Assembly (NCBI GenBank): GCA_040754075.1
Contig: JBFMDH010000035.1
Span: forward strand, 1 to 64,000
Reading direction: 5' to 3'
Source: Acidobacteriota bacterium
GTDB lineage: Bacteria > Acidobacteriota > Blastocatellia > UBA7656
DNA: 64,000 nt
Shown here: positions 1 to 64,000 of the stretch, piece by piece
Layout: each line of letters opens with the position of its first letter
How positions within the stretch are numbered: position 1 is the first letter of the stretch
The notes under the pieces: generated by a model
Told to the model about the DNA's origin: nothing
Seen by the model: only the letters and a program-made list of their open reading frames with translations
The model's database searches: none
Program-made: the position numbers and the translations under genes

Positions 1-127
1 TTTTGGGATTATGTTTGGCAAGCACTTTGGTAATGGCGGCGGTCAAAGTGGTTTTGCCGTGGTCGATGTGACCGATGGTGCCGACGTTGACGTGCGGTTT
101 ACTGCGATCAAATTTCTCTTTTGCCAT
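1..127 (-). CDS. tuf: Elongation factor Tu, N-terminal part (cut by window edge)
   Basis: The reverse strand encodes the first 42 residues of EF-Tu, the GTPase that brings aminoacyl-tRNA to the ribosome. The translation starts [20 protein letters not shown] and runs straight into the P-loop form HIDHGKTT (G1 motif), which is diagnostic for EF-Tu. ATG lies at 125-127 with an AAGGAGA ribosome binding site at 131-137. It is the last gene of a tRNA-tuf transcription unit: tRNA-Thr(GGT) ends about 145 bases upstream. The rest of the gene lies outside the window. Confidence 0.97.
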
Positions 128-270
128 AATTCTCCTTAAATAATTAGCCGAATATTTAGCGAGTTATGATTTCTCAGCACGGGGCTGATTTGTTATTCGG
201 GATTAAATGCCTGATGTATCTTCGCGGGTTGATAACATCGCGGAACCGATCAGGGTTAAGCCAGTTTCGA

Positions 271-345
<75 letters not shown>

Positions 346-352
346 ACACAAA

Positions 353-424
353 AGCGGGAGACGGGACTCGAACCCGCAACAGCTAGCTTGGAAGGCTAGT
401 ACTCTACCATTGAGTTACTCCCGC
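353..424 (-). tRNA. tRNA-Gly(TCC)
   Basis: Cloverleaf on the reverse strand with acceptor stem GCGGGAG/CTCCCGC, anticodon stem CTAGC/GCTAG, anticodon TCC and T-loop GTTCGAG. No encoded CCA is seen (the next bases are a T run). It lies 7 bases from tRNA-Thr(GGT), so the two are processed from one transcript. Confidence 0.96.
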
Positions 425-432
425 CTGGAGTT

Positions 433-492
433 AAGTAAAAAGTGAAAAGTAAAACCGAATATCTGATTATTTTTACTTTTCACTTTTTACTT
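433..492. repeat. Heptamer-phased inverted repeat between tRNA-Tyr and tRNA-Gly
   Basis: Two 22-nt arms (433-454 and 471-492) are perfect reverse complements around a 16-nt loop. Each arm consists of tandem 7-nt words (AAGTAAA / AAGTGAA). It is AT-rich, has no T run after it on the minus strand and sits inside a tRNA cluster, so a plain intrinsic terminator is unlikely. It belongs to the set of 7-nt-phased elements found elsewhere in the window. Confidence 0.85.
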
Positions 493-496
493 GCAA

Positions 497-584
497 TGGT
501 GCTGGGGGAAGGATTCGAACCTTCGTAGGGCGTTAGCCCGCCGGGTTTACAGCCCGGTGCCATTAACCACTCGACCACCCCAGC
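497..584 (-). tRNA. tRNA-Tyr(GTA)
   Basis: Type II tRNA on the reverse strand with a long variable arm. Acceptor stem is GCTGGGG/CCCCAGC, anticodon stem CCGGG/CCCGG, anticodon GTA and T arm GTTCGAATC. CCA is encoded at 497-499. It occupies the tyrU position of the classical tRNA-tufB operon. Confidence 0.96.
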
Positions 585-693
585 ATTTTCAACAGCAAGG
601 TTGAGTTTATCTTGCAACCTTCAACCCATCCGTTCATCTGAAGCCCTTTCAAACACACTTCTCTTGGCTTCTGAACGAAAATAAGAAACGGTC

Positions 694-723
694 ATTCTAA
701 ACGAAGATAGGATTTACACGCAA
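694..723 (-). promoter_or_regulatory. Possible sigma70-type promoter of the tRNA-Tyr-Gly-Thr-tuf unit
   Basis: On the reverse strand a -35-like TTGCGT (718-723) and a -10-like TAGAAT (694-699) are 18 bases apart, about 110 bases upstream of tRNA-Tyr. A promoter is expected here because a terminator-like hairpin at 796-830 separates this unit from tRNA-Thr(TGT). Only the match to consensus supports it. Confidence 0.35.
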
Positions 724-795
724 GGCGCTTTTTACATCAATCATCCCTTTGTTTCGAGATGCGTCGCTGAGTGCGCGGATTCCTTATTCTTTAAA

Positions 796-830
796 GATAA
801 AATAAAAAAGCGACCTTAATTAGGGTCGCC
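796..830 (-). terminator. Intrinsic terminator after tRNA-Thr(TGT)
   Basis: Read on the minus strand, a GCGACC/GGTCGC stem (824-829 with 810-815) with an 8-nt loop is followed directly by TTTTTTATTTT. This is a typical rho-independent terminator, 12 bases past the tRNA-Thr(TGT) 3' end. It would stop transcription before tRNA-Tyr. Confidence 0.75.
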
Positions 831-841
831 AGTCTTGATAA

Positions 842-915
842 TGCCGATGGAGGGAGTCGAACCCCCGACATCCTGATTACAAATCAGGCGCTCTGGCCAG
901 CTGAGCTACATCGGC
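842..915 (-). tRNA. tRNA-Thr(TGT)
   Basis: Cloverleaf on the reverse strand: acceptor stem GCCGATG/CATCGGC, anticodon stem CCTGA/TCAGG, anticodon TGT and T arm GGTTCGACTC. CCA is not encoded. It matches thrU, the first gene of the thrU-tyrU-glyT-thrT-tufB cluster. Confidence 0.96.
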
Positions 916-1040
916 GAATGTATTGAAAAACAGCTTTCCAAACAGAAGGTTGATGATACGCATCGCCTTACTGCATTGCAAGCATAAAATAAAATTGCTC
1001 TCTCGCCTTTGACCTACGGCTTTGCTATTATTCGCCACCT

Positions 1041-1970
1041 ATGCGCGGAATCGTTTTGGCGATAGCACAACGGTTATTGATTATCATTCCGGTGATGTGG
1101 GCAGTTGTCACCTTGGTTTTTTTACTCATTCACTTTGTGCCGGGCGATCCTGTCCGCCAACTCGTTGGGGAAAATGCTACCGAAGAACAATATCAAGCCG
1201 TAAAGACCGAACTCGGTTTAGATAAGCCTTTGCTTACCCAATACACCGACTATTGGAAGGGACTCGTTCGCGGCGATTGGGGAACCAATCCGGTGACCAG
1301 AGAACCGGTTCTCAAACGCATCGCTTCGCGTTACCCTTCAACGATTAAACTGGCGATTGCCGCAATGATCATTGCCATCTCAATCGCTATCCCCCTGGGA
1401 GTGACAGCGGCTACGCATAAAGGAAGTGCCATCGATAGTTTTTCAACTTTTCTCGCGCTACTTGGAATTTCGCTTCCCGGCTTTGCCCTGGGTCCCTTAT
1501 TGATGCTGATATTTTCGGTTGAACTCGGACTGATGCCGGTTTCCGGCGCGGGAAGTCTTGCCCATATCATTTTACCTGCGGTAACCATGGGAGCCGCGAT
1601 GTCTGCAATTTTGACGCGCATCGTTCGTTCAAGCGTTCTCGAAGAACTCGGCGAAGATTATGTGCGCACCGCTCGTGCCAAAGGACTACCCGAACGCACA
1701 GTCATCTATAAACACGTGTTGAAGAATGGTTTGATTCCGGTTGTCACAGTTATCGGTCTGCAATTCGGTGTATTGCTTGCCGGCGCAATTATCACCGAAC
1801 GGGTTTTTTCCTGGCCCGGGGTTGGCAGTTTATTGATTGATAGCATCAGCGAGCGCGATTACAAACTCACACAAGGCTGCATTCTGGTGATTGCTTCAAC
1901 CTATGTTTTCGTCAACACGGCAACCGATCTGCTCTACCGGTTCCTTGACCCGCGCATCAAAGTTGATTAA
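1041..1970 (+). CDS. ABC transporter permease, DppB/OppB type
   Basis: A 309-residue inner-membrane permease of a peptide/nickel-type ABC importer. The N-terminal transmembrane helix (about residues 8-30) is followed by the family signature FVPGDPVRQL and an ELGLDKPLLTQY segment. Further helices lie at about 100-125, 135-158, 172-195, 235-258 and 280-300. The EAA-type loop that contacts the ATPase is visible as DYVRTARAKGLPERTVIYKH (about 207-226). Length is normal for DppB. Its DppC-type partner is at 2881-3693, but no substrate-binding protein or ATPase gene lies in the window, so the substrate cannot be named. A methyltransferase gene starts 8 bases after its stop. Confidence 0.92.
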   Translation: MRGIVLAIAQRLLIIIPVMWAVVTLVFLLIHFVPGDPVRQLVGENATEEQYQAVKTELGLDKPLLTQYTDYWKGLVRGDWGTNPVTREPVLKRIASRYPSTIKLAIAAMIIAISIAIPLGVTAATHKGSAIDSFSTFLALLGISLPGFALGPLLMLIFSVELGLMPVSGAGSLAHIILPAVTMGAAMSAILTRIVRSSVLEELGEDYVRTARAKGLPERTVIYKHVLKNGLIPVVTVIGLQFGVLLAGAIITERVFSWPGVGSLLIDSISERDYKLTQGCILVIASTYVFVNTATDLLYRFLDPRIKVD

Positions 1971-1978
1971 TTGGGACT

Positions 1979-2800
1979 ATGGGTTATTTGACCAAAAGTA
2001 AAATCATCCGACCGAAACATCGAAGCATGGCGCTGAATCGTATTTATAAAGGCAATAGTCTGGAACTAATCAACCGTTTGCCGGATGCCTTCATCGATTT
2101 AGTCATTTGTGACGGTCCCTATGGAATCACTGGAAATGATTGGGACAAGATTTCCGATATTCAGTCGTTCAACCTGAATTTAATTCGTCTGTTTTCGCAA
2201 AAATTAAAGCCCGGCGGCGCGCTTTATCTGTTTGGTAAACCCGATTGCATCGATTTTATTGATTATCGCGAGTATTTGAATCTGAATGCGAAACTCGTGT
2301 GGTATCAACCGAGCCGTTTGGCGCAAGGCAAAAAAAATTACACCAATAACTATGACCTGATTTGTTATTTCACCAAAGGAAAAGCGAAAACTTTTAACCT
2401 CGATGACATACGTGTGCCGCAACTGGTTGAACTCGAACATCGCAAACGCTGCGAAAACGTCCCATCAGTTCGGAATGGGCACTATGGCAAAACCAAATTC
2501 AATGCGCGCGGGAAAAATCCCGGTGATGTGTGGGGGGATATTAAACAACTGACTTATAAATCGCACGAATTGGTCAGTCGTGATCTGCTTCATACAATTC
2601 AAAAACCAATGAAACTCATTGAACGCCTGGTTCGCGCCAGCTCCAACGAAAACGAAATTGTCTTAGACCCCTTTTGCGGGGTCGGAACGACTGCCGTCGT
2701 TTGTCAAAAGCTCAGGCGAAATTTTATCGGATTTGAAATGAATCCTGCTTACATTGCGATTGCCAAAAAGCGCATGGTGCAGGCAATTCTGGAAGCTTGA
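1979..2800 (+). CDS. Orphan DNA methyltransferase (N6-adenine/N4-cytosine, beta class)
   Basis: A SAM-dependent DNA amino-methyltransferase. The catalytic motif IV comes first (DGPYGITGNDWD, about residues 45-56) and the SAM-binding motif I comes last (DPFCGVGTTAVVC, about 231-243, followed by RNFIGFEMN). That order defines the beta class (motif IV, target recognition, motif I). Motif IV reads DGPY instead of the usual DPPY. Family members usually begin near the second methionine (MALNRIYKGNSLEL), so translation may start at 2027 rather than 1979; neither site has a strong Shine-Dalgarno. No restriction endonuclease is adjacent. The gene sits between dppB-like and dppC-like genes in the same direction, so it was probably inserted into that operon. 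Recognition sequence unknown. Confidence 0.88.
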   Translation: MGYLTKSKIIRPKHRSMALNRIYKGNSLELINRLPDAFIDLVICDGPYGITGNDWDKISDIQSFNLNLIRLFSQKLKPGGALYLFGKPDCIDFIDYREYLNLNAKLVWYQPSRLAQGKKNYTNNYDLICYFTKGKAKTFNLDDIRVPQLVELEHRKRCENVPSVRNGHYGKTKFNARGKNPGDVWGDIKQLTYKSHELVSRDLLHTIQKPMKLIERLVRASSNENEIVLDPFCGVGTTAVVCQKLRRNFIGFEMNPAYIAIAKKRMVQAILEA

Positions 2801-2880
2801 TTTTTTTTTGGCGTTTATAAAAGTTATTACAAAATCGTTGTTTCAATTATCAACTGAAATCATGAAAAGAAATTCAGGAC

Positions 2881-3693
2881 ATGAATAAAGTCGCAAAATT
2901 CGGATTGGTAGTAATTATTGTTTTTGTTTTGATGGCGGCGCTTTCGCCGCTCATTGCTTCATGGGAAAAAGTTCAACAGCAGGATTTGATTGCAAGGCTC
3001 GAATCACCTGACGCCACACACTGGATGGGGCGCGACCAGTTGGGGCGCGATGTGATGACGCGAATCATTTATGGGGCGCGCGTTTCCATGCTGGTCGGAT
3101 TATCCGTGGTGACGATTTCATCGATTATCGGCGTCCTCATCGGTTCATTCGCCGGTTATAAAGGCGGTTGGACTGATCGGCTGATTTCCAGTTTTTTATT
3201 CAATGTCTTTTTATCGTTTCCGGGCATTTTGCTAGCCATCGCGATGGTCGCGTTTTTAGGGCCAAGCGTGCGCAATTTGATTTTTGCGCTGTCGATTATC
3301 GGTTGGGTCGGATATGCGCGGCTGATTCGCGCGCAGGTTTTGAAAGTCCGTGAATACGATTTCGTTACCGCTGCGCGGGCGCTCGGCGCAAGCGATTTCA
3401 GAATTTTACTCAAACACATTTTGCCCAATTCGATTCAACCGCTGATTGTGCAGGCGTCGCTTGGCATGGCGGGTGCGATACTGTCTGAAGCGGGGATGAG
3501 TTTTTTAGGATTGGGAGTTCCCGAACCGATTCCTTCGTGGGGCAAAATGATTGATGATTCGCGCGAGTTCTGGTTCACCGCGCCACACCTGTTTATCTTT
3601 CCGGGACTGATGATTGCGCTCGCCGTTCTGGCATTTAATTTTTTAGGCGATGGACTGCGCGAACGCCTGGACCCGCGCCAACGACCGCGCTAA
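2881..3693 (+). CDS. ABC transporter permease, DppC/OppC type
   Basis: A 270-residue permease that pairs with the DppB-type protein upstream. One N-terminal helix (about residues 7-27) is followed by the DppC signature HWMGRDQLGRDVMTRIIYGAR (split here: HWMGRDQLGRD, VMTRIIYGAR) and SMLVGLSVV. The ATPase-contact loop appears as DFVTAARALGASDFRILLKH (about 160-179), then the SEAGMSFLGLGV helix typical of the family. The C-terminus RERLDPRQRPR is characteristic. It is separated from dppB by the methyltransferase gene and an 80-base gap, so the two permease genes are probably still co-transcribed. Confidence 0.92.
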   Translation: MNKVAKFGLVVIIVFVLMAALSPLIASWEKVQQQDLIARLESPDATHWMGRDQLGRDVMTRIIYGARVSMLVGLSVVTISSIIGVLIGSFAGYKGGWTDRLISSFLFNVFLSFPGILLAIAMVAFLGPSVRNLIFALSIIGWVGYARLIRAQVLKVREYDFVTAARALGASDFRILLKHILPNSIQPLIVQASLGMAGAILSEAGMSFLGLGVPEPIPSWGKMIDDSREFWFTAPHLFIFPGLMIALAVLAFNFLGDGLRERLDPRQRPR

Positions 3694-3697
3694 AGAA

Positions 3698-3725
3698 GGT
3701 AAAAGCAAAAAGGCAAAAGTAAAAA
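3698..3725. repeat. Single-armed heptamer-phased repeat
   Basis: Four consecutive 7-nt A-rich words (GGTAAAA, GCAAAAA, GGCAAAA, GTAAAAA) start 4 bases after the dppC-like stop codon. No inverted partner was found nearby, unlike the other loci. Low complexity makes this the weakest member of the set. Confidence 0.45.
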
Positions 3726-3796
3726 AGCGGTAGATTAGAAATTAACCTCTTCCGTGTTGCCGCCGGTCTTCGGATAATGAAACAATTCGATTCAAG

Positions 3797-4138
3797 ATGT
3801 CCGAGCCAAAAGATTATGCCAGGCTGCAATATATTTATGTGACGACCACTGGTCGTAAAAGCGGCTTGCCACGTGAAATCGAAATCTGGTTTGTCGAACG
3901 GGCAGGGAAGTTCTACATTCTCGCCGAACATTTTTTCAAAGCCAACTGGGTGCAAAACATTCAACAAAATCCCTGCATTCACCTTCGATTCGCCAAAGAT
4001 GAATTTCCAGCGACTGCGCGAGTGCTTGATGAAACCCGTGATGCTGAAACCTGGCAAGCGGTGCAACGACTTTCACGAGAGAAGTATGGCTGGGGCGAAG
4101 GTTTGCCGGTGGAAATCAGCCTTGATGAGGGATGGTAA
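3797..4138 (+). CDS. Deazaflavin-dependent nitroreductase (DDN/DUF385) family protein
   Basis: A 113-residue split-barrel flavoprotein-like protein. The signature TTTGRKSGLPREIEIWF (about residues 16-32) and the following YILAEHFFKANWVQNI are typical of the DDN family, whose known members bind the deazaflavin F420 and reduce quinones or nitro compounds. It is a little shorter than the mycobacterial proteins. No membrane segment is seen. Its last 23 bases overlap the 3' end of the convergent ExbB-like gene. A second F420-type split-barrel gene lies at 5216. Cofactor use is inferred from family, not shown. Confidence 0.8.
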   Translation: MSEPKDYARLQYIYVTTTGRKSGLPREIEIWFVERAGKFYILAEHFFKANWVQNIQQNPCIHLRFAKDEFPATARVLDETRDAETWQAVQRLSREKYGWGEGLPVEISLDEGW

Positions 4139-4997
4139 AGAACGTGGTCTGGTGAATCAGTTTCGGTTCTGACTCGGTTGTCGAATTGAGGCATCTCTCT
4201 TCTTGAATTGCGCTGACGGTTTGCCTGGAGACGTTAGTGAGCATTAGGCGATTAAGAATTTCTCTTGAGGAATAATCAACTTCGTTCAATATGCGAGATG
4301 CTTTTTTCGATAACCTTTTATAAAACCCAAGTGCTCCCCCTCCGATTACCGAAGAATATAAAGCAATGTTGGGAATTTCATAAATCCAAGGCATTGGTGA
4401 GAAATAGTATTCATCATTTGAATTAACCGCCAACAGCGCAGTGTATAAACACACAATGGTTCCGACTAAACCGGCACATAAACTCATTATCCCGATATTT
4501 TTCAGTGCCTTTAATCTGCTTTTTAATTCGATTTCGCTTTGCGTCAAGGCATACTCGTAGGCAACTGCATAAAAATCGTTTTCTTCGGCTTGGGTTGCAC
4601 AAATATTTTGCTTGGTTCGTATAACCTCATAAGTCGAAGTAGCAAGGGGATGAGTTTTATAGCGTTGTGAAATTTTAATTGCCTCTGCGATTTGACTGGT
4701 GGTTAAAGCGAGTAGGATTCTGCGCGTGAACAATTTTAAATTTTTTTGTATGGATGAAAACGACAACTGTCTCTCGATAATGAGACCAACTGATGCAAAA
4801 AATAATATCCACAGTGAGAAATACAATAGCGCCAGGAACGCATCATTGTCCCATAGTGGGCGGTAATATTCATAAGATTCAAGAGGACAAGCCTGTACGA
4901 CTATTGCCTTCGACTCATTGATTAAAGGGAGCGCAATGAGTAAGAACCAAGCGAATATCATATCGTTTGTAAGTGACGAATTTCTGGTTGATCGCAT
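4116..4997 (-). CDS. Divergent MotA/TolQ/ExbB-like membrane protein
   Basis: A 293-residue membrane protein. The chosen ATG at 4997 has AAGGAG 6 bases upstream; a longer reading to 5039 lacks this. Transmembrane segments lie at about residues 15-32, 57-77, 172-195 and 212-232. The layout resembles the ExbB/TolQ channel family: one helix, a long cytoplasmic stretch, then two helices beginning LKNIGIMSLCAGLVGTIVCL and ALYSSVIGGGALGFY. The GLVGTI and ALYSSVIGGG steps match the conserved pore helices. No ExbD/TolR partner is adjacent. Sequence match to the family is weak, so a different four-helix membrane protein remains possible. The 3' end overlaps the convergent gene by 23 bases. Confidence 0.55.
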   Translation of the reverse strand: MRSTRNSSLTNDMIFAWFLLIALPLINESKAIVVQACPLESYEYYRPLWDNDAFLALLYFSLWILFFASVGLIIERQLSFSSIQKNLKLFTRRILLALTTSQIAEAIKISQRYKTHPLATSTYEVIRTKQNICATQAEENDFYAVAYEYALTQSEIELKSRLKALKNIGIMSLCAGLVGTIVCLYTALLAVNSNDEYYFSPMPWIYEIPNIALYSSVIGGGALGFYKRLSKKASRILNEVDYSSREILNRLMLTNVSRQTVSAIQEERCLNSTTESEPKLIHQTTFFTIPHQG

Positions 4998-5215
4998 AGA
5001 GAACTCCTTAATCCATTCCTGCTTGCCAGAAAGCCTCAATGCTTAGCGCAAGTAGCCAGAGAGTTAGTGATGGTGAATTATTGAAGGAATATTCGGCGCT
5101 GCATCTTTAGACACTCTCAGTTCTGAAAAAGTTCCCCATCTGCGGCTTCACAAATCGCAAGCGAGAGTTTTAAATTAAACGAGAAACATCAAATTGAACA
5201 AAAGGAGAAAATTTT

Positions 5216-5614
5216 ATGACATCGGCGATACCGGAAAAATATCTTGACCTGTTTGATAAGAAAGCTTTTGCGAGTTTAGCGACGATTTTGCCCAATGGCG
5301 CGCCGCAAGTGACTCCCGTATGGGTTGATTTCGACGGCACCCACGTCATTGTGAATTCGGCTCGCGGTCGGCAAAAAGATCGCAATATGAAACAAAACGC
5401 TGCCGTCGCGCTTTCGATTCTCGACCCGGAAAACCCCTACCGCTACCTGGAAGTTCGCGGTCACGTCAGCGAAATCACCGAAGAGGGAGCCGACGCGCAC
5501 ATTGATAAAATGGCGAAAAAATATATGGGATTGGATACCTACCCGTATCGAAGCGCCAATGAAGTGCGGGTGATGTACAAAATCACGCCTGAACATTTCA
5601 CCCATATGGGCTAA
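5216..5614 (+). CDS. PPOX-class F420-dependent oxidoreductase (split-barrel) family protein
   Basis: A 132-residue pyridoxamine-phosphate-oxidase-like split barrel. The start is fixed by AAAGGAG 8 bases upstream of ATG. The N-terminal SLATILPNGAPQVTPVWVDF and the VNSARGRQKDRNMKQN segment are hallmarks of the Rv1155-type group, whose members bind F420 or FMN. The C-terminus (YRYLEVRGHVSEI, then YPYRSANEVRVMYKI) completes the barrel. Reaction and substrate cannot be deduced. An inverted repeat that may act as terminator follows at 5638-5679. Confidence 0.82.
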   Translation: MTSAIPEKYLDLFDKKAFASLATILPNGAPQVTPVWVDFDGTHVIVNSARGRQKDRNMKQNAAVALSILDPENPYRYLEVRGHVSEITEEGADAHIDKMAKKYMGLDTYPYRSANEVRVMYKITPEHFTHMG

Positions 5615-5637
5615 GCGATTTAATGGGGATGTCAAAA

Positions 5638-5679
5638 TGATGAAGGTTGAAAGCGTCTCTATCTTTTCAACCTTCATCA
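5638..5679. repeat. 15-bp inverted repeat downstream of the PPOX gene
   Basis: Arms 5638-5652 and 5665-5679 are perfect reverse complements (TGATGAAGGTTGAAA) with a 12-nt loop. The arms show 7-nt spacing of TGAAGGT/TGAAAGC, so the repeat may be a short member of the heptamer-phased set. It is followed by only a mixed A/T tract, but it could still end transcription between two convergent genes. Confidence 0.65.
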
Positions 5680-5715
5680 AGAAAAATATTCTAAACGAGA
5701 GTAAAAACTTATGCC

Positions 5716-6180
5716 TTATGTCGCGGTTTTCTTGAATTGTTCGGCAAGCATTTCATGGCGATAATCAAATAACCGCTGCAATTTTTTTCGCACGAAAGCG
5801 CCTGCCACCCACTCGCCCAACCAACCCATCGGCAATTCGTAATCGACTTCATCAATCATCAACGTCGTTCCTCTATCGGTAGGCACAAAACGATGCTGAT
5901 GGAGCCAGCAGGCAAATGGCCCACGCCTTTGGACATCGATAAAAAGTTGGTTGGGAATATACTCGATGTGCTCAGCTTCCCACCTCTGCCACAAAAAGCC
6001 GGTTTTGGTTTTGAGCAACACTTTGGAACCTATTTGAATGCCCTTGGTGCGCTCAAGCACTTCGACCTTTTCCCATGGTGGTGTGAGAATTTCAAGAGCC
6101 TCAGGGGTTTCATGAAAGGCAAATACCTGGTCAATCGGAGCGTCGATTTCCGATTGCTTGATAAATTTCTGTTTCGACAT
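5716..6180 (-). CDS. SRPBCC (START/cyclase-like) family protein
   Basis: A 154-residue single-domain protein of the SRPBCC hydrophobic-pocket fold. The opening FIKQSEIDAPIDQVFAFHE and the end of the domain (TTLMIDEVDYELPMGWLGEW, then a C-terminal helix FVRKKLQRLFDYR) follow the usual pattern of ligand-binding cyclase/dehydrase-like members. ATG at 6180 (MSKQKF) is preferred; a GTG 12 bases upstream is possible. The proteins bind lipids or small hydrophobic molecules, and no ligand can be named here. Confidence 0.75.
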   Translation of the reverse strand: MSKQKFIKQSEIDAPIDQVFAFHETPEALEILTPPWEKVEVLERTKGIQIGSKVLLKTKTGFLWQRWEAEHIEYIPNQLFIDVQRRGPFACWLHQHRFVPTDRGTTLMIDEVDYELPMGWLGEWVAGAFVRKKLQRLFDYRHEMLAEQFKKTAT

Positions 6181-6275
6181 TGGGAGTTTCACAGCGGGTT
6201 ATTGGTGCCCGCCCAATCTGACAAGGTCTTTTTCGATTGGTGAAAATTTGCGATACAGGCGGCTTGCGTCCCTTT

Positions 6276-7580
6276 TTATTTTCCGTCCTGCGGAATCAAT
6301 TTGTAAGCAATGTCTTTATAAACGATGATGGCGCGGTCAAAAGCCGAAAAGTATTTCTGCAAATCGGAATGTTTTTCAAGAATGCTCTTATAAGTGTCGC
6401 TATCTTTGACAACCGTAACCATAGCTATCTTTTTATCGCTGCGGAAATTTTCATCCGTCCAGACACCATCGACCAGCCAGAATCGTTTGCCGGAAATGCG
6501 GCGGGAATTGGCAGGATTGACGCGGTCGCGACTGGAAGGCTCTCGTAACGCGCTACCTGCACTGAGTGCCTTTGGCGTTCCACTTGAACCGCCGGGCGCA
6601 CTTGCGCTTGGACTTGAACTTTCTGGGCGAATAGTTGGTTTACTCTCTTTTGATTTTGAAGAATCGGTGGTATTGCCCTTTTTTATAGTGACGGACTTGC
6701 CTGATTCACTGTCGGCTTCTACGCGCGTTGCATCTTTGGATTCTACGCGACCAAGCGGTTCAGCCGCAGGCGCGGGTTTTGCCGCTTCAGGTTGCGCGGT
6801 TGATGGCGCAGCCGTGGTGTCATCTGTTTTCGCTGCCTCATCACGTTTATCACTCGCAGCAGCCCGTTCTTCTTTTGCGGGTTCACTGGCTGGAGTCGTA
6901 GTCGGCTGGTCATCCGTTGTCGATGCACTGGCTGGCGCGGCTCCCGTTTCATCTTTGCCTGCGGTTGTCTGCGTTGCCGATTTTTCGCTTGGTTGTTCCG
7001 CCGGATTCGTTGAATTAGGGGGAGTGGAACTCGGCGGTGTGGCAGGATTAGCAACCGAACGCCCAGCATGTTCATGGGCATCTTCGGTAGCCGGCTTGGT
7101 TTGGGCTATTTCGGAGTTCGGATTTTTTTGCGTCAGTACCAGCGGAATCGCGATAGCGAGGATGATGGCGGCACTTGCCGCCAGCGCAAATTGCGGTGAA
7201 GCCAGTAGCCCAAGCCAGGCTTTCAGCTTTGCCAGCCAACTCGATTGTTCAATGCCTGATGATTTGACCTTATGATTATCGATGACTGGTGCTTGAGCCG
7301 CTCGGCTTGCCATCGCAGCCGCGGCAACAGCCTTCACCTCAATGCCATCGGCTTCGACCAGACGAGCAAGCGCGATAACATTCTGGCGACACATTGAACA
7401 GGCGGAAAGATGAAATTCATATTGCGCCTGTTCACTTTCCTTCATTGCGCGCTCAAGGTAGGCGTTTGCTAAATCCGGGTCGAATCCTTCGCACTGTAAA
7501 TTTGGTTGCACCTGCCGCTTCAGATAATTTCGCAGCAGATGATCCATTACCCCATCTTCGGTTTTTCCTAACTTCTCCAT
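6276..7580 (-). CDS. Zinc-finger anti-sigma factor, membrane-anchored, with long Pro/Thr/Ser/Ala/Glu linker
   Basis: A 434-residue probable anti-sigma factor. Residues about 57-64 contain HLSACSMC, the HxxxCxxC metal-binding motif of zinc-finger anti-sigma domains. One transmembrane helix lies at about 131-151 (FALAASAAIILAIAIPLVL). The next ~200 residues are a low-complexity P/T/S/A/E-rich linker, expected to be extracytoplasmic. A compact ~75-residue C-terminal domain follows (RRISGKRFWLVDG to YKLIPQDGK). It lies 59 bases downstream of the sigma factor gene on the same strand, the usual sigma/anti-sigma arrangement. The function of the C-terminal domain, perhaps signal sensing, is not recognised. 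Confidence 0.8.
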   Translation of the reverse strand: MEKLGKTEDGVMDHLLRNYLKRQVQPNLQCEGFDPDLANAYLERAMKESEQAQYEFHLSACSMCRQNVIALARLVEADGIEVKAVAAAAMASRAAQAPVIDNHKVKSSGIEQSSWLAKLKAWLGLLASPQFALAASAAIILAIAIPLVLTQKNPNSEIAQTKPATEDAHEHAGRSVANPATPPSSTPPNSTNPAEQPSEKSATQTTAGKDETGAAPASASTTDDQPTTTPASEPAKEERAAASDKRDEAAKTDDTTAAPSTAQPEAAKPAPAAEPLGRVESKDATRVEADSESGKSVTIKKGNTTDSSKSKESKPTIRPESSSPSASAPGGSSGTPKALSAGSALREPSSRDRVNPANSRRISGKRFWLVDGVWTDENFRSDKKIAMVTVVKDSDTYKSILEKHSDLQKYFSAFDRAIIVYKDIAYKLIPQDGK

Positions 7581-7639
7581 TGCTCTTTACTGCTTCCTTG
7601 CAAGAGAACGCCTTTAAGCGTTCGGCTTGCGATTTTTTT

Positions 7640-8599
7640 TTAATTTTGCACAACGGCTTCACTACCGGTTTTATCCACTTCTCTATCGGAAGGTTCATAC
7701 AAATATTCACGCACACTGATGTCCATTTCTTCAGCCGCCAAAGCGATGGCTTCGCTGACCTCCTGGCGGTTGAAGTTGTGGTCACGTGTCAAACTTTTTT
7801 CCACTAACTTGCGGGTATGTTTTTGTACCTTAGTAATCCAACGACTCACCGTCGCTTCGTGAACCTCGAACATCTGAGCAATCTCTTTGAGCGTCAATTC
7901 GTCGTAATAGTAATAAACCAGAAGCAACCGTTCACGCGCGTCAAGCCCATCAATTGCCCGCCGCAAAGCATCCGCGGCTGCGGTTTTATAGCGTTCACGA
8001 ATAAAAGCGATTTCCGTGGTCGGCGCGTTTTGCGGCGATTCCGCCGAATGCGCCAGCTTTTCCATATCATCAGGTTCTTCGGGTTGCACAAAGCGACTGG
8101 TTTGCCTGTGCGAGTCGGCTGACAGTTGAAAAACCACGGCTCTTAACCACCCACGCAACGAACCGCGCCCTGAATAAAAGGTGAATTTGCTCACCCGCTG
8201 ACCTTCGGATTCGCGCAACCCATACAGTTCTGCAAAGGTTGAATCAGCCAGTTGTTCGGCGGCTCCCGCATCCTGGGTCATGGTTCGCGAAATGTTTACC
8301 AGGTAACTGCGATAATCGCGGAAAAAATCTTCCCAGGCTTGATCGTCGCCCTTGGCGCAAGCCAGCGCTAAGGTTAAATCATCGAGATTGAGTGAGGCGA
8401 AATATTCCTTCAATTCAATTTTTGCCGTACCACTTAACTCCGCATTCGCATCGGCGAAATGTTGCGGCAGATATTTTTTTGCAGACGCATAGAGAGCGGT
8501 CGCGAAATCGTCTTCGGTGACGCTGAATTGATTCTGTATGCGCGCGAAGGTTTCGGCGATCTCTTCTCGCAACGCATTTCGGAAATCTTCAACACTCAT
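7640..8599 (-). CDS. ECF-like sigma-70 family RNA polymerase sigma factor
   Basis: A 319-residue sigma factor. After an N-terminal extension of about 75 residues, region 2 is seen as AWEDFFRDYRSYLVNI...AEQLADSTFAELYG (about 90-130). Region 4 is seen as LDARERLLLVYYYYDEL and the helix-turn-helix LKEIAQMFEVHEATVSRWI (about 230-260). Its size exceeds the ~190 residues of classic ECF factors because of the N-terminal extension and a ~50-residue tail after region 4. ATG at 8599 is chosen because GGAGA lies 6 bases upstream; the frame stays open to a GTG at 8665. Target promoters are unknown, and the downstream gene is its likely anti-sigma. Confidence 0.85.
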   Translation of the reverse strand: MSVEDFRNALREEIAETFARIQNQFSVTEDDFATALYASAKKYLPQHFADANAELSGTAKIELKEYFASLNLDDLTLALACAKGDDQAWEDFFRDYRSYLVNISRTMTQDAGAAEQLADSTFAELYGLRESEGQRVSKFTFYSGRGSLRGWLRAVVFQLSADSHRQTSRFVQPEEPDDMEKLAHSAESPQNAPTTEIAFIRERYKTAAADALRRAIDGLDARERLLLVYYYYDELTLKEIAQMFEVHEATVSRWITKVQKHTRKLVEKSLTRDHNFNRQEVSEAIALAAEEMDISVREYLYEPSDREVDKTGSEAVVQN

Positions 8600-8915
8600 G
8601 TGCGGTCTCCGCTCTTTTTTGAGCTGTTCACATCTGCGCTTTAATGATGATTCATATCCTAGCACAAACCGCTATTCATTCAAGAAACGATTTGCTCTTT
8701 AAGCGGTTCTTATCAAATTGGTTTCGCCGGTATTGATAAGACTGACACGCGGATTTGTGCGCCAATGATTGATGATTTAAACCGCCTGGGATTTTTTGCT
8801 GTCTGGCGCTTTGGAACTGAGATAGAATTTGCTTTGGCGCGCCACAACCTGCGCCAAAACAGGCAAATTGAATCGATAACCGATTCTCAATATAAAAATA
8901 TTTTTTAATGGTTTT

Positions 8916-11900
8916 ATGAGTGAAAAAAAATCTCATCTCCCGGTGTTTTTTGACCCGAATAACAAACGCTGGACCCGCCTGAGAAAGAGCATCTATTTCG
9001 CCGGACTGTTTTTTTCATTAGCCTTTGGCGTTTTGATACTCAGCATCCTGATTAATCCCAATCTGCCGAATTTAAAGATTGAAGGCAAAGACAGCAAAGG
9101 GCATCCGGTCGCCGCTCTATTTGACCCGCATCAGAAAGAACTGAACGATACCAAACGCAAAATTGAAAAAGAGATTGCCTTGCGCAGAGCCTCGATAAAG
9201 AAGCCGTTCAGTCAAAGCTTGCAAACCGGCGAACCGCTCTCGGTTGGGTTTTATGTCAACTGGGATGAGTCTTCCATGACTTCACTCAAAGACAATATTC
9301 AACGTCGAAACATTCAACTCGATATCCTGATTGTCGAATCGAAGCATCTGGCGGATGAGTCGGGAAATCTCGAAGATGATGATGCCGATAAACAAAGCGA
9401 AGTGCTTGAATTTGTCCACCAGCATAGTCCGCACACCCGTGTGATGGCACTGGTCAACAATGCCAGAGACGCGCAGTTTCAAAAAAACTTGCTTGCCAAA
9501 ATGCTCGCGAGTTCCGAAGCCCGCCACCGCACAATAGACCAGCTTTTTCATTACGCCGAAGACCATAAACTTGACGGCGTGAGCATTGACTTTGAAAACC
9601 TTGATGATACCAGCCGCGCGCATCTGGTTGAGTTTATGAACGAGCTTTACCCGCGTTTTCGTAATGCGGGGCTTGATGTTTCAATCAATCTTCCGGCAGA
9701 TGATGAAGCTTTCGACTACGGCAAACTGTCGGCGGCTGCCGATTACGTGATTTTGATGGTCTATGATGAACACGATTCATCATCAGGCGAAGACGGACCC
9801 GTTGCCAGCCAGGATTGGTTTCAAGATATTTTGCGACTCAGGCAACTGGATGTTCCCGCTGAAAAGACCATCGTCGCAATTGGCAGTTATGCCTACGATT
9901 GGGAAGTTGAAGATAAAAACGGCAAGCCGTTAAAGGCAGCGGGCGAAACCCGAACCTTTGAAGAAGCGATATTAACTGCCAAAGAATCTTCGTACCCGGA
10001 AGCTTCCGCAAATCCCCAAGACCTGATCAACATCGCACTCGACAGCGATTCGCTCAACCCTTATTTTGAATACGCCGATGATGAAGATAATGTGCATCGC
10101 GTCTGGTTTTTGGATGCCGTCACCGCGTTTAATCAAATGTCTGTAGCCCGCGCCTTTTCGCCGCGTGGTTTTGCGCTCTGGCGGCTCGGCAGTGAAGACC
10201 CTTCGATATGGGATTTCTTGGGCAAACCTGAAAGACTCAATAGAGATACCGCTGAAAGTCTCAGTAAAATCGTTTATGGATATAATCTCGATTACGAAGG
10301 CAAAGGCGAATGCCTGGAAATTGTTTCTTACCCCAGAGACGGCGAACGCGCTGTGTCCTATGACGATAAAAGCGGGGTGATTAAACAGGAAAGCTACCGG
10401 CAATTTCCTTCACCGTTTGTCATCAAGCGATATGGTTATGCGAAAAATAAAATTGCGTTGACTTTCGATGATGGACCTGACCCCAATTACACCCCGCAAA
10501 TCCTCGACATTCTCAAAAAATATCAAGCGCCCGCGACATTTTTTTACATAGGCTTGCAAGGCGAACTCTATCCGGAAATTTTGCGCCGCGAATACGATGA
10601 AGGGCACGACATCGGCAGCCACACCTTCACCCACCCGAATGCCTCTTCGATTTCCGATATCCAATTTAATCTCGAACTCTCGGCAAATGATGTGTTGCTG
10701 GAAAGCATCATCGGTCATCGCACGACGCTCTTTCGTCCGCCGTTCGCGCAAGACGCCGAACCGACGACGCCATCGGAAACCCGCATGCTCAAATTCATTA
10801 ACGACCGTGGCTATATTGATGTCGGCATGTTGATTGACCCGCACGATTGGCAACAACCGAAAGTCACGACCGATGAAATTGTTGAAGCTACCGTTGCCGA
10901 AGCCTTGAAGGGAAGAGATAAATCCAATGAAAGACCCGCCAATATTGTTTTATTGCATGATTCCGGCGGCGTCCGACAACGCACCATCGAAGCCTTGCCG
11001 CAAATTATTGAAAGGTTGCGCGACCAGGGTTTTGAACTGGTGACGGTTTCCGAATTGCTCGGCAAACCGCGCGACGAAGTGATGCCGCCGGTTCCAAGCG
11101 AGGGCAAATGGCGAATGCTGCCGGCGCGTGTTGCTTTCCAAACGATTAATATCGCTTCAATGGTTTTGCGCTATCTTTTTTTAGCAGGAATCGTTCTGGG
11201 AATTTTTCGATTGCTGTTTATCGGCACTCTGGCAATTATCGAACACGAGCGCGAACGTCACCTGAAATACGACAACGATTTCAAGCCGACGGTCGCGGTC
11301 ATCGTTCCCGCTTACAACGAAGAAAAAGTCATCGTGCAAACTATCGCCTCTTTGCTGGCTTCGGATTTACCCGATTTTGAAATCGTCGTGGTTGATGATG
11401 GCTCAACCGATAAAACTGCCGAACGGATTTTGGAAAATTTCGCCAATGAAAAGCGCGTGCGCTTTTTCACCAAAGCCAATGCCGGGAAACCCGAAGCTTT
11501 AAATTTCGGCGTGCAACACACCGATGCCGAAATCGTCATCGCGCTGGATGCCGACACCATTTTCACGCGCGACACCATCCGTAAACTGGCGCGCCATTTT
11601 GTTGACCGCAAAATCGGCGCGGTTGCAGGGAATGCCAAAGTCGGCAACCGCATCAACCTGATGACGCGCTGGCAGGCGCTTGAATATGTGACCAGTCAAA
11701 ACCTCGACCGTCGCGCTTTCAATGTCTTGAACTGCATTACTGTGGTTCCGGGCGCGGTCGGCGCGTGGCGGCGCGAACTGGTATTGCAGGCTGGAGGCTT
11801 TAACGATTTAACCCTTGCCGAAGATGCAGACCTGACGATGGCGATTCGCAAACTCGGTTATCGAGTCGCCTACGAAGACGAAGCCATCGCGCTCACGGAA

Positions 11901-12395
11901 GCGCCCGACACGGTGCGCGGATTTATCAAACAACGATTCCGCTGGATGTACGGCACGTTGCAAGCTGCCTGGCGACATAAAAACGCCCTTTTGAATCCGC
12001 GTTATGGCAGTTTAGGATTTATCGCGTTGCCGAATGTTTTGATTTTTCAAGTGCTGTTTCCTTTGATTTCACCGGTGATGGATTTGCTGATGGTGATTTC
12101 GTTGGCAAGCACCATCTGGTATCGCATTCAACACCCTGCGGACACCCCGAATGACACGGTGATGCGCGTGGCGTTTTTCTATGCGCTGTTTCTGGCAATC
12201 GATTTCCTGGCGGCGGCGCTGGCGTTTTTACTTGAAGCGAAAGAGAACAAGCGATTACTCGTGTGGCTATTCTTACAACGGTTTTTCTATCGCCAGTTGA
12301 TGTATTACGTCGCCATCAAAGCGACCCTCGCATCCTTGAAAGGGATTGCCGTCGGCTGGAATAAACTGGAACGCAAAGCGACAGTGAAAGTTTGA
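8916..12395 (+). CDS. Trifunctional GH18-like / NodB polysaccharide deacetylase / GT2 synthase
   Basis: A 1159-residue inner-membrane protein with three enzyme modules. A transmembrane helix (about 24-46) is followed by a GH18-like TIM barrel with the catalytic-type motif DGVSIDFENL (about 219-228). Next comes a NodB deacetylase with TFDDGPDP (about 512), the HTFTHP metal motif (about 569) and RPPF (about 605). After a second helix (about 742-765) comes a processive GT2 domain with IVPAYNEEKV (about 794), VVDDGS (825), ALDADT (875), AEDADLT (967) and QRFRW (1005), then several C-terminal helices. This resembles a PgaB-like periplasmic half joined to a PgaC-like synthase, so it may make and modify an N-acetylglucosamine polymer. 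That role is inferred. No accessory export gene is adjacent. Confidence 0.9.
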   Translation: MSEKKSHLPVFFDPNNKRWTRLRKSIYFAGLFFSLAFGVLILSILINPNLPNLKIEGKDSKGHPVAALFDPHQKELNDTKRKIEKEIALRRASIKKPFSQSLQTGEPLSVGFYVNWDESSMTSLKDNIQRRNIQLDILIVESKHLADESGNLEDDDADKQSEVLEFVHQHSPHTRVMALVNNARDAQFQKNLLAKMLASSEARHRTIDQLFHYAEDHKLDGVSIDFENLDDTSRAHLVEFMNELYPRFRNAGLDVSINLPADDEAFDYGKLSAAADYVILMVYDEHDSSSGEDGPVASQDWFQDILRLRQLDVPAEKTIVAIGSYAYDWEVEDKNGKPLKAAGETRTFEEAILTAKESSYPEASANPQDLINIALDSDSLNPYFEYADDEDNVHRVWFLDAVTAFNQMSVARAFSPRGFALWRLGSEDPSIWDFLGKPERLNRDTAESLSKIVYGYNLDYEGKGECLEIVSYPRDGERAVSYDDKSGVIKQESYRQFPSPFVIKRYGYAKNKIALTFDDGPDPNYTPQILDILKKYQAPATFFYIGLQGELYPEILRREYDEGHDIGSHTFTHPNASSISDIQFNLELSANDVLLESIIGHRTTLFRPPFAQDAEPTTPSETRMLKFINDRGYIDVGMLIDPHDWQQPKVTTDEIVEATVAEALKGRDKSNERPANIVLLHDSGGVRQRTIEALPQIIERLRDQGFELVTVSELLGKPRDEVMPPVPSEGKWRMLPARVAFQTINIASMVLRYLFLAGIVLGIFRLLFIGTLAIIEHERERHLKYDNDFKPTVAVIVPAYNEEKVIVQTIASLLASDLPDFEIVVVDDGSTDKTAERILENFANEKRVRFFTKANAGKPEALNFGVQHTDAEIVIALDADTIFTRDTIRKLARHFVDRKIGAVAGNAKVGNRINLMTRWQALEYVTSQNLDRRAFNVLNCITVVPGAVGAWRRELVLQAGGFNDLTLAEDADLTMAIRKLGYRVAYEDEAIALTEAPDTVRGFIKQRFRWMYGTLQAAWRHKNALLNPRYGSLGFIALPNVLIFQVLFPLISPVMDLLMVISLASTIWYRIQHPADTPNDTVMRVAFFYALFLAIDFLAAALAFLLEAKENKRLLVWLFLQRFFYRQLMYYVAIKATLASLKGIAVGWNKLERKATVKV

Positions 12396-12412
12396 AAATT
12401 TAAGTTCCGTTT

Positions 12413-12435
12413 AGAGGCAGTCTTTGATTGCCTCT
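12413..12435. terminator. Hairpin after the polysaccharide enzyme gene (REP-like, TTT loop)
   Basis: A 10-bp stem (12413-12422 with 12426-12435, one G-T pair) closes a TTT loop 17 bases after the stop codon. The GTCTTTGA centre matches the recurrent GGTCTTTGACC hairpin seen at 18310, 18359, 27551 and 27590. It has no strong T run, so it may act as an mRNA 3'-end structure rather than a strong terminator. Confidence 0.55.
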
Positions 12436-12472
12436 TGCGCGTGAAAGACCAATTTTAACCAGAGGTCTAGTG

Positions 12473-13903
12473 ATGAAAAAAAATGTTCTTGTCGGTTTGA
12501 TTACCCTAACGGTTTTTCTTTTAACCACACACCCAACCATCTTCGCCCAAAACGGCGCAAACAAAAAATTAGAAAATGCGATTGCCGCCTTGAGAAATAT
12601 TGATCAAGGCAAACTGAGCGAAGCACAAAAAGAAAAAAAGTCTCAAGAGATAGATAATGCCTGGCAGGTAATCAAAGCATCAGGGAAAGCAGGATTGACA
12701 AGGCTTAAACGCGAACTTCAACTAATTAAAAGCAACAACCGAAAAGATGATTTTTTTAAGCTCAACGCTGCGGCGCTTCTCTGGCAAATCGGCAAGTTTG
12801 ACGAAGTTTCAACCATTCTCGATATTTGGAAAACCACACCGTTGAAGACCCAATATACTTATGTCTTTCTTACTGCCTTTGATGCGGCATTGACGCAAGA
12901 CGAAAGAGCCTTGCCTCTGCTTGAAATCTGTTTAAGTGATAAAGATGGTGAACTCACAATCGCCTTGCATTCTTTGACTCTCCGCTCACCTTTAACGCAT
13001 CAATTTTTATGGGAGACTTTTGGCGCGAAAGGGCTTCTGGCTTTGAACCGGATTTTGGAAACTTCCGATGATACGGTTAAGTTGCAAGCAGCGATTTATC
13101 TACTTGAACGGGCGCGTTATGAGAAATCGCTGCCGCGAATAAGAGAACTGGCGAAGAGCGATGACCCAAGGGTTCGTGGCACAGCCATAAAAGCATTAGG
13201 TGTATTCGGTCACCCGCAGGATTACAATTTTCTAATATCGGGATTGGATTCAGAACATCCGATGGATCAATACTCATTTGTTTATGCGCTCTACGAATAT
13301 GAAGATTTACAAGCTGCGTCTTCACTGTATAAACTTCTGAGCGAAGAAACAAATGAGTTCCCAAAACGGGAAGCGGTTATTGCTTTACTGCATCTTCCAT
13401 CGGTGCAATCACTCGATGTTCTACAAAAATATTGCGCTTCGGTAAAAACTCCGCACGAAGCGCAAATTTGTGGTTCCACGCTTGGATTCTATCTTGAACG
13501 CCAGGGCATGAAATGGCGTGGCTGGGATGCCTATGCAAAGATGACGGGAAAAGAGAAAGAGGCGTTGGTTGAAGAGCTTCGCAGCCGCTCCGATTATAAC
13601 GATGAATCTATAAAAGCAATTGCAAAACCATCTCACGATGCATTCGTCAAAGCCGCCAATGAATGGAAAAAGAACCACCGCTTGGAATGTAAAAATGAGG
13701 ATTGCGACATTGAAACTCTGCTTTCCGCTGCAACACCCGATGATATGGACTTGCTATTAGAGGTGCGGGCATCTTTGTATGCCCGGCTTTCTGATGAGTG
13801 CCTCTACGAAGTTGAAACCGTAGACAGAACGTTACGCAGGCTGGGCAGAAGCCGCTACCGTAAAATAGCCGGATTGACCGATAAAGTTGAAGCCAGAGAA
13901 TAG
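12473..13903 (+). CDS. Secreted HEAT-repeat protein
   Basis: A 476-residue protein. ATG at 12473 is preceded by AGAGGT and begins a clear signal peptide (MKKNVLVGLITLTVFLL ... IFAQ, cleavage near residue 26). The middle (about 200-360) shows repeated alpha-helical HEAT units, for example LPRIRELAKSDDPRVRGTAI and KALGVFGHPQD, with the D-x-x-V/P-R-x-x-A pattern. The C-terminal part is helical and unrecognised. HEAT proteins act as binding scaffolds, and the partner here is unknown. It converges on the enoyl-CoA hydratase gene with only 11 bases between stops. Confidence 0.7.
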   Translation: MKKNVLVGLITLTVFLLTTHPTIFAQNGANKKLENAIAALRNIDQGKLSEAQKEKKSQEIDNAWQVIKASGKAGLTRLKRELQLIKSNNRKDDFFKLNAAALLWQIGKFDEVSTILDIWKTTPLKTQYTYVFLTAFDAALTQDERALPLLEICLSDKDGELTIALHSLTLRSPLTHQFLWETFGAKGLLALNRILETSDDTVKLQAAIYLLERARYEKSLPRIRELAKSDDPRVRGTAIKALGVFGHPQDYNFLISGLDSEHPMDQYSFVYALYEYEDLQAASSLYKLLSEETNEFPKREAVIALLHLPSVQSLDVLQKYCASVKTPHEAQICGSTLGFYLERQGMKWRGWDAYAKMTGKEKEALVEELRSRSDYNDESIKAIAKPSHDAFVKAANEWKKNHRLECKNEDCDIETLLSAATPDDMDLLLEVRASLYARLSDECLYEVETVDRTLRRLGRSRYRKIAGLTDKVEARE

Positions 13904-13914
13904 GCTCGCTCTGG

Positions 13915-14676
13915 CTATTGCTTGGCTTTTATTTTCTCCAAAACCTCGGCGACTTTTTGCCGATGTTCTTCGGATTTTAAACAACGGGCAATGCTGGCGT
14001 TGATTCGCTTTTGCGCGGTCTTCATATCCAGGTCAATCAGTTCGCGGGTCAGGCGTTTGGTCTCAAATAACGCGGCGCGCGGTTTGGCTGCGAGAATTTC
14101 TGCCAACTTCATCGCTTCGTTCATCAAGGCTTCGCGTTCGCAGAGATGATTGACCAAGCCGATGCGATAGGCTTCGGCAGCGGTGATGTTCTGCCCGGTC
14201 ATCGCCAATTCTTTAGCATTCGCCAAGCCAATGGTTTTATAAAGCGGGTGGATGATTTGTGTCAGTCCGATGTTGATTTCCGCCTGTCCGAATATCGCTT
14301 CGTGCGCGGCTAATCGAATATCGCAAAACGCCGCGAGATCAAAGCCTCCGGCAATCGCTGCGCCGTTGACGGCGGCAATCACCGGTTGCGGCAACCGCCA
14401 AATCCTGCGAAAAATTTTGGTCACGGTTTGTAAATATTTATTGGTCTCTTTTTTCGTCCAATCAACCAGCATATTCAAATCCAGTCCGGCGCAAAAATGT
14501 TTGCCCGCGCCGGTGATAATCACCACATTAATCGCCTCATCGTTTTTAATCGCTTTTAATTTCGCTACCAGTTCATCAACCAGTTCCGGGTGCAAGGAAT
14601 TGCTTTTTTGCGGATTGTTTAAAGTGAGGGTTAAAATTGCCCCACGAGGTTCAGCGAGTATAAATTGATGTTCCAT
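13915..14676 (-). CDS. Enoyl-CoA hydratase/isomerase (crotonase) family protein
   Basis: A 253-residue crotonase-fold enzyme acting on acyl-CoA thioesters. ATG at 14676 has AAGGAG 8 bases upstream; the frame continues upstream to 14949, but that part is not family-like. The oxyanion-hole segments are visible as GKHFCAGLDLN (about 63-73) and AAIAGGFDLAAFCDIRLA (about 106-123). Glutamates occupy the two usual catalytic positions in FGQAEINIG and AKELAMTG, which supports an active hydratase or isomerase. Length is normal. No beta-oxidation genes adjoin it, so the natural substrate is open. Confidence 0.9.
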   Translation of the reverse strand: MEHQFILAEPRGAILTLTLNNPQKSNSLHPELVDELVAKLKAIKNDEAINVVIITGAGKHFCAGLDLNMLVDWTKKETNKYLQTVTKIFRRIWRLPQPVIAAVNGAAIAGGFDLAAFCDIRLAAHEAIFGQAEINIGLTQIIHPLYKTIGLANAKELAMTGQNITAAEAYRIGLVNHLCEREALMNEAMKLAEILAAKPRAALFETKRLTRELIDLDMKTAQKRINASIARCLKSEEHRQKVAEVLEKIKAKQ

Positions 14677-14752
14677 TTTGGTCTCCTTGGTTTTCAGTTT
14701 GAACCGCAGGGAAGTTGAAGCCGTATCATAAAACAGCAAACGGAGGGCGTAA

Positions 14753-15241
14753 ATGTTTTGTCCGCGATGCAGCACCGAAAATCTCAATGAACCGAAATAT
14801 TGCCGCAAATGCGGATTGCATTTGACCAGCGTCCATATGTCTCTGGACGGGCGACTGGATGAGGTCATCGAACAAGTCCGCAAAGGCGAAGGCATTTTAG
14901 GCGGCGGCGCGGTGACACTCATCATCTGTGTGGTCGCTGCGCTCCTCATTACACTTTTTGAGTCAGGGATAAATATTGGCGTCCTCTTTTATTTAGTCAT
15001 TGGGCTGTTAGTTGCCGTACCCATGCTTTACGTAGGGATGAAACGCATTACCGGAGCGAAAAAATTAATTGAAGGCAAAGCCAGAGAATTGGAGAGTAAT
15101 AAAAATATTCAATTGACCACTGCACCTACGACTGACCCTGTGCTTGCCCTACCTGCCGAAAGCCCGTCCGTCACCGAACACACGACTTATGATTTGCCGC
15201 CGGTTGAAACCGTCTCAACCAGACAAATGCAAAGTGAATAA
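14753..15241 (+). CDS. Zinc-ribbon membrane protein
   Basis: A 162-residue protein with a strong GGAGG site 7 bases before ATG. An N-terminal zinc ribbon (CPRC at 3-6, CRKC at 17-20) is followed by two closely spaced transmembrane helices (about 54-72 and 76-97). A polar Pro/Thr-rich tail completes it. This zinc-ribbon-plus-two-helix plan is widespread in Acidobacteriota and has no assigned role. The gene is divergent from the enoyl-CoA hydratase gene; the two start codons are 76 bases apart. Confidence 0.7.
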   Translation: MFCPRCSTENLNEPKYCRKCGLHLTSVHMSLDGRLDEVIEQVRKGEGILGGGAVTLIICVVAALLITLFESGINIGVLFYLVIGLLVAVPMLYVGMKRITGAKKLIEGKARELESNKNIQLTTAPTTDPVLALPAESPSVTEHTTYDLPPVETVSTRQMQSE

Positions 15242-15261
15242 ATGAATTCTTATTGCCAACG

Positions 15262-15290
15262 TTGACAGCCAATCTATGCGAGAATAGCAT
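15262..15290 (+). promoter_or_regulatory. Sigma70-type promoter for the DUF1015/ser region
   Basis: A perfect -35 TTGACA (15262-15267) and -10 TAGCAT (15285-15290) are separated by 17 bases and lie 57 bases before the DUF1015 start. It is the best consensus match noticed in the window. Confidence 0.6.
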
Positions 15291-15346
15291 TCTCATTCAA
15301 TTGATCTTGTAATCATTGATAATTCATTCTACCAGGGAGAAATCAG

Positions 15347-16573
15347 ATGGCTACCATTCATGCCTTTCGCGCTCAACGTCCCTTGCCAGCCAAAGCCGCA
15401 GCAGTTTCCGCAGTCCCTTATGACGTCGTCAACACTCAGGAAGCGCGCGCGCTTGCCGAAGGCAATCCGCTCAGTTTTTTAAGAGTCTCGCGACCTGAAC
15501 TCGAACTTGCGGACGACACCAATCCTTACGCAGATGAAGTGTACGCGCGCGCCGCCGCCAATTTCGAGAAATTGAAACTTGCTGCGCCGCTCGTCGTTGA
15601 AGAGACCCCAAGCCTTTACGTTTACACTTTGCAGATGGGCAAACAGATTCAAACCGGCATCGCCGCCTGCGCTTCAGTTGATGAATACGACACCGACATC
15701 GTTCGTAAACACGAACGCACCCGCAAAGACAAAGAAGATGACCGCACGCGCCACATCGTCACCTTGCGCGCGCAAACCGGGCCCGTGTTTATGACCTATC
15801 GCGGGCGCGATGAAATCAATCAACTCGTCAATGACACCAAAGCGGGCGAGCCGCTTTATGATTTCACCGCCGCAGATGGCATCAAACACACCATTTGGCG
15901 CATGAGCGATGAAGCAACCGCGAAAACCAGCGAAGCCTTTAAAGCGGTGCCGCTTTTTTACATCGCTGATGGACACCATCGCGCCGCCAGCGCCAGTCGC
16001 GCACGCGCCGCGCTTAAAGCCGAAAACCTCAATCACACGGGCGACGAAGAGTACAACTTTTTTCTCACCGTGCTTTTCCCCTCAGACCAACTGCACATCA
16101 TGCCTTATAACCGTCTGGTGAAAGATTTGAACGGAATGAGCGAAGGCGATTTTCTTGATGCGCTGTTAAAAGAGTTTGTGCAGGTCGAAGTCGGTTCCCC
16201 CACCCCCCCGCACAAAGGCGAAATTTCGATGTACATTGGCGGGCGCTGGATAACTTTAAAAGCGCAACACGTTGATGCCACCGACCCGATTCGCTCACTC
16301 GATGTGAGTGTCTTGCAGGAAAAAATTCTTGACCCGTTGCTTGGTATCAAAGACATTCGCACAGACAAACGCATTGATTTCGTCGGCGGCATTCGCGGCA
16401 CTCAAGCTTTGGAACAAGCGGTTAATAGCGGACAGGCGGCAGTGGCATTTTCAATGTATCCGGTATCGCTCGATGAACTGATTGCGGTATCGGACGCCAA
16501 TCAAATCATGCCGCCAAAATCGACCTGGTTTGAACCCAAGCTCAGGGACGGGTTGCTCAGTCATTTGATTTAG
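15347..16573 (+). CDS. DUF1015 family protein
   Basis: A 408-residue cytoplasmic protein with AGGGAG upstream of ATG. The family is recognised by the start IHAFRAQRP...VSAVPYDVVNTQEARALAEGN and by the invariant LFYIADGHHRAASASR (about 203-218). No transmembrane or signal segment is present. Biochemical function of the family is not established. DUF1015 genes are frequently neighbours of serA and serC, as here, so a role linked to the phosphorylated serine pathway is plausible but inferred. A four-helix-bundle cassette separates it from serA. Length is typical. Confidence 0.85.
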   Translation: MATIHAFRAQRPLPAKAAAVSAVPYDVVNTQEARALAEGNPLSFLRVSRPELELADDTNPYADEVYARAAANFEKLKLAAPLVVEETPSLYVYTLQMGKQIQTGIAACASVDEYDTDIVRKHERTRKDKEDDRTRHIVTLRAQTGPVFMTYRGRDEINQLVNDTKAGEPLYDFTAADGIKHTIWRMSDEATAKTSEAFKAVPLFYIADGHHRAASASRARAALKAENLNHTGDEEYNFFLTVLFPSDQLHIMPYNRLVKDLNGMSEGDFLDALLKEFVQVEVGSPTPPHKGEISMYIGGRWITLKAQHVDATDPIRSLDVSVLQEKILDPLLGIKDIRTDKRIDFVGGIRGTQALEQAVNSGQAAVAFSMYPVSLDELIAVSDANQIMPPKSTWFEPKLRDGLLSHLI

Positions 16574-16580
16574 GATTCTG

Positions 16581-17064
16581 TACTTTGTGCTTTGTACTTT
16601 GTGCTTTGTACTTTGCAATTGAAGTTGGGAGGTTAAGTGGAAAAAACGAATTTTGAAAAATTACAGATTTATCAACTATCCGAACAACTTTGTGATGATG
16701 TTTGGAAGATGGTTGTTAAATGGGATGCATTTGCTAAAGATACTGTTGGGAAACAGCTTGTTCGATGTGTTGATAGCATCGGCGCAAATATTGCCGAAGG
16801 AACCGGACGCGGTGTGGCGACAAAAGATAACCAAAGGTTTGCCAGAATTGCCAGAGGCTCTCTGTACGAAACCCGACACTGGTTACGACGTGCGTACAAT
16901 CGAAAATTATTAGGGATGGAGCAAGTCAATAAAATTAAACCGATATTAGATGAACTGACGCCCAAACTTAATGCATATTTGCGTTCAATAGGTAGCACTC
17001 AAAAGTCTTAAGAATGTAGAACCCAAAATACGAAGCACAAAGTACAAAGTACAAAGCACAAATT
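16581..17064. repeat. Heptamer-phased inverted arms enclosing a four-helix-bundle gene (cassette)
   Basis: The left arm (16581-16615) is five tandem 7-nt words alternating TACTTTG and TGCTTTG. The right arm (17030-17064) is five words in the opposite orientation built from ACAAAGT and ACAAAGC variants. The arms enclose exactly one gene (16637-17011), starting 22 bases before its start codon and 19 bases after its stop. The whole 484-bp unit lies between DUF1015 and serA. It looks like an insertion with palindromic, 7-nt-phased ends. No target-site duplication could be defined by eye. Confidence 0.8.
16637..17011 (+). CDS. Four-helix-bundle protein (23S rRNA intervening-sequence / S23 family)
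   Basis: A 124-residue all-alpha protein with a GTG start and GGGAGG 6 bases upstream. The pattern FEKLQIYQLSEQLCDDVW, then VGKQLVRCVDSIGANIAEGTGRG (about 36-58) and FARIARGSLYETRHWLRRAY matches the family first found inside intervening sequences of 23S rRNA genes; the same fold is used by the bAvd accessory protein of diversity-generating retroelements. The SIGANIAEGTGR stretch is the family hallmark. No reverse transcriptase or variable repeat is nearby, so a retroelement role is not supported. Molecular function is unknown. Both sides carry inverted 7-nt-phased repeats, suggesting the gene travels or is maintained with them. Confidence 0.88.
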   Translation: MEKTNFEKLQIYQLSEQLCDDVWKMVVKWDAFAKDTVGKQLVRCVDSIGANIAEGTGRGVATKDNQRFARIARGSLYETRHWLRRAYNRKLLGMEQVNKIKPILDELTPKLNAYLRSIGSTQKS

Positions 17065-17076
17065 TAATGAGGACTT

Positions 17077-18276
17077 ATGAAAATTTTAATCGCAGATAAA
17101 TTTGAACAAAGCGGAATTGAGGCGCTGAAACAGGCGGATTTTGAAATCGCTTATGAACCCGATGCCAAAGATGATGCTTTACTGAAAGCGATTGCCGATA
17201 GCGGCGCAGATGTTTTAGTAGTTCGTTCAACGGTTGTCACTGGCGCGATGCTTGAAGCCGGACGTTTGAGCTTAGTAGTTCGCGCTGGCGCTGGCTACAA
17301 CAACATTGACGTCAAGACAGCATCGGCACGCGGCATCTATGTCGCCAACTGTCCAGGCAAAAATTCCATAGCGGTTGCCGAACTCGCCTTCGGTTTGCTT
17401 CTCGCGCTCGACCGTCATATCGTGCAAAACGCCGTCGATTTGCAAAACGGCATATGGAACAAAAAGACCTATAGCAAAGCTCGCGGTATTTACGGCGCAA
17501 CCCTTGGACTGATTGGCACAGGCAAAATCGGGCAGGAGATGATTAAACGGGCGCGGGCTTTCGGAATGCCGGTGGTGGCATGGAGTCGTTCGCTCACCGA
17601 TGAAACCGCCGAAGCTTTAGGGATTGAGCGCAAAGCGACACCTTTGGAAGTCGCGGCGGTTGCCGACATCGTCAGCGTTCACGTCGCGCTCAAAGATGAA
17701 ACCCGCAATCTGCTGAACGAAGCGTTTTTTAATGCTATGAAACCCGGTGCCTGTTTCATCAATACGGCGCGCGCCGAAGTGGTTGACCAGGAGGCTTTGG
17801 AAAAAGCTTTGAATGAAAAAAATATTTTCGCCGGACTCGATGTTTTTAAAGGCGAACCCACTGGCGGCACCGGCACGGTTGAAGACCCGATTTTCAAACA
17901 CAAAAACGTCATTGGCACGCATCACATCGGCGCGTCAACCGATCAGGCGCAACAAGCAATCGCCGATGAAACCGCGCGTATCATTCGCGAGTATCGCGAT
18001 AACGGGCGCGCGCCGAACGTGGTGAATCTCGCGAAAAAATCACCGGCTACGCATATGCTGGTGGTGCGCCATTTTGACCGTGTTGGCGTGCTTGCGGGCG
18101 TTTTCGATAGACTCAAAGAAGCGGGCATCAATGTGCAGGAGACCGAGAATATCGTTTTTGATGGAGCCGTTGCTGCTGTTGCCCGCATCCACCTTGATCA
18201 AAGCGCCGGTGAAGCGACTTTGAATTCAATTCAAGCCGACGAAAATATTATCGAAGTCAGTTTGTTGAATTTGTAG
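17077..18276 (+). CDS. serA: D-3-phosphoglycerate dehydrogenase with ACT domain
   Basis: First enzyme of serine biosynthesis, oxidising 3-phosphoglycerate with NAD. The 399-residue protein has the NAD-binding loop LGLIGTGKIGQEM (about 145-157). The catalytic arginine is in NTARAEVVDQ, the glutamate in FKGEP and the histidine in HHIGAS, all in the expected order. A C-terminal ACT domain (about 325-399, HFDRVGVLAGVFDRLKEAGI) suggests feedback control by an amino acid, as in related dehydrogenases. serC follows at 18447. The upstream 60 bases include the right arm of the heptamer cassette, which therefore lies in the serA leader. Confidence 0.93.
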   Translation: MKILIADKFEQSGIEALKQADFEIAYEPDAKDDALLKAIADSGADVLVVRSTVVTGAMLEAGRLSLVVRAGAGYNNIDVKTASARGIYVANCPGKNSIAVAELAFGLLLALDRHIVQNAVDLQNGIWNKKTYSKARGIYGATLGLIGTGKIGQEMIKRARAFGMPVVAWSRSLTDETAEALGIERKATPLEVAAVADIVSVHVALKDETRNLLNEAFFNAMKPGACFINTARAEVVDQEALEKALNEKNIFAGLDVFKGEPTGGTGTVEDPIFKHKNVIGTHHIGASTDQAQQAIADETARIIREYRDNGRAPNVVNLAKKSPATHMLVVRHFDRVGVLAGVFDRLKEAGINVQETENIVFDGAVAAVARIHLDQSAGEATLNSIQADENIIEVSLLNL

Positions 18277-18299
18277 AAAAATTGACAGCGATGCGCATC

Positions 18300-18375
18300 A
18301 GTTGAACAAGCGGTCTTTGATTGCGCTATGGCATCAATAACAACTAACGGTTAAATGAGCGGTCTTTGACCGTGA
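18300..18375. repeat. Two REP-like hairpins between serA and serC
   Basis: Hairpin A starts at 18310 (GCGGTC, TTT, GATTGC) and hairpin B at 18359 (GCGGTC, TTT, GACCGT). Both share the core of a family found at 12413, 27532-27605, 49977 and 57688. The flank TTGAACAAGCGGTC matches the reverse-strand copy at 49977-50007. They would form structures in the serA-serC message. Confidence 0.65.
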
Positions 18376-18446
18376 AACCCGATTGGTGAATTTGTTTTCC
18401 GAAAATTGATGAATTAACAGCCCAAGTTAATCAAGAGGTGAAAAAA

Positions 18447-19532
18447 ATGACAGAACGAATTTTTAATTTTTCCGCAGGTCCCGCAGTTTTACCTTTAACT
18501 GTTCTCGAAGAAGCTCAGCGCGATCTGGTGGCGCTTCCCGATGTGGGCATGTCTGTGCTGGAAATCAGTCATCGCTCGAAAACCTTTGACGCGATTATTC
18601 AAGGCGCAGAAGCCAACATTCGCCAACTCGCAAACATTCCTGAAAACTATCAGGTGTTGTTTTTGCAGGGCGGCGCGTCTTTACAATTTTCCATGCTGGC
18701 GATGAATTTTATGCCACTCGCAAACAAGGCGGATTACATCGTCACCGGCGTCTGGTCAAAGAAAGCCATTAAGGAAGCCCGGCGCGTCGGTCAGGTCAAC
18801 ATCGCGGCATCAACCGAGTCTGAAAATTTCACCCGCATCCCGACCGATGAAGAAATCAAACTCGACCCCGAAGCCGCGTATGTTCACTACACCACGAACA
18901 ACACGATTTACGGAACCGAGTGGCATCGCGCGCCTGCATCGGGCGCAGCGCCGCTCGTTGCCGATGCCTCATCCGATATTTTCAGCAAACCGATTGATGT
19001 CGCCAAACACGCGATGATTTATGCCGGAGCGCAAAAAAATCTCGCGCCTGCGGGCTTGACGCTTGCCATCGTTCGCGATGATTTGCTGGCGCGATGTTCA
19101 GATAGTTTGCCTACCATGTTGAATTACAAAACCCACGCCGATAACAAATCGCTTTACAACACGCCGCCGGTTTTCCCGATTTATATTCTTCATCTGGTTA
19201 CCAAGTGGTTGATTGCCGAAGGCGGACTCGAAGCGATGGCAAAACACAACGCAGAGAAAGCCCAAGTTTTATATGACGCGATTGATGCGACGGAATTTTA
19301 TCGCCCGCATGCAACCGCTGACAGCCGGTCATTGATGAATGTGACATTCAGACTTCCGAGCGAAGATTTGGAAAAACAGTTTGTCAGCGAGGCGACCAGA
19401 GCCGGGCTTGACGGACTCAAAGGACACCGTTCGGTTGGCGGCATACGGGCTTCGATTTATAACGCCTTCCCGAAAGCCGGGGTTGAAGCGTTGGTCAGCT
19501 TTATGAAAGAGTTTGAACGCGCCAACGGTTAA
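18447..19532 (+). CDS. serC: Phosphoserine aminotransferase
   Basis: PLP-dependent transaminase converting 3-phosphohydroxypyruvate to phosphoserine, the second step after SerA. The 361-residue protein opens IFNFSAGPAVLP, typical of SerC. It carries the pyridoxal lysine in YAGAQKNLAPAG (about 194-205) and the family segment VLFLQGGASLQF (about 70-81). The C-terminus GLKGHRSVGGIRASIYNA is conserved. ATG at 18447 has AGAGGTG upstream; a GTG 9 bases earlier is possible. No phosphoserine phosphatase gene is recognised in the window. A terminator follows. Confidence 0.94.
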   Translation: MTERIFNFSAGPAVLPLTVLEEAQRDLVALPDVGMSVLEISHRSKTFDAIIQGAEANIRQLANIPENYQVLFLQGGASLQFSMLAMNFMPLANKADYIVTGVWSKKAIKEARRVGQVNIAASTESENFTRIPTDEEIKLDPEAAYVHYTTNNTIYGTEWHRAPASGAAPLVADASSDIFSKPIDVAKHAMIYAGAQKNLAPAGLTLAIVRDDLLARCSDSLPTMLNYKTHADNKSLYNTPPVFPIYILHLVTKWLIAEGGLEAMAKHNAEKAQVLYDAIDATEFYRPHATADSRSLMNVTFRLPSEDLEKQFVSEATRAGLDGLKGHRSVGGIRASIYNAFPKAGVEALVSFMKEFERANG

Positions 19533-19576
19533 ATAAACATACTCAAAAATCTTCTCTGCAAAATCGCATTGCAAGA

Positions 19577-19611
19577 GTTGCCGGAATGCCCTGAAGAGGC
19601 ATTTCGGCAAC
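19577..19611. terminator. Bidirectional terminator between serC and the convergent secreted-protein gene
   Basis: A 14-bp stem (GTTGCCGGAATGCC with its complement, one G-T pair) with a 7-nt loop CTGAAGA, located between convergent stops at 19532 and 19633. It is followed by TGAGCATTTT on the plus strand. Confidence 0.7.
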
Positions 19612-19632
19612 TGAGCATTTTAAAACCAGGCA

Positions 19633-21060
19633 TTACTTCATAAACAACCGCCAGAGATTTTCAGGTGACCGCACACGCGCAAAAGCCCTTTCAGCATCCT
19701 TCGCAGAAGTGGCAATTGCTTGGTCAATCTTCATAGAGGTCGTCAGATACGGCGTCGCTTCACCAGGTTGATAAAAACTCTCAACCACGGTTAACGGTCG
19801 CCATATGCCTTTGCCGATGGTTACGAATTCCGAAAAATCTTTCCTGATGCGCAATTGTCCGCCGGCATCGAAAGTTTCAATACGTATCGGATGAGCTACA
19901 GGCGCTGTGCTGATGTAATAAACGGTTTTGCCAGCGCCGCCGGGAATCTGCATTTGCGGATAGGATTCGATAATTTTTACCAGATTATCGCCGACCGACT
20001 CCATCGCGTATTCGGTTTGCGGGAACAAGGTGATCCAAAAAGGTGAAGTTGCCCAACTCACCAGCGGTTTCATAAATTGGGCGTCGTAACATATGGCGCT
20101 TTTGATACCGGCGCTTGATGGCGCATAGGCATTGTAGCGATGTTGACCCCTTATGCCACTGAAAAAATTTGAACCGTCATAAGCCATATCTTCAACGATG
20201 ATTTGTGAATCGTTGTCTTCAAGGGTTCCGCTTCGTGTATCGGTTATTGAAAATCGTCCATCATGGGTGAATGCGCCTTCAAGTTGATGGACATTGCGAA
20301 CGACGCCGAGATTTCCGACTGAGCGAAAGTTATATTCAACGGTGGCGCGTAATTTTTTGATGCCTTCGACGCGCGGATGCAAGAGGTAACTCTGCGCCAA
20401 CGCCTGCGGCAGGCTTTCGAGTGCGCGGGTTTGCATAGCGTTCAACTGTTCGGCGGTTTGTTTGATTGAGGGAGGTTGTTTGGCGAGGACTTTGGCGGGA
20501 TTGCCTGAATAAAAGACAAAGTTGTCGCCACCCGTGACCACCAGGTTACTCAGTTCGCTTTCGTTAATCCGGTCAACTTCGCGAATCTGTGTGCCGGTCG
20601 CGCAAGCCTGTACGGATGCCGACCAGGTATTGACATCGCTGATTAAAGCCAACGGCTGACATTGAACCGCCGCGTTTGCCTCCTCAAGCGTTGTCGGTAA
20701 AGTGCTGGGAATTCCCGGACAGGGGTTATTCGAGGAATAAACCTTAACATTGACCTTATACCCGCGAGGATTGCAGTGTATTCCCGTCGCCGCAGGCCCA
20801 CAACTGAACGTATCATCCGAGCGCACGGTTTTGCTGTTCGGACAAGCGGACGGACTGGTGAATGTCACCCCAAGTACGGTGATGCTCCACTGTGCACATT
20901 GTTGTTCGGTCTGCGATGTGCCGGCAGCAATTTGCAAAGTTCTCGATTGGTTGTTACATGCCGGAGCCACCCCGACACTGCCGCTTTGTTGCCCTGAAAC
21001 CGCGTTTAGGCTGCCGACGATTAAGGTGAATAATAAACAACAAGCTAATAGAGTTTTCAT
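19633..21060 (-). CDS. Secreted protein of unknown function
   Basis: A 475-residue exported protein with AGGAGG before ATG. It has a clean signal peptide (MKTLLACCLLFTLIVGSLNAVSGQ). The N-terminal third is cysteine-rich (cysteines near 35, 55, 78, 92, 100, 119 and 134), suggesting disulphide bonds in the periplasm or outside. The second half is beta-rich and resembles outer-membrane lipoprotein-sorting-like barrels only loosely, for example KKLRATVEYNF...HDGRFSITDTRSGT. I do not recognise a named family. It stands alone between a terminator and a 275-base intergenic stretch. Confidence 0.65.
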   Translation of the reverse strand: MKTLLACCLLFTLIVGSLNAVSGQQSGSVGVAPACNNQSRTLQIAAGTSQTEQQCAQWSITVLGVTFTSPSACPNSKTVRSDDTFSCGPAATGIHCNPRGYKVNVKVYSSNNPCPGIPSTLPTTLEEANAAVQCQPLALISDVNTWSASVQACATGTQIREVDRINESELSNLVVTGGDNFVFYSGNPAKVLAKQPPSIKQTAEQLNAMQTRALESLPQALAQSYLLHPRVEGIKKLRATVEYNFRSVGNLGVVRNVHQLEGAFTHDGRFSITDTRSGTLEDNDSQIIVEDMAYDGSNFFSGIRGQHRYNAYAPSSAGIKSAICYDAQFMKPLVSWATSPFWITLFPQTEYAMESVGDNLVKIIESYPQMQIPGGAGKTVYYISTAPVAHPIRIETFDAGGQLRIRKDFSEFVTIGKGIWRPLTVVESFYQPGEATPYLTTSMKIDQAIATSAKDAERAFARVRSPENLWRLFMK

Positions 21061-21335
21061 GTGAAATCCTCCTGAGAATTTTGAATAGATATGGGTTCCT
21101 GTAGGTGAAGATTCAGGAATCGGAAAGGGAGATTTAACAGATGGGAGAGTTTGGCTGGCGCTCTATTGCGCACAAAGTATTCCAAATGATGCGAATGCAG
21201 AAAATGGAATACCGCGCACGACTATACGCCGGTTTACCACTGATCGTCAATCGCCGTTGCCGGAAAATAAAAAGTGTTGTTAATCAAAGTCAGATGTAGT
21301 AGAAGAGAATAGAACCTATTCAGGGAGTGAAATGG

Positions 21336-22445
21336 ATGAAAAATCCGAGTGTTAAAGGTAAAGAAATGACGACTCCCCCTAAAACCTATTCGCCGGAGCA
21401 GATTCGCGATTATCTATCAGACCTCAAAGAGTTGCTCGATTATATCGAAGAATCGCAAACCCATTACGAAGTTCTGGATGTTGATGAACTGGCAACTACA
21501 GGTGAAATCAAAATCGCTTACATGCGCGCCGCGGCTTTATTGAATCCCGGACAATTCAACCTGGAGTTGCCGCAACCCGAAGACTTGCTGCCGCGCATTG
21601 ATGAAGCTTTTGAAAGAGTATCCCTGGCATTTTCGGTGCTGGTCAACTTCACACGCCGCGCCGAATATGACGATACACTTTTTGAACGCGAATCCGATGA
21701 AGCGGCAGGTGCAGAGAACTTTGAGCATTTCGCTGCGACCGTGGAAAGCGAAATGCATCTCGCGGATATTGAAGAACGCCAGCGTGCCAACGAACGTCGC
21801 CGTCATCGCCGATTTGAACTGGCATTGCCGGTTACTGTCATGGGCTATAATCAAAATGGCGATAAATGGAACGAAATGACGCAATCGGTGGATGTCAGCG
21901 TTTCCGGCGTTTTAATGCATCTCACAACGGCTGTACAAAAAGGTCAGATTTTGAAAATCTCGATGCCGATGCCGATGACGCTTAGAAATCATGCCTTCTT
22001 TGAAAATTCCTATGAAGTTTATGCGATAGTCCGACGGATTGATGCCGGTGAACAATCGGCTAAATTCATTGGCGTGGAATTTATCGGTGAACAGCCGCCA
22101 CAGGCTTATTTTGAAAAGCCCTGGGGCATCTTTCAAACCGACACTCCGAATATGGAAGAGCGCCGACGCACCCCGCGTAAAAAAGGCAAAAAGACTTTTC
22201 GCATCGAATATTACAACAATGAATTGATATTAATTGGCAAAGAAGAAGCCGTCAGTGAAGATTTCGGATTGGGCGGCATACGCTTATGTGTGAAAGAAGC
22301 GCCCGGCACCTTTAATCTGGTGCGGGTCATCAGCGCCAGCGGAAAATTTGACAGCCTCGCGCAAGTGACCAAACGCAGTCGCGGAAAAGACGGCATCGAA
22401 CGCCTGAGCCTCGCCTTTATTCATAACAGCGAGCGGGTGAATTAA
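21336..22445 (+). CDS. DnaJ-like domain protein with two PilZ domains
   Basis: A protein of about 369 residues. Residues about 45-110 resemble a J-domain (HYEVLDVDELATTGEIKIAY...AFSVLVNFTRRAEYDD) but lack the HPD motif needed to stimulate Hsp70. A first PilZ domain begins RRRHRRFELALPVTV and continues with VDVSVSGVLMHL (about 154-195). A second begins ERRRTPRKKGKKTFRIEY with EDFGLGGIRL (about 270-315). PilZ domains commonly bind cyclic-di-GMP through the RxxxR and D/NxSxxG motifs. The first retains both; the second lacks the serine (DFGLGG). Start codon is ambiguous: ATG 21336 (GGGAG upstream) or ATG 21366. Likely a c-di-GMP responsive regulator; partner unknown. Confidence 0.75.
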   Translation: MKNPSVKGKEMTTPPKTYSPEQIRDYLSDLKELLDYIEESQTHYEVLDVDELATTGEIKIAYMRAAALLNPGQFNLELPQPEDLLPRIDEAFERVSLAFSVLVNFTRRAEYDDTLFERESDEAAGAENFEHFAATVESEMHLADIEERQRANERRRHRRFELALPVTVMGYNQNGDKWNEMTQSVDVSVSGVLMHLTTAVQKGQILKISMPMPMTLRNHAFFENSYEVYAIVRRIDAGEQSAKFIGVEFIGEQPPQAYFEKPWGIFQTDTPNMEERRRTPRKKGKKTFRIEYYNNELILIGKEEAVSEDFGLGGIRLCVKEAPGTFNLVRVISASGKFDSLAQVTKRSRGKDGIERLSLAFIHNSERVN

Positions 22446-22551
22446 CCCGGTTGATGCTCCGAAAATTTCTCCGATGAACGCCACTTAAATAACCTCCTTG
22501 AACTGAAAGCCACATCTGTCTGCCGCTCGCTTGTCCGCCCAGGCTCACCAA

Positions 22552-24465
22552 TTATTCAATCGTCACTTCAGTAAATTGTTCGCCGATGTTGCCCGCCAAA
22601 TCCGTTACGGTAAACCCAATTAGATATTTGCCTGCGGCAACATCCAGGCTTCCGACGGTAAGGTCGGTGTCCTGGGTGATATTAAAAATATCATTCGCAT
22701 CATTGGAAGCGACCAATTGGGCGTCACCGTTACGATCAATCGAAACATAGACCGGACGAATCGCATCGCCGACTTCGAGTTCGATTTCGCGCGCTTGTTT
22801 TCCGTTAAAGGCGAAGGCATAGACGAATTCGCCGACAACCTCTTGCTCATTAAAATCGAGGTAAAAATAGAGCGTCACATCACGCCATTGTCGAGTGCCG
22901 CGCAAGCGAACCTGTGCGGGAACTTCGACATAAAAGGTATCCTGCGCGTCTTCGAGTTCCTCAAAATTGGTAATCGGACAAATCAATTCTTTTTTACCAT
23001 CACTGATTGAAAACCAACTGCCGTCCCATTCTTCGCGCAAAATCCCTTTTTCATCCGGCGCGGTCGGAATCTCACCAATGATGATTTGTTCGTTGTCATT
23101 CAATTCGGCAAGCACGAAGGTTGCATCTTCGATATCGTCTGCCTTGACCTGCGCGCTGACCGTGATGACATCGTTTTGCGCGATGTCGTTATCTGTGGTT
23201 GCTACATTTTCGATTTTGGGAGCCTGAGTGTCGGGGGTTGGCAGATTTAGAAAATCCACTAAAAAGGGTGCCCATTTGCCGGTCAAGGAAAGCGGCGTAT
23301 TGAGGTAATCGCCATTTGCGGTTTGCGGGTTGTTCGGAAAATAGATGGAAAGCCCGTTGGAGCGGGGACGCGCTTCACCACTGGTCTTGTATAAAATGGC
23401 AGATTTGACGGCGGCAATGACAGCGTCTGCGGCTTTGACAGTGTCAACATCAGGTTGTTCGCGCTTGAGATTCTCGGCGTAATCAACCAGGTCGTACAAT
23501 TGCGAGCCGCCATCATCACCTTTGCCATATTCTTCCGTATGACTGCGGGCGCGCGACGTCTTTATCCAGTTATTGCGTCCGCCGGCTTTGATAAACGCTT
23601 GATTGCGAATCCCTAGATTGCTGAACGCCGTTTCCAGCGCAGAAACTTTGTCCAAATCAATAACGCTCAGCGTTGCGCCTTTGGCAATCCCATCTCTCTG
23701 GCTGTGAAGATAAAATTCGCGGAAAGCATCAACCACATATTTTCCGAGCGTCACCCCATCGATTTGCGGATTTTTAGTTAATGCCGTGATAACCGGCGTG
23801 TAGTTCCAACCATTGGCGGGTTCGACTTCTTCGGAGGCAATCATGGTTTTGCCAAACGGCGCGACCGCTTTCGCCGCTTCGAGGTTTGCCATCAAACAGG
23901 CATCAAACCCGATGAATTCAAATTTACCCGTTTGTGCGGCTACCTCTTTGAATCCGGCAGGCAATTCAGCCGATGTCAAGGAATCCCCGTCGGCGCTTCC
24001 GTCGCTGACAATACCGACCCAACCTGCGCCGTGATCGCCGAAAATCAAGCCATATTTTTTCGCGGGAAACTGCCCGGTTACGGTTTGCAGAAATTTTTTG
24101 AGCGTCGCCGGGTCGCCCATATTGACTTCGCCCCAATCGGCAAGCTCGCGCAGTTTGCCTTTTTCAATGACCATCAATTTGGCGGTCGTCCAGTTTTTCA
24201 GACCGCCGACCGGGAGATTGGTGTAACCGCGCTCATCGTCGCCTTTGACGCTGCGATCAGCCAGCACCACCAGATTGACCTGGGCAGTGCTTCCAACCGC
24301 CATGATTTCCTCCAAATCATTCAACTGTGGCGCTTCAAGATCATTGTCAGCATCCATATAAAACATCAACGTCCATTCGGCTTTGCCGCTATCTTGCGCG
24401 ACCATCAACTGCGGCAACATACAGATTGTGGCAAACAAAATGATCGCTGTTAGCTTGCTTTTCAT
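22552..24465 (-). CDS. Clostripain-type (C11) cysteine peptidase, secreted
   Basis: A 637-residue exported protease. The signal peptide is about residues 1-23 (ending LMVAQD). The C11 core begins WTLMFYMDADNDLE (about 31). It carries the catalytic His in GDHGAGW (about 143-149) and the catalytic Cys in FIGFDACLMAN (about 183-193), both in place. The remainder (about 410-637) is a beta-rich C-terminal region ending in an Ig-like segment (GKYLIGFTVTDLAGNIG). C11 enzymes cleave after basic residues and are calcium-dependent and self-processing. GGGAGAG lies before the ATG. Probably a secreted digestive or processing protease. Confidence 0.88.
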   Translation of the reverse strand: MKSKLTAIILFATICMLPQLMVAQDSGKAEWTLMFYMDADNDLEAPQLNDLEEIMAVGSTAQVNLVVLADRSVKGDDERGYTNLPVGGLKNWTTAKLMVIEKGKLRELADWGEVNMGDPATLKKFLQTVTGQFPAKKYGLIFGDHGAGWVGIVSDGSADGDSLTSAELPAGFKEVAAQTGKFEFIGFDACLMANLEAAKAVAPFGKTMIASEEVEPANGWNYTPVITALTKNPQIDGVTLGKYVVDAFREFYLHSQRDGIAKGATLSVIDLDKVSALETAFSNLGIRNQAFIKAGGRNNWIKTSRARSHTEEYGKGDDGGSQLYDLVDYAENLKREQPDVDTVKAADAVIAAVKSAILYKTSGEARPRSNGLSIYFPNNPQTANGDYLNTPLSLTGKWAPFLVDFLNLPTPDTQAPKIENVATTDNDIAQNDVITVSAQVKADDIEDATFVLAELNDNEQIIIGEIPTAPDEKGILREEWDGSWFSISDGKKELICPITNFEELEDAQDTFYVEVPAQVRLRGTRQWRDVTLYFYLDFNEQEVVGEFVYAFAFNGKQAREIELEVGDAIRPVYVSIDRNGDAQLVASNDANDIFNITQDTDLTVGSLDVAAGKYLIGFTVTDLAGNIGEQFTEVTIE

Positions 24466-24590
24466 GGCTTCTCTCCCATCCTGTCAAAATAAGGTCTAAA
24501 TGGGGAGAATGGCACGCAATCGAATTCAAGGCGGGAAACCTCTGTGTAATTGAAGTGCCATCCTCCTTTTTTGAGAATTGCAATCGGAAG

Positions 24591-25160
24591 TTAGTTGAGT
24601 TTGAACAGGCTCGGATTGTCCCTAATGATTTTCTCGGCTTTTGCCCCTAAATCATCGGCTTCTTTGACCAGTCCGCCTTCTTTTTTATTGTTGTCAGCGA
24701 TTAACTGGTCGGTTTTTTCCACATCTTTTTCAGCCAGAAAAGTTTTGACAAACCCCGCTACGGCTTTAAAGCGCTCGGCTCGTTTCTTGAATTCCTGAGC
24801 TTTCAACCCGAGATATTCTTTGAATTTATCATCAACCTTCAACTTTGAAGCCTGTTCAAATTTTGCCGCAGCCTCACTGATACTTTTTTCAGATTGTTCG
24901 CTCAGACTGACTGCCTCATCAAATTTCGCTTGGTTGTCGGTTTTGTATGTTTCGGCATCTTCGGCTTTGGTGAGGTTTTCGCCCACCAGTTCGTTGAGCA
25001 GACGATCTGCCTTGTCGCTGGATGCCCTGGATTTATCAAGGATGCCATTTGCCTCGTTGATTAATTTATTGGCTTCATCGGTTTGCCCCGAACAGGCCAC
25101 ACTCAAACATATTAAACCCAGTAAAATCGCCAACCTGATAACGCTTTTCTTGCCAGACAT
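24591..25160 (-). CDS. Coiled-coil lipoprotein
   Basis: A 189-residue predicted lipoprotein: signal peptide with lipobox LSVAC, so Cys23 would be lipidated. The mature part is strongly helical with heptad-like A/L/K/E spacing (ANKLINEANGILDKSRAS..., KAEDAETYKTDNQAKFDEAV). It is likely an elongated coiled coil anchored to a membrane. GGGGAGA precedes ATG. It lies 125 bases upstream of the clostripain-like gene on the same strand. Function unknown. Confidence 0.7.
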   Translation of the reverse strand: MSGKKSVIRLAILLGLICLSVACSGQTDEANKLINEANGILDKSRASSDKADRLLNELVGENLTKAEDAETYKTDNQAKFDEAVSLSEQSEKSISEAAAKFEQASKLKVDDKFKEYLGLKAQEFKKRAERFKAVAGFVKTFLAEKDVEKTDQLIADNNKKEGGLVKEADDLGAKAEKIIRDNPSLFKLN

Positions 25161-25422
25161 GATTTTTCTCCCCTGATTTTTTATGCGCTTAAATCCCGAT
25201 ATGAATGTCTTCTCAATTACATAAACGGATTTTGGAAATCTAAAAGGGAATTGAAGCTAAAAAATATTTGAAAGAAAAAGGTGACATCGAAAGCCGCTCT
25301 CACAGCGATGCTCAATGCCGCGATTGGCAAAATAAACTCAGTGGCAAACGGTTGAGCCGTGAGTTGGATGGAGAACTGAGCAACGCAGAAATTTTGCAGC
25401 GGTGAATTGAGCGGATTGCAGG

Positions 25423-27345
25423 TTATTTGCCGGATATGCAGTCGGTAAATTCCACGCCAATCAACTTTTTGCCGCTCGATAATTTCATCACATGACGAAC
25501 CATTGCCTTAACTGAATAGAGTTTTCTCGAATCATTAAACACCCGTAAATTCATGGGCATGGGTAAACCGATTCTCAGCAATGCATCTTGCTTAACCTCA
25601 TGCTCGACTCTGAACAGCAAACCGGTTTTGGAAATGTTGACGGTTTCGGTAATCTCTTTCCAACTGCCATCATTGGCAGCCACACCCACGGGTAAATTCA
25701 TCAGGATGCGTTCGGATTGGCGTCTTTCATCAGGCGTTACCAGCGAAAATCCCCATTCATTCTGCTCCGGGTTTAATGAAGGTTGACTCAACGGTTGCGG
25801 CTTCAAGCCGGGGTTGGTCAAAGGTAGCGAATAGGTTAAGGGATGTCCTGCGGGAAATAATTTCTGTCGGTTTTGCAGTATGCGGGCAAGTTGCAGCGAT
25901 TCGCTCGCCGCTAAATCAAGATTGCCGGTGAACAGATAAAGCTCTTTCAGTTTTTGCCGGGCTTCGACATTATCGGGGTCGAGGTCAATAATTTGTTTAA
26001 CCACTTTGATAGCCTGATCGCTTTTGCCGCAACTGATGAGCAAATCGGCTTGGGAAATATTATTCATTACTGATTCAACGTCATAACCGGGTTGGATGTC
26101 GTTTACCAGAATGACCGGTGAAGGTTTTTGCAGGGGTTCTTGCAACTCTTCAGGGGAATCCTTGCCGTTAAGCGCATTTAATTGCGCGCGGTGTTTCAGG
26201 TCGTACGGTTCCAGATTGACCAATCGTTCAAGCGATTCAATCGCCGCTTCAGTATTCTCCTGTGCGATGGCGGCTTTAACCAGTGTATTCAAGGTTGCAA
26301 CCATCAGACCTTCGTCGTTTAAATGCAGATAAACCTGATAGAGGCTTTGCAAAGCGCCTAAATGATTGGGCGACTGTTTCAACATCCGGCGTAAAAATTC
26401 AATCGCCAGCGCATCTTTGCGGGTCTTGAATAAATGTGGCAAACAGGTGTCGAGTTGGTGCAGGGCTTTTTCGATTTCACCCTGCTGCGCATAGGCATCA
26501 CCGAGGTTTAAAAGTCCGTGGAAACGTTGCGGTTGCAGATTATAAAGTTGATGAAAAACCGCTTCCGCTTCATCGAACGACCCCGCCGCCAGACAGGCAT
26601 CACCGAGCAAATCGAGCATATCGGGATCATGCGCTCGCTTATTCAACCCGTTTTTGACCAGTTTGATAATGCGTTCCGGTTGCTGGCGTTCGAGGTAGAT
26701 GGTCGAAATATTTGCTAAGGCTCTCAATGAATTCGGTTTGATAGACAAGGCTTTGGCATAGGCATTAAGCGCCCCGTCCTGGTCGTCTCTTTTTAAGAAC
26801 TCGTAACCGGCTCTGAGAAAAACTTCAAGGGCTTTGTCATGCCTGCCATTCATTGTATAAACCGCGCCGAGTTTCATTAAAACCGCTGCATTGGTCGGGT
26901 TTAATTCGATAACCGTGTTATAAATGCTTGTGGCTTTGCTGATGTTGCCGATTCGCGTATAAATTTGCGCGGCTTCTAAATACATGAGCGTCGCTTCATC
27001 AAGCGAGCGATTTCTGGCGTAGAGGTTAGCCAGTTGCAAACGCGCTTCAAGGTGATTCGGACAAAGTTTCAATACCTTTTTGAACATCGCGATGGCTTTC
27101 GCGGTAAATCCTCTTTCGGCGTCAGTATTGGCGATGCGGGTAAAACAATCGATGGCTTCGGGAATCTGCCCGGCGCGAACGTATAAATCTCCCAGAATGT
27201 TGGTAATTGTAATATCGGTCGGATTCTCTGCGGCAATTTTGCAGTATTGATTGATGGCGGCTTCTAATTTTCCGTTGAATACCAACTTTTCGGCGCGTTG
27301 TAACGCTTTAAGCTGACTTGGGGAGGAATCAAATCGTTTGAACAT
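25423..27345 (-). CDS. TPR-repeat protein with C-terminal PilZ domain
   Basis: A 640-residue cytoplasmic protein. About 12 tetratricopeptide repeats fill residues 10-500, with the usual W/L-G-x-Y-A-F-A-P spacing (for example NILGDLYVRAGQIPEAIDCF, LANISTIYLERQQPERII). The C-terminal 110 residues form a PilZ domain: RRQSERILMNLPVGVAAND, then TVNISKTGLLFRV (NxSxxG motif). The PMPMNLRVF segment closely resembles PMPMTLRNH in the PilZ protein at 21336, so the two share one PilZ subtype. Likely a c-di-GMP-dependent scaffold, for example for motility or secretion; partner not identified. Confidence 0.82.
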   Translation of the reverse strand: MFKRFDSSPSQLKALQRAEKLVFNGKLEAAINQYCKIAAENPTDITITNILGDLYVRAGQIPEAIDCFTRIANTDAERGFTAKAIAMFKKVLKLCPNHLEARLQLANLYARNRSLDEATLMYLEAAQIYTRIGNISKATSIYNTVIELNPTNAAVLMKLGAVYTMNGRHDKALEVFLRAGYEFLKRDDQDGALNAYAKALSIKPNSLRALANISTIYLERQQPERIIKLVKNGLNKRAHDPDMLDLLGDACLAAGSFDEAEAVFHQLYNLQPQRFHGLLNLGDAYAQQGEIEKALHQLDTCLPHLFKTRKDALAIEFLRRMLKQSPNHLGALQSLYQVYLHLNDEGLMVATLNTLVKAAIAQENTEAAIESLERLVNLEPYDLKHRAQLNALNGKDSPEELQEPLQKPSPVILVNDIQPGYDVESVMNNISQADLLISCGKSDQAIKVVKQIIDLDPDNVEARQKLKELYLFTGNLDLAASESLQLARILQNRQKLFPAGHPLTYSLPLTNPGLKPQPLSQPSLNPEQNEWGFSLVTPDERRQSERILMNLPVGVAANDGSWKEITETVNISKTGLLFRVEHEVKQDALLRIGLPMPMNLRVFNDSRKLYSVKAMVRHVMKLSSGKKLIGVEFTDCISGK

Positions 27346-27531
27346 CTGGTAATGCCTTTATGAAGTCCCCCTTTACCTATTAAAAACCAGAACTTTAGGG
27401 TGGTTTTATTTTCTGTTTCCCAATCTGGTCATCAAACAAGCTTGCAGAGCCTTGGGGTATTTTTTTCATAACATCATTTGGGGAATAGGTACATACTTTT
27501 TTTGGTTTAGAAGAGATTGCCATATCAGTTA

Positions 27532-27605
27532 CTTTGAATCCGTTGAGGAAGCGGTCTTTGACCGCGTTGTCTTTGAATCTGTTGAGGAAACGGTCTTTGA
27601 CCGCG
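27532..27605. repeat. Tandem pair of 35-bp REP-like units
   Basis: Two copies (27532-27566 and 27571-27605) differ at only two positions, giving a 39-bp period. Each contains the perfect hairpin GCGGTCTTTGACCGC (second copy ACGGTC at the left arm) preceded by GTTGAGGAA. This is the clearest example of the REP-like family in the window. Confidence 0.85.
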
Positions 27606-27689
27606 ATTTGCCGGACAACGCGACCAAAAACTTTGTTCAACCTCAGTCAATTGTTTGGCAAGCCGCTCCAGACTGCGCCCAAACCAGAC

Positions 27690-27744
27690 AAAAAGACAGC
27701 CGGAATTTAATCATGATTAAACCTCAACTGATTAAACTCCGGCT
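27690..27744 (-). terminator. Terminator of the alpha-2-macroglobulin gene
   Basis: A 16-bp stem (27698-27713 with 27729-27744, one mismatch), followed on the minus strand by GTCTTTTTGTC, begins 13 bases after the stop codon at 27758. Confidence 0.65.
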
Positions 27745-27757
27745 GCGAATTGTTGCC

Positions 27758-30700
27758 TTATTCAACAATCACGCGGTCACTCGAACTTCTGCCAAAGGTT
27801 TCCGGGTGATACATCTCTTCGGCTTTCGTCGGCGGCACTACGAACACGCCCGGCGTGGTGGCTCTCGCAACATAGGAATAATTGTAAACTCCTTCCCAGA
27901 GTAGCGACGCGAAAGCCTCGACCCGTTCATCGCGCATATTCTGATGCTCGTACCAGGTGCGCCACCACCACCAGTAACCGCGCTGGAAGTCGCTGCTCGT
28001 CGGGTCTTGCGGAATGCTGCCGGTCGTCGCTAATGCCGGGTTCATCGGCTCAAGCCCCGCCGGTATCGGATCAACCAGGGCAACGTGATAACGCCGCGAT
28101 TGCGCCACCATCGTCAGTTTGACGCGAACCTTTGCCCCGGCTTTGATGCGCCACGTCCCGTCGGCATCGCGACGCACATCATCGGCTTTTTCAACCGCTT
28201 CATATTTTCTCTCAATCGTAAAACCATAATCCGCCGGGTCGAGTTTTAAACTGGTCGGCGCGTAGGTCATGCCGACGCGGTAATACAAACGCCCCGCGCC
28301 TTCTTTACTTAAGATGAGATTTTGCTGTCCGCTTTGTTCAACTAAATATTTCATCGGCACATTGACGTTATAACGGTCGGTCGAACGCCCTTTGAATTCG
28401 TAACCGCCCGCGTAGGTTGAACCAAGCCAGGCGCGCGCCACGAAATCGGGCGTCACCTTTTCATAGGTGTTGAAATATTTATCGAGTGCCAGCAGCACGA
28501 AAGCATTCTCCTGAGTGTTTTCCCAACGCCCCTCTTTGCGATGGGCGAGAAGTCCGCGAACCAGTTTGGGAATCAAATCATTTTGCGGTTGGTCGCCAAT
28601 TAACGCTTCAAGGATGATGCCATCGGCGCGACGCGAAGAATGCAACAGCAGGTGCGCGCCGTCCGTGTACGAAGTCACGAAATGGGCTGTGGCAGCCTCT
28701 TCCGTGGCGCGGTTGTTCAAGTGCTTACGAATCGCCGCGACTTCCGCTTGTGAACCGGCATCTTTCGAGAGCACAGGCAAAAGCCAACCGACGGCTTCAA
28801 GCGAGAGCTTTTCAAGCGTGGCTTCGGCAATGAGGCGTTTGGCTTTTACCGTATCCCGATCACCCATGCGATTGCGAACATATAGCGCATAGGCGACCAG
28901 CACGCGCCGCGTTTCGATTGAGTAATAACTTGGAATGTGGCTTTCGATGTTGCGCAAATACTCTTTCGAGCGCGCCAGCATATCATCGGGCACCTCGAAG
29001 CCTTTTTCTTTGGCGCGTTGCAAAGCGTGGGCGACGTGAATGCTCACATAGGGGTAATCTTCATCGCCGCGTTTCCAGAATCCGAAACCGCCGCTGGGAT
29101 TTTGCATGCCTTGCAAGCGTTTGATGTCGCGTTTGACTGCGGCAAGCATCTCATCTGGCGGCGGCAAGCCTTTGGCTTTGAAGGCAGTGAGCACATCTTT
29201 CAACGCCGCAATCGACACGATGCGTGATGAAAGTTGTTCAGCGCATTCATAAGGGTACGAAGCCAGGTACAACACCGCATCGGTTAAGGCTTGCAGTTGC
29301 GTTGATGAAGTGGTGACTTCAAGCCCGCCGAATTGTTTGATGGCATCACCTGGCGCTTTCACAGGCTGAATAATTGCGCCCGCATCAACTTCGCCATAGG
29401 TCGCAAAGGCTTCGGTCGTCGCAGGCGTCCACACCGGAAGTGAGATTTCCGCTGCATCCGCCCATTCGCCCGATACGGCGGCGATTTGAAAACGCGCGGT
29501 TCCGGCTTTCATCGCCGCAGTCGGAAAACGCACTTCGACGCGGTCATTCGCAGGAATCGTGATGCGACGCCCGTTGCCATCTGTGAGTTCGGCATTGGTA
29601 GCGCGCACCGCGACCGCTACATCCATCGGCGCATCGGTTTGATTTTGCACGACGACCGGCAGTTCAAAGCGGTCGCCGAAATTCAAAAATCGCGGAGCCG
29701 ACGGGCGAACCATCAGCGGCAGTCTCGCGGTGATGTTGGCTTCGTTCATGCCGAACTGTTTGCCACCGGCAACCGCAACCGCCATCACCCGATAGCGCGT
29801 CAGATTGTCTGGCAATTTGACTTTGACGGTCGCGCGTCCATCGGCATCGGTTTTCACATCGGGCGCAAAGACCGCCAGCGCGTTGAAGTTTTCACGCACT
29901 TGAATCGCAGCGTCTTCACCACTTGCATCGCCCGGCGCTTTGGCTTTCTTGGGCATGGCAGCAGCAGGCGGTGCAGGCGGCGGCAATGCGCCTGTGCGCA
30001 TCTGCATTGTTTCAGCCACTCCACCGGGCACGCCACCCACAGCGCCTTTTTCCAGTTGACTGGCTAAATCCTCCGGCGCGGAAAGCAATACACGTTCGCG
30101 CAAATGATAAGCATTCATATCCGCGCCACGGGTTGAATAGAAAGTCCAAAGCGGGTCGCCGACGCGATAGCCGGTTAAACTCAAAATCGCTTCGTCAACC
30201 ACAACCACGGCGATTTCGCTATTCGCGACGGCTGCGCCGCCCGCATCTTTCACTTCAACATCAACACTGGTCTCTGCGCCGGGCGCTAAGGCTTTATCTT
30301 TCGGCGTCGCTTTCACCGCAAGCTTTCTGGTGACCGGTGGAATCGCAAGATTCAACGAACCCGCGCCATACGCCGGGCGTTTCGGCAAAGCGTTATTGGG
30401 TTTGCCAGCATCATCCGCGCGCACCTGTGCGCCGACCAAATCGACGTTGACATAAATGTTCGGCGTGTAGCCTTCTTTAATCGGAATCCTTAGCGTATGC
30501 GAAGCCGAGTTCATGGTGAAGCGTTCGCTTGAAACGATGCCCGAACGATTGAGCGTCATCACCCCTTCGGCGGGGAAGAACGGCGCATTGACCAAAATCT
30601 CTGCGGTATCGCCCGCTTGATAATCTTTTTGATTGGGGATGAGTTGCACTTCTTCCTGTTCAATGTCGCGTTTGGGAATGACTTTGCCACCCGCGACCCA

Positions 30701-33700
30701 CAAAGTGATTTCGCTTTGATTGGCGCGTTCGCGGTCATCGAATACGCTGGCGGTGATGCGATACTGTCCGCCTTCTTTAGTTTCAAATTTGCACTCAACC
30801 GCATCGGCAGCGGATTTGATTTCGCACTCCTGTGGGTTGACCTCTTTTTGAACCCACTCGCCTTTCTCCTGTAGCCAATCCAATAGCACGGCGCGAACTT
30901 TCACGGTGCGACCGGGCATAGCTTTGCCGTCAATATCGGTGGTGATGGTTTGAATGATGAGCGGTTCGCCTTTTTGTACGAAGGTGCGCGGCGAGCGAAT
31001 GCCGACATACAACGAAGACGGATGCACCAACAGATTTGCCGACGCATTCCACGCCTGACGATTGACATCCATCACAGAGGCTTCGGCAGTGATGGCATAG
31101 GGGCGCGGCGGGTCTGCTTTATCGAAATCCACACGCAACCGGTGCTTGCCCGCAGCATCGGTTTTGGCATTGTAAGTCTTCACATTTGCTTGTGGCGGTT
31201 CGTAATAACTGCGCCACCAGGGAACCCATTTGCCAAAGGTAAAGTCATAGCGATTCGGCGGCGTGTAATTCGTCGGCGTCGAACGCACCGTCCAATTCAC
31301 ATCGGCATTCGGGAGTCCGCCGCCCGCGTAATAACTGGCGCTCACCGTGACCGTCGCGTTTGCGCCGACAAAATGAGGTCCTTCGCTTGCCTGTGCATTG
31401 ACTTCAAATTCGGGGCGACGAAATTCCTGAACTTGAAATGAATGACTGTAAGTTGTACCGCCAAGCTGAGCGGCATTCCCCGATGAAGCCAGTTGCAAAT
31501 TCGTATAGCCGAGATTCATGGTGCCCGGCAATTTAAAAGCGAAATCGAAACCGCCAAGCGCATTGACTTTCGCTGTGCCTTTGGAAATTTCGTTGCCGCG
31601 TGAATCGCGAATTAAATAACTGATGTTGGTCGCTTCGCCGTCGAGCGCCGCGACATCGCCATCTTTACCTGCGCCGATGCGACGAATCCAGCCTTTGACG
31701 TGAACCTCTTCGCCGGGTTTGTACATTTTGCGGTCATCGAAAACAAACCAGCGCAGCGAGTCTTGCAGATTTTTCCTGTACCAGTTGCCGCCCTCATTCC
31801 ACCAGTTAGTGTCTTCCGGCAAAATGGCAACATCATTGCCTCTGCGGGCAACCAGCAAATCGTAACCTGCACGACCTTTGACCTCCGGCAATGCCATGCG
31901 CGCCGTGCCGTTGGCTTGTGTGGTTGCGGTCAATGTCGTTTCAAGAAGTGATAGTTGCACACCATCAAGCGGCTTGCCGTCTTTGAGTGAAGTCGCCCAA
32001 CCGATTAAATCGGTGTGGTCAACGAAGGCATCAAGTCCGATTTGCGTGGCTTGAATCCAGGCTTTGATGGTGCGATTTTCCCAGCGGTTTTTCGATTTCA
32101 CGGGTTGTTCAACAACTAAAACAACTTGCCCCAAACCGCCATTGAGCGCCGGTGATAAATCGATTTTGGTTTCAACCATTTCATCGGGCTGTGAATTGAC
32201 CGGAACGAGTTTGGATGAAATCAACTGACCCGGCGGAGGCGCAGGACGGTTGTCGTTGTCGCGCACGAAAAGACCGAAAGCTTTCCAATCCTGGGGAGTG
32301 ACTTTGTAAAGGCTCACTTTCAAATTGCTGTAGTTGATGCTGTAGACCGAAAAGCGCGGTTGCGCGGTCGGGTCAAGCACGATGAATTCACTGCCGGATG
32401 AAGCGAGCGCCGGCGGCGCGCTGCCGACATTGAAAGTGATGGTTTGTGATTTTTCTAATGTCTGATCGAAAGTGTCAGGGATATTCGCGGCGAGGGTGAC
32501 GCGATAAGTGGTGCGCCCTTTCTTGATGCCGGTGATGATTAAGGTGTTGCCGTAAACCTGCGTCTTCATCGCTTGAATCGCCGGTTCGACGCGCACCATC
32601 GACGCATCGAAGGTTTGTGTATCAATGGGATTGGTGAATTGAATTGACCATTGATCAAACGGCGAACAACTGTTGTACCCGCAACGATATTCGCGCACAC
32701 GCATCGCGCCGTAGGTGCGAAATGAAAATGATTTCGGTTCGGTGGTTTTGCGTGGACCTTCTGCCGAAGGTGTGCCCGCAGCAATCGTCACGGTGACATC
32801 GGTATCGCTAGGTAACATCGCTTTATTGCCGCTTACGTCAACGGCGCGAAATGCCAGCCAGCGCGTTTTATCAAAGGTCTTGGCGAAATTGCTAATCGTC
32901 GCGTCCTGATTGATTTCTTCCTGGGTTGCAAGTTTCAACCTGAATGATTGACCGCCAGCCGTGAGTTTAATATTTTGCAACACGGCTTCGGAATTGATGC
33001 GCTGGTCAAAGGCAACGAACATCAACGGGTCGCGACGTTGCGGTCCATAATTCGGATAAGAGGTTTCGACTTTTACCGGCGGCGTCGAAAAGCGAAAACG
33101 CTTCGCCGCCGCAAGAGTGGCTCCTGTAGCCGATTTCGTGCCAGCGGGGATTTCGACGGTGAAGTCTGTAGCGGCAGGAAAGCGTTGATCGTTGGCTGCT
33201 TCAAAGAGCAAGGTTTTCGTGCCCACCCAACGCCATTTGCCTTCGGGTTGCGGCGTGAGCCTCACGGGAACATTGGCTGCCGCGTCGCTTTGCGAAGTGA
33301 CGGCGACCATCGGTTGAGAAAAGGTGACGCTCACCTGCGGAGCAAGCGGCACTTCGCCTTCGGGTGAAAAGCGCGCGACTTCGAGGGTGCCGCCCTGGAC
33401 TTCGGGAACACGCGGCGCCTCGGGCGGTGGGAAAGCGCCTTGAACGGTTTTGCCGGTGCGCGGTGGCGGCAGGCTTTTATCGCGAACCGCAAAATCCTGT
33501 TCGTCACTCGCTTCGGCTTTGATGGGTTGTAAACGCCGCAACACATTTTGCGTATCGCTGTCTGAGAGTTTTGCGGCAACGGCTTGCGGGATGGTTTCGC
33601 GCCGTTCGCCGGATTCGATTCCTTCACTGAGTCTGAATTGCAATCCTTGATTCATATTGTTCTGAACTCCGGTTGAATTAGCAGGTCTTCTTGGCGGTAC

Positions 33701-33802
33701 GCGCCTTTGGGCGCTGGCCTCGGTGTTTAACAAAGGCAGGCAAGTGAAAATTTGAATGGCAATTAAAAGCAATGCGATAGCACTTCGTTGGCACATCCTC
33801 AT
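27758..33802 (-). CDS. Bacterial alpha-2-macroglobulin with thioester motif
   Basis: A 2014-residue exported protein. The signal peptide is about residues 1-31 (MRMCQRSAIALLLIAIQIF ... EASAQ). A Pro-rich linker and an N-terminal Ig-like region (FSPEGEVPLAPQVSVTFSQP) are followed by the MG-domain series typical of bacterial A2M (KPGEEVHVKGWIRR about 693, then EILVNAPFFPAEGV). The thioester motif CAEQ in PYECAEQLSSR is at about residue 1520. The LSSRI and GGFGFWKRGDEDYPYVSIH segments of the thioester domain follow. These proteins trap attacking proteases through the reactive thioester. There is no lipobox, so it is probably periplasmic or secreted. The usual partner, penicillin-binding protein 1C, is not adjacent. 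Confidence 0.92.
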   Translation of the reverse strand: MRMCQRSAIALLLIAIQIFTCLPLLNTEASAQRRVPPRRPANSTGVQNNMNQGLQFRLSEGIESGERRETIPQAVAAKLSDSDTQNVLRRLQPIKAEASDEQDFAVRDKSLPPPRTGKTVQGAFPPPEAPRVPEVQGGTLEVARFSPEGEVPLAPQVSVTFSQPMVAVTSQSDAAANVPVRLTPQPEGKWRWVGTKTLLFEAANDQRFPAATDFTVEIPAGTKSATGATLAAAKRFRFSTPPVKVETSYPNYGPQRRDPLMFVAFDQRINSEAVLQNIKLTAGGQSFRLKLATQEEINQDATISNFAKTFDKTRWLAFRAVDVSGNKAMLPSDTDVTVTIAAGTPSAEGPRKTTEPKSFSFRTYGAMRVREYRCGYNSCSPFDQWSIQFTNPIDTQTFDASMVRVEPAIQAMKTQVYGNTLIITGIKKGRTTYRVTLAANIPDTFDQTLEKSQTITFNVGSAPPALASSGSEFIVLDPTAQPRFSVYSINYSNLKVSLYKVTPQDWKAFGLFVRDNDNRPAPPPGQLISSKLVPVNSQPDEMVETKIDLSPALNGGLGQVVLVVEQPVKSKNRWENRTIKAWIQATQIGLDAFVDHTDLIGWATSLKDGKPLDGVQLSLLETTLTATTQANGTARMALPEVKGRAGYDLLVARRGNDVAILPEDTNWWNEGGNWYRKNLQDSLRWFVFDDRKMYKPGEEVHVKGWIRRIGAGKDGDVAALDGEATNISYLIRDSRGNEISKGTAKVNALGGFDFAFKLPGTMNLGYTNLQLASSGNAAQLGGTTYSHSFQVQEFRRPEFEVNAQASEGPHFVGANATVTVSASYYAGGGLPNADVNWTVRSTPTNYTPPNRYDFTFGKWVPWWRSYYEPPQANVKTYNAKTDAAGKHRLRVDFDKADPPRPYAITAEASVMDVNRQAWNASANLLVHPSSLYVGIRSPRTFVQKGEPLIIQTITTDIDGKAMPGRTVKVRAVLLDWLQEKGEWVQKEVNPQECEIKSAADAVECKFETKEGGQYRITASVFDDRERANQSEITLWVAGGKVIPKRDIEQEEVQLIPNQKDYQAGDTAEILVNAPFFPAEGVMTLNRSGIVSSERFTMNSASHTLRIPIKEGYTPNIYVNVDLVGAQVRADDAGKPNNALPKRPAYGAGSLNLAIPPVTRKLAVKATPKDKALAPGAETSVDVEVKDAGGAAVANSEIAVVVVDEAILSLTGYRVGDPLWTFYSTRGADMNAYHLRERVLLSAPEDLASQLEKGAVGGVPGGVAETMQMRTGALPPPAPPAAAMPKKAKAPGDASGEDAAIQVRENFNALAVFAPDVKTDADGRATVKVKLPDNLTRYRVMAVAVAGGKQFGMNEANITARLPLMVRPSAPRFLNFGDRFELPVVVQNQTDAPMDVAVAVRATNAELTDGNGRRITIPANDRVEVRFPTAAMKAGTARFQIAAVSGEWADAAEISLPVWTPATTEAFATYGEVDAGAIIQPVKAPGDAIKQFGGLEVTTSSTQLQALTDAVLYLASYPYECAEQLSSRIVSIAALKDVLTAFKAKGLPPPDEMLAAVKRDIKRLQGMQNPSGGFGFWKRGDEDYPYVSIHVAHALQRAKEKGFEVPDDMLARSKEYLRNIESHIPSYYSIETRRVLVAYALYVRNRMGDRDTVKAKRLIAEATLEKLSLEAVGWLLPVLSKDAGSQAEVAAIRKHLNNRATEEAATAHFVTSYTDGAHLLLHSSRRADGIILEALIGDQPQNDLIPKLVRGLLAHRKEGRWENTQENAFVLLALDKYFNTYEKVTPDFVARAWLGSTYAGGYEFKGRSTDRYNVNVPMKYLVEQSGQQNLILSKEGAGRLYYRVGMTYAPTSLKLDPADYGFTIERKYEAVEKADDVRRDADGTWRIKAGAKVRVKLTMVAQSRRYHVALVDPIPAGLEPMNPALATTGSIPQDPTSSDFQRGYWWWWRTWYEHQNMRDERVEAFASLLWEGVYNYSYVARATTPGVFVVPPTKAEEMYHPETFGRSSSDRVIVE

Positions 33803-34057
33803 AATGGTTTCTCCTCAAATCGATTCAAAAATCAACCAACGGCAAACGACATTCTCTACCAGTCGGGTCGCATTTGCAAAGTGCAGGGTCGGTTGAATCT
33901 GCTTATTGTTTATTAACTTTCAATATGATTTTTCGTTCGTTTTGTTCACACAAAATATTTGATTCAAAAGCTGGAGAGCACTGAGGCACAGTAGGAGAAT
34001 GAGGCTGGTCACTGAACTTGCAAAAATGAATGGAAGGCAATCAGGTGGTGATTTTGT

Positions 34058-34732
34058 TTAAACAATCCTTTGCCGCAACGCTTTGGCAACCGCTTCGGAT
34101 TTGGAATGGACTTGCAGCTTGTCGTAAATATTTCGCATATGAAATGAGATGGTGTTGACGCTCACGCCTAATTTCGCGGCGACGGTTTTAAAATTGTGCC
34201 CTTCAACAAGGAGTTTCAATAAACGGGTTTCGTGTGCGGTCAATTGATAATCGACATTTTTGGGTGGCGCAAATTTGCGAAATAATGTGACCACACGGCG
34301 TGCCACCTCCGGCGACATGGGCGCGCCGCCGGTTACCACTTCGCGTATACTGTCGAGCAAACGCACGGGTGGAGTTTTCTTCAACAGATAACCGCATGCG
34401 CCTGCGCACATCGCGCGAAAGATGCGTTCGTCGTCATCATAAACCGTCAGCACCAGGATAAGCAGTTGCGGATAGCGGCTTTTGAGAATCGCGATTCCTT
34501 CGATTCCTGACATCCCCGGAAGCCCTATATCAACGAGGGCAACATCAGGCGGATTGGCGCCCATCTGCTGTAGGGCTTCTTCCATCGAATGAAATCGCCC
34601 GCCGCATGAATAGCCTTCGGTAAATTGAATCAAGGTTGCTAACCCTTCGCGAATTTCCTGACGATCTTCGATGATGGCAACATTGATGTTCATCTGCGGC
34701 GTGGGTGTTTCTGTGATGATGGCATCGGGCAT
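34058..34732 (-). CDS. NarL/LuxR-type response regulator
   Basis: A 224-residue two-component regulator. The receiver domain (about 15-135) has the acidic pair in IIEDRQEIREG, the phospho-accepting Asp in VALVDIGLPGM and the Lys in YLLKKTPP. A LuxR-type helix-turn-helix (about 160-215) follows: LTAHETRLLKLLVEGHNFKT, VAAKLGVSVNTISFHMRNIY. GGAG lies 11 bases before ATG. It starts 57 bases after the stop of the giant protease gene and is probably co-transcribed with it. The matching HisKA_3-type kinase is upstream at 43312-46470, so kinase and regulator flank the protease gene. Confidence 0.93.
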   Translation of the reverse strand: MPDAIITETPTPQMNINVAIIEDRQEIREGLATLIQFTEGYSCGGRFHSMEEALQQMGANPPDVALVDIGLPGMSGIEGIAILKSRYPQLLILVLTVYDDDERIFRAMCAGACGYLLKKTPPVRLLDSIREVVTGGAPMSPEVARRVVTLFRKFAPPKNVDYQLTAHETRLLKLLVEGHNFKTVAAKLGVSVNTISFHMRNIYDKLQVHSKSEAVAKALRQRIV

Positions 34733-34789
34733 AATCCAAATTTCTCCATGTGAATGAGTCGCGGCTTCAGTCTATGGCTTCGGGTTATT

Positions 34790-37700
34790 TTATCGCAACC
34801 GCAAAGTCGGGTCGCCAAGCAATATCCAGGTTCGGCGCACATCCGTATCCGTGACCGCTTGTTTGGCTGCCATCGCGGCTTCACCCAACCGTTTTGTCGG
34901 ATTGCTGAATAGCTGCTTGTAAAACGCCTGATTCAACCGGTTCTGTGATTCCGGCAAGGTCAAACCCGAAGATGCCCAGACGGCAATCGCGCCGCCAGGC
35001 TCAGCTTTGATTAAGGCTTCGCCGAGCGCGTCCATCGTAGCGTCGTGCAAATAGCCATTCAAACAATTCATCAGCACAAACATCGGCAAATTTGCCTGAT
35101 TGAGATTGACGGCTTCCGTAGCGGTCAACAAATTACCGCGCCACATATTCAATGAACCGTGTCCGGTGTAATTAATCAAGCGTTGACCTGTGGTCAGGGC
35201 GGCAAGTAATTGCGCCTTTGCGGTTGTCGGGTCTAAACGCCCGCGCTGCAATTCTTCAATGCGCATGGCGGCAGGCAGCACAGGTTTGAGATTGCGCGAA
35301 GCCTGCTCGAAATCAAAACCATCATTGGCGTCCGATACCAACAAGGCAGCAAATGGCGTAACAGAGGTTTCGTAAGCCGTAAGTTTTTTCACCAATGCCC
35401 CGGCTTCCGCAAGGGTTCGCATAGGCAATCGCCCAATGCTCAGTTCACTGATGCCGTCATTATCAAAGTCCGCGAACCAATCATCTGAGGCGGTTTCCAT
35501 ATAATTGGTATCGACTAGCTTCGTCGGTACAAGGTCCCAGTCGCCCAAACCCAAATAATTTTTGGTGTCATATGTCGCATCGCCCACGAGCATCACAAAG
35601 CGAAGTTTACCTGCCCAATTGCTTTGCGCATATTGCAGAAAATCGCGAATCGCCTGTGGTGATTTATGCCCGAAATTAAATTCGTCATAAAGGTCTTCGA
35701 CATCCACCATCGCGACTTTAAACCCTTGCGATTCACGCAAACGTTTCAACGGTTCAAGGCTGGTAAAAAAGCCTTTCGCCGTGAGCATGACCAGATTGGC
35801 AGCATTTCTTTTATCGCGCCAATGTGAAGGGGAGTTGAGGCTTAGTGAAGCAGGTTGTTGCAACTGCTCATCGGTTATGGCGAGCAATTGGCGGGTGCCG
35901 GTTTCGGATGTCGCAACGGTGACGGCAAATCCGGTTTTCGATTCGCTGATGTGAGTCATTAACTGCGCGGGATTACCGGCATCCGTGATGTCGAAAACGC
36001 GAATGGCTTGATTTGTAAAACTGTCTACGGTGATTTGCTCTTTGCCCGAAACGTTAAATCTGAGGACATCATTATCTGCGTTGTATGTGTGTTGATAGGA
36101 TAAGCGTAGGCAATCAACTGCGGAAACATCACTCGTGCCGTTTTGAGATGCAAGTCGAACGGTATTGAGTCCTTCGCGTAAATGCGCATGAGGTAAGATG
36201 AAACGAGTTGAGCTTTGCGCCTGACCGTTGAAGTTAATGAAGCCGGCAACCACGTCATTGATTAGTACAAGCACGCGGTGCGGCGTCTGCGTGATGCCTT
36301 GCAACGTCACTTCGAGCAGAGCCGGTTCCGTGCTTGGCGCAAGGTGTTGCAGGGTGAGCGGTTGATCAAGGAGTTGGGAAGTGACGATTGCGCCGAAGAA
36401 ATTTTCGCGTTCGCCATTTTTAAGCGCCGCAAAATAGAGCGTGCGGTCACGGCGCTCCACGGTTTGGGTAAAACTCGCTTGAGATGAAGACACGCCTTCG
36501 TCCTCTACAGTTGGTATGCGCTTGCCGGGATGATTTCCGGCGATGAGCCAGTAGGCGCGCGCATCTGTCGAAGGCGTGTCTATGCCAAGACCGTAAAAAT
36601 CAATGCTCTGCAATAGCCCGTCTTTATTGGTCGAAACCGCTATGGGCAATTCCTGACCGTCAACGAAGAGTTGCAGCATTCGCGGGTCAACTTTCACATC
36701 GAACCCGGTGGCGGCAAGTTCGTTTTGAGTGATGCGATAGAGTCCTTCGCGCTTGATATAAATTTTAAGGGCTGATTGAGAAGCCAGGGGATTGATGTCA
36801 TCGCTGAGCGGTTTGCCGGATACAGCGGATGGCGCAAACCGCTCAACCATACGAGTTGCCGAAATGCTCACCGGTATCGCGCCCAGTTTATTCAGCAATG
36901 TGACATTGGCGACTGGTGGCGGATTGCCGCCAACGTAGGTTGTATAGAATGGGCCGTGCCAGGTGGATTGACCTTTGAGGTCGACATCCTCAAGCCAATA
37001 AACGGCTGTCGATTTTAAGCCTTTCACCTGCCCGTCAAACAGTCCATAGCTTTCACCGGTCAATAACCTGGAACCGGCACGGAGCGCCGATCCTGCGACC
37101 AGTTGTTGGTTGATTAATTGGCGATTACCGGCGTCTTCACGATAAACATTGAAACCCAGGTTATCGACTTCAAGTCCGGTCTGCCATTCCAGCAAGGTGC
37201 CATTGTCATAACCGGTGGCGGTGAAACTCACAAGGTCAATCGCCGTTGGCCCGCCGGGTCCGGCTATCGTCCAGGGTGAAAATTGGGTTACTCCCGAAAG
37301 CCGTACCCAATTGTCTATGGCATCTCTAAGGGTTGCCCCTTGCCCAGCCCAGACGGAACCATCACTGCGCCACAGTTCGATGGCCGCTTCGGCATTGCCA
37401 TTGAGTTCGCCATCGAGATAGTGGAGTTGCAAGGTTGCCGAATAATTACTGCCCCCTGTGGGCGTGATGGTATAGGTGCGTTGCACAGCGTTTGGAAAAC
37501 CGGCAGGCGCGGATTTCGTGAGGGTCACGGTGACTTCAGTAGGCGGCGTTCCTGAATCAAATTGAATGGTGTTGAAAGGATTACCAAAACTGAGCGGGGT
37601 GCCGAGCGTGATGCCTGTGCGACGCAAATTGCCGATAACATCACCGGTGCCTGAAGAGGTCGCGGCAGCAGGCATGGTCAAGGTGAAACCAGCAGTATTG

Positions 37701-40700
37701 AGGTCGCCATTTAAAGTGAGATTTCCGGTGACTGTAACATCGCCGGTTAAAGTGACGGTTGTGCCGCTGTTGATGATGATAGTTGAATAGGTGCCGGCGG
37801 CGAGGGTGAGTCCGGCGGTTACCGGGCGGCAGGCGGAGAACTCCGAAGTGTTGCCTGCCGCATCAATGGCAGTCGTGGTAATCGTTTGTCCGACGGCAAC
37901 GGCAATCGGAAGCGTAACGGCGAAACTGGTGGCGCAGGTGGCGTCGGTGTTGACCGGAAAGGAGCCAATGTAGGTTTTGCCTTCGCCGTTGCCGGATGCG
38001 TCGCAAGATGGGTTGGCATAGAAATCAAGGGTGAAGCTGGCGCTTGCCGTGCTGTTGAGGGAACCGGCGATAAGCGTGGTGCCGGCATCATTACCGGCGG
38101 AAGTCAGGATGGGAAAGTTCTGCAAGCCGTTCGCGCCGGTGTCAGTGTCGCAGTTGTCGTTGGCAGTCAAGCCGAGACCGCCGAGGTCAATGCCGATGCC
38201 GGTGTTTGAGTAGATCGAGTTGCCACGAACCCTATTGCCGATAGCGCCGCCATCTAGGATCTGTACGCCGACGTGGTTTGAGTTTGTCCCGTTAAACGCG
38301 ATGAGGTTGGCTTCGCCCGGACTCGTGCCGCCAATTACGTTGTTAGGAGAGCCTACACTAATCCCCGATATATTGTTGTGCCAGTTGGCAGTGCCTGTAA
38401 CATCAGTGCCGATCAGGTTGCCTTTTACCACATTGCCGCCCGCGCCGTTGAGTTGGATGCCATACTGGTCGTTTCCGACAATGAGGTTGCGCGCGGCGGC
38501 AGTAGCCCCGCCGATTGTCACCCCGCTACCGAAACCACTAACCAGGATGCCGCTGCCGGCGTTGCCTATTACCGCCGTGCCCGCGGCATTGGTGCCGATG
38601 AGATTGCCTTGCACCACAAGACCGCTGTTCGGATGACCAACTGCCAGATGGACACCATTGCTGCCAAAGCTGTTACCATTGCCGGAAATGAGGTTGCCCG
38701 CTCCCGGGGCGGTGCCGCCGATAGTCACATCTATCACACTGTTGAGAAGAATACCGGTGCCGCTGGCGTTGCTGCCGAGCGAAGCCGTGCCGGCGGCATT
38801 GGTGCCGATGAAGTTGCCCTGGATGAGGTTGCCCTGTGCCGGGTTGGCGCTGTCGCCGGCGATGGTGATGCCGCTGGCATTGTTGCCGGAGATAAGGTTG
38901 CGCGCTTCAGGAGTGGTACCGCCGATAAGGTTATTGGCGCCGCGGAGGATAAAGATGCCATCTCCGCTGTTGCCCAGATCGACGGTGCCGGTCTTGTCGG
39001 TGCCGATGCGGTTGCCCTGCACGATGTTCGATGATGCACCGGCTTGGTTTAAGGAAATGCCGATAGAATTGCCGCTGATGACGTTGCCGTCGCTGAGGCC
39101 GGTGCCGCCAATCTGGTTGTTGCCGCTTTCGATGCGTATGCCGATAATCCCGCTGGTTTCAACGCGCGCATCACCGGTGGCGTTCAGACCGACGTAGTTG
39201 CCTTTAATTTGCGTGCCCGTCGCAAGGCTTCCGGTAATGTAGATCTGAGCGTTGTTATTGCCCGAAATGACGTTGCGCTCGTTGATCTGATCCAAAACCA
39301 GCCCGCCGATTATGGTGTTCGGCGCGTTGTTAATGAAGATGCCGCCGCCGTTGTTACCGAGGTCGGCGTTGCCGTCGGCTGATGTGCCGATGTAGTTGCC
39401 GCGAATCTGTGTGCCGGAAGCCGAACTGCCTTCGATGTGAATGCCGTACCCGCCGATGCTAAAACCTACCGACGCGCCAGAAAGGATATTGCGCGTCGCA
39501 GCGCCAGAGCCGCCGATGATGTTGCCGGGAGCATTGATGATGTGGACGCCGCTGCCGCTGTTAGCGAGAATGGCTGTGCCCGCTGCGTTCAGACCGATGA
39601 TGTTATTTTGCACAATGTTGCCCGATGATGTGCTGCTCTCAATCTTGATCGCGTCGGCGCCAAGTCCTGTACCATTACCCGATATCAGGTTGCCTTCGCT
39701 AACGCCGGTTCCCCCAATCGTATTACCAGAGCTGTTGAAGATGCGTATGCCGTCATTGGTGTTCGGGAGGCGCGCTGTGCCAGCGGCGTTCGTGCCAATA
39801 TAGTTACCCTTCAGCACATTCCCACTGGTAAATCCTATAAGCACCCCAAGGTCGTTGCCTGAAATGACGTTACCAATAAGTCGGTTGTTACTGGAAGGTA
39901 GCCACACGCCCTCAGCGCCATTGCCCAGATCAGCGTTGCCATCGGCTGATGTGCCAATGTAGCAACCTTCGACCAGGTTATTGCCCGCGTTCAGATCGAT
40001 CCCGCCATCAAAGCAGCGATTGATGATAAGCCCTCTGATGTAGCTGCCTCCGGCGGTCGTATGGACATGTAGCCCGCTGGCTCGGTCGGTCTCAAATTCA
40101 CGCACAATCTGCGAGCCGTTTAGTTCAATCAACGGCGGGCCAGTGTAATCCGGTCCTCCCTGGCTCCACCCATCTATGAAGACAGGTTGAAGGATTAAGG
40201 GGAGCTTCGCTCCCAGATTGATTGTCTTGACGCCTGGCCCGCCTGGTATAGCGAACTTTATGGTGAGGACGTCACCGGTGTTGTTAGTATTATGGGTACG
40301 CAAAATCGCTTCCCGTAATGAACCCGGAACCGGATTTTCATTATCGCCGCCACCGTCGTCTGTTGTGGTTACTATGGGCGGCGGCAAAACGTCGCCAACC
40401 CGGTAGACGCCGCGCCCGTGGGTAACGGCAATCAAGGCTTTGCTGAAAAATGCCGGGCCTGCCATAAAAAATAATTCGTCGACGGATACATTCGCCGGGC
40501 CGTCTTGATTTACGTCCCAGGTCGCGCCGCCGTCTTCGGAAGTGAAAATACCGACCTCGGTGCCGACGTAGAGCAGGTCTGTGCGGTCGGGGTGGTAAGT
40601 CAGGGCGCGCACCGGCACACTCGGCAATCCCGTCGCGCCCGCCCCGGTTACGTCCGTCCACGTCGTGCCGAGGTCGGTTGAGCGGTAGATGTTGTCAACG

Positions 40701-43048
40701 GCAAATCCGCCGAAGGTCGCATAAATCCAGTTTGGCGTGCGGGTGTTGTCGATCACCAGGCGCGTCACCACACGATTGGGGACGGCGGCAGTGTCGATCT
40801 GCGTCCAGGTAGGCGAGCCGGCCGTGCCGTTGGTGGTGCGGAAGATATCACCATTGTTATTGCCCACGAGGATGAAACTTGAACTGCCGGGGGAAACCGT
40901 GATGGCGCTGATTGGCGAGTTGCTCGCCGTCGGCGGTTTGATCGCAGTCCAAGTGGGATCGCCAGGGTTAGGGGGAAAAGCGCCTTTGACATTGGTGTGC
41001 CGCCAAAGGCTGATACCGCCCGCAAGCAAGGTGTTCGGGTCAAGGGGGTCGATGACCAGTGGGGCAATAAAGTTCGTAGGAGGGTTACAGGTGCCCCCTG
41101 GCGGCGGCGTGCAGGTCGCGTCAGTGATGCCGGCGTTGATAGAAGTTGACGTCAGTCCGCCGTCGGTGCTGCGAACGACTCCGAGATTTTGCGTCTCGCC
41201 ATAAAAGTAATTTGAATCGGTCTGATCGGCGGCGCAATAGCCGCCATCGCTGCCCTGCATCAAGGTCCAGCCTTCGGTGTTGCCCGAAAACCTCAGCGTG
41301 CCGTTGTCCTGCGTGCCGCCGATGATGATTTGTGAAGCGTTGTTACCGGCACCTCCGTAAAACTGCGTGATGCCGAGATTGTTGTTCAAATCAAGGAAGT
41401 TCAGGGTGGTCATTCCGGCCGGGACTTCAGCATTGATGTCCTGGAGGCGGTGGATGCCGCCGTCGTTGCCGAAAAAAACTGTCTGGTTGTCATTGTTATT
41501 GAAACCGGGGTGGGCAACAATGATGTGATGATCGGCATGGGCAGAGGTTACGGTGCCGTCGCTGATCTGCGTAAAGGTGTTGCCGCTGTCGGTGCTGCGC
41601 CACAGGTGTATGCCGCCGACAATGACGAAGGCGGAATTGATCGGATTGACCCAGATGACGTTATCATACCAGCCTTGATTCGGAGACCCGGCGACAAAAA
41701 AGTTCGTGCCGGTATTGACTCGTGTGTAGTTTTGCCCGCCGTCGGTGCTGCGGTAAACATCGCCGTTATTCTGATTGACCGAAGCATAAACCAGACTCCC
41801 ACCCAAAGAGGGCGCATAGGCTAACTCGACACGTCCATTGTTACCTGCTCCCGGATTGATTGGGGGATTGAAAGTTGCGGCATTCCACGTCTGACCAAAA
41901 TCGGTTGAAAAGCTGGCTGACCCTAACTGGCCGACAATGGCGCGACTGCCATCACCCGGTCGAAAATCAACATCCATCGCTTGATTGGTTGTCGGCTGTG
42001 TCCAGGTCGTTCCCCCATCCGTTGATCGTTGGATGCCACCAGTAGCAATGAGATTTCCATTGACGTCTTGCGCCTGCGAGGTGGCTGCAAGCAGTGTACC
42101 GCCACCGGGCGAAATTGATAGCCGGTTGACAAAGAAGAAAGCGGCGTTCGCCGTGGATGAAAGTTGATTCCAGGTCACGCCGCCATCGGTAGATTTAAAA
42201 ATGCCTGCCCCTTGAATGGCATCAATGTTGCCGAAACCTTCGCCGGTGCCGGCATACATGATGCTGGGGTTGGTCGGGTCGATGACCATCGTGGTGACCG
42301 CGAGGTTCGCCATAAAATCATTGACCGGCTGCCAACCCGAACCGCTGTTGGTGGTGTGCCAGATGCCACCCGACACACTGCCGATCCACATCTTGTTGGG
42401 TTCGGTCGGATGAATCACAATGGCACGGATGCGCCCGCCGATGTTGCCCGGCCCCAGCCACTCCCAGGCGTTTGGGCCAATCCCTGAACTGTAGAGGTCA
42501 CTGGCTGGCAGCCCGGCTTTTTCCCGCGTTTTGCGCCGCTCTTCGCGGGCGGCGAGCATTAGCTGAACATGGCGACGGGCTTTCTCTAAACCATCGGGCG
42601 GGATGTAGCCCTTCTCATCCTGCAACTGTAAGCGCCGAAATTTGAAGAAGCCATCGGGATTCGTCGGTCCCGGCTCTGCTTCTTCGCTCTCACTGAGACC
42701 GATGAGTTGAGCAAGTGAAAATCGCGGTAGCCATTCATCCAATCCCAGGGCTGGTTCGACCCTATGGTCGACGGAGGCAATCGGTTTTTGCGGAAAATGC
42801 AGCGGGTTTTCTGTCGGCTTGTTTTGAACTGTTGATTTGCCTTTATGGCTAAGCGAAAGCCGATTTGAGTTTTTTCTGCTTTTTGACGACCGGGAAGACC
42901 TGGAGCCAACTGTCTCAGGTCGGCTGGCGCGTGTTTCCGATGAAGGCTTAGCCAATGGGAGTCTTGCGGTAAGGGCGCTTATCCCGATTACCAGTGCGAT
43001 ACCCAATGCCGAAAACAGGGCAATGAATTTACGGCGCAGATTATTCAT
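34790..43048 (-). CDS. Giant secreted protein: BNR/sortilin-like propeller, beta-helix repeats, C25 (gingipain-type) peptidase
   Basis: A 2752-residue exported protein. The signal anchor/peptide is about residues 5-30. A sortilin/BNR-type propeller with repeated ...STDGG.TW.. blades spans about 190-885. A CSLREA-like segment (DDGGGDNENPVPGSLREAIL, about 895-915) leads into a right-handed beta-helix of ISGN/IGGT repeats (about 990-1630). Beta-sandwich linkers follow. The last ~340 residues are a C25 caspase-fold peptidase (about 2410-2752), with catalytic His in NYTGHGSLNMW (about 2628) and Cys in LMNCLNGYL (about 2662). The protein ends ILLGDPTLRLR without a type IX sorting domain. Probably a surface or released protease/adhesin. 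AGAGGG lies before ATG; the response regulator gene follows. Confidence 0.9.
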   Translation of the reverse strand: MNNLRRKFIALFSALGIALVIGISALTARLPLAKPSSETRASRPETVGSRSSRSSKSRKNSNRLSLSHKGKSTVQNKPTENPLHFPQKPIASVDHRVEPALGLDEWLPRFSLAQLIGLSESEEAEPGPTNPDGFFKFRRLQLQDEKGYIPPDGLEKARRHVQLMLAAREERRKTREKAGLPASDLYSSGIGPNAWEWLGPGNIGGRIRAIVIHPTEPNKMWIGSVSGGIWHTTNSGSGWQPVNDFMANLAVTTMVIDPTNPSIMYAGTGEGFGNIDAIQGAGIFKSTDGGVTWNQLSSTANAAFFFVNRLSISPGGGTLLAATSQAQDVNGNLIATGGIQRSTDGGTTWTQPTTNQAMDVDFRPGDGSRAIVGQLGSASFSTDFGQTWNAATFNPPINPGAGNNGRVELAYAPSLGGSLVYASVNQNNGDVYRSTDGGQNYTRVNTGTNFFVAGSPNQGWYDNVIWVNPINSAFVIVGGIHLWRSTDSGNTFTQISDGTVTSAHADHHIIVAHPGFNNNDNQTVFFGNDGGIHRLQDINAEVPAGMTTLNFLDLNNNLGITQFYGGAGNNASQIIIGGTQDNGTLRFSGNTEGWTLMQGSDGGYCAADQTDSNYFYGETQNLGVVRSTDGGLTSTSINAGITDATCTPPPGGTCNPPTNFIAPLVIDPLDPNTLLAGGISLWRHTNVKGAFPPNPGDPTWTAIKPPTASNSPISAITVSPGSSSFILVGNNNGDIFRTTNGTAGSPTWTQIDTAAVPNRVVTRLVIDNTRTPNWIYATFGGFAVDNIYRSTDLGTTWTDVTGAGATGLPSVPVRALTYHPDRTDLLYVGTEVGIFTSEDGGATWDVNQDGPANVSVDELFFMAGPAFFSKALIAVTHGRGVYRVGDVLPPPIVTTTDDGGGDNENPVPGSLREAILRTHNTNNTGDVLTIKFAIPGGPGVKTINLGAKLPLILQPVFIDGWSQGGPDYTGPPLIELNGSQIVREFETDRASGLHVHTTAGGSYIRGLIINRCFDGGIDLNAGNNLVEGCYIGTSADGNADLGNGAEGVWLPSSNNRLIGNVISGNDLGVLIGFTSGNVLKGNYIGTNAAGTARLPNTNDGIRIFNSSGNTIGGTGVSEGNLISGNGTGLGADAIKIESSTSSGNIVQNNIIGLNAAGTAILANSGSGVHIINAPGNIIGGSGAATRNILSGASVGFSIGGYGIHIEGSSASGTQIRGNYIGTSADGNADLGNNGGGIFINNAPNTIIGGLVLDQINERNVISGNNNAQIYITGSLATGTQIKGNYVGLNATGDARVETSGIIGIRIESGNNQIGGTGLSDGNVISGNSIGISLNQAGASSNIVQGNRIGTDKTGTVDLGNSGDGIFILRGANNLIGGTTPEARNLISGNNASGITIAGDSANPAQGNLIQGNFIGTNAAGTASLGSNASGTGILLNSVIDVTIGGTAPGAGNLISGNGNSFGSNGVHLAVGHPNSGLVVQGNLIGTNAAGTAVIGNAGSGILVSGFGSGVTIGGATAAARNLIVGNDQYGIQLNGAGGNVVKGNLIGTDVTGTANWHNNISGISVGSPNNVIGGTSPGEANLIAFNGTNSNHVGVQILDGGAIGNRVRGNSIYSNTGIGIDLGGLGLTANDNCDTDTGANGLQNFPILTSAGNDAGTTLIAGSLNSTASASFTLDFYANPSCDASGNGEGKTYIGSFPVNTDATCATSFAVTLPIAVAVGQTITTTAIDAAGNTSEFSACRPVTAGLTLAAGTYSTIIINSGTTVTLTGDVTVTGNLTLNGDLNTAGFTLTMPAAATSSGTGDVIGNLRRTGITLGTPLSFGNPFNTIQFDSGTPPTEVTVTLTKSAPAGFPNAVQRTYTITPTGGSNYSATLQLHYLDGELNGNAEAAIELWRSDGSVWAGQGATLRDAIDNWVRLSGVTQFSPWTIAGPGGPTAIDLVSFTATGYDNGTLLEWQTGLEVDNLGFNVYREDAGNRQLINQQLVAGSALRAGSRLLTGESYGLFDGQVKGLKSTAVYWLEDVDLKGQSTWHGPFYTTYVGGNPPPVANVTLLNKLGAIPVSISATRMVERFAPSAVSGKPLSDDINPLASQSALKIYIKREGLYRITQNELAATGFDVKVDPRMLQLFVDGQELPIAVSTNKDGLLQSIDFYGLGIDTPSTDARAYWLIAGNHPGKRIPTVEDEGVSSSQASFTQTVERRDRTLYFAALKNGERENFFGAIVTSQLLDQPLTLQHLAPSTEPALLEVTLQGITQTPHRVLVLINDVVAGFINFNGQAQSSTRFILPHAHLREGLNTVRLASQNGTSDVSAVDCLRLSYQHTYNADNDVLRFNVSGKEQITVDSFTNQAIRVFDITDAGNPAQLMTHISESKTGFAVTVATSETGTRQLLAITDEQLQQPASLSLNSPSHWRDKRNAANLVMLTAKGFFTSLEPLKRLRESQGFKVAMVDVEDLYDEFNFGHKSPQAIRDFLQYAQSNWAGKLRFVMLVGDATYDTKNYLGLGDWDLVPTKLVDTNYMETASDDWFADFDNDGISELSIGRLPMRTLAEAGALVKKLTAYETSVTPFAALLVSDANDGFDFEQASRNLKPVLPAAMRIEELQRGRLDPTTAKAQLLAALTTGQRLINYTGHGSLNMWRGNLLTATEAVNLNQANLPMFVLMNCLNGYLHDATMDALGEALIKAEPGGAIAVWASSGLTLPESQNRLNQAFYKQLFSNPTKRLGEAAMAAKQAVTDTDVRRTWILLGDPTLRLR
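38150..40060 (-). repeat. Degenerate coding repeats of the beta-helix (ISGN...IGTNAAGTA...IGGT units)
   Basis: Within the giant gene about nine units of roughly 65-75 codons recur. Each has an ISGN turn, a GNYIGTNAAGTA-type stretch and a NxIGGT turn. At DNA level the words for IGTNAAGTA recur near 38370, 38590, 38800, 39000, 39190, 39380, 39590, 39790 and 39950. This is protein repeat structure, not a DNA element, but such tracts can recombine and change length. Confidence 0.75.
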
Positions 43049-43271
43049 GGCAACCCTCTTGTGAGCGAATCAATCCGGATACTGAATTTGGCTGGAGGTT
43101 ATCGTCCCTTTTGTATTCGCGTTGTTTTTGCGTTTGCGAAATTTCTCTTGAGCGAACTTGAGAAAAGCGCTCAACCGTGTCTCAAATTATCGACAGCAGT
43201 TTAACAAGTACGTAAGCAAGAATCGCTATCTGTTTAGGTAGGTATTTTTCTGCTGAGGTTATCAAAAGGAG

Positions 43272-43296
43272 GCATGCAGAAATTTTTTCTGCATGC
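43272..43296. terminator. Perfect 11-bp hairpin between kinase and giant protease genes
   Basis: Arms 43272-43282 and 43286-43296 pair perfectly around TTT, 16 bases past the kinase stop codon. There is no long T run on the minus strand, so it may end or only attenuate transcription into the protease gene; 223 bases remain before the protease start for a separate promoter. Confidence 0.55.
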
Positions 43297-43311
43297 ATGG
43301 ATAGGGGCGAT

Positions 43312-46300
43312 TCAAATTACCCTGTGCCGGTGGATTTTGAGCGGCGCTTGTAAACTGATTGATGTACCCAGACCCGTTGTAGAGGTGATCTGCAATCGTC
43401 CATTGATGCGCTCGGCTCGCTGACGCATACTGAATAAGCCGTGTCCACGGGTTGCGCTGGCGACATCAAACCCTTTGCCATTGTCTTTAATATCAAGATG
43501 GACATGTCCCTGGGATAATGAAAGCTCAATGAAAACCTCTGTACAGCGCGCATGGCGGACGGCATTGTTAATGGATTCTTTGAAGATTAAAAAAATTTCG
43601 CGGCGCTTGTCGGTATCGAGTTTGATTTCGGGTAGTCCATCGGGCGCGATAAATTCAAAATCAATCTCTTGCGCCGTTAAGGTATCGCTGGCAAAACGGC
43701 GCATTCGTTGAACGAGGTCTTGCAGATTGTCACGCTTGGGATTGATTGCCCATACAATGTCGCTCATCGAATCCACCAACTCCCGCGAAGTTTGCGCAAT
43801 GGTTGAAAGCGGCGTTGAAAGAGCCGGATGATTGTCGGCAAGTTGAGCGCGGACGACTTCACTGATAATTGAAATCTGCGACAGACTGGAACCGATGTCG
43901 TCGTGCAGATCGCTGGCAATCCGCATTCGCAGGCGCTCAACTTTAAGTAGTTGAGCGATGCGGTAACGAAAGAGCGCATAGACGGCGGCGGCAACCGCCA
44001 ATGCCGTGAGCGTCAAAAACCACCAGCGTTGCCAGAGGGCAGGCAAGATGCGGAATGAAAAGCTCGCGGGCGGCTGGCTCATCACCCCGTCCGCGTTGAC
44101 TGCCCGCACCAGGAAGCGATAGCTGCCCGGCGCTAGACGCGCGAAATTAACCGTGCGTTGATCTGATAGCGGACTCCAATCTTCGCTTGCCCCTTCGAGC
44201 TTGTATTGATAGCGGAGTCCTTCGCCGGGGCTGAATCCCAACGCCACGAAGTCTAGCTGAACCTGGTTCTTGTCGGGGGCAAGTTCAATCGCGGCAATCC
44301 GGGTTTCGCCGAGCGCCGAAATCTGCTGCGTCTCGCCGCCAATACGCAATCCGGTGATCAGAACCGGCGGCGGCGTCTGGGGTGGGTCGGGTTGTGGTGT
44401 CAGCCGTGACAAGCCGCTTTTTCCGCCAAACCATAAATCGCCTTTGTGGTCGCGAAACGACACTAACACTTCGCCCGCAATCAAACCATCGGCAACCGTG
44501 AAAGGTTTGACGCGCCCGCTAATCGGGTCGAGCCTGTCTAAGCCGCGCGCCGTGCCGACGTACAAGCGCCCGTAAAGGTCTTCGGTAATGCAGTTGATGG
44601 TATTGCCGGATAGTCCTTGAGCGGTTGTGTAGGTGAGGAATCGAGGTTGCTCCGCGCTGGTGTCGTCGAGGCAAGTCAAACCGCCCAGCGTCGAGGCAAT
44701 CCACAATCGCCCTGCGCGATCCAGATAAAGGTCATAGACCCCGCCCGCCGGCAGTCCTTGTTTGGTGGTCAATAGGGTGAAATGTCCGTCACGGAAACGA
44801 GCCAGGAAATCGGTATCAATAAAACCAATCCAGAGATTTCCTTCACGGTCTTCCGCAAAAGCAGTCGGGTCAGCGTTCTTCAGCGGCAAGCCATCAGCTT
44901 CCCCGTAGTGATGAAAGGTCTCCGTTGTTCGTTCCCAGCGCGTGATCCCACCTCGGGCTTCAGAGAAAGTCGCAATCCATATATCGCCGCGCGAGTCCTC
45001 ATATAAGCGGAAGATGTCGTTTGAAACCAGTCCGTCTTTAGTCGTATAAATCGCTTTCGGCGGCGTGTTGGCGAGGCTGCCAACGTGACTGACTTTGGGA
45101 TAGCGCACCAATCCTTGCCCGGTGGGGAGCCACCATTCTCCTGCCTGGTCTTGAAGCGTAAGCTGATTCCAGCCCCAGCCAAAGTAGGTGAGGTGTTGAG
45201 GCAGTCGCGGGCAAATCGCCCGGAAATGCTTTCCCGCAAACCAACTCAGCGGCGTCTTTGTGGACAGGATCGTCATGGCGCATAAATCCCCGGCGCGGCT
45301 TTCAAAAAGAGCCGAGATGCGGGATTCGCCAAGCCCTTCGGCTTCCGTGTAGGTGGTAAAGCCGTTTCGCGCCAGCTTGAGCGCCCCGTTATCCGTGCCA
45401 ATCCAGAGATTACCATCGCGATCTTCCGTGATGGATTGCACAAACATCTTGCTCAGAATCAACTCGCTCGTATATTGAGGAAGTCGCAAATCATCCCGCC
45501 GGGCTTGCGGAATAAACTCGACCAGCGATGTAACCAAACCGACCCACAACTGCCCCGTGGAGGATTGAAATAAGCTTCTCGTATTGGCACTGGGAAGTCC
45601 GTTTTTCTCGGTGTAGACGCGGATGATTTTGGGCTGGTGAGTTCCGGGTTCCATCGCGATTTGCGACAACCCTTTGCGGGTCGCGACCCATAGGTGATCG
45701 TTGGTATCCACGAGCAGCGCAAGGATGTCGTTGGCTGGCAGACCCTGCTGCGTGGTGTAGCGTTCCGCGCGACCGTCAGACCAACGCCGGTAAAGCCCAC
45801 TGCCTGCGCCGATCCACAAGGCTCCCTGCCGGTCTTCTACCAGAGCACGCACAATTCTATCGTTCTCAACCTCTCGCGGAAGCCCAATCTCTACCGGGCG
45901 AGCCATCCATTGCCCGTCCACCTGTTCGAGCCGGTAAAGTCCATGTCCGGCTCCACACCAGACGTCGCCTGCGCGATCCTCAAGCAGCGCGTTCACGCTC
46001 GCCGTCCTTTGTTGATCAACCGGATTGATGAAGACGAACATCGGGTCGTCCGTCGTCAGGTGTTGGTCCGTCATCTGTTGATTGGGTTGCTGACCGGTTG
46101 ACAATGACCCGACAGTCCACGGGCGACCGGTGGGATTAAATTGGCAGAGACCGCTGAAAGTGGCTACCCAGTATTTGCCATCACGGGTTTCTAACAGGTT
46201 TCTAACCTGATTGTCAGGCAATCCCTGTTCGATGCCATAATTGGTGAAGGTATAACCGTCATACCGCGACAATCCCCCATCCGTGCAAAACCAGAGAAAC

Positions 46301-46470
46301 CCGCGCGAATCGCGCACAATCCGGTTGACCGTGTTTTGCGCCAGACCATCAGTCGTGGTGAAGGACTTGACCGGCAACCGCTCAGCGAAAACGACATTTG
46401 CCGCGATAGTGAACAGCACAAGCGTCCAAATCAGAAGTCCCGTTACTGGTTTTGCCGTATGGCTCTGCAT
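43312..46470 (-). CDS. Two-component-regulator-propeller sensor histidine kinase
   Basis: A 1052-residue membrane kinase. After a signal/anchor (about 10-29) come two seven-bladed periplasmic propellers of Reg_prop repeats (about 35-720: NTVNRIVRDSRGFLWFCTDG, ALVEDRQGALWIGAGSGL). A Y_Y_Y domain (about 745-805) and one transmembrane helix (WWFLTLTALAVAAAVYALF, about 812-830) follow. A HisKA_3 domain carries the phospho-His in ASDLHDDIGSSLSQ (about 851), and a HATPase with NNAVRHA and KDNGKGFD lies at about 965-1045. ATG at 46470 has AAGGGG upstream; a GTG frame reaches 46521. HisKA_3 kinases pair with NarL-type regulators, and one lies at 34058 beyond the giant protease gene. Related propeller kinases in Bacteroidota sense glycans; the ligand here is unknown. 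Confidence 0.92.
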   Translation of the reverse strand: MQSHTAKPVTGLLIWTLVLFTIAANVVFAERLPVKSFTTTDGLAQNTVNRIVRDSRGFLWFCTDGGLSRYDGYTFTNYGIEQGLPDNQVRNLLETRDGKYWVATFSGLCQFNPTGRPWTVGSLSTGQQPNQQMTDQHLTTDDPMFVFINPVDQQRTASVNALLEDRAGDVWCGAGHGLYRLEQVDGQWMARPVEIGLPREVENDRIVRALVEDRQGALWIGAGSGLYRRWSDGRAERYTTQQGLPANDILALLVDTNDHLWVATRKGLSQIAMEPGTHQPKIIRVYTEKNGLPSANTRSLFQSSTGQLWVGLVTSLVEFIPQARRDDLRLPQYTSELILSKMFVQSITEDRDGNLWIGTDNGALKLARNGFTTYTEAEGLGESRISALFESRAGDLCAMTILSTKTPLSWFAGKHFRAICPRLPQHLTYFGWGWNQLTLQDQAGEWWLPTGQGLVRYPKVSHVGSLANTPPKAIYTTKDGLVSNDIFRLYEDSRGDIWIATFSEARGGITRWERTTETFHHYGEADGLPLKNADPTAFAEDREGNLWIGFIDTDFLARFRDGHFTLLTTKQGLPAGGVYDLYLDRAGRLWIASTLGGLTCLDDTSAEQPRFLTYTTAQGLSGNTINCITEDLYGRLYVGTARGLDRLDPISGRVKPFTVADGLIAGEVLVSFRDHKGDLWFGGKSGLSRLTPQPDPPQTPPPVLITGLRIGGETQQISALGETRIAAIELAPDKNQVQLDFVALGFSPGEGLRYQYKLEGASEDWSPLSDQRTVNFARLAPGSYRFLVRAVNADGVMSQPPASFSFRILPALWQRWWFLTLTALAVAAAVYALFRYRIAQLLKVERLRMRIASDLHDDIGSSLSQISIISEVVRAQLADNHPALSTPLSTIAQTSRELVDSMSDIVWAINPKRDNLQDLVQRMRRFASDTLTAQEIDFEFIAPDGLPEIKLDTDKRREIFLIFKESINNAVRHARCTEVFIELSLSQGHVHLDIKDNGKGFDVASATRGHGLFSMRQRAERINGRLQITSTTGLGTSISLQAPLKIHRHRVI

Positions 46471-46610
46471 GTCAGCAACCCCTTTTCGGCTGAGGTGGTT
46501 TATGCGCTTTGCATTATGCACAAAGAGCGTCTTTAAGCAAAAGCGGGTTGAAGAAGCATTGGTCTGGCAGATTGGTTTTCAAAAAAGAAATTTGCAAGCC
46601 GGTAAATGAC

Positions 46611-47474
46611 CTATTTTTTATTCATACCGGACTGATTGACCAGTACGCGGTCAGTCAAACGTTCGGGCAACCAGCGTTTCATGGCAATAGCGAATTTGGC
46701 GTGAAAGGGCGCCGCATAACGCGGACGCGGATGGTTGGTGGTTAAGGCTTCGACGACGATTGCCGCAATATCATCGGGCGTCCCTGCCATTTTTCTGAGG
46801 CGTTGATAGTCTTTGCCGCTCGCGGAATTTTCCAACAGCTGGTTATAAGGGCTATCAATTTCCAATAACTCTTTGCCGCTACCGGTTGCGACTTCAAGAA
46901 ATTCGCTGGTGATAAAACCCGGTTCGATAATCACCACGCGAATGCCAAACGGCGCAAGCTCCAACCGCATGCCGTCGGATATTGCTTCAAGCGCAAATTT
47001 TGTGGCGCTGTAAATCGAAGAGAGCGGGCGCGAAATTTTTCCGGCAACCGAACTGATGTTGATAATGCTGCCTTTTTGTTGTGTGCGCATAACCGGGATG
47101 ACGAGTTGCGCTAGCGCGACCGCCGAAAAGAAATTGGTCTCGAAATTCCGGCGAATGGTTGCAAGCGGAACGATTTCAACCGGGCCACGTTGCCCGTAAC
47201 CGGCATTGTTGATGAGCGCGTCAATGCGTCCGGTCGCCGTCATCGTTTCATCAACCAGTTGTTTGCGAAATTCATCACCGTTGATGTCACCCGCAAACCT
47301 CAATGCTTTACCGCCCGCTTGTTCGATTTCAAGTTTTAATTTGTCCAGCCGCTCTTGTCGTCGCGCCGTAATCACGACCGTTGCGCCATCGCGTGCCAGG
47401 TGACGGGCGATGGCTTCACCGATACCCGATGATGCGCCGGTAACGATTGCGGTTTGTCCCGTAAGTTTCGCCAT
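46611..47474 (-). CDS. Short-chain dehydrogenase/reductase
   Basis: A 287-residue classical SDR. The NAD(P)-binding TGASSGIGEAIA (about 12-23), NNAGYG (about 87-92), the catalytic Ser in INISSVAGK (about 137-145) and the YSATKFAL motif with Tyr and Lys (about 152-159) are all present. An Arg after the Gly-rich loop (TARRQERLDKL) suggests NADP preference. The PGFITSEF segment is typical. Its ATG overlaps the stop of the upstream membrane-protein gene by one base (TAATG), so the two are translationally coupled. Substrate unknown. Confidence 0.9.
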   Translation of the reverse strand: MAKLTGQTAIVTGASSGIGEAIARHLARDGATVVITARRQERLDKLKLEIEQAGGKALRFAGDINGDEFRKQLVDETMTATGRIDALINNAGYGQRGPVEIVPLATIRRNFETNFFSAVALAQLVIPVMRTQQKGSIINISSVAGKISRPLSSIYSATKFALEAISDGMRLELAPFGIRVVIIEPGFITSEFLEVATGSGKELLEIDSPYNQLLENSASGKDYQRLRKMAGTPDDIAAIVVEALTTNHPRPRYAAPFHAKFAIAMKRWLPERLTDRVLVNQSGMNKK

Positions 47475-48016
47475 TATTTCATCCACCAGGGAGTGTCGGG
47501 TTGCTGCGTGTAGCTTGCAACCTCTTCTGCGTCTTCGGTCAATGATGCTTTGATTGACCAGACGACGGCAGAGAGTATCACCAGGGTGCCGACAAAGCGA
47601 ATGAGTCCGGCGATTTTCGCGGTCTGTTTGAGCATGCCGTAACGACCGAGCAGATAGTTCCAATCGTGAATCACATCTTCGCCGCCAACCAGCGGCAATT
47701 GCAAAGCCAGCGAATCGCCCGCATAGATGGCGACATACAAAATGCTTTCGCCGACCCAGAACAACACCAGCGCGGCGGAAAAATATTGTTTTTGACGAAC
47801 GAAATAACCGACAAAAATGAGCGGCATGATGACTTGAAAAAGCGAACCTCCGGCAATCATCAACACTTCGCCAAACGGTCGGAAGACCACATGCCCGGCT
47901 TCGTGAATCAACAGGTTGACGCCATCAATGAAATGCCACTGCATTGACCAGGCGCACCATAAAAAATAGAGACTGGCTAAACCGGCGATGATGAGTTTTA
48001 AAGGATTTTTCGGCAT
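47474..48016 (-). CDS. M50-like membrane metalloprotease-type protein (HEAGH motif)
   Basis: A 180-residue membrane protein with about four helices (about 8-27, 50-75, 80-100, 135-160). The HEAGH motif in NLLIHEAGHVVFRPFG (about 34-49) sits at the end of a hydrophobic segment, as in site-2 and other M50-like membrane zinc peptidases. A third zinc ligand is not obvious, though NYLLGR and the DSLA region could contribute. Peptidase activity is therefore uncertain; many such HEAGH membrane proteins are uncharacterised. It is coupled to the SDR gene downstream by a 1-base overlap. Confidence 0.7.
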   Translation of the reverse strand: MPKNPLKLIIAGLASLYFLWCAWSMQWHFIDGVNLLIHEAGHVVFRPFGEVLMIAGGSLFQVIMPLIFVGYFVRQKQYFSAALVLFWVGESILYVAIYAGDSLALQLPLVGGEDVIHDWNYLLGRYGMLKQTAKIAGLIRFVGTLVILSAVVWSIKASLTEDAEEVASYTQQPDTPWWMK

Positions 48017-48114
48017 GGTCTTTCGTTCCTCAATCGCTTTCTGCGCTGAGCAACCTCAGATTAATGGGAGAAACCTAAGAACGAAAGACTTAATGCCGTC
48101 CGAAAAAAAAATTA

Positions 48115-48960
48115 TCAACCGGCTCCCGGAACAAAGCCTTCATCGTCGCTCAGTGGTGAGGTGATCGGCTGTCCATCCAAAACCTTTTTGATGAAGGTGT
48201 AAAGTTCAAGGCGTTTGCGATAATCGCTATGTTCCTTAACGATATGAATGCAATCCACCAGATGAACATTCTGCCCGACTTTATTGGGCTTTTCCGGTCC
48301 GCGTTCACCGAGGGCACGGTCACTATCGCCTAAAAGAGGCACTTTGAAAAAGGTGCTCAATACCGGGTCGTTATCCGAATACAGCACATAAACATCGCGG
48401 CAGGCTTGAGTGGCGCCGAAAAATTTTTCGCCTTCCTGAATGGATTCATCATCGACCGCCGGCGCGGTCAAAATCAAATTGCGAATCAACTGTTTGCTGG
48501 GGTCAGCGTTTTGCATCGCCTTGAGGATGACTCGCGCTCCCAGACTATGGGTCATCACATCGACGGCTTTTGCCTGCGCGACGATTTTTTGCAGGCGCGC
48601 AAAAACACTGTCGGCAATTTTATTGACCCGTTTTTTGGCAATGATGTAAGAGATGCGAAAAAGCCCTCCGGGCCAGGCAATGCCGATGACCTCTTCATAA
48701 GCTCGCGCGCCGGTGCCGAGAATATTTTTGGCGCGCAGTTGGTTGTCAATCATCGCATATCCGCCGACCACATTTTCACGCTTGTTGCGATAGCCGTGAA
48801 TAAGCAGTAGCAATCGCTTGTCCTTGATCTTTGCCATGAACTTTTCTTCTTCCACATCCTGTCCTTCAGATAAATTATCTAAAGGCACATCGCGAATGGC
48901 ATCACGATCAGAATCATCCGTGTTACTCCAGAAATTTTTTCGGTAGCTGATGAAAAACAT
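48115..48960 (-). CDS. Alpha/beta hydrolase (DUF900-like)
   Basis: A 281-residue cytoplasmic protein; ATG at 48960 has GGAGG 8 bases upstream. The alpha/beta hydrolase core shows the strand and oxyanion loop RLLLLIHGYRNKREN (about 49-63) and the nucleophile elbow VMTHSLGARV (about 140-149, Ser in HSLGA). A late aspartate lies in VLYSDNDPVLS, and a candidate catalytic His in DCIHIV. The pattern fits DUF900/lipase-like hydrolases. Substrate unknown. It is separate from the esterase gene that lies upstream on the same strand. Confidence 0.75.
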   Translation of the reverse strand: MFFISYRKNFWSNTDDSDRDAIRDVPLDNLSEGQDVEEEKFMAKIKDKRLLLLIHGYRNKRENVVGGYAMIDNQLRAKNILGTGARAYEEVIGIAWPGGLFRISYIIAKKRVNKIADSVFARLQKIVAQAKAVDVMTHSLGARVILKAMQNADPSKQLIRNLILTAPAVDDESIQEGEKFFGATQACRDVYVLYSDNDPVLSTFFKVPLLGDSDRALGERGPEKPNKVGQNVHLVDCIHIVKEHSDYRKRLELYTFIKKVLDGQPITSPLSDDEGFVPGAG

Positions 48961-49078
48961 CTCGTAGACCTCCAAAACAAAGTAGTGGCTGGCAATCGGT
49001 GAGGAAGAGGGTTGTGAAAGGGTTTAAGAATATCGGGCGGACACGCCGCCCATTTTTATTAACTGGCTGTCCGGGTAA

Positions 49079-49816
49079 TTAGAATCGGGTTTCAATGTAA
49101 TAAGGCAACATAGCGCGCCACGTCGGCCAATCGTGCGGCATATCATGACCCCATAAATCGAGTTCATGCGGGATGCCTTTGGCATGCAGGATGTCGGAAA
49201 ATCTGCGCGAGGCATCGGGGTTTTCATAATTGCCTTGTCCGGTGATGATGTGAATATGTTTTTTGTGGCGCAGGGCATTGAGTTCAAAACTGCCTTCGTG
49301 AAGGTTGGCGACGTATTCAACCGGGTTGTTGAAATAGACGTTGTCATCGTGATAGTCACCATCATAATACCCGCGAATGTCATACGACCCGCTCATGGCA
49401 ATCATCCCGGCAAACAAATCGGGACGACGAAAGAGTTGATTGGCGGCGTGAAATGCGCCGAGGCTTGCGCCAGTTGTTACGATGCCTTGTCGCCCGTTAC
49501 AACTCGTGAAAATATAGGGCACCACTTCATTGGTGAGGTAATTATTAAATTGCGCCTGTCGTAAAGCTTTTTGTCGGGTTGGCAATTGGCGATTAAGCCA
49601 GCTTTCACGATTGATACTGTTGATTGAGAATACTTTTACCTTACCGGCGTTGATGTGATGTTTGATGGTATCCAGCATATGAAAGCGTTCATATTCGAGA
49701 TAATCGGCGGCTGCCGTGGGAAACATCAGTAGCGGAAATCCATAATAACCATAGGTGACAATCTCCATCTCTTTGCCGAGACTCGGACTATACCATTTGT
49801 CAATCACTCTCTGCAT
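49079..49816 (-). CDS. Esterase family (alpha/beta hydrolase, PF00756-like)
   Basis: A 245-residue protein resembling the esterase D/antigen-85-like group. The nucleophile elbow reads TTGASLGAFHAAN (about 113-125, Ser in GASLG). Candidate Asp lies in NYENPDASRRF and His in WGHDMPHDW near the C-terminus (about 228-236), in the expected order. The start MQRVIDKWYSPSLGKEME, without a signal peptide, suggests a cytoplasmic enzyme. AAAGGA precedes ATG. Close relatives are often annotated only as putative esterases; the ester substrate cannot be named. Confidence 0.78.
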   Translation of the reverse strand: MQRVIDKWYSPSLGKEMEIVTYGYYGFPLLMFPTAAADYLEYERFHMLDTIKHHINAGKVKVFSINSINRESWLNRQLPTRQKALRQAQFNNYLTNEVVPYIFTSCNGRQGIVTTGASLGAFHAANQLFRRPDLFAGMIAMSGSYDIRGYYDGDYHDDNVYFNNPVEYVANLHEGSFELNALRHKKHIHIITGQGNYENPDASRRFSDILHAKGIPHELDLWGHDMPHDWPTWRAMLPYYIETRF

Positions 49817-49921
49817 GCAATCAGTCCTTTCGTTTAAGCGCGTTCATCCAAAAGCAAAGTAGACCGTGTAAGCTAGCTGTATATTTCGGGTTTTTCAAGA
49901 GCGAAGCATCGTTTTTATTTG

Positions 49922-49961
49922 TGATGAAAATAAAAAAGACCCCTTGCGATTGAGGTCTTTT
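49922..49961 (-). terminator. Intrinsic terminator of the ARPP-1-like gene
   Basis: On the minus strand an AAAAGACC/GGTCTTTT stem (49954-49961 with 49934-49941) is followed by TTATTTT, giving the usual hairpin plus U-run. It lies about 65 bases downstream of the stop at 50025. Confidence 0.75.
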
Positions 49962-49976
49962 AAAATCAACTCCTGT

Positions 49977-50007
49977 GAACAGCGCGGTCAGCGACCGCTT
50001 GCTCAAC
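49977..50007 (-). repeat. REP-like hairpin copy
   Basis: Reverse-strand copy of the REP-like family: TTGAGCAAGCGGTC, loop GCT, then GACCGCGCTG. It shares the flank TTGA(A/G)CAAGCGGTC with the 18300 copy, in the opposite orientation. Confidence 0.65.
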
Positions 50008-50024
50008 GGTTTTATGCCATTATT

Positions 50025-51149
50025 TTACTGCTTGCGGACTTTGTTGTAGTGAATCACTTTGCGTTCCTTGGCGGTGTGTTCCAGGCGAAAAGATGCTTCA
50101 TCTTTGGACTGTTTTTCGCTAATGCGATAAACCCCGTCTTTTTCAATTGCCGAATCATCACCGGTGGATTGTGAAAGAAAGGCTTCGGCGTCGCTTGAAC
50201 TGACAGGTTTATTCTCGGCTTTTCCTGCGCTCACCGCTTCCAGCGCATACGAGCGCAACAACTTGTCTTTATAGGCAAGGAACAGACCGGGACTGGCGAA
50301 CACATCAGCGGTCATCACTTTGCCGTTAATCGCCACAACTGCGCCGACAATATTTTTCGCTTGCAGATTGGCTTTTATGGCTTTTTCATAACCCGCGAGT
50401 TTGGTGCTCACGGCTTTATCCGAATAAACACTATTGAGGGTTCCGGTCGAGGTGTTCACGCGGTTTTTGGTAACTTTATCGGCGACCTCTTCCCAAACCG
50501 CGCTTTGATTTTTTTCCGCCTGGGCTTTTGAACGAACCTTGGGCGCCGCCATGTAATTGCTTGCGGTGCCGAAACTCATAGCGCCGGCATTTGCCCCGCC
50601 GTGACTTTGCCAGCGACCATGTTCGACACAATAAACATCGACGGGAACCGGTGCGTTTGTCGAAGCGACAATGCAATCATGTCCGACGATGCGGTCTTGT
50701 TTGCCGCCGAGAATAATTTCCCCTGCGATTAACACCAGCGTCTTGCCTGAATTGTTGGTCACCATCACGCGATTGACTTCAGCGTTGTCAGAACTTTGGA
50801 CGACCGGTTGTTGAACCTGTGGGTTACGTTGCGATTGAATTCTATTGGTGGTGCGACTCGCGCCGGTAATTTCCGTGACTTTAACCTTGCCTGCTTTCAA
50901 GCCTTCTTCAAGGGTGATGAATTCTTCGGTGCTGATGGTTTCGCTTGCGATAACCGGAAACAGTGTGAGGTTTTCGTGAACAATCGCTTGTCCAAGTTTC
51001 CAACCGGCAGGCAGTTTATTCTGTTCACCGGTGTGGGGAATGAACCTTTTGGTTTTCGCTTTGACGCGATTGGAAAGCAAAGTGGAAAAACTTGCCAATA
51101 AGACGGCGACCATCAAGACGCCGATTAAGGGGAGCGTGTAATGTTTCAT
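50025..51149 (-). CDS. ARPP-1-like (DUF6569-type) exported protein
   Basis: A 374-residue protein with an N-terminal signal/anchor helix (about 4-27). The core has the pattern AIVHENLTLFPVI (about 55-67), LEEGLKAGKVKVTEI and the hallmark LIAGEIILGGKQDRIVGHDCIV (split: LIAGEIILGGKQDR, IVGHDCIV; about 145-166), followed by VYCVEHGRW. This matches the ARPP-1 domain named from its association with rhodanese/phosphatase genes. Function is unknown. The C-terminal ~80 residues are charged. AAGGAG precedes ATG. It is monocistronic, with its own terminator. Confidence 0.7.
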   Translation of the reverse strand: MKHYTLPLIGVLMVAVLLASFSTLLSNRVKAKTKRFIPHTGEQNKLPAGWKLGQAIVHENLTLFPVIASETISTEEFITLEEGLKAGKVKVTEITGASRTTNRIQSQRNPQVQQPVVQSSDNAEVNRVMVTNNSGKTLVLIAGEIILGGKQDRIVGHDCIVASTNAPVPVDVYCVEHGRWQSHGGANAGAMSFGTASNYMAAPKVRSKAQAEKNQSAVWEEVADKVTKNRVNTSTGTLNSVYSDKAVSTKLAGYEKAIKANLQAKNIVGAVVAINGKVMTADVFASPGLFLAYKDKLLRSYALEAVSAGKAENKPVSSSDAEAFLSQSTGDDSAIEKDGVYRISEKQSKDEASFRLEHTAKERKVIHYNKVRKQ

Positions 51150-51356
51150 AGAGTTCTCCTTCTACGAGTGATTTTTGCACGAGTGGTAGAATCGTTGTTA
51201 GGTGAACGCAGCAAGGAAACTCAATTTGCGCGTTCATTTTGGCGCTCTGGGTTGCTTAAACCTGCAAAAAACAATTTTGTTCCGACAATCCGGAATTTTT
51301 TAACGGCGGCTTAGACTCTGGTTCAAGCGAGAAGGTTGGCTTGATGGAGGGAATAA

Positions 51357-51392
51357 AAAACTACGCTTTAGGGTAACCCAAAGCGTAGTTTT
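51357..51392 (-). terminator. Strong hairpin terminator of the zincin gene
   Basis: A perfect 13-bp stem (51357-51369 with 51380-51392) continues into an inner GGG/CCC pair around TAA. On the minus strand it is followed by TTTTTTATTCC. It lies 28 bases past the stop codon at 51421. Confidence 0.85.
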
Positions 51393-51420
51393 AAAAACTT
51401 TGAAATAGTCTGAAGACCGC

Positions 51421-52242
51421 TTATCTGCGGCGTGATTCGAGCGTCCAGGTGACGATGGTGATGACTTTATGTCCGTTGCCAAAGTCGAGTTCGTAAAGTT
51501 CAACAAGTCCATTTTCAGAACTTCTGACCAATCTACCCCACTGTCCTGGTCCGTCAATGTCAATATCATTCATCGCCGGTGGCGGTTCAGATGTTGGAGC
51601 CGCTGCCGCAGCGCCATCAGTATGAGAATAGATGGATGATAATTGTTGATAATCATGGGAATTGGGATGCTCATTGTTTGCGGTGCCATTGGTTCCCGCT
51701 GTTCCGCTTGGGTCATTGGTGTAATCCATGCACGAACCGAGGTTGAGGTTAGTGAAATTTTCGTCTTGATGGTCAAGCCCGAATGTGTGACCGACTTCTT
51801 GACAGGTGACAAACCGTCGCCAGGACGGCGTGTTGTAGCGTGCGGTGTTGAAATAGGTGTCATTCAGTTTAACCGTAGCCTGAGTGATGTGGTTGCCGCT
51901 TGCCCAAATAGAAGCGATACCAAGCCAGCCGTTGTTGCCATATCTGGCATTGCATACCTGGATAGCGCCGCTAACTGCCTTGCAAGTTTTCGGATTGGCG
52001 CTACCTGGTGCAATACTCGTGTTTAATACTTGAGAAGATGACCAGTCGGCAGACGCTTCTGCGAGGTATTGATCCCAGGCGGAGGTCACATTATCAAACA
52101 AGATGAGATTGATGGGGTTACTGCTGCGCGCCCAGTGATAAGAACCCCATGAATGATTTGCTGATGTGAGCAGGGTTGAGGCGGCAAATAAGCCGACCGC
52201 CAGTACCATTACCAATGAACGCCTGATTGAAAATTTGAACAT
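51421..52242 (-). CDS. Secreted zincin-like protein with altered zinc motif (QEVGHTFGLDH)
   Basis: A 273-residue exported protein; ATG at 52242 has GGAGG upstream. The signal peptide is MFKFSIRRSLVMVLAVGLF...TSA (about 1-28). The metzincin-type motif is CQEVGHTFGLDHQDE (about 146-160). Metzincins use HExxHxxGxxH with three zinc-binding histidines; here the first position is Gln, while the Glu and the second and third His are kept. A Met-turn candidate is SCMDYTND. A Pro-rich link and a beta C-terminal segment follow. It may be a peptidase with unusual zinc binding or an inactive relative. Cysteines near 89, 99, 146 and 169 suggest disulphides. Confidence 0.75.
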   Translation of the reverse strand: MFKFSIRRSLVMVLAVGLFAASTLLTSANHSWGSYHWARSSNPINLILFDNVTSAWDQYLAEASADWSSSQVLNTSIAPGSANPKTCKAVSGAIQVCNARYGNNGWLGIASIWASGNHITQATVKLNDTYFNTARYNTPSWRRFVTCQEVGHTFGLDHQDENFTNLNLGSCMDYTNDPSGTAGTNGTANNEHPNSHDYQQLSSIYSHTDGAAAAAPTSEPPPAMNDIDIDGPGQWGRLVRSSENGLVELYELDFGNGHKVITIVTWTLESRRR

Positions 52243-52407
52243 AAAAGAGAACTCCTCCCTAAACAAATTTATAGATTATCTTTTCCGCAATTGCGGTTAA
52301 GATGACAGATGTTTCCCTGTAGAAACAGCCATTTATAAAACCGAAACGGGGAGGGGTTTTGGTGAAAACGACTATGTAAAATTAGTGAGGTTTCTTTATT
52401 TCTTAAT

Positions 52408-53826
52408 CTAACGAACGGGGCGGCATTTCCAGTAATACTGCGAAAAACCTTCGGCATCATACAGCTTACGAAAAGTCATTTCAACTTCCTGAGCGATTTT
52501 CACCTCCGCAGGATTGCGGTCGGTCATCATTAAAAAAGCGCGCCCGCCGCCCTCGAAATCCACCACCGTCATCACCGATGGCGGGTCGGCATCAGCGTTT
52601 AAATAATCAATCGTATAGGTGAACAACTTCGCGCGTTTATCAGCTAAACGCAGAGTCTCGAAATGATCTTTCGTCTGACAACTGATGCAAAGCCGCTGGC
52701 GCGGATATTGAACCTTCTGGCACTGCAAACAACGATAACCATAGAAGCGATAGATGTCATCACGTTCGCGCCAGACCTGCGTAGCCGATGCCATCGGCGC
52801 TTGGCGGCGCGCCGCTTCGGTTTCAATCAACTCGCGAAATTTGATGTAACGTTCATAAGAATCAAGCCGCGCTTTTGAATTGAGATGACCTTTCACACCC
52901 AGACGATTTACCGCTTGCGCCTTTTTGATTTCATCGGTCACTTCAAAAATTAAGGCGTCACACCCCGAACCATAACCGACGACCAAAAGTTTTTCTCCCG
53001 CCTCGGCGGTTTCGAGTGCCGATGACAGCACCAGTAACGGCATTGCGGTTCCGGTGTTGCCAACCGTGTTGAACAGGTGGTCGGGAATCTGTTCGGCTTT
53101 AAATCCCAAAGCCTTCGCCACGCCTGCAAGCGTCCCGGCATCGGGCGCATAAAAAATCGCTTTCGCTATTTCACCGGGCGGAATCGCGTTGCGCTCGAAT
53201 AGTTCTTTCACGGTGCTGGTGACGACCTTTTGATAGCCCTGAGTGATGGCAAAGCGTTCTTCCCAACCGGAAACGAAATCGCTCGTCGGGCGTCGCCAGG
53301 TGTCGGTGATTTCATCAACCGTTGAATGGGCGGCGATGAGTTCGGCAATGACATTTTGATTGCCGATTTCGATTGCCGCCGCCCCATCCCCGAACGTTCG
53401 CTCACCGGCGGATTTCGGCGCGGCAAGCCGGGTGTCGGCGGCAGTGATGATGAGGCTTGAAGCGGAACCGGCTTTGATAGAGTCAATCGCCGTCAAAGTG
53501 GCTGTGGTAGCCGCTCTCAGGGAATTGGCATAATCGGCGGTGCGCACATCGTGGCGTAAATCCGCGACCGTGGCAATCATCGCCGAAATCTGTTTTTCAC
53601 TATAAGGCGAAGTCGTCGAAGCGAAAATCAGTCCATCGACATCGCGCCCGTTTCGCCAAGCGAGCAAATCGCGCACTGCTTCAACCGCCATCGTGATGGA
53701 ATCTTCATCAACATTGGCGACGGCGCGTTCGGCGTCTGTTGCCCGTCCGCCCCACGCCGCAGCGATGGTTTGCTGGGATAATCGATAATAAGGAATGTAT
53801 GCGCCAAACGAGGTGATGCCAGCCAT
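52408..53826 (-). CDS. HMG-CoA-synthase-like thiolase-fold protein fused to a DUF35 zinc-ribbon/OB domain
   Basis: A 472-residue fusion; ATG at 53826 has GGAG upstream. Residues 1-320 follow the hydroxymethylglutaryl-CoA synthase/KAS III fold (ITSFGAYIPYYRLS, RTFGDGAAAIEIGN about 136-149, HLFNTVGNTGTAMPLLVLSSAL about 225-246). In the active-site position the usual cysteine is Ser in ADYANSLRAATTA (about 100-112). The C-terminal part (about 365-472) has a zinc ribbon with CLQC and CISC and then an OB-fold. In archaea and other bacteria the DUF35 protein is a separate partner that aids acyl transfer with thiolase and synthase; here it is covalently attached. Exact reaction unknown. Confidence 0.82.
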   Translation of the reverse strand: MAGITSFGAYIPYYRLSQQTIAAAWGGRATDAERAVANVDEDSITMAVEAVRDLLAWRNGRDVDGLIFASTTSPYSEKQISAMIATVADLRHDVRTADYANSLRAATTATLTAIDSIKAGSASSLIITAADTRLAAPKSAGERTFGDGAAAIEIGNQNVIAELIAAHSTVDEITDTWRRPTSDFVSGWEERFAITQGYQKVVTSTVKELFERNAIPPGEIAKAIFYAPDAGTLAGVAKALGFKAEQIPDHLFNTVGNTGTAMPLLVLSSALETAEAGEKLLVVGYGSGCDALIFEVTDEIKKAQAVNRLGVKGHLNSKARLDSYERYIKFRELIETEAARRQAPMASATQVWRERDDIYRFYGYRCLQCQKVQYPRQRLCISCQTKDHFETLRLADKRAKLFTYTIDYLNADADPPSVMTVVDFEGGGRAFLMMTDRNPAEVKIAQEVEMTFRKLYDAEGFSQYYWKCRPVR

Positions 53827-53907
53827 ATTTTCTCCGCCGCGTTTATACAAGAGCGACTTTCAAGGCGTCAAGCAAGGTCAGCCGCAAGCTTAGGATTTCC
53901 TGAACAT

Positions 53908-54417
53908 TTACTCGATGTTCATTTCAAATAGAGCGAGCGCGACGCCTTCGTAATGTTTGGGCAGTTCGTTTACTTTTTCGGGATAAATATCGCCAAGATA
54001 GGTAAATCCGTGGGCAATGTAATAATCGATAAGCTTTTGATTGTTTGCCCAGGTATCCAGGCGAACAAACTGTTTATGATTTTGTCGCGCATAGGCTTTC
54101 GCCCATTCAACAATGTGTTTGACAAATCCTGCGCCTCTAAATGCTGAATGCGTAATGATGCGATGAAGATAAATTGCCGGGTCTTGATCTCTTTCACCCC
54201 AGATTAGCGGGTCATTGAAGGTGACGACAAAGGTGCAGGCGATTTGCTCATTGACCACGATTTTGAACTGGCGATGTTCGGCAATTTCGCGCTCGACCTG
54301 ACGGCGCTCAAAACCGAGCCAGTGTTGCCCGAAGACCTTTTTTTGATAGGCAATCGCATCATCGTAAAACCCAAGAATCAAATCAATATCATCCATTGTG
54401 CTGTTGGTAATTTTCAT
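53908..54417 (-). CDS. GNAT family N-acetyltransferase
   Basis: A 169-residue acetyltransferase. ATG at 54417 (MKITNSTMDDIDLIL) begins 9 bases after the VOC gene stop, so the two are probably co-transcribed; a longer frame overlaps that gene and is not favoured. The acetyl-CoA-binding region is IYLHRIITHSAFRGAGFVKH (about 92-111, with the R-G-x-G core reduced to RGAGF). It is followed by WAKAYARQNHKQFVRLDTW and YYIAHGFTYLGD. Substrate cannot be named. Confidence 0.82.
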   Translation of the reverse strand: MKITNSTMDDIDLILGFYDDAIAYQKKVFGQHWLGFERRQVEREIAEHRQFKIVVNEQIACTFVVTFNDPLIWGERDQDPAIYLHRIITHSAFRGAGFVKHIVEWAKAYARQNHKQFVRLDTWANNQKLIDYYIAHGFTYLGDIYPEKVNELPKHYEGVALALFEMNIE

Positions 54418-54425
54418 ACTGAAAG

Positions 54426-54821
54426 TTAAGTTTTTCTTGGTTGCGCCAAATCCCACTTGTTGCCATAGAGGTCATAGAAAACCACAACGGTTCCGTAAAC
54501 TTCCTGGCGCGGCGCTTCCGCAAATTTCACCCCGTAAGCTTGCATATGCCGGTAGTCATTCCAGAAATCCGTGGTGTGTAAAAACAGAAAGACCCGCCCG
54601 TCGGTTTGATTGCCGACGCGCGCGAGTTGTTCAGGGGTCGCGGCTTTGGCAAGCAACAGAGAAGCGCCTTTTGAATCGGGCGGCGCAACCACCACCCAGC
54701 GTTTCCCGCCTTCCATCGGCGTGTCTTCCAGCAACACAAATCGCAACGCTTTGGTAAAAAATTCAATAGCTTCGTCGTAATCACGAACTACTAACGAAAG
54801 CATGGCGATGGCGCGATTCAT
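54426..54821 (-). CDS. VOC family (glyoxalase/bleomycin-resistance-like) protein
   Basis: A 131-residue metal-dependent-type vicinal-oxygen-chelate protein. Two beta-alpha-beta-beta-beta modules are seen: LSLVVRDYDEAIEFFTKALRF (about 8-28), KRWVVVAPP, then FLFLHTTDFWNDYRHMQAYGVKF and VVVFYDLYGNKWDLAQP. A Glu or His metal ligand set is only partly evident (E near the second module is replaced by D in FYDLYGN). Family members range from glyoxalases to antibiotic-binding proteins; no specific role is shown. Confidence 0.82.
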   Translation of the reverse strand: MNRAIAMLSLVVRDYDEAIEFFTKALRFVLLEDTPMEGGKRWVVVAPPDSKGASLLLAKAATPEQLARVGNQTDGRVFLFLHTTDFWNDYRHMQAYGVKFAEAPRQEVYGTVVVFYDLYGNKWDLAQPRKT

Positions 54822-54864
54822 TCAATTAATCCTTATCGGTTATCCTGGTAAAACGATTATCAAT

Positions 54865-56349
54865 TTATCCCGCCGCAGAAGTTTTTTGTTCGCGAACACC
54901 GAAGGCATCCCAGTTGATTTCGGCAGTCGCTTTCGCATAATCGCGCGTATGTGAAGACCAGTTCTGGGTAATCTTGCCATCGGCGGTTTTGTACCACGAA
55001 CCCGCGCCGGGGTCTGCCCACACGGTTGTTGCAAGCGCGGCTTGTAACTCTCGGTTAAACGCATCCTGCGCCGCTTTGGTTACTTCAATAGCAACCAGAT
55101 TTCTCTCCTGCATTGCCGCGAGAGCCTTCACGATGTACTCAGCCTGTTGCTCAATCATAAAGGTAATCGCGTTATGTCCGAGATTGGTGTTGGGACCGTA
55201 AAGCATAAACATATTCGGAAACCCGCAGGTAGTGATGCCTAAATAGGCTTCAGGAATTTCCGCCCACGCTTCACGAAGATGCGCGCCGTTTTTGCCAGTC
55301 ACATCGAGCGACCATTGCCAGCCGGTGGTTTCAAAACCTGTGGCATAAACAATCACATCAACTTCGTGATGCGCGCCGTCACCGGTTTCAATGCCGTTTG
55401 CAGTGATGCGCACAATCGCATTGGTTTCCAGTGATACATTCGGACGCATAAACGCGGGGTAGATGTCATCTGCAAACAGCACACGTTTACAACCGATGGG
55501 ATAATCGGGTGTGAGTTTCTGTCGCAGCGCCGGGTCTGAAATCTGTTCATGCAAATGATCCAACGCCATGCGTGTGAATGCCGCGCGTCCGACCTCTGTC
55601 CAACTGAACGCCTGCCAGAACAAATAATCCGCCCACAGGTAAATATCTTCGCGGTTATGCACGGCGACATGCGGCGCAGTCATAATCAGCAATTTTTCTT
55701 CATCGCTTATCGGGCGGTCGCGTCTTGGCAAAATCCAGTTTGGCGTGCGTTGAAAAACGCTTAAATGTCCGGCGATTTTTGCGACTTCGGGAATGATTTG
55801 AATGGCGCTCGCCGCCGAACCGATGACCGCTACACGTTTGCCGGTTAAATCAATGCGGTGATTCCAACGCGCCGAATGAAACGAAACGCCCGCGAAACTC
55901 TCGCGTCCTTCGATAGCGGGAAGCATCGGACGATTGAGTTGTCCAAGCGCAGGGATGATGACCTGGGCTTCATAGGTTTTGCCTTGCCTTGTAGTGAGCG
56001 TCCACGCGGCGCGCTCGTCATCCCAGATTGCCGAAATGGTTTCGTCCGCGAGATGCAGATGCGAACGCAATCCGAAATTATCCGCGAGGTCTTCGGTGTA
56101 TTGTTGAACTTCGTGATGGCGCGGGAAAAGATGGCTCCATTTCAAACTCGGCGCGAACGAAAATTGATAGAGCGCCACCGGCGTATCACAGGCGCAACCC
56201 GGATAGGTGTTATCGCGCCAGGTGCCGCCGACCTTGTCGCCTTTTTCGAGAATGACCAGTTCATTAAACCCTGCTTCTTTTAACTTGATTCCGGCACATA
56301 ATCCGCCGAGTCCAGCTCCGATTACCGCGACAGTTGGTTTGGGTGACAT
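54865..56349 (-). CDS. Flavin-containing Baeyer-Villiger-type monooxygenase
   Basis: A 494-residue FAD/NADPH monooxygenase; AGGAGG precedes ATG 56349. The FAD-binding GAGLGGLCAG is at about 9-18. The Baeyer-Villiger fingerprint FxGxxxHxxxW is present as FAGVSFHSARW (about 154-164). The NADPH-binding fold begins VAVIGSAASAIQI (about 175-187). The C-terminal YATGFETTGW and MFMLYGPNTNLGHN are typical of cyclohexanone/phenylacetone monooxygenase relatives. It converts ketones to esters or lactones; substrate unknown. Slightly shorter than classic enzymes at the N-terminus. The upstream gap 56350-56752 holds a MITE-like unit. Confidence 0.9.
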   Translation of the reverse strand: MSPKPTVAVIGAGLGGLCAGIKLKEAGFNELVILEKGDKVGGTWRDNTYPGCACDTPVALYQFSFAPSLKWSHLFPRHHEVQQYTEDLADNFGLRSHLHLADETISAIWDDERAAWTLTTRQGKTYEAQVIIPALGQLNRPMLPAIEGRESFAGVSFHSARWNHRIDLTGKRVAVIGSAASAIQIIPEVAKIAGHLSVFQRTPNWILPRRDRPISDEEKLLIMTAPHVAVHNREDIYLWADYLFWQAFSWTEVGRAAFTRMALDHLHEQISDPALRQKLTPDYPIGCKRVLFADDIYPAFMRPNVSLETNAIVRITANGIETGDGAHHEVDVIVYATGFETTGWQWSLDVTGKNGAHLREAWAEIPEAYLGITTCGFPNMFMLYGPNTNLGHNAITFMIEQQAEYIVKALAAMQERNLVAIEVTKAAQDAFNRELQAALATTVWADPGAGSWYKTADGKITQNWSSHTRDYAKATAEINWDAFGVREQKTSAAG

Positions 56350-56540
56350 CAACGCCTCCTGAATTTTTAATGATGACGACGGTGAAGTTGTTGGGAAAAT
56401 TCTGCTCGTAAAACTCCGACCAATACTCACACGACAAAAGTCGGTTTGCAACTTGTAAGCAGATAAATCATGAAATTCCGGCAGGCGATTTTCTGCAAAA
56501 TGAAAATCCTTTTAATTTCATTTTACCCATTTGTTTAAGA

Positions 56541-56697
56541 ACAATGGCATGAAGTTAAGCGGCACGGAGGTAACGCAGGTTGTCTAACCTGCGTCAGTCT
56601 TGGTCGAAGACCCCTTGAAATTTCGAGGACGGACTTTTCTAAATCGGCGCAGACTCGACCGTCGGCGCTACCGTTTTCCTTAACTTCATGCCATTGT
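56541..56697. mobile_element. MITE-like non-coding element with 19-bp terminal inverted repeats
   Basis: The left end ACAATGGCATGAAGTTAAG (56541-56559) and right end (56679-56697) are exact reverse complements and bound ~157 bp without a gene. The interior has a nested hairpin (ACGCAGGTTGTCTAACCTGCGT type, about 56573-56594) and a GC-richer tract. It sits alone in the 403-base gap between the PEP-mutase and monooxygenase genes. A clear target duplication was not seen. No transposase with matching ends is in the window. The remainder of the gap (56350-56540, 56698-56752) shows nothing recognisable. Confidence 0.6.
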
Positions 56698-56752
56698 CTT
56701 TTCAAGGCAGAGAGCAAATGCTCAAAGCTACATCCTGAGCGGTTCGCCGGAG

Positions 56753-57574
56753 TTATTCGTTGAACATGGCGCTCAGGTCTTTGTAACTCACCGCCTCATC
56801 AGCAAACGTAAATGTCCCGTGGGTTCGCATTTCTTCAGCCGCGCGTAAAAAAGCGCCAAATGCCGCGCGCGACAGGGCGCTTCCCACACTGATGCGTTTG
56901 ACGCCGATTTCTGAAAGTTCTGCAAGCGAGAGTTGCACGCCCTGCAATCCCATCACTACATTCACCGGGCGATCAACTGAACTGACCACCGAAACAATAT
57001 CGGCTTTGCTCTTTAGTCCCGGCGCGTACAACACCTCGGCACCTGCCTCTTGATAAGCTTGGAGTCGCCGTATGGTGTCGTTGATGTCCGGGCGACCGAC
57101 GAGATAATTTTCGGCGCGCGCCGTTAAAGTGAACGTGAAAGGAAGCGCGCGTGCCGCTTCAGATGCGGCTCGTACACGCTCAACCGCAAATGCAAAATCA
57201 TAGATGGGTTGATTGGCATCCTTGCTCATATCTTCGATGGAACAGCCGACCAATCCGGTTGCGGCAGCCAGCCTGACGGTTTCGGCAATCGCATCAGGCG
57301 CGTCTGCGAAACCGTTTTCGAGATCGGCGCTTACCGGCAAATCCGTCGCCTCGGCGATTTCTTTGGTATGCATCAACATCTGGTCACGGTCGATGGTGTT
57401 GTCTCGCTGACCGCGTGAAAAGGCGTAACCGGCGCTGGTGGTTGCCAATGCTGCAAATCCCAGATGCGCCAGTATTCGCGCGGTTCCAATGTCCCAGGGA
57501 TTGGGAATAATAAACGCTTGAGGGCGTTGGTGAAGTTGGCGAAAGTGGTCGCCTTTTTCAGTTTGCGTCAACAT
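56753..57574 (-). CDS. Isocitrate lyase / PEP mutase superfamily protein
   Basis: A 273-residue TIM-barrel enzyme of the PEP mutase/isocitrate lyase group. ATG at 57574 has GAGG upstream. Conserved segments: IIPNPWDIGTARIL (about 22-35), TTSAGYAFSRGQRD (about 45-58), LPVSADLENGFAD (about 79-91, with the Mg-binding D and E), VGCSIEDMS (about 108-116), and TARAENYL (about 149-156). This is the oxaloacetate-decarboxylase / carboxyvinyl-phosphonate-like branch that cleaves or rearranges C-C or P-C bonds of 2-oxo acids. The usual lyase cysteine motif KKCGH is absent, so isocitrate lyase activity is unlikely. Confidence 0.87.
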   Translation of the reverse strand: MLTQTEKGDHFRQLHQRPQAFIIPNPWDIGTARILAHLGFAALATTSAGYAFSRGQRDNTIDRDQMLMHTKEIAEATDLPVSADLENGFADAPDAIAETVRLAAATGLVGCSIEDMSKDANQPIYDFAFAVERVRAASEAARALPFTFTLTARAENYLVGRPDINDTIRRLQAYQEAGAEVLYAPGLKSKADIVSVVSSVDRPVNVVMGLQGVQLSLAELSEIGVKRISVGSALSRAAFGAFLRAAEEMRTHGTFTFADEAVSYKDLSAMFNE

Positions 57575-57687
57575 GTTGAACCTCATCAAATCAGCTTGAA
57601 TATATGGGTCGGTAGTTTAGCATAAATTTTTTGCCTGCGAGTCCGCACGGTATTTTTATAAAAGAATGGTTTGTAAAACCACTTGAG

Positions 57688-57716
57688 GTTGAAAAAGCGG
57701 TCTATAGCGGCGTGCA
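57688..57716. repeat. Degenerate REP-like hairpin copy
   Basis: GTTGAAAAAGCGGTC followed by TATAGCGGCGTGC resembles the REP-like core but with a changed right arm. It lies in the 208-base gap between the cupin and PEP-mutase genes. Confidence 0.4.
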
Positions 57717-57782
57717 ATATCTGGTCATCGTCGGTTTGCGGTTGTGCCGCTTTGATGTGCGGAACGTCCCTGACCAACCGCT

Positions 57783-58232
57783 TTAACTTCTGGTCAGGCG
57801 CAAAATGCTTTCTTCATGTTGGGGAAATTGTTGAACCAGGGTTTCACGCTTTGCGATGGAAAATTCTGCAAAAGAAAATGGCGGCGCACAAATGTTAGTG
57901 CCGAACGCGAATTCGACCCCTGCGGGAATTTCCGCCGCCTGCCAGACGCCTTTTGCAACCGTCACCACAGGGCGCTCGCCATTATTAAAATCCATACCGA
58001 GGCGAAATATTTTGTGCTGACCAGGCGGTTCCAGAATATGAATCAACAGTCGCCCGCTATGAATTGCCCAAATCTCTTCATTATTTTCTACGCGATGAAA
58101 AGCTGAAAAACTTTGCGGCAAAAACAGCCAGTGACCCACCGTGCGGTAAGTGTCGCGATGCGTCTCGACAAATTTCGGACCATCGGGGTGATCGAACCAA
58201 TCATAGGAAGTCAAAATTTTATTCAACATCAT
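57783..58232 (-). CDS. Cupin (DUF985-type) protein
   Basis: A 149-residue single-domain cupin. ATG at 58232 has AGAGGT upstream; a longer frame to 58286 would overlap the upstream gene. The family pattern PQSFSAFHRVENNEEIWAIHSGRLLIHIL (split: PQSFSAFHRVENNEE, IWAIHSGRLLIHIL; about 43-71) shows the usual H-x-(n)-E-x-W-x-x-H metal-type residues. GVWQAAEIP and FGTNICAPPFSFAEF finish the barrel. DUF985 proteins bind sugars or sugar-nucleotide-like ligands in some structures, but a reaction is not known. It is 50 bases downstream of the ornithine-cyclodeaminase-family gene, likely one operon. Confidence 0.8.
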   Translation of the reverse strand: MMLNKILTSYDWFDHPDGPKFVETHRDTYRTVGHWLFLPQSFSAFHRVENNEEIWAIHSGRLLIHILEPPGQHKIFRLGMDFNNGERPVVTVAKGVWQAAEIPAGVEFAFGTNICAPPFSFAEFSIAKRETLVQQFPQHEESILRLTRS

Positions 58233-58282
58233 GCACCTCTTGGATTGAATTGTTTGTCGGTAACCAATTCTAACGGCGCTTT

Positions 58283-59263
58283 TCAAAAAGTGATTCGCGT
58301 GCCGATGCCCTTAATCTGAGCTTTCTCATAAGCCAGTTGCGCGGTGACCAAATCTTCGATTGCCAAGCCGCACGATTTAAACAGGGTGATTTCATTTGCG
58401 GACGCGCGACCGCGAATTTTACCGGCGACGACTTCGGCGAGTGTGCCTTGGATATGAGTTGGGTTGATTGCGCCTTCGGCAATCGGAATCAATAAATCAC
58501 CGGCTTCCGCGCCTGCGGCGGTGTGCGCATCAATGATAACCCGCGCGCGTTTGACCGCCAGGCTATCGAGTTCGCGCATCCTGGGCGTGAACGCGCCGAT
58601 GGCATTGATATGACAACCGGCTTGCAATAAACGACCCTCAAAGAGCGGCTCGCTTGAATTCGTGCAGGTGCAAATTAAATCGCTACTCTCGGCGACTTCA
58701 TCGGCGCTCATTACATCGCAGGGAATCCGGTAAGCGGCTTCAACAAACTCTGCAAGTCGCTCAGCTTTTTCAATGGTGCGCGACGCAATGAAGATTTTTT
58801 CGATGCTTGCGACTTCGACCATCGCTTCGATATGAAAACGCGCCTGCACGCCTGCGCCAAAAACTCCCAGAGTTTTTTTGCCCTCGCTCATCATTAACCT
58901 GGTCGCCAGTGCAGAAGCCGCAGCCGTGCGCATGGCGGTGATGAATTTGCCTTCCATCAACGCCAGCGGTTTTCCGGTTTCCCCATCAAGCAACAGATAA
59001 AGCCCCTGCACGATGTCCAGATTTTTCGCGACATTTGCCGGAAAGACCGAAACGATTTTGGTGCCAAGCAGAGTTTGTGAGGCGCTTTCAATCCGCGAAG
59101 GCATCTCCAAAAGCACAGCATTTTGTGAAGGAATCGCCAGGTTCAAGCGTTCCGGCGCCAAGGCTTCGCCTTGAAACAGGCTCTGGAAGCCGGTTTCAAC
59201 CGCTTCGATGACTTCGCGTATCGTAAGAATTTGTTTGAGGTCGGCTTCTGATAGGATGAGCAT
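58283..59263 (-). CDS. Ornithine cyclodeaminase / mu-crystallin family protein
   Basis: A 326-residue NAD(P)-dependent enzyme of the ornithine cyclodeaminase family, which also contains alanine and other imino-acid dehydrogenases. The Rossmann loop is LGVFGAGVQARFHIEAM (about 132-148). Upstream lie GKFITAMRTAAASALATRLM (about 105-124), a core family region including the substrate Arg. The catalytic Asp region is visible as ARVIIDAH. The GCHINAIGAFTPRMREL segment is typical. ATG is directly preceded by a 7-nt-phased repeat (59264-59298), so no normal Shine-Dalgarno lies before it. Substrate not determinable. Confidence 0.88.
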   Translation of the reverse strand: MLILSEADLKQILTIREVIEAVETGFQSLFQGEALAPERLNLAIPSQNAVLLEMPSRIESASQTLLGTKIVSVFPANVAKNLDIVQGLYLLLDGETGKPLALMEGKFITAMRTAAASALATRLMMSEGKKTLGVFGAGVQARFHIEAMVEVASIEKIFIASRTIEKAERLAEFVEAAYRIPCDVMSADEVAESSDLICTCTNSSEPLFEGRLLQAGCHINAIGAFTPRMRELDSLAVKRARVIIDAHTAAGAEAGDLLIPIAEGAINPTHIQGTLAEVVAGKIRGRASANEITLFKSCGLAIEDLVTAQLAYEKAQIKGIGTRITF

Positions 59264-59573
59264 AGTCAGGATTCAGGATATAGGATTCAGGATTCAGGGA
59301 AAAGTCATCAGGTGAATTTCGCAAGTGTTGAGCAGGATTTCTTTATCAGATAGGTGAGGTGTTCGCCTTCTGATAAAAAGCAATCGAAACTGCCATCTTC
59401 GCGCGCGATGAACCCGTCAACCGTACACGCGACATAATAGATAAGTTTTCGCATGAGTTGCCCTCAATATCCGTGGGTGTATTTAAGGAATTGATTTGAC
59501 CAAATTACACTTGGATGTGAATTCCCTGAGTCCTGAATTCTGTATCCTAGCTCCTGAATCCTGTATCCTGACT
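59264..59573. repeat. Heptamer-phased inverted arms enclosing a gene remnant (cassette)
   Basis: The left arm 59264-59298 is five 7-nt words (AGTCAGG, ATTCAGG three times, ATATAGG). The right arm 59525-59573 is seven words in the opposite orientation (CCTGAAT, CCTGTAT, CCTGACT and variants). The arms abut the ATG of the ornithine-cyclodeaminase-family gene on one side and the stop of the response-regulator gene on the other. They enclose a frameshifted remnant at 59308-59452. Same word family as the element at 61838-61969. Confidence 0.8.
59308..59452 (-). pseudogene. Remnant of a dihydrofolate-reductase/RibD-C family gene
   Basis: On the reverse strand ATG at 59452 begins MRKLIYYVACTVDGFIAR, the usual N-terminus of the RibD-C/DHFR-like (YyaP-type) family. 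The expected continuation EDGSFDCFLSEGEHL is present but in a different frame, because two bases are missing near 59400. Downstream of LTYLIKK the family match stops, at a TGA at 59308-59310. About 48 codons remain of the usual ~180. It is therefore a frameshifted, truncated copy. It lies between inverted 7-nt-phased arms. Confidence 0.75.
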
Positions 59574-60417
59574 ATTCCTGCGCCGGGTCGATGTATTTCA
59601 CGAAAATCAGTTCGTTATGCTTTTCGTTGTAGAGGAGTTCGTCGATGGTTTGCGAGGCGAGCATGATGCCGAAACCGCCCGGACGCATACCTTTTGCCAG
59701 ACGTTTTTCCATGTGTTGAAAGGGATTGTCATCGGGATTGGTGATTGCCGCGTGTTCGAGTTCTTCGAGCTTGAAGCCTTCGCCGGGGTCTTGGATGGAA
59801 TATAAAATGGCGCGTTTTAATTTGATGTATTTGACTTTGACCTGTTTGGTGGGGTCGAGTTTGCCGCCGTGTTCGATGGCATTATTGAGCATTTCGCGAA
59901 ACACCGAACCAATCGCATCGCGGGTCTCTTTCGGCAAATCATCATGCATGCCGGATAAAACTTTTTGAATCGGTTCAACCGCATTCAAATCACAGGGCAC
60001 GCGCAGTTCAATCCAATCGGGTTTGGCGGAGATGACTTCGATGTTAGTGACCACCGCGCGTTCCATCGCGCATTTGACGGAATCGCTCAATTCTTCAAGC
60101 TCGAACGGTTTGGTTAAAAAATCGCAGACCTGATTGCGCAACGCGGCAATAATGGCATTCGGGGTTCGCTGACTGGTCATCACAATCGCGCGCATATTCG
60201 GTTGCACATCGCGCGCGCAGGCGAGCAACGCCATCCCATCCAAGCCATCCATCACTACGTCGGTCAACAACACATCTACCGGTTCATGCTCAATCACTTT
60301 CAGCGCATCGTTGCCATTGGCGACTTCAATGACTTCGTAGCCTTGCGCTTCAAGAAAGGTGGAGTAGATGGTTCGGCTTGTGGCGTCGTCTTCAGCGATT
60401 AGAACCTTACCAGGCAT
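59572..60417 (-). CDS. Response regulator fused to a serine-kinase-type (RsbW-like) ATPase
   Basis: A 281-residue signalling protein; ATG at 60417 has AGGGG upstream. The receiver domain (about 1-120) has VLIAEDDATS, the phospho-Asp in DVLLTDVVMDG and Lys in FLTKPFELEE. The C-terminal part (about 140-280) is a HATPase of the RsbW/anti-sigma type: REMLNNAIEHGGK (N-box) and DPGEGFKLEE (G1-type), followed by RPGGFGIMLA. It lacks a histidine-kinase phosphoacceptor. Such fusions usually control a sigma or anti-anti-sigma partner in response to phosphorylation. No partner is adjacent. Confidence 0.88.
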   Translation of the reverse strand: MPGKVLIAEDDATSRTIYSTFLEAQGYEVIEVANGNDALKVIEHEPVDVLLTDVVMDGLDGMALLACARDVQPNMRAIVMTSQRTPNAIIAALRNQVCDFLTKPFELEELSDSVKCAMERAVVTNIEVISAKPDWIELRVPCDLNAVEPIQKVLSGMHDDLPKETRDAIGSVFREMLNNAIEHGGKLDPTKQVKVKYIKLKRAILYSIQDPGEGFKLEELEHAAITNPDDNPFQHMEKRLAKGMRPGGFGIMLASQTIDELLYNEKHNELIFVKYIDPAQE

Positions 60418-60568
60418 AATTAAGTTCCCCTGCATAGCACAATGAAGTATTTACCGTTGTCCGAAAGTTATCATGCGATAAATCATAGTTTCAACCGGAT
60501 GCTTGAATTTCAATCGCTCAACATCTTAATATGCCTGCTTGTTTATCAATAGCGTGATAAGTAATGAA

Positions 60569-60704
60569 GTGATGAGTGATGAGTGATGAGTTATGAGTTA
60601 TGAGTTATGAGTGATGAGTTAGAACGATGAACTGTTGGAAAACGATGGATTGTTCTGCTCATTATTCATATTTTCAAATCTCTGTCACTCATTACTCATC
60701 ACTT
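60569..60704. repeat. Heptamer-phased repeat with partial inverted arm, upstream of the phosphotransferase
   Basis: Seven consecutive 7-nt words GTGATGA/GTTATGA (60569-60617) are followed, after ~67 bases, by an inverted arm of about 20 bases (60685-60704: TCACTCA, TTACTCA, TCACTT). The spacer contains AACGATGA words. The element ends 18 bases before the TTG start of the next gene and provides most of its leader. Confidence 0.8.
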
Positions 60705-60721
60705 CCGTGAGGGAGAAAATC

Positions 60722-61834
60722 TTGAGCCACATTGCCGATAAAGATACTGCGCCCATCCGACAGGGCGAAGAGTTAAATAATCAGGCGTTGGAAAATTATT
60801 TGCGCGAACATTTGCCACAGGCATTAACCGGCGAGACCTTTGACGCAGATGCAGGGCTAAGCGTTCAACAATTTCCCGGCGGGCATTCCAATTTAACTTA
60901 CTGGGTGAGCATGTTCGGACGCGAATTCGTTTTGCGCCGCCCGCCGTTTGGTCCGGTCGCGCCGACTGCGCACGATATGCCGCGCGAATACCGCTTGCTT
61001 GCCGCCATCAATCCGCATTTCAACCTCGCGCCGAAACCTTATCTGCTTTGCGAAGACACCGCGATTCTCGGTGTGCCGTTTTATTTGATGGAGCGCCGCG
61101 CCGGATTGGTCATTCGCCGCGATTTGCCTGATGAATTGCACGGGCAACCGGTTGCGCTTCGCCAAATCAGCGAAGCGATGATTCAAACGATGGCGCGATT
61201 GCACGCGGTTGATATTTATGCGACGGGACTGGTGAATATCGGTAAACCCGTTGGCTTTGTCACACGACAAGTGAAAGGTTGGACGGAACGCTGGCATCGC
61301 GCCAAGACCAAAGAGATTCCCGAAATCGATGCGGTTGTCGAATGGTTGCTCGATAAATTGCCGCCCGAACCAGACCCCGAAGCGGGACGACCGGCGACCC
61401 TCGTGCATAACGATTTGAAATTGGACAACGTGATGCTCGACCCCGAAGACGTTTCCAAAGTCGTCGCGGTTTTGGATTGGGAAATGTGTACGGTCGGCGA
61501 CCCGCTCATTGATTTAGGCATCCTGCTTTGTTACTGGGCAGAGCGCGACGACCCGGAAGACCGCCGCGAAGCCATCAGCCCGGTCACCGTTCAAGAGGGC
61601 TGGATGACCCGCGCCGAAATCACCGAGCTTTACGCCAAACTCACCGGGCGCGATGTGTCGCGCATCGCTTTTTATGAAATCTTCGCGATATTCAAAATCG
61701 CAGTGGTCGTTCAACAAATCTATTTTCGTTATGTGCGCGGGCAAACCCACGATGAACGATTCGCGGCATTCGGCCCGCGCATCGAAGGACTTGCGAGAGC
61801 CGCGCTTGAACTGACCAAACAATCGAAACTTTAA
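60722..61834 (+). CDS. Phosphotransferase family (APH-like) protein, TTG start
   Basis: A 370-residue kinase-fold protein of the aminoglycoside-phosphotransferase superfamily, in the branch often linked to acyl-CoA dehydrogenases (choline-kinase-like). Start is TTG at 60722 with GGGAG 7 bases upstream; no ATG lies nearby and the upstream frame is repeat DNA. Motifs: [13 protein letters not shown] (nucleotide loop, about 46-58), RRPPFGP, the catalytic [12 protein letters not shown] (about 233-244) and the metal-binding [11 protein letters not shown] (about 253-263). Natural substrate unknown; antibiotic resistance should not be assumed. Confidence 0.87.
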
Positions 61835-61837
61835 ATA

Positions 61838-61969
61838 AGGATTCAGGATTCAGGGTAACGATGAAGGCGGAACGATGAACGATGAACAAAAAGAATTTCA
61901 CCTTGTTCATCGTTCATCGTTCCTACTTCATACTTTCCTTTTCCTGACTCCTGAATCCTGTATCCTAAT
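61838..61969. repeat. Nested heptamer-phased palindrome between phosphotransferase and phosphatase-fold genes
   Basis: The outer arms are AGGATTC words (61838-61855) and CCTGAAT-type words (61943-61963). Inside are AACGATG words (61857-61884) and their complement TTCATCG (61906-61919). The whole 132-bp spacer is thus a two-level palindrome with 7-nt phase. Outer words are the same as in the 59264-59573 cassette. It reaches to 3 bases before the next ATG. Confidence 0.8.
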
Positions 61970-61972
61970 TTT

Positions 61973-62686
61973 ATGTCCAACATTTATTTCATACGCCACG
62001 CGCAGGCAGGTTCGCGCGATAATTACGACCGGCTTTCCGAACTCGGTGAGCAACAGGCAACCCTGTTAGGCAAACATTTCGCCGAGCAGGGAATCGCTTT
62101 TTCTAAAATTATTTCCGGCGCGATGCAACGCCAGCAACGCACCGCTGAACTGGTCAGCAATGAAATTGTAAAAGCCGGGCTGGCGACCACAGATGTTGTG
62201 GTTGATGCGCAATGGAATGAATTCAGCCTGCTTTCGGTGTATACCTCGTATGTCTCACGCCTGATTGAAGAGAGCGAATCCTTTGCCCGCGATTATGCGG
62301 AGATGCAGGAGATGTTGAAGCGTGACCCGCACGCCGTGCGCGGCGCTGCCGGACGTTGTGATGCCCAGGTGATTATTTCGTGGATGCAAAATCGCTATCC
62401 GGTCGAAGGCGAATCGTGGCAGGCTTTTCGTTCGCGCATTCTTTCGTGCCTGGCGAACATTCCCGATGGCGACGAGAACCAGGCGATTGCGGTGTTTACG
62501 TCGGCGACTCCGATTTCGATTATGACCGGTCATGCGCTTGAACTGACAGATGAAAAGCTGCTCAGAATTTTAGGTGTGATTGCCAATAGCAGCGTGACCG
62601 TGATGCGCAAGAGCGGCGAAGATTTGCGGCTTTTCAGTTTTAATGCAACGCCACACCTGAATGACAACAATCGCACCTATCGTTAG
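61973..62686 (+). CDS. Histidine-phosphatase-fold protein lacking the second catalytic His
   Basis: A 237-residue protein of the phosphoglycerate-mutase-like superfamily. The first signature is IYFIRHAQAGSRDNYDRLSE (about 4-23, RHA with nucleophile His). The phosphate-binding region continues ISGAMQRQQRTAELV. In the position of the second conserved His (normally VSHGG) it reads VFTSATPIS, so that His is missing. Activity may be reduced or the protein may be a non-catalytic or alternative-acid variant. It directly follows a repeat element that leaves no clear ribosome binding site. Substrate unknown. Confidence 0.82.
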   Translation: MSNIYFIRHAQAGSRDNYDRLSELGEQQATLLGKHFAEQGIAFSKIISGAMQRQQRTAELVSNEIVKAGLATTDVVVDAQWNEFSLLSVYTSYVSRLIEESESFARDYAEMQEMLKRDPHAVRGAAGRCDAQVIISWMQNRYPVEGESWQAFRSRILSCLANIPDGDENQAIAVFTSATPISIMTGHALELTDEKLLRILGVIANSSVTVMRKSGEDLRLFSFNATPHLNDNNRTYR

Positions 62687-62811
62687 GCGGTTGAGGTTAT
62701 GGACAGCCGATTTTTTTATTGGGAAATTTTTGAAGCTTTGATATGCCTTACATTTCCGCGCTTTTTTCGACCATCGAAAAGGTCTATTGTATTAACGAGA
62801 AGGTTTGAGCG

Positions 62812-64000
62812 ATGGAACGCAAGATGGAAAGTAGAGAAGCGCTTTGGGAAGTTAAAGACCAATCGGCAAGGCTTGCTGAACTGGCGAGCGATGATGCCGA
62901 GTTAAAAATTGCGCCGCTTCGCCGCGATGTGCGCTCGCTTGGACGCTTGCTTGGCGAAGTTTTAAAAGAGCAGGGCGGCGATGAATTGTTTAACCGTGTC
63001 GAGCGGTTGCGAATGCTCGCCATCGAACATCGCGATTTGCAGGCAACCGGCGGAAATCACCAATCCCTCGACCTGTCTTTGAAAACTTCGCAACAGTTTA
63101 TCAGGCAGCTTTCAATCGCTGAGGCTTATCGGCTGACCAAAGCTTTCTCAATCTATTTTGAACTCACCAACCTTGCCGAAACCAATCACCGCAAACGTCG
63201 GCGTCGCGCCGCTGAATTGATGCGCCATCGCGCGCCACAACCCGGAACCCTGCGCGGCACATTGCTTAGAATGCGCGACCGAGGATTGACGGCAGCGGAT
63301 GCTTTACAGGCTTTGAAAGAGATTAAAATTATCCCCGTGTTTACAGCGCATCCCACGGAAGTTGCGCGACGCACCGTGCTTTTCAAACGCCAGCGCATTG
63401 CCGCGTATCTTGAAAATCTTGACCGTTTGCCGCTCACCGTAAGCGAAGCCCAGGCGTCAGCAGAAGCGATTACCGAAGAGATTACGGCGCTCTGGCAAAC
63501 CGATGAAGTGCGACGCCGCAAACCGACAGTGCGCGATGAAATCAAAATGGGACTCGATTATTACCGTCGTTGTCTGATTGCGACTTTGCCGAAAGTTTAT
63601 GAAGGGATTGCCGGAGATTTTCAAAAGGTTTTCGGTTGTGAAATCGCCGTGAATGAATTGCCGTCGGTGGTGTTTTTCGGGTCGTGGATTGGCGGCGACC
63701 GCGATGGCAATCCGTATGTGACCGCGCAGGCGACCAGCGACGCTCTGGCGATGGCGAGACAAACGATTCTCGATTATTACATCGCGGCAGTGAAAGAATT
63801 GATTCAGCGCCTCAGTTTATCAACCCGTCAGGTTACTGCATCGGAAAATTTGCAACAGAAAACTGCTGAACTCGCCGCGCAATTTGCCGGAGACAGTTAT
63901 CTCGGTTTTCAGGCTGTGGATGAGACCTATCGCCGGTTCCTGGCAATCATTCTGCGACGGTTGCAACTGGTCATCGAAGACGCAACCGCAAAAGCGGCTT
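62812..64000 (+). CDS. ppc: Phosphoenolpyruvate carboxylase, N-terminal part (cut by window edge)
   Basis: Carboxylates PEP to oxaloacetate, an anaplerotic step. The first 396 residues of about 930 are present. The catalytic-His motif reads VFTAHPTEVARRT (about 177-189). The second family motif GSWIGGDRDGNPYVT (about 289-303) is complete. ATG at 62812 is preceded by GAAGG; ATG 62824 is an alternative. The N-terminus MERKMESREALWEVKD is unremarkable. The gene continues beyond the window, so the C-terminal active-site loop and allosteric region are not visible. Confidence 0.95.
   Translation, partial: MERKMESREALWEVKDQSARLAELASDDAELKIAPLRRDVRSLGRLLGEVLKEQGGDELFNRVERLRMLAIEHRDLQATGGNHQSLDLSLKTSQQFIRQLSIAEAYRLTKAFSIYFELTNLAETNHRKRRRRAAELMRHRAPQPGTLRGTLLRMRDRGLTAADALQALKEIKIIPVFTAHPTEVARRTVLFKRQRIAAYLENLDRLPLTVSEAQASAEAITEEITALWQTDEVRRRKPTVRDEIKMGLDYYRRCLIATLPKVYEGIAGDFQKVFGCEIAVNELPSVVFFGSWIGGDRDGNPYVTAQATSDALAMARQTILDYYIAAVKELIQRLSLSTRQVTASENLQQKTAELAAQFAGDSYLGFQAVDETYRRFLAIILRRLQLVIEDATAKAA

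Follow-up and report, generated by a model that had tools for sequence, protein, structure and literature searches.

Inverted arrays of short tandem words flank S23 genes of many phyla and point to a very small mobile element with gene-less satellites

Seven intergenic loci of an acidobacterial contig

The window analysed here is a stretch of 64,000 nt from an Acidobacteriota genome (contig JBFMDH010000035.1). Seven loci of this stretch had been predicted to consist of tandem 7-nt words, mostly in palindromic arrangement. All seven exist in outline as described (Table 1), and the inverted partner claimed for six of them is found at six, the exception being the single array B. Palindrome A takes up most of a spacer between tRNA-Gly and tRNA-Tyr. 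The heptamers proposed at locus C do not exist: it is a plain 15-bp hairpin without tandem words and without a Tandem Repeats Finder entry at a minimum score of 40, which makes its place in the element class doubtful.

Table 1. Positions, strands and arms of the features at the seven loci
Feature	Position	Strand	Description
Palindrome A	433–492	.	arms 433–454 / 471–492, 22/22 nt complementary; words AAGTAAA/AAGTGAA
Word array B	3696–3725	+	one-armed, without inverted partner
Hairpin C	5638–5679	.	arms 5638–5652 / 5665–5679, 15 nt perfect
S23 element D, left arm	16579–16615	+	tandem TACTTTG/TGCTTTG words, 5.3 copies
S23 gene	16637–17011	+	GTG start, 124 aa; PF05635 23S_rRNA_IVP, E 6.1e-26
S23 element D, right arm	17024–17060	-	inverted word array
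Palindrome E	59267–59563	.	ATTCAGG arms 59267–59298 / 59532–59563, 88%
Palindrome F	60566–60705	.	GTGATGA arms 60566–60586 / 60685–60705, 95%; inner AACGATG words
Nested palindromes G	61838–61966	.	outer ATTCAGG words 61838–61854 and 61942–61966
Nested palindromes G, inner words	about 61861–61889 and 61903–61931		CGATGAA words

The gene-holding locus D (16579–17062, arms 89% complementary) is located between a DUF1015 gene (15347–16573, E 3.5e-103) and a gene for a 2-hydroxyacid dehydrogenase (17077–18276). Its gene product lies well above the curated cut-offs of both S23 profiles, PF05635 (91.2 bits versus 33.8) and TIGR02436, four helix bundle protein (E 4.4e-25; 88 versus 24), and is the putative word-recognising protein of its element. 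To our knowledge, no catalytic domain is known for S23. The solved relatives 2gsc (XCC0516) and 2rld have five chains each, and S23 is under purifying selection (median dN/dS 0.08 from 12 usable pairs of 78).

The 233-nt interior of palindrome E holds a 48-aa open frame without a Pfam match. Its word ATTCAGG is absent from the 12 S23 words of this genome; an S23 gene with this word exists in the relative G005 (L111). At palindrome F, the left word array extends to about 60622, and this palindrome was not seen in the orthologous spacer of the relative G001. At locus G, G001 possesses an inner palindrome while the outer arms are missing. As an observation, the original prediction is real in part and hence partly confirmed.

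Period and density of the words

A periodicity scan covered 464 kb, consisting of the window and 20 further stretches, 12 of these chosen for holding matches. Period 7 yielded 75 tandem-word segments, 51 of them with an inverted partner, followed by period 8 (9 of 24) and period 9 (4 of 23, one of the four being a GCGGAT repeat left out of the element class). No paired segments occurred at periods 5, 6, 10, 11 and 12, and one first-order shuffled copy gave six period-7 segments, none of them paired. The combination of 7-nt periodicity and inverted pairing is commoner than at other periods, as had been expected. The phase is not constant as claimed, since the same genome holds 8- and 9-nt words of identical design. 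The 15-mer GTGATGAGTGATGAG has 46 matches in the genome, its reversed control none. Eight stretches of this genome chosen without regard to matches contained one palindrome in 160 kb; palindromes are therefore unevenly distributed, and the window is a stretch rich in them.

S23 genes lie between inverted word arms

From 202 loci that entered the search, 201 matched S23 and 196 were distinct. In the relatives these are the best-scoring matches listed, and the profile search of the contigs contributed the best 80 of 587. The remaining locus of the 202 (L013) was missed by the S23 profile; its arms were judged by eye and its word was entered manually in the satellite test described below. Inverted arms of tandem 7–9-nt words, defined by an inverted-repeat score of at least 13, a period of 7–9 and a periodic score of at least 18, flank 171 of the 196 distinct S23 genes, which come from many phyla; the remaining 25 failed this definition. 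An inverted-repeat score of at least 14 was reached at 175 of the 196 loci compared with 2.6% of mispaired flanks. As a control, 407 small open frames of this genome were screened. Three had arms and all three are S23 genes; among the other frames there were none (0/404).

Arms had been thought to be often 35 or 49 nt long. Instead, their lengths at S23 loci have a mode of four words and a median of 4.4, with 3–6 words in 254 of 324 arms and arrays of up to 47 words. The idea of five words per arm matching five subunits was rejected with this mode. Likewise, the words do not appear chosen to close reading frames: read on the inward strand, 80 of the 171 words contain stop triplets, and 75 are expected from shuffled letters.

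The unit of movement, occupied and empty sites

Two copies in the genome G003 (L077 and L080) are 95% identical over 447 bp comprising arms and gene, their flanks are unrelated, and the identity ends within the outermost words. A second pair, in G053 (L105 and L214), shows 84% identity over 534 bp, reaching about 20 nt beyond the left arm. Thus, the moving unit consists of the arms together with the S23 gene, and the arms are the element termini. This supports and strengthens the proposal of a distinct element class with inverted arms able to carry a gene, the interpretation of the palindromes as such a class being partly supported overall.

Orthologous spacers point in the same direction. Between the DUF1015 and dehydrogenase genes, the window carries the S23 element, G001 a GGTTACT palindrome and G005 a GxxExxY gene accompanied by repeats of its own; in G002 and G004 this spacer measures no more than 26 nt (G006, with about 1.7 kb between the matches, was left out). 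Within genus g11, G036 or G047 carries an element at sites where G028, G050 and others have none; of the nine orthologous loci, that of G012 was left out as it lacked a right-hand match. The presence and absence expected for orthologous spacers was therefore seen. No clean boundaries marked by target duplications were found: a common substring of at least 5 nt occurred at 7.7% of 169 loci compared with 4.1% of mispaired ends, in a test which took its edges from the arm alignment, so that very short duplications could escape.

In sister species the same spacers can hold toxin-antitoxin-like genes (ParE_toxin in G043, DUF2442 in G057). Furthermore, 155 of 342 element ends fall between -15 and +10 nt relative to the stop codon of an open frame at least 100 codons long, a count that words with stop triplets may inflate. 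Both findings would suit regulatory or addiction-like modules, with the arms as operators for the S23 gene and the satellites as regulatory sites of the host. We consider this very unlikely, since neither the presence or absence of the loci within a genus nor the different word at each S23 copy of this genome fits conserved regulation.

Word and protein change together

The word differs by element family, and its period of 7, 8 or 9 nt tends to track the S23 clade. After 42 pairs with homologous flanks had been taken out, S23 similarity was correlated with the word (Mantel r=0.24) and with the period (r=0.22), values reached in 0 of 1000 permutations each. On the S23 tree the period changes 13 times, the minimum in 200 shuffles being 26. 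The words combine an almost invariant purine-G step with variable bases: this anchor amounts to 3.5 bits in 139 seven-nt words, compared with 2.6 bits with positions shuffled. Taken alone, the correlation between protein and word could also be produced by co-descent of one unit, without recognition.

It is conceivable that the repeats are passive, with slippage making the arrays, strand switching at replication forks making the palindromes and the S23 genes being tolerant passengers. The wide variation in array length, up to 47 words, would agree with this, and so would the weak mirroring of word order between arms (69 of 136 S23 loci above the shuffle mean, t=2.9). Such a process leaves unexplained why arms surround 171 of 196 S23 genes and 0 of 404 other small frames, the correlation between word and protein, and the whole-unit copies ending in arms, and appears most improbable to us.

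Gene-less palindromes and their resident genes

If the arms are recognised by S23, gene-less palindromes should carry the word of an S23 gene residing in the same genome. From 40 palindromes, five S23 loci were set aside. A GCGGAT filter removed four more, of which two are real ATTGCGG palindromes and are counted as misses, and two are GCGGAT arrays taken for coding repeats. A resident S23 word was nearer than the mean of foreign sets for 29 of the 31 palindromes tested, that is 29 of 33 including the misses and 29 of 35 if the two GCGGAT arrays are included as well; GTGATGA, which had been used in picking the stretches, is the word of many of the 29. Nineteen of the 29 lie beyond all 500 foreign sets and two are only weakly nearer (P 0.18 and 0.12). 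For four of the 33 (ATTCAGG and ATTGCGG, two each) no resident S23 with their word was found.

Palindromes with 7-nt words were absent from 357 kb of ten S23-negative genomes and occurred eight times in 400 kb of ten S23-positive ones, the two groups being mostly different genera. In seven of the S23-positive genomes the 40 kb inspected held no palindrome, and the interior of two of the eight palindromes could fit an S23 gene. A scan of periods 8–13 gave two A/T-rich matches in the S23-negative G033.

A second family with the same layout is formed by elements with GxxExxY genes (PF13366, PDDEXK nuclease-like), whose words are longer, mostly 8–11 nt; one genome has 1,031 matches of a word of this type. 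In the S23-negative G011, 40 kb yielded seven palindromes, each built from the word of the only PF13366 gene detected there, and the copies read have homologous interiors. In contrast, the satellite interiors of the acidobacterial genome show no homology to one another, so that they do not suggest that S23 satellites are copies of one another. For the same reason an origin by internal deletion of one unit was rejected. A fold-back origin, in which one arm is copied from the other, was also rejected, as word order is only weakly mirrored at S23 loci; the stronger mirroring in 18 of 22 palindromes of this genome carries a bias, these arms having been chosen through alignment.

A possible mechanism

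We think it probable that the heptamer palindromes represent the ends of a very small selfish element, or offshoots of it, with word arrays recognised by S23 and non-autonomous satellites. A complete element consists of a left word arm, mostly of 3–6 words, one gene for the S23 four-helix bundle and an inverted right arm; the complete elements read measure about 450–530 bp. The S23 protein, whose solved relative XCC0516 assembles from five copies, may bind the array of its family's word, perhaps with one word per subunit; as arm lengths do not peak at five words, the data do not require this ratio. Acting in trans on any palindrome with its word, it could give rise to the gene-less intergenic satellites. 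Copying would take place at the DNA level, with cutting, joining or replication borrowed from the host or from other elements, as S23 is without a known catalytic domain, reverse transcriptases went undetected in a number of S23-rich genomes, and target duplications were not found.

Alternatively, the arms might form a double-stranded RNA stem bound by S23, comparable to the stems of rRNA intervening sequences that RNase III cleaves, with spread via reverse transcription. S23 genes are known from 23S rRNA intervening sequences with terminal stems, in Coxiella with heptamers preceding the ORF (PMC4990558), and S23 resembles Avd of diversity-generating retroelements (PMC10053308). We regard this as unlikely. 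On the sense strand of S23, the arms show 202 mismatches of the G-U type and 202 of the A-C type, thus giving no sign of selection for RNA pairing, and RVT_1 was not detected in 5 of 12 genomes (drafts) carrying 5–17 S23 copies. A reverse transcriptase as partner was considered and rejected in the acidobacterial genome as well: its two RVT_1 genes, one of group II intron type and one retron-like by eye, neither adjoin nor are otherwise tied to an S23 gene.

A further possibility is that the arms serve as termini for a Y1/HUH transposase of the host (REP-associated or IS200-like), S23 being an accessory protein or a repressor of its own element. Y1_Tnp genes are present in 12 of 12 genomes tested (5–18 each), REPINs are the nearest known palindromic satellites, and single-strand transposition is expected to leave no target duplications, in agreement with our finding none. 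Y1 genes were also detected in 5 of 14 control genomes, however, and their numbers do not track those of S23 (r=-0.05, 12 genomes), which makes this explanation rather unlikely.

It is quite possible, if on balance somewhat doubtful, that the S23 elements represent a new class of transposable elements of bacteria and archaea, in which a non-catalytic oligomer is programmed by clade-specific residues to one word, the ends are tandem words, and protein and word change together. The scattered heptamers of cyanobacteria, Xanthomonas and others would then be satellites, and S23 genes in cas operons and rRNA genes insertions. If this is true, word specificity could be read from sequence. The selfish element that we favour would offer one explanation for intergenic heptamer repeats, scattered S23 genes outside rRNA and S23 in cas loci. 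Hundreds of natural protein-word pairs would provide material for working out a recognition code, and master and satellites would form a system that can be tested and for which no transposase gene of its own is known.

Relation to known systems

In REPIN/RAYT systems a resident gene for a REP-associated tyrosine transposase is accompanied by a family of palindromic intergenic satellites. Similarly, the palindromes described here match a resident gene (29 of 33 for S23; the G011 case for GxxExxY), but the arms enclose an S23 or GxxExxY (PDDEXK_3) gene and not one for a Y1 transposase, and the arms are arrays of a 7–11-nt word varying by family. Unlike in MITEs and other derivatives of DDE transposons, target-site duplications were not found beside the inverted repeats (169 loci).

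The 23S rRNA intervening sequences of Coxiella and Leptospira carry an S23 ORF; earlier proposals, repeated in PMC4990558, held them to be remnants of mobile elements, and that of Coxiella has tandem GACAGAT heptamers ahead of the ORF (PMC4990558). Like these, the element of the window has its S23 ORF inside terminal inverted repeats. It differs by its location outside 23S rRNA, in a spacer of protein genes, and by word arrays on both sides and gene-less satellites sharing the word. Avd of diversity-generating retroelements is a four-helix-bundle protein similar to S23 (PMC10053308); in contrast to these retroelements, no reverse transcriptase lies beside the S23 genes of this genome and none was detected in 5 of 12 S23-bearing genomes. 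In our literature search no paper linking S23 genes to word-array palindromes was found.

Tandem 7-nt units in intergenic DNA are shared with several heptamer repeats. Abundant but sporadic intergenic TAACTGA repeats occur in Beggiatoaceae, cyanobacteria and Bacteroidetes (PMC4679880). They differ in that the main genome of that study has 169 direct sets and one indirect, and they were proposed to be translation-regulator sites. The heptamers GGGAATC and GGGGATT of Xanthomonas and Nostoc include 70 and 75 convergent inverted pairs in Xanthomonas (PMC4692102); in the parts of this source dealing with them, they are tied to no gene and generally not found with mobile elements. Xanthomonas campestris has an S23 protein, XCC0516. 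The heptamers of Calothrix, the STRR sequences named in the original prediction, are likewise tandem and intergenic. The kinship with cyanobacterial heptamers suggested there holds in kind: ten S23 genes on cyanobacterial plasmids were read out of 33 records found, and all ten have 7-nt inverted arms, two of them being one orthologous locus. Caution is advisable with S23 genes adjoining cas genes, which can be insertions; at two of the ten cyanobacterial loci, the S23 gene lies together with its own arms between cas6 and cas4.

The repeat class in the window

The original prediction described palindromic intergenic elements of tandem words in a constant 7-nt phase. In 464 kb of the own genome (the window plus 20 stretches, 12 of them chosen for holding hits), an inverted partner was located within 600 nt for 51 of 75 tandem segments at period 7, 9 of 24 at period 8 and 4 of 23 at period 9. 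No paired segments occurred at periods 5, 6, 10, 11 and 12, nor at any period in one shuffled copy. The palindromic design is therefore genuine, but its phase is not constant: words repeat every 7, 8 or 9 nt. The eight own stretches chosen without regard to hits held one palindrome in 160 kb, thus the window is a rich patch.

Arrays reported by Tandem Repeats Finder are given in the table; at a minimum score of 40 none was found at loci A and C (5638–5679). At locus A, AAGTAAA/AAGTGAA words visible by eye form a palindrome whose 22 bp match perfectly. Since it occupies most of the tRNA-Gly/tRNA-Tyr spacer, it may be transcribed and processed together with the flanking tRNAs. An open frame of 48 aa inside palindrome E resembles a reductase start by eye and had no match in Pfam.

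Coordinates of repeat arrays and associated features in the window
Feature	Position	Locus
tRNA-Gly/tRNA-Tyr spacer	426–496	A
Palindrome	433–492	A
Period-14 array	3696–3725	B
Period-7 array, left arm	16579–16615	D
S23 gene	16637–17011	D
Period-7 array, right arm	17024–17062	D
Period-7 array	59266–59298	E
48-aa open frame	59308–59454 (-)	E
Period-7 array	59525–59571	E
Period-7 array	60554–60619	F
Period-7 array	61857–61887	G

Inverted arms around S23 genes

The gene at locus D codes for an S23 protein and matches PF05635 (23S_rRNA_IVP) and TIGR02436 (four helix bundle protein) far over the cut-off; it is flanked by a DUF1015 gene on one side and a 2-hydroxyacid dehydrogenase gene on the other. 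The own genome holds 13 PF05635 genes, and reading the flanks by eye revealed inverted tandem-word arms around 12 of these, each with a different word; at the remaining one (L011) no arms were visible. PF05635 is present in 40 of 58 same-class genomes, the own one included.

We extended the sample to loci from same-class relatives and, across many phyla, to loci from named genomes (the best 80 of 587). In all, 175 of 196 distinct S23 genes scored 14 or more for an inverted repeat between the two flanks, compared with 2.6% of mispaired flanks; the best period among the 175 was 7 (142 loci), 8 (23), 9 (9) or 11 (1). Arms together with periodicity were found at 171 of the 196. Among 407 non-overlapping control frames of 95–180 codons from the 20 own stretches only three passed, all of them S23 genes. 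Tandem-word arms around S23 genes are real and general. The S23 genes are under purifying selection (median dN/dS 0.08, 12 usable pairs of 78). They were also found on 33 plasmid records; the ten that were read, two of which represent one orthologous locus, are all cyanobacterial and all have 7-nt arms. On plasmids of Anabaena sp. 90 and Pseudanabaena (L378 and L384) the S23 gene lies between cas6 and cas4. S23 genes are among those listed for cas loci (PMC3936711, in excerpt). Since these two bring their own 7-nt inverted arms, their position in cas operons may reflect insertion rather than a CRISPR function.

In excerpts from the literature, heptamer repeats form inverted pairs in Xanthomonas, fewer such pairs being described in Nostoc (PMC4692102), and TAACTGA repeats are known from Beggiatoaceae and other groups (PMC4679880). 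S23 is also described from rRNA intervening sequences, preceded in Coxiella by heptamers, together with an older proposal that such sequences are mobile (PMC4990558). When DGR-linked immunity was searched for, S23 came out as the most frequent family (PMC10053308, in excerpt), and the excerpts of PMC5524665 and PMC8934634 held nothing relevant. Among the matches listed in the open-licence PMC literature no paper connected palindromes of tandem words with S23 genes or with GxxExxY genes; as far as seen, this link has not been described previously.

Word and protein

Over 171 loci, with 42 pairs sharing homologous outer flanks excluded, those more alike in S23 had more similar words (r=0.24) and more often the same period (r=0.22), and none of 1000 permutations reached either value. 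Mean word similarity rose from about 0.47 at low S23 identity to 0.68–0.72 above 60%. A FastTree phylogeny of S23 required 13 period changes; 200 shuffles needed 30.6 on average and never fewer than 26. Word and S23 gene travel together; by itself, the correlation is no proof of recognition. The 139 seven-nt words have a common purine-G step (G in 92%, preceded by A or G in 96%) and vary at the other positions, with an information of 3.5 bits compared with 2.6 after shuffling positions.

Recognition of word arrays by S23 and the copying of the element are both inferred. S23 would bind arrays of its own family's word in a manner resembling the TRAP ring, which binds triplets set at intervals. 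XCC0516, a solved S23 relative, is by the title of its report built from five four-helix bundles, and its structure (2gsc) has 5 chains. A borrowed Y1 transposase possibly does the copying; Y1 transposase genes exist in 12 of 12 genomes tested. Copying probably does not depend on a reverse transcriptase, because RVT_1 was undetected in G001, G032, G036, G039 and G047, draft genomes in which genes can be missed. The 5' arm is richer in G than in C in 40 of 40 own palindromes and at 157 of the 171 S23 loci (reverse in 10, equal in 4). The arm mismatches show no trace of pairing as RNA, 202 being of G-U type and 202 of A-C type.

Gene-less palindromes

Gene-less palindromes mostly carry a resident S23 word. 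For 29 of 31 tested in the own genome a resident S23 word came closer to the palindrome's word than equal-sized foreign sets did on average, GTGATGA, for which stretches had been chosen, being common to many of the 29; 19 of these exceeded all 500 foreign sets. The two exceptions are ATTCAGG palindromes. Two ATTGCGG palindromes removed by a filter likewise lack a matching S23 gene, therefore the count becomes 29 of 33. Grouped by eye, 9 of 11 satellite words match resident S23 words. Stretches of ten S23-negative genomes (357 kb) contained no 7-nt palindromes, and 400 kb of ten S23-positive ones contained eight, confined to three genomes.

The relative G005 has an ATTCAGG-armed S23 gene (L111, contig C678) with a very long array of several hundred nt on one side; G005 as a whole gave 308 matches to window positions 58900–63000 and, among the matches listed, most fall on the ATTCAGG arms of that stretch. 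At about 1–1000 of own contig C14 (L044), a gene that by eye is a retron-like reverse transcriptase follows two similar stretches. Upstream of it lie a 9-nt AGTCTNGCN-type palindrome and a GTGATGA-type palindrome, the latter stopping directly before the likely start.

GxxExxY elements

A second family with the same layout is formed by GxxExxY (PF13366) genes, where 26 of 30 loci reached an arm score of at least 14, compared with 13% of mispaired flanks, a background that is high because GxxExxY words resemble one another. The S23-negative genome G011 has seven palindromes in 40 kb; their 9–10-nt words match those in the arms of the one PF13366 gene detected there. Its word ATAACGGAACAAACG gave 522 and 509 matches (1,031 in total), often paired at 70-nt distance, and the reversed control gave none in this genome. 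Many matches form 85-bp hairpins. The outer ends AAGAGAG/CTCTCTT are common to all copies read, and the loop to several. Judged by these counts, ends and loops, palindromes of the GxxExxY type appear to be genuine copies, present in large numbers. The scan at periods 8–13 also gave two A/T-rich hits in G033, where neither gene family is detected.

Movement and presence in orthologous spacers

The arms are the element termini, and arms and S23 gene move as one unit. G003 has two S23 copies at unrelated sites with 95% identity across 447 bp, which begins and ends within the outermost words. A pair in G053 (84%) shows the same pattern, but similarity extends about 20 nt beyond the left arm. No target duplications were seen at S23 elements.

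Orthologous spacers bear out the distinct, possibly gene-carrying elements of the original prediction in that presence is polymorphic between relatives, at the DUF1015 spacer, at locus F and at two sites in the genus g11. The DUF1015 spacer, compared in the own genome and G001–G005, holds the S23 element in the own genome, another, gene-less palindrome in G001, a GxxExxY gene with other repeats in G005 and unrelated sequence in G003; by eye it measures at most 26 nt in G002 and G004. In G001 the GTGATGA palindrome of locus F was not seen, and at locus G the inner palindrome is present and the outer ATTCAGG arms are absent. Locus E is uninformative, since its gene context differs there. The mobile-element reading of S23 units is strong.

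In g11, the first site is occupied in G036, holds two words in G047 and is empty in G028 and G050. G043 has a ParE-type toxin frame there and G057 one of DUF2442 (G012 similar by eye); in G032 a nucleotidyltransferase-like frame falls slightly short of the Pfam cut-off, and G024 has other sequence. At the second site the S23 element occurs in G047 and a one-armed array in G032; G036, G043 and G057 each have a two-gene module taken by eye for toxin-antitoxin, and the spacer is short in G028, G024, G039 and G050. It is as if small selfish modules share neutral intergenic slots in this genus: at these sites, those of L020 and L017, an S23 element in one species faces toxin-antitoxin-like modules (ParE_toxin, DUF2442, others by eye) in its sisters.
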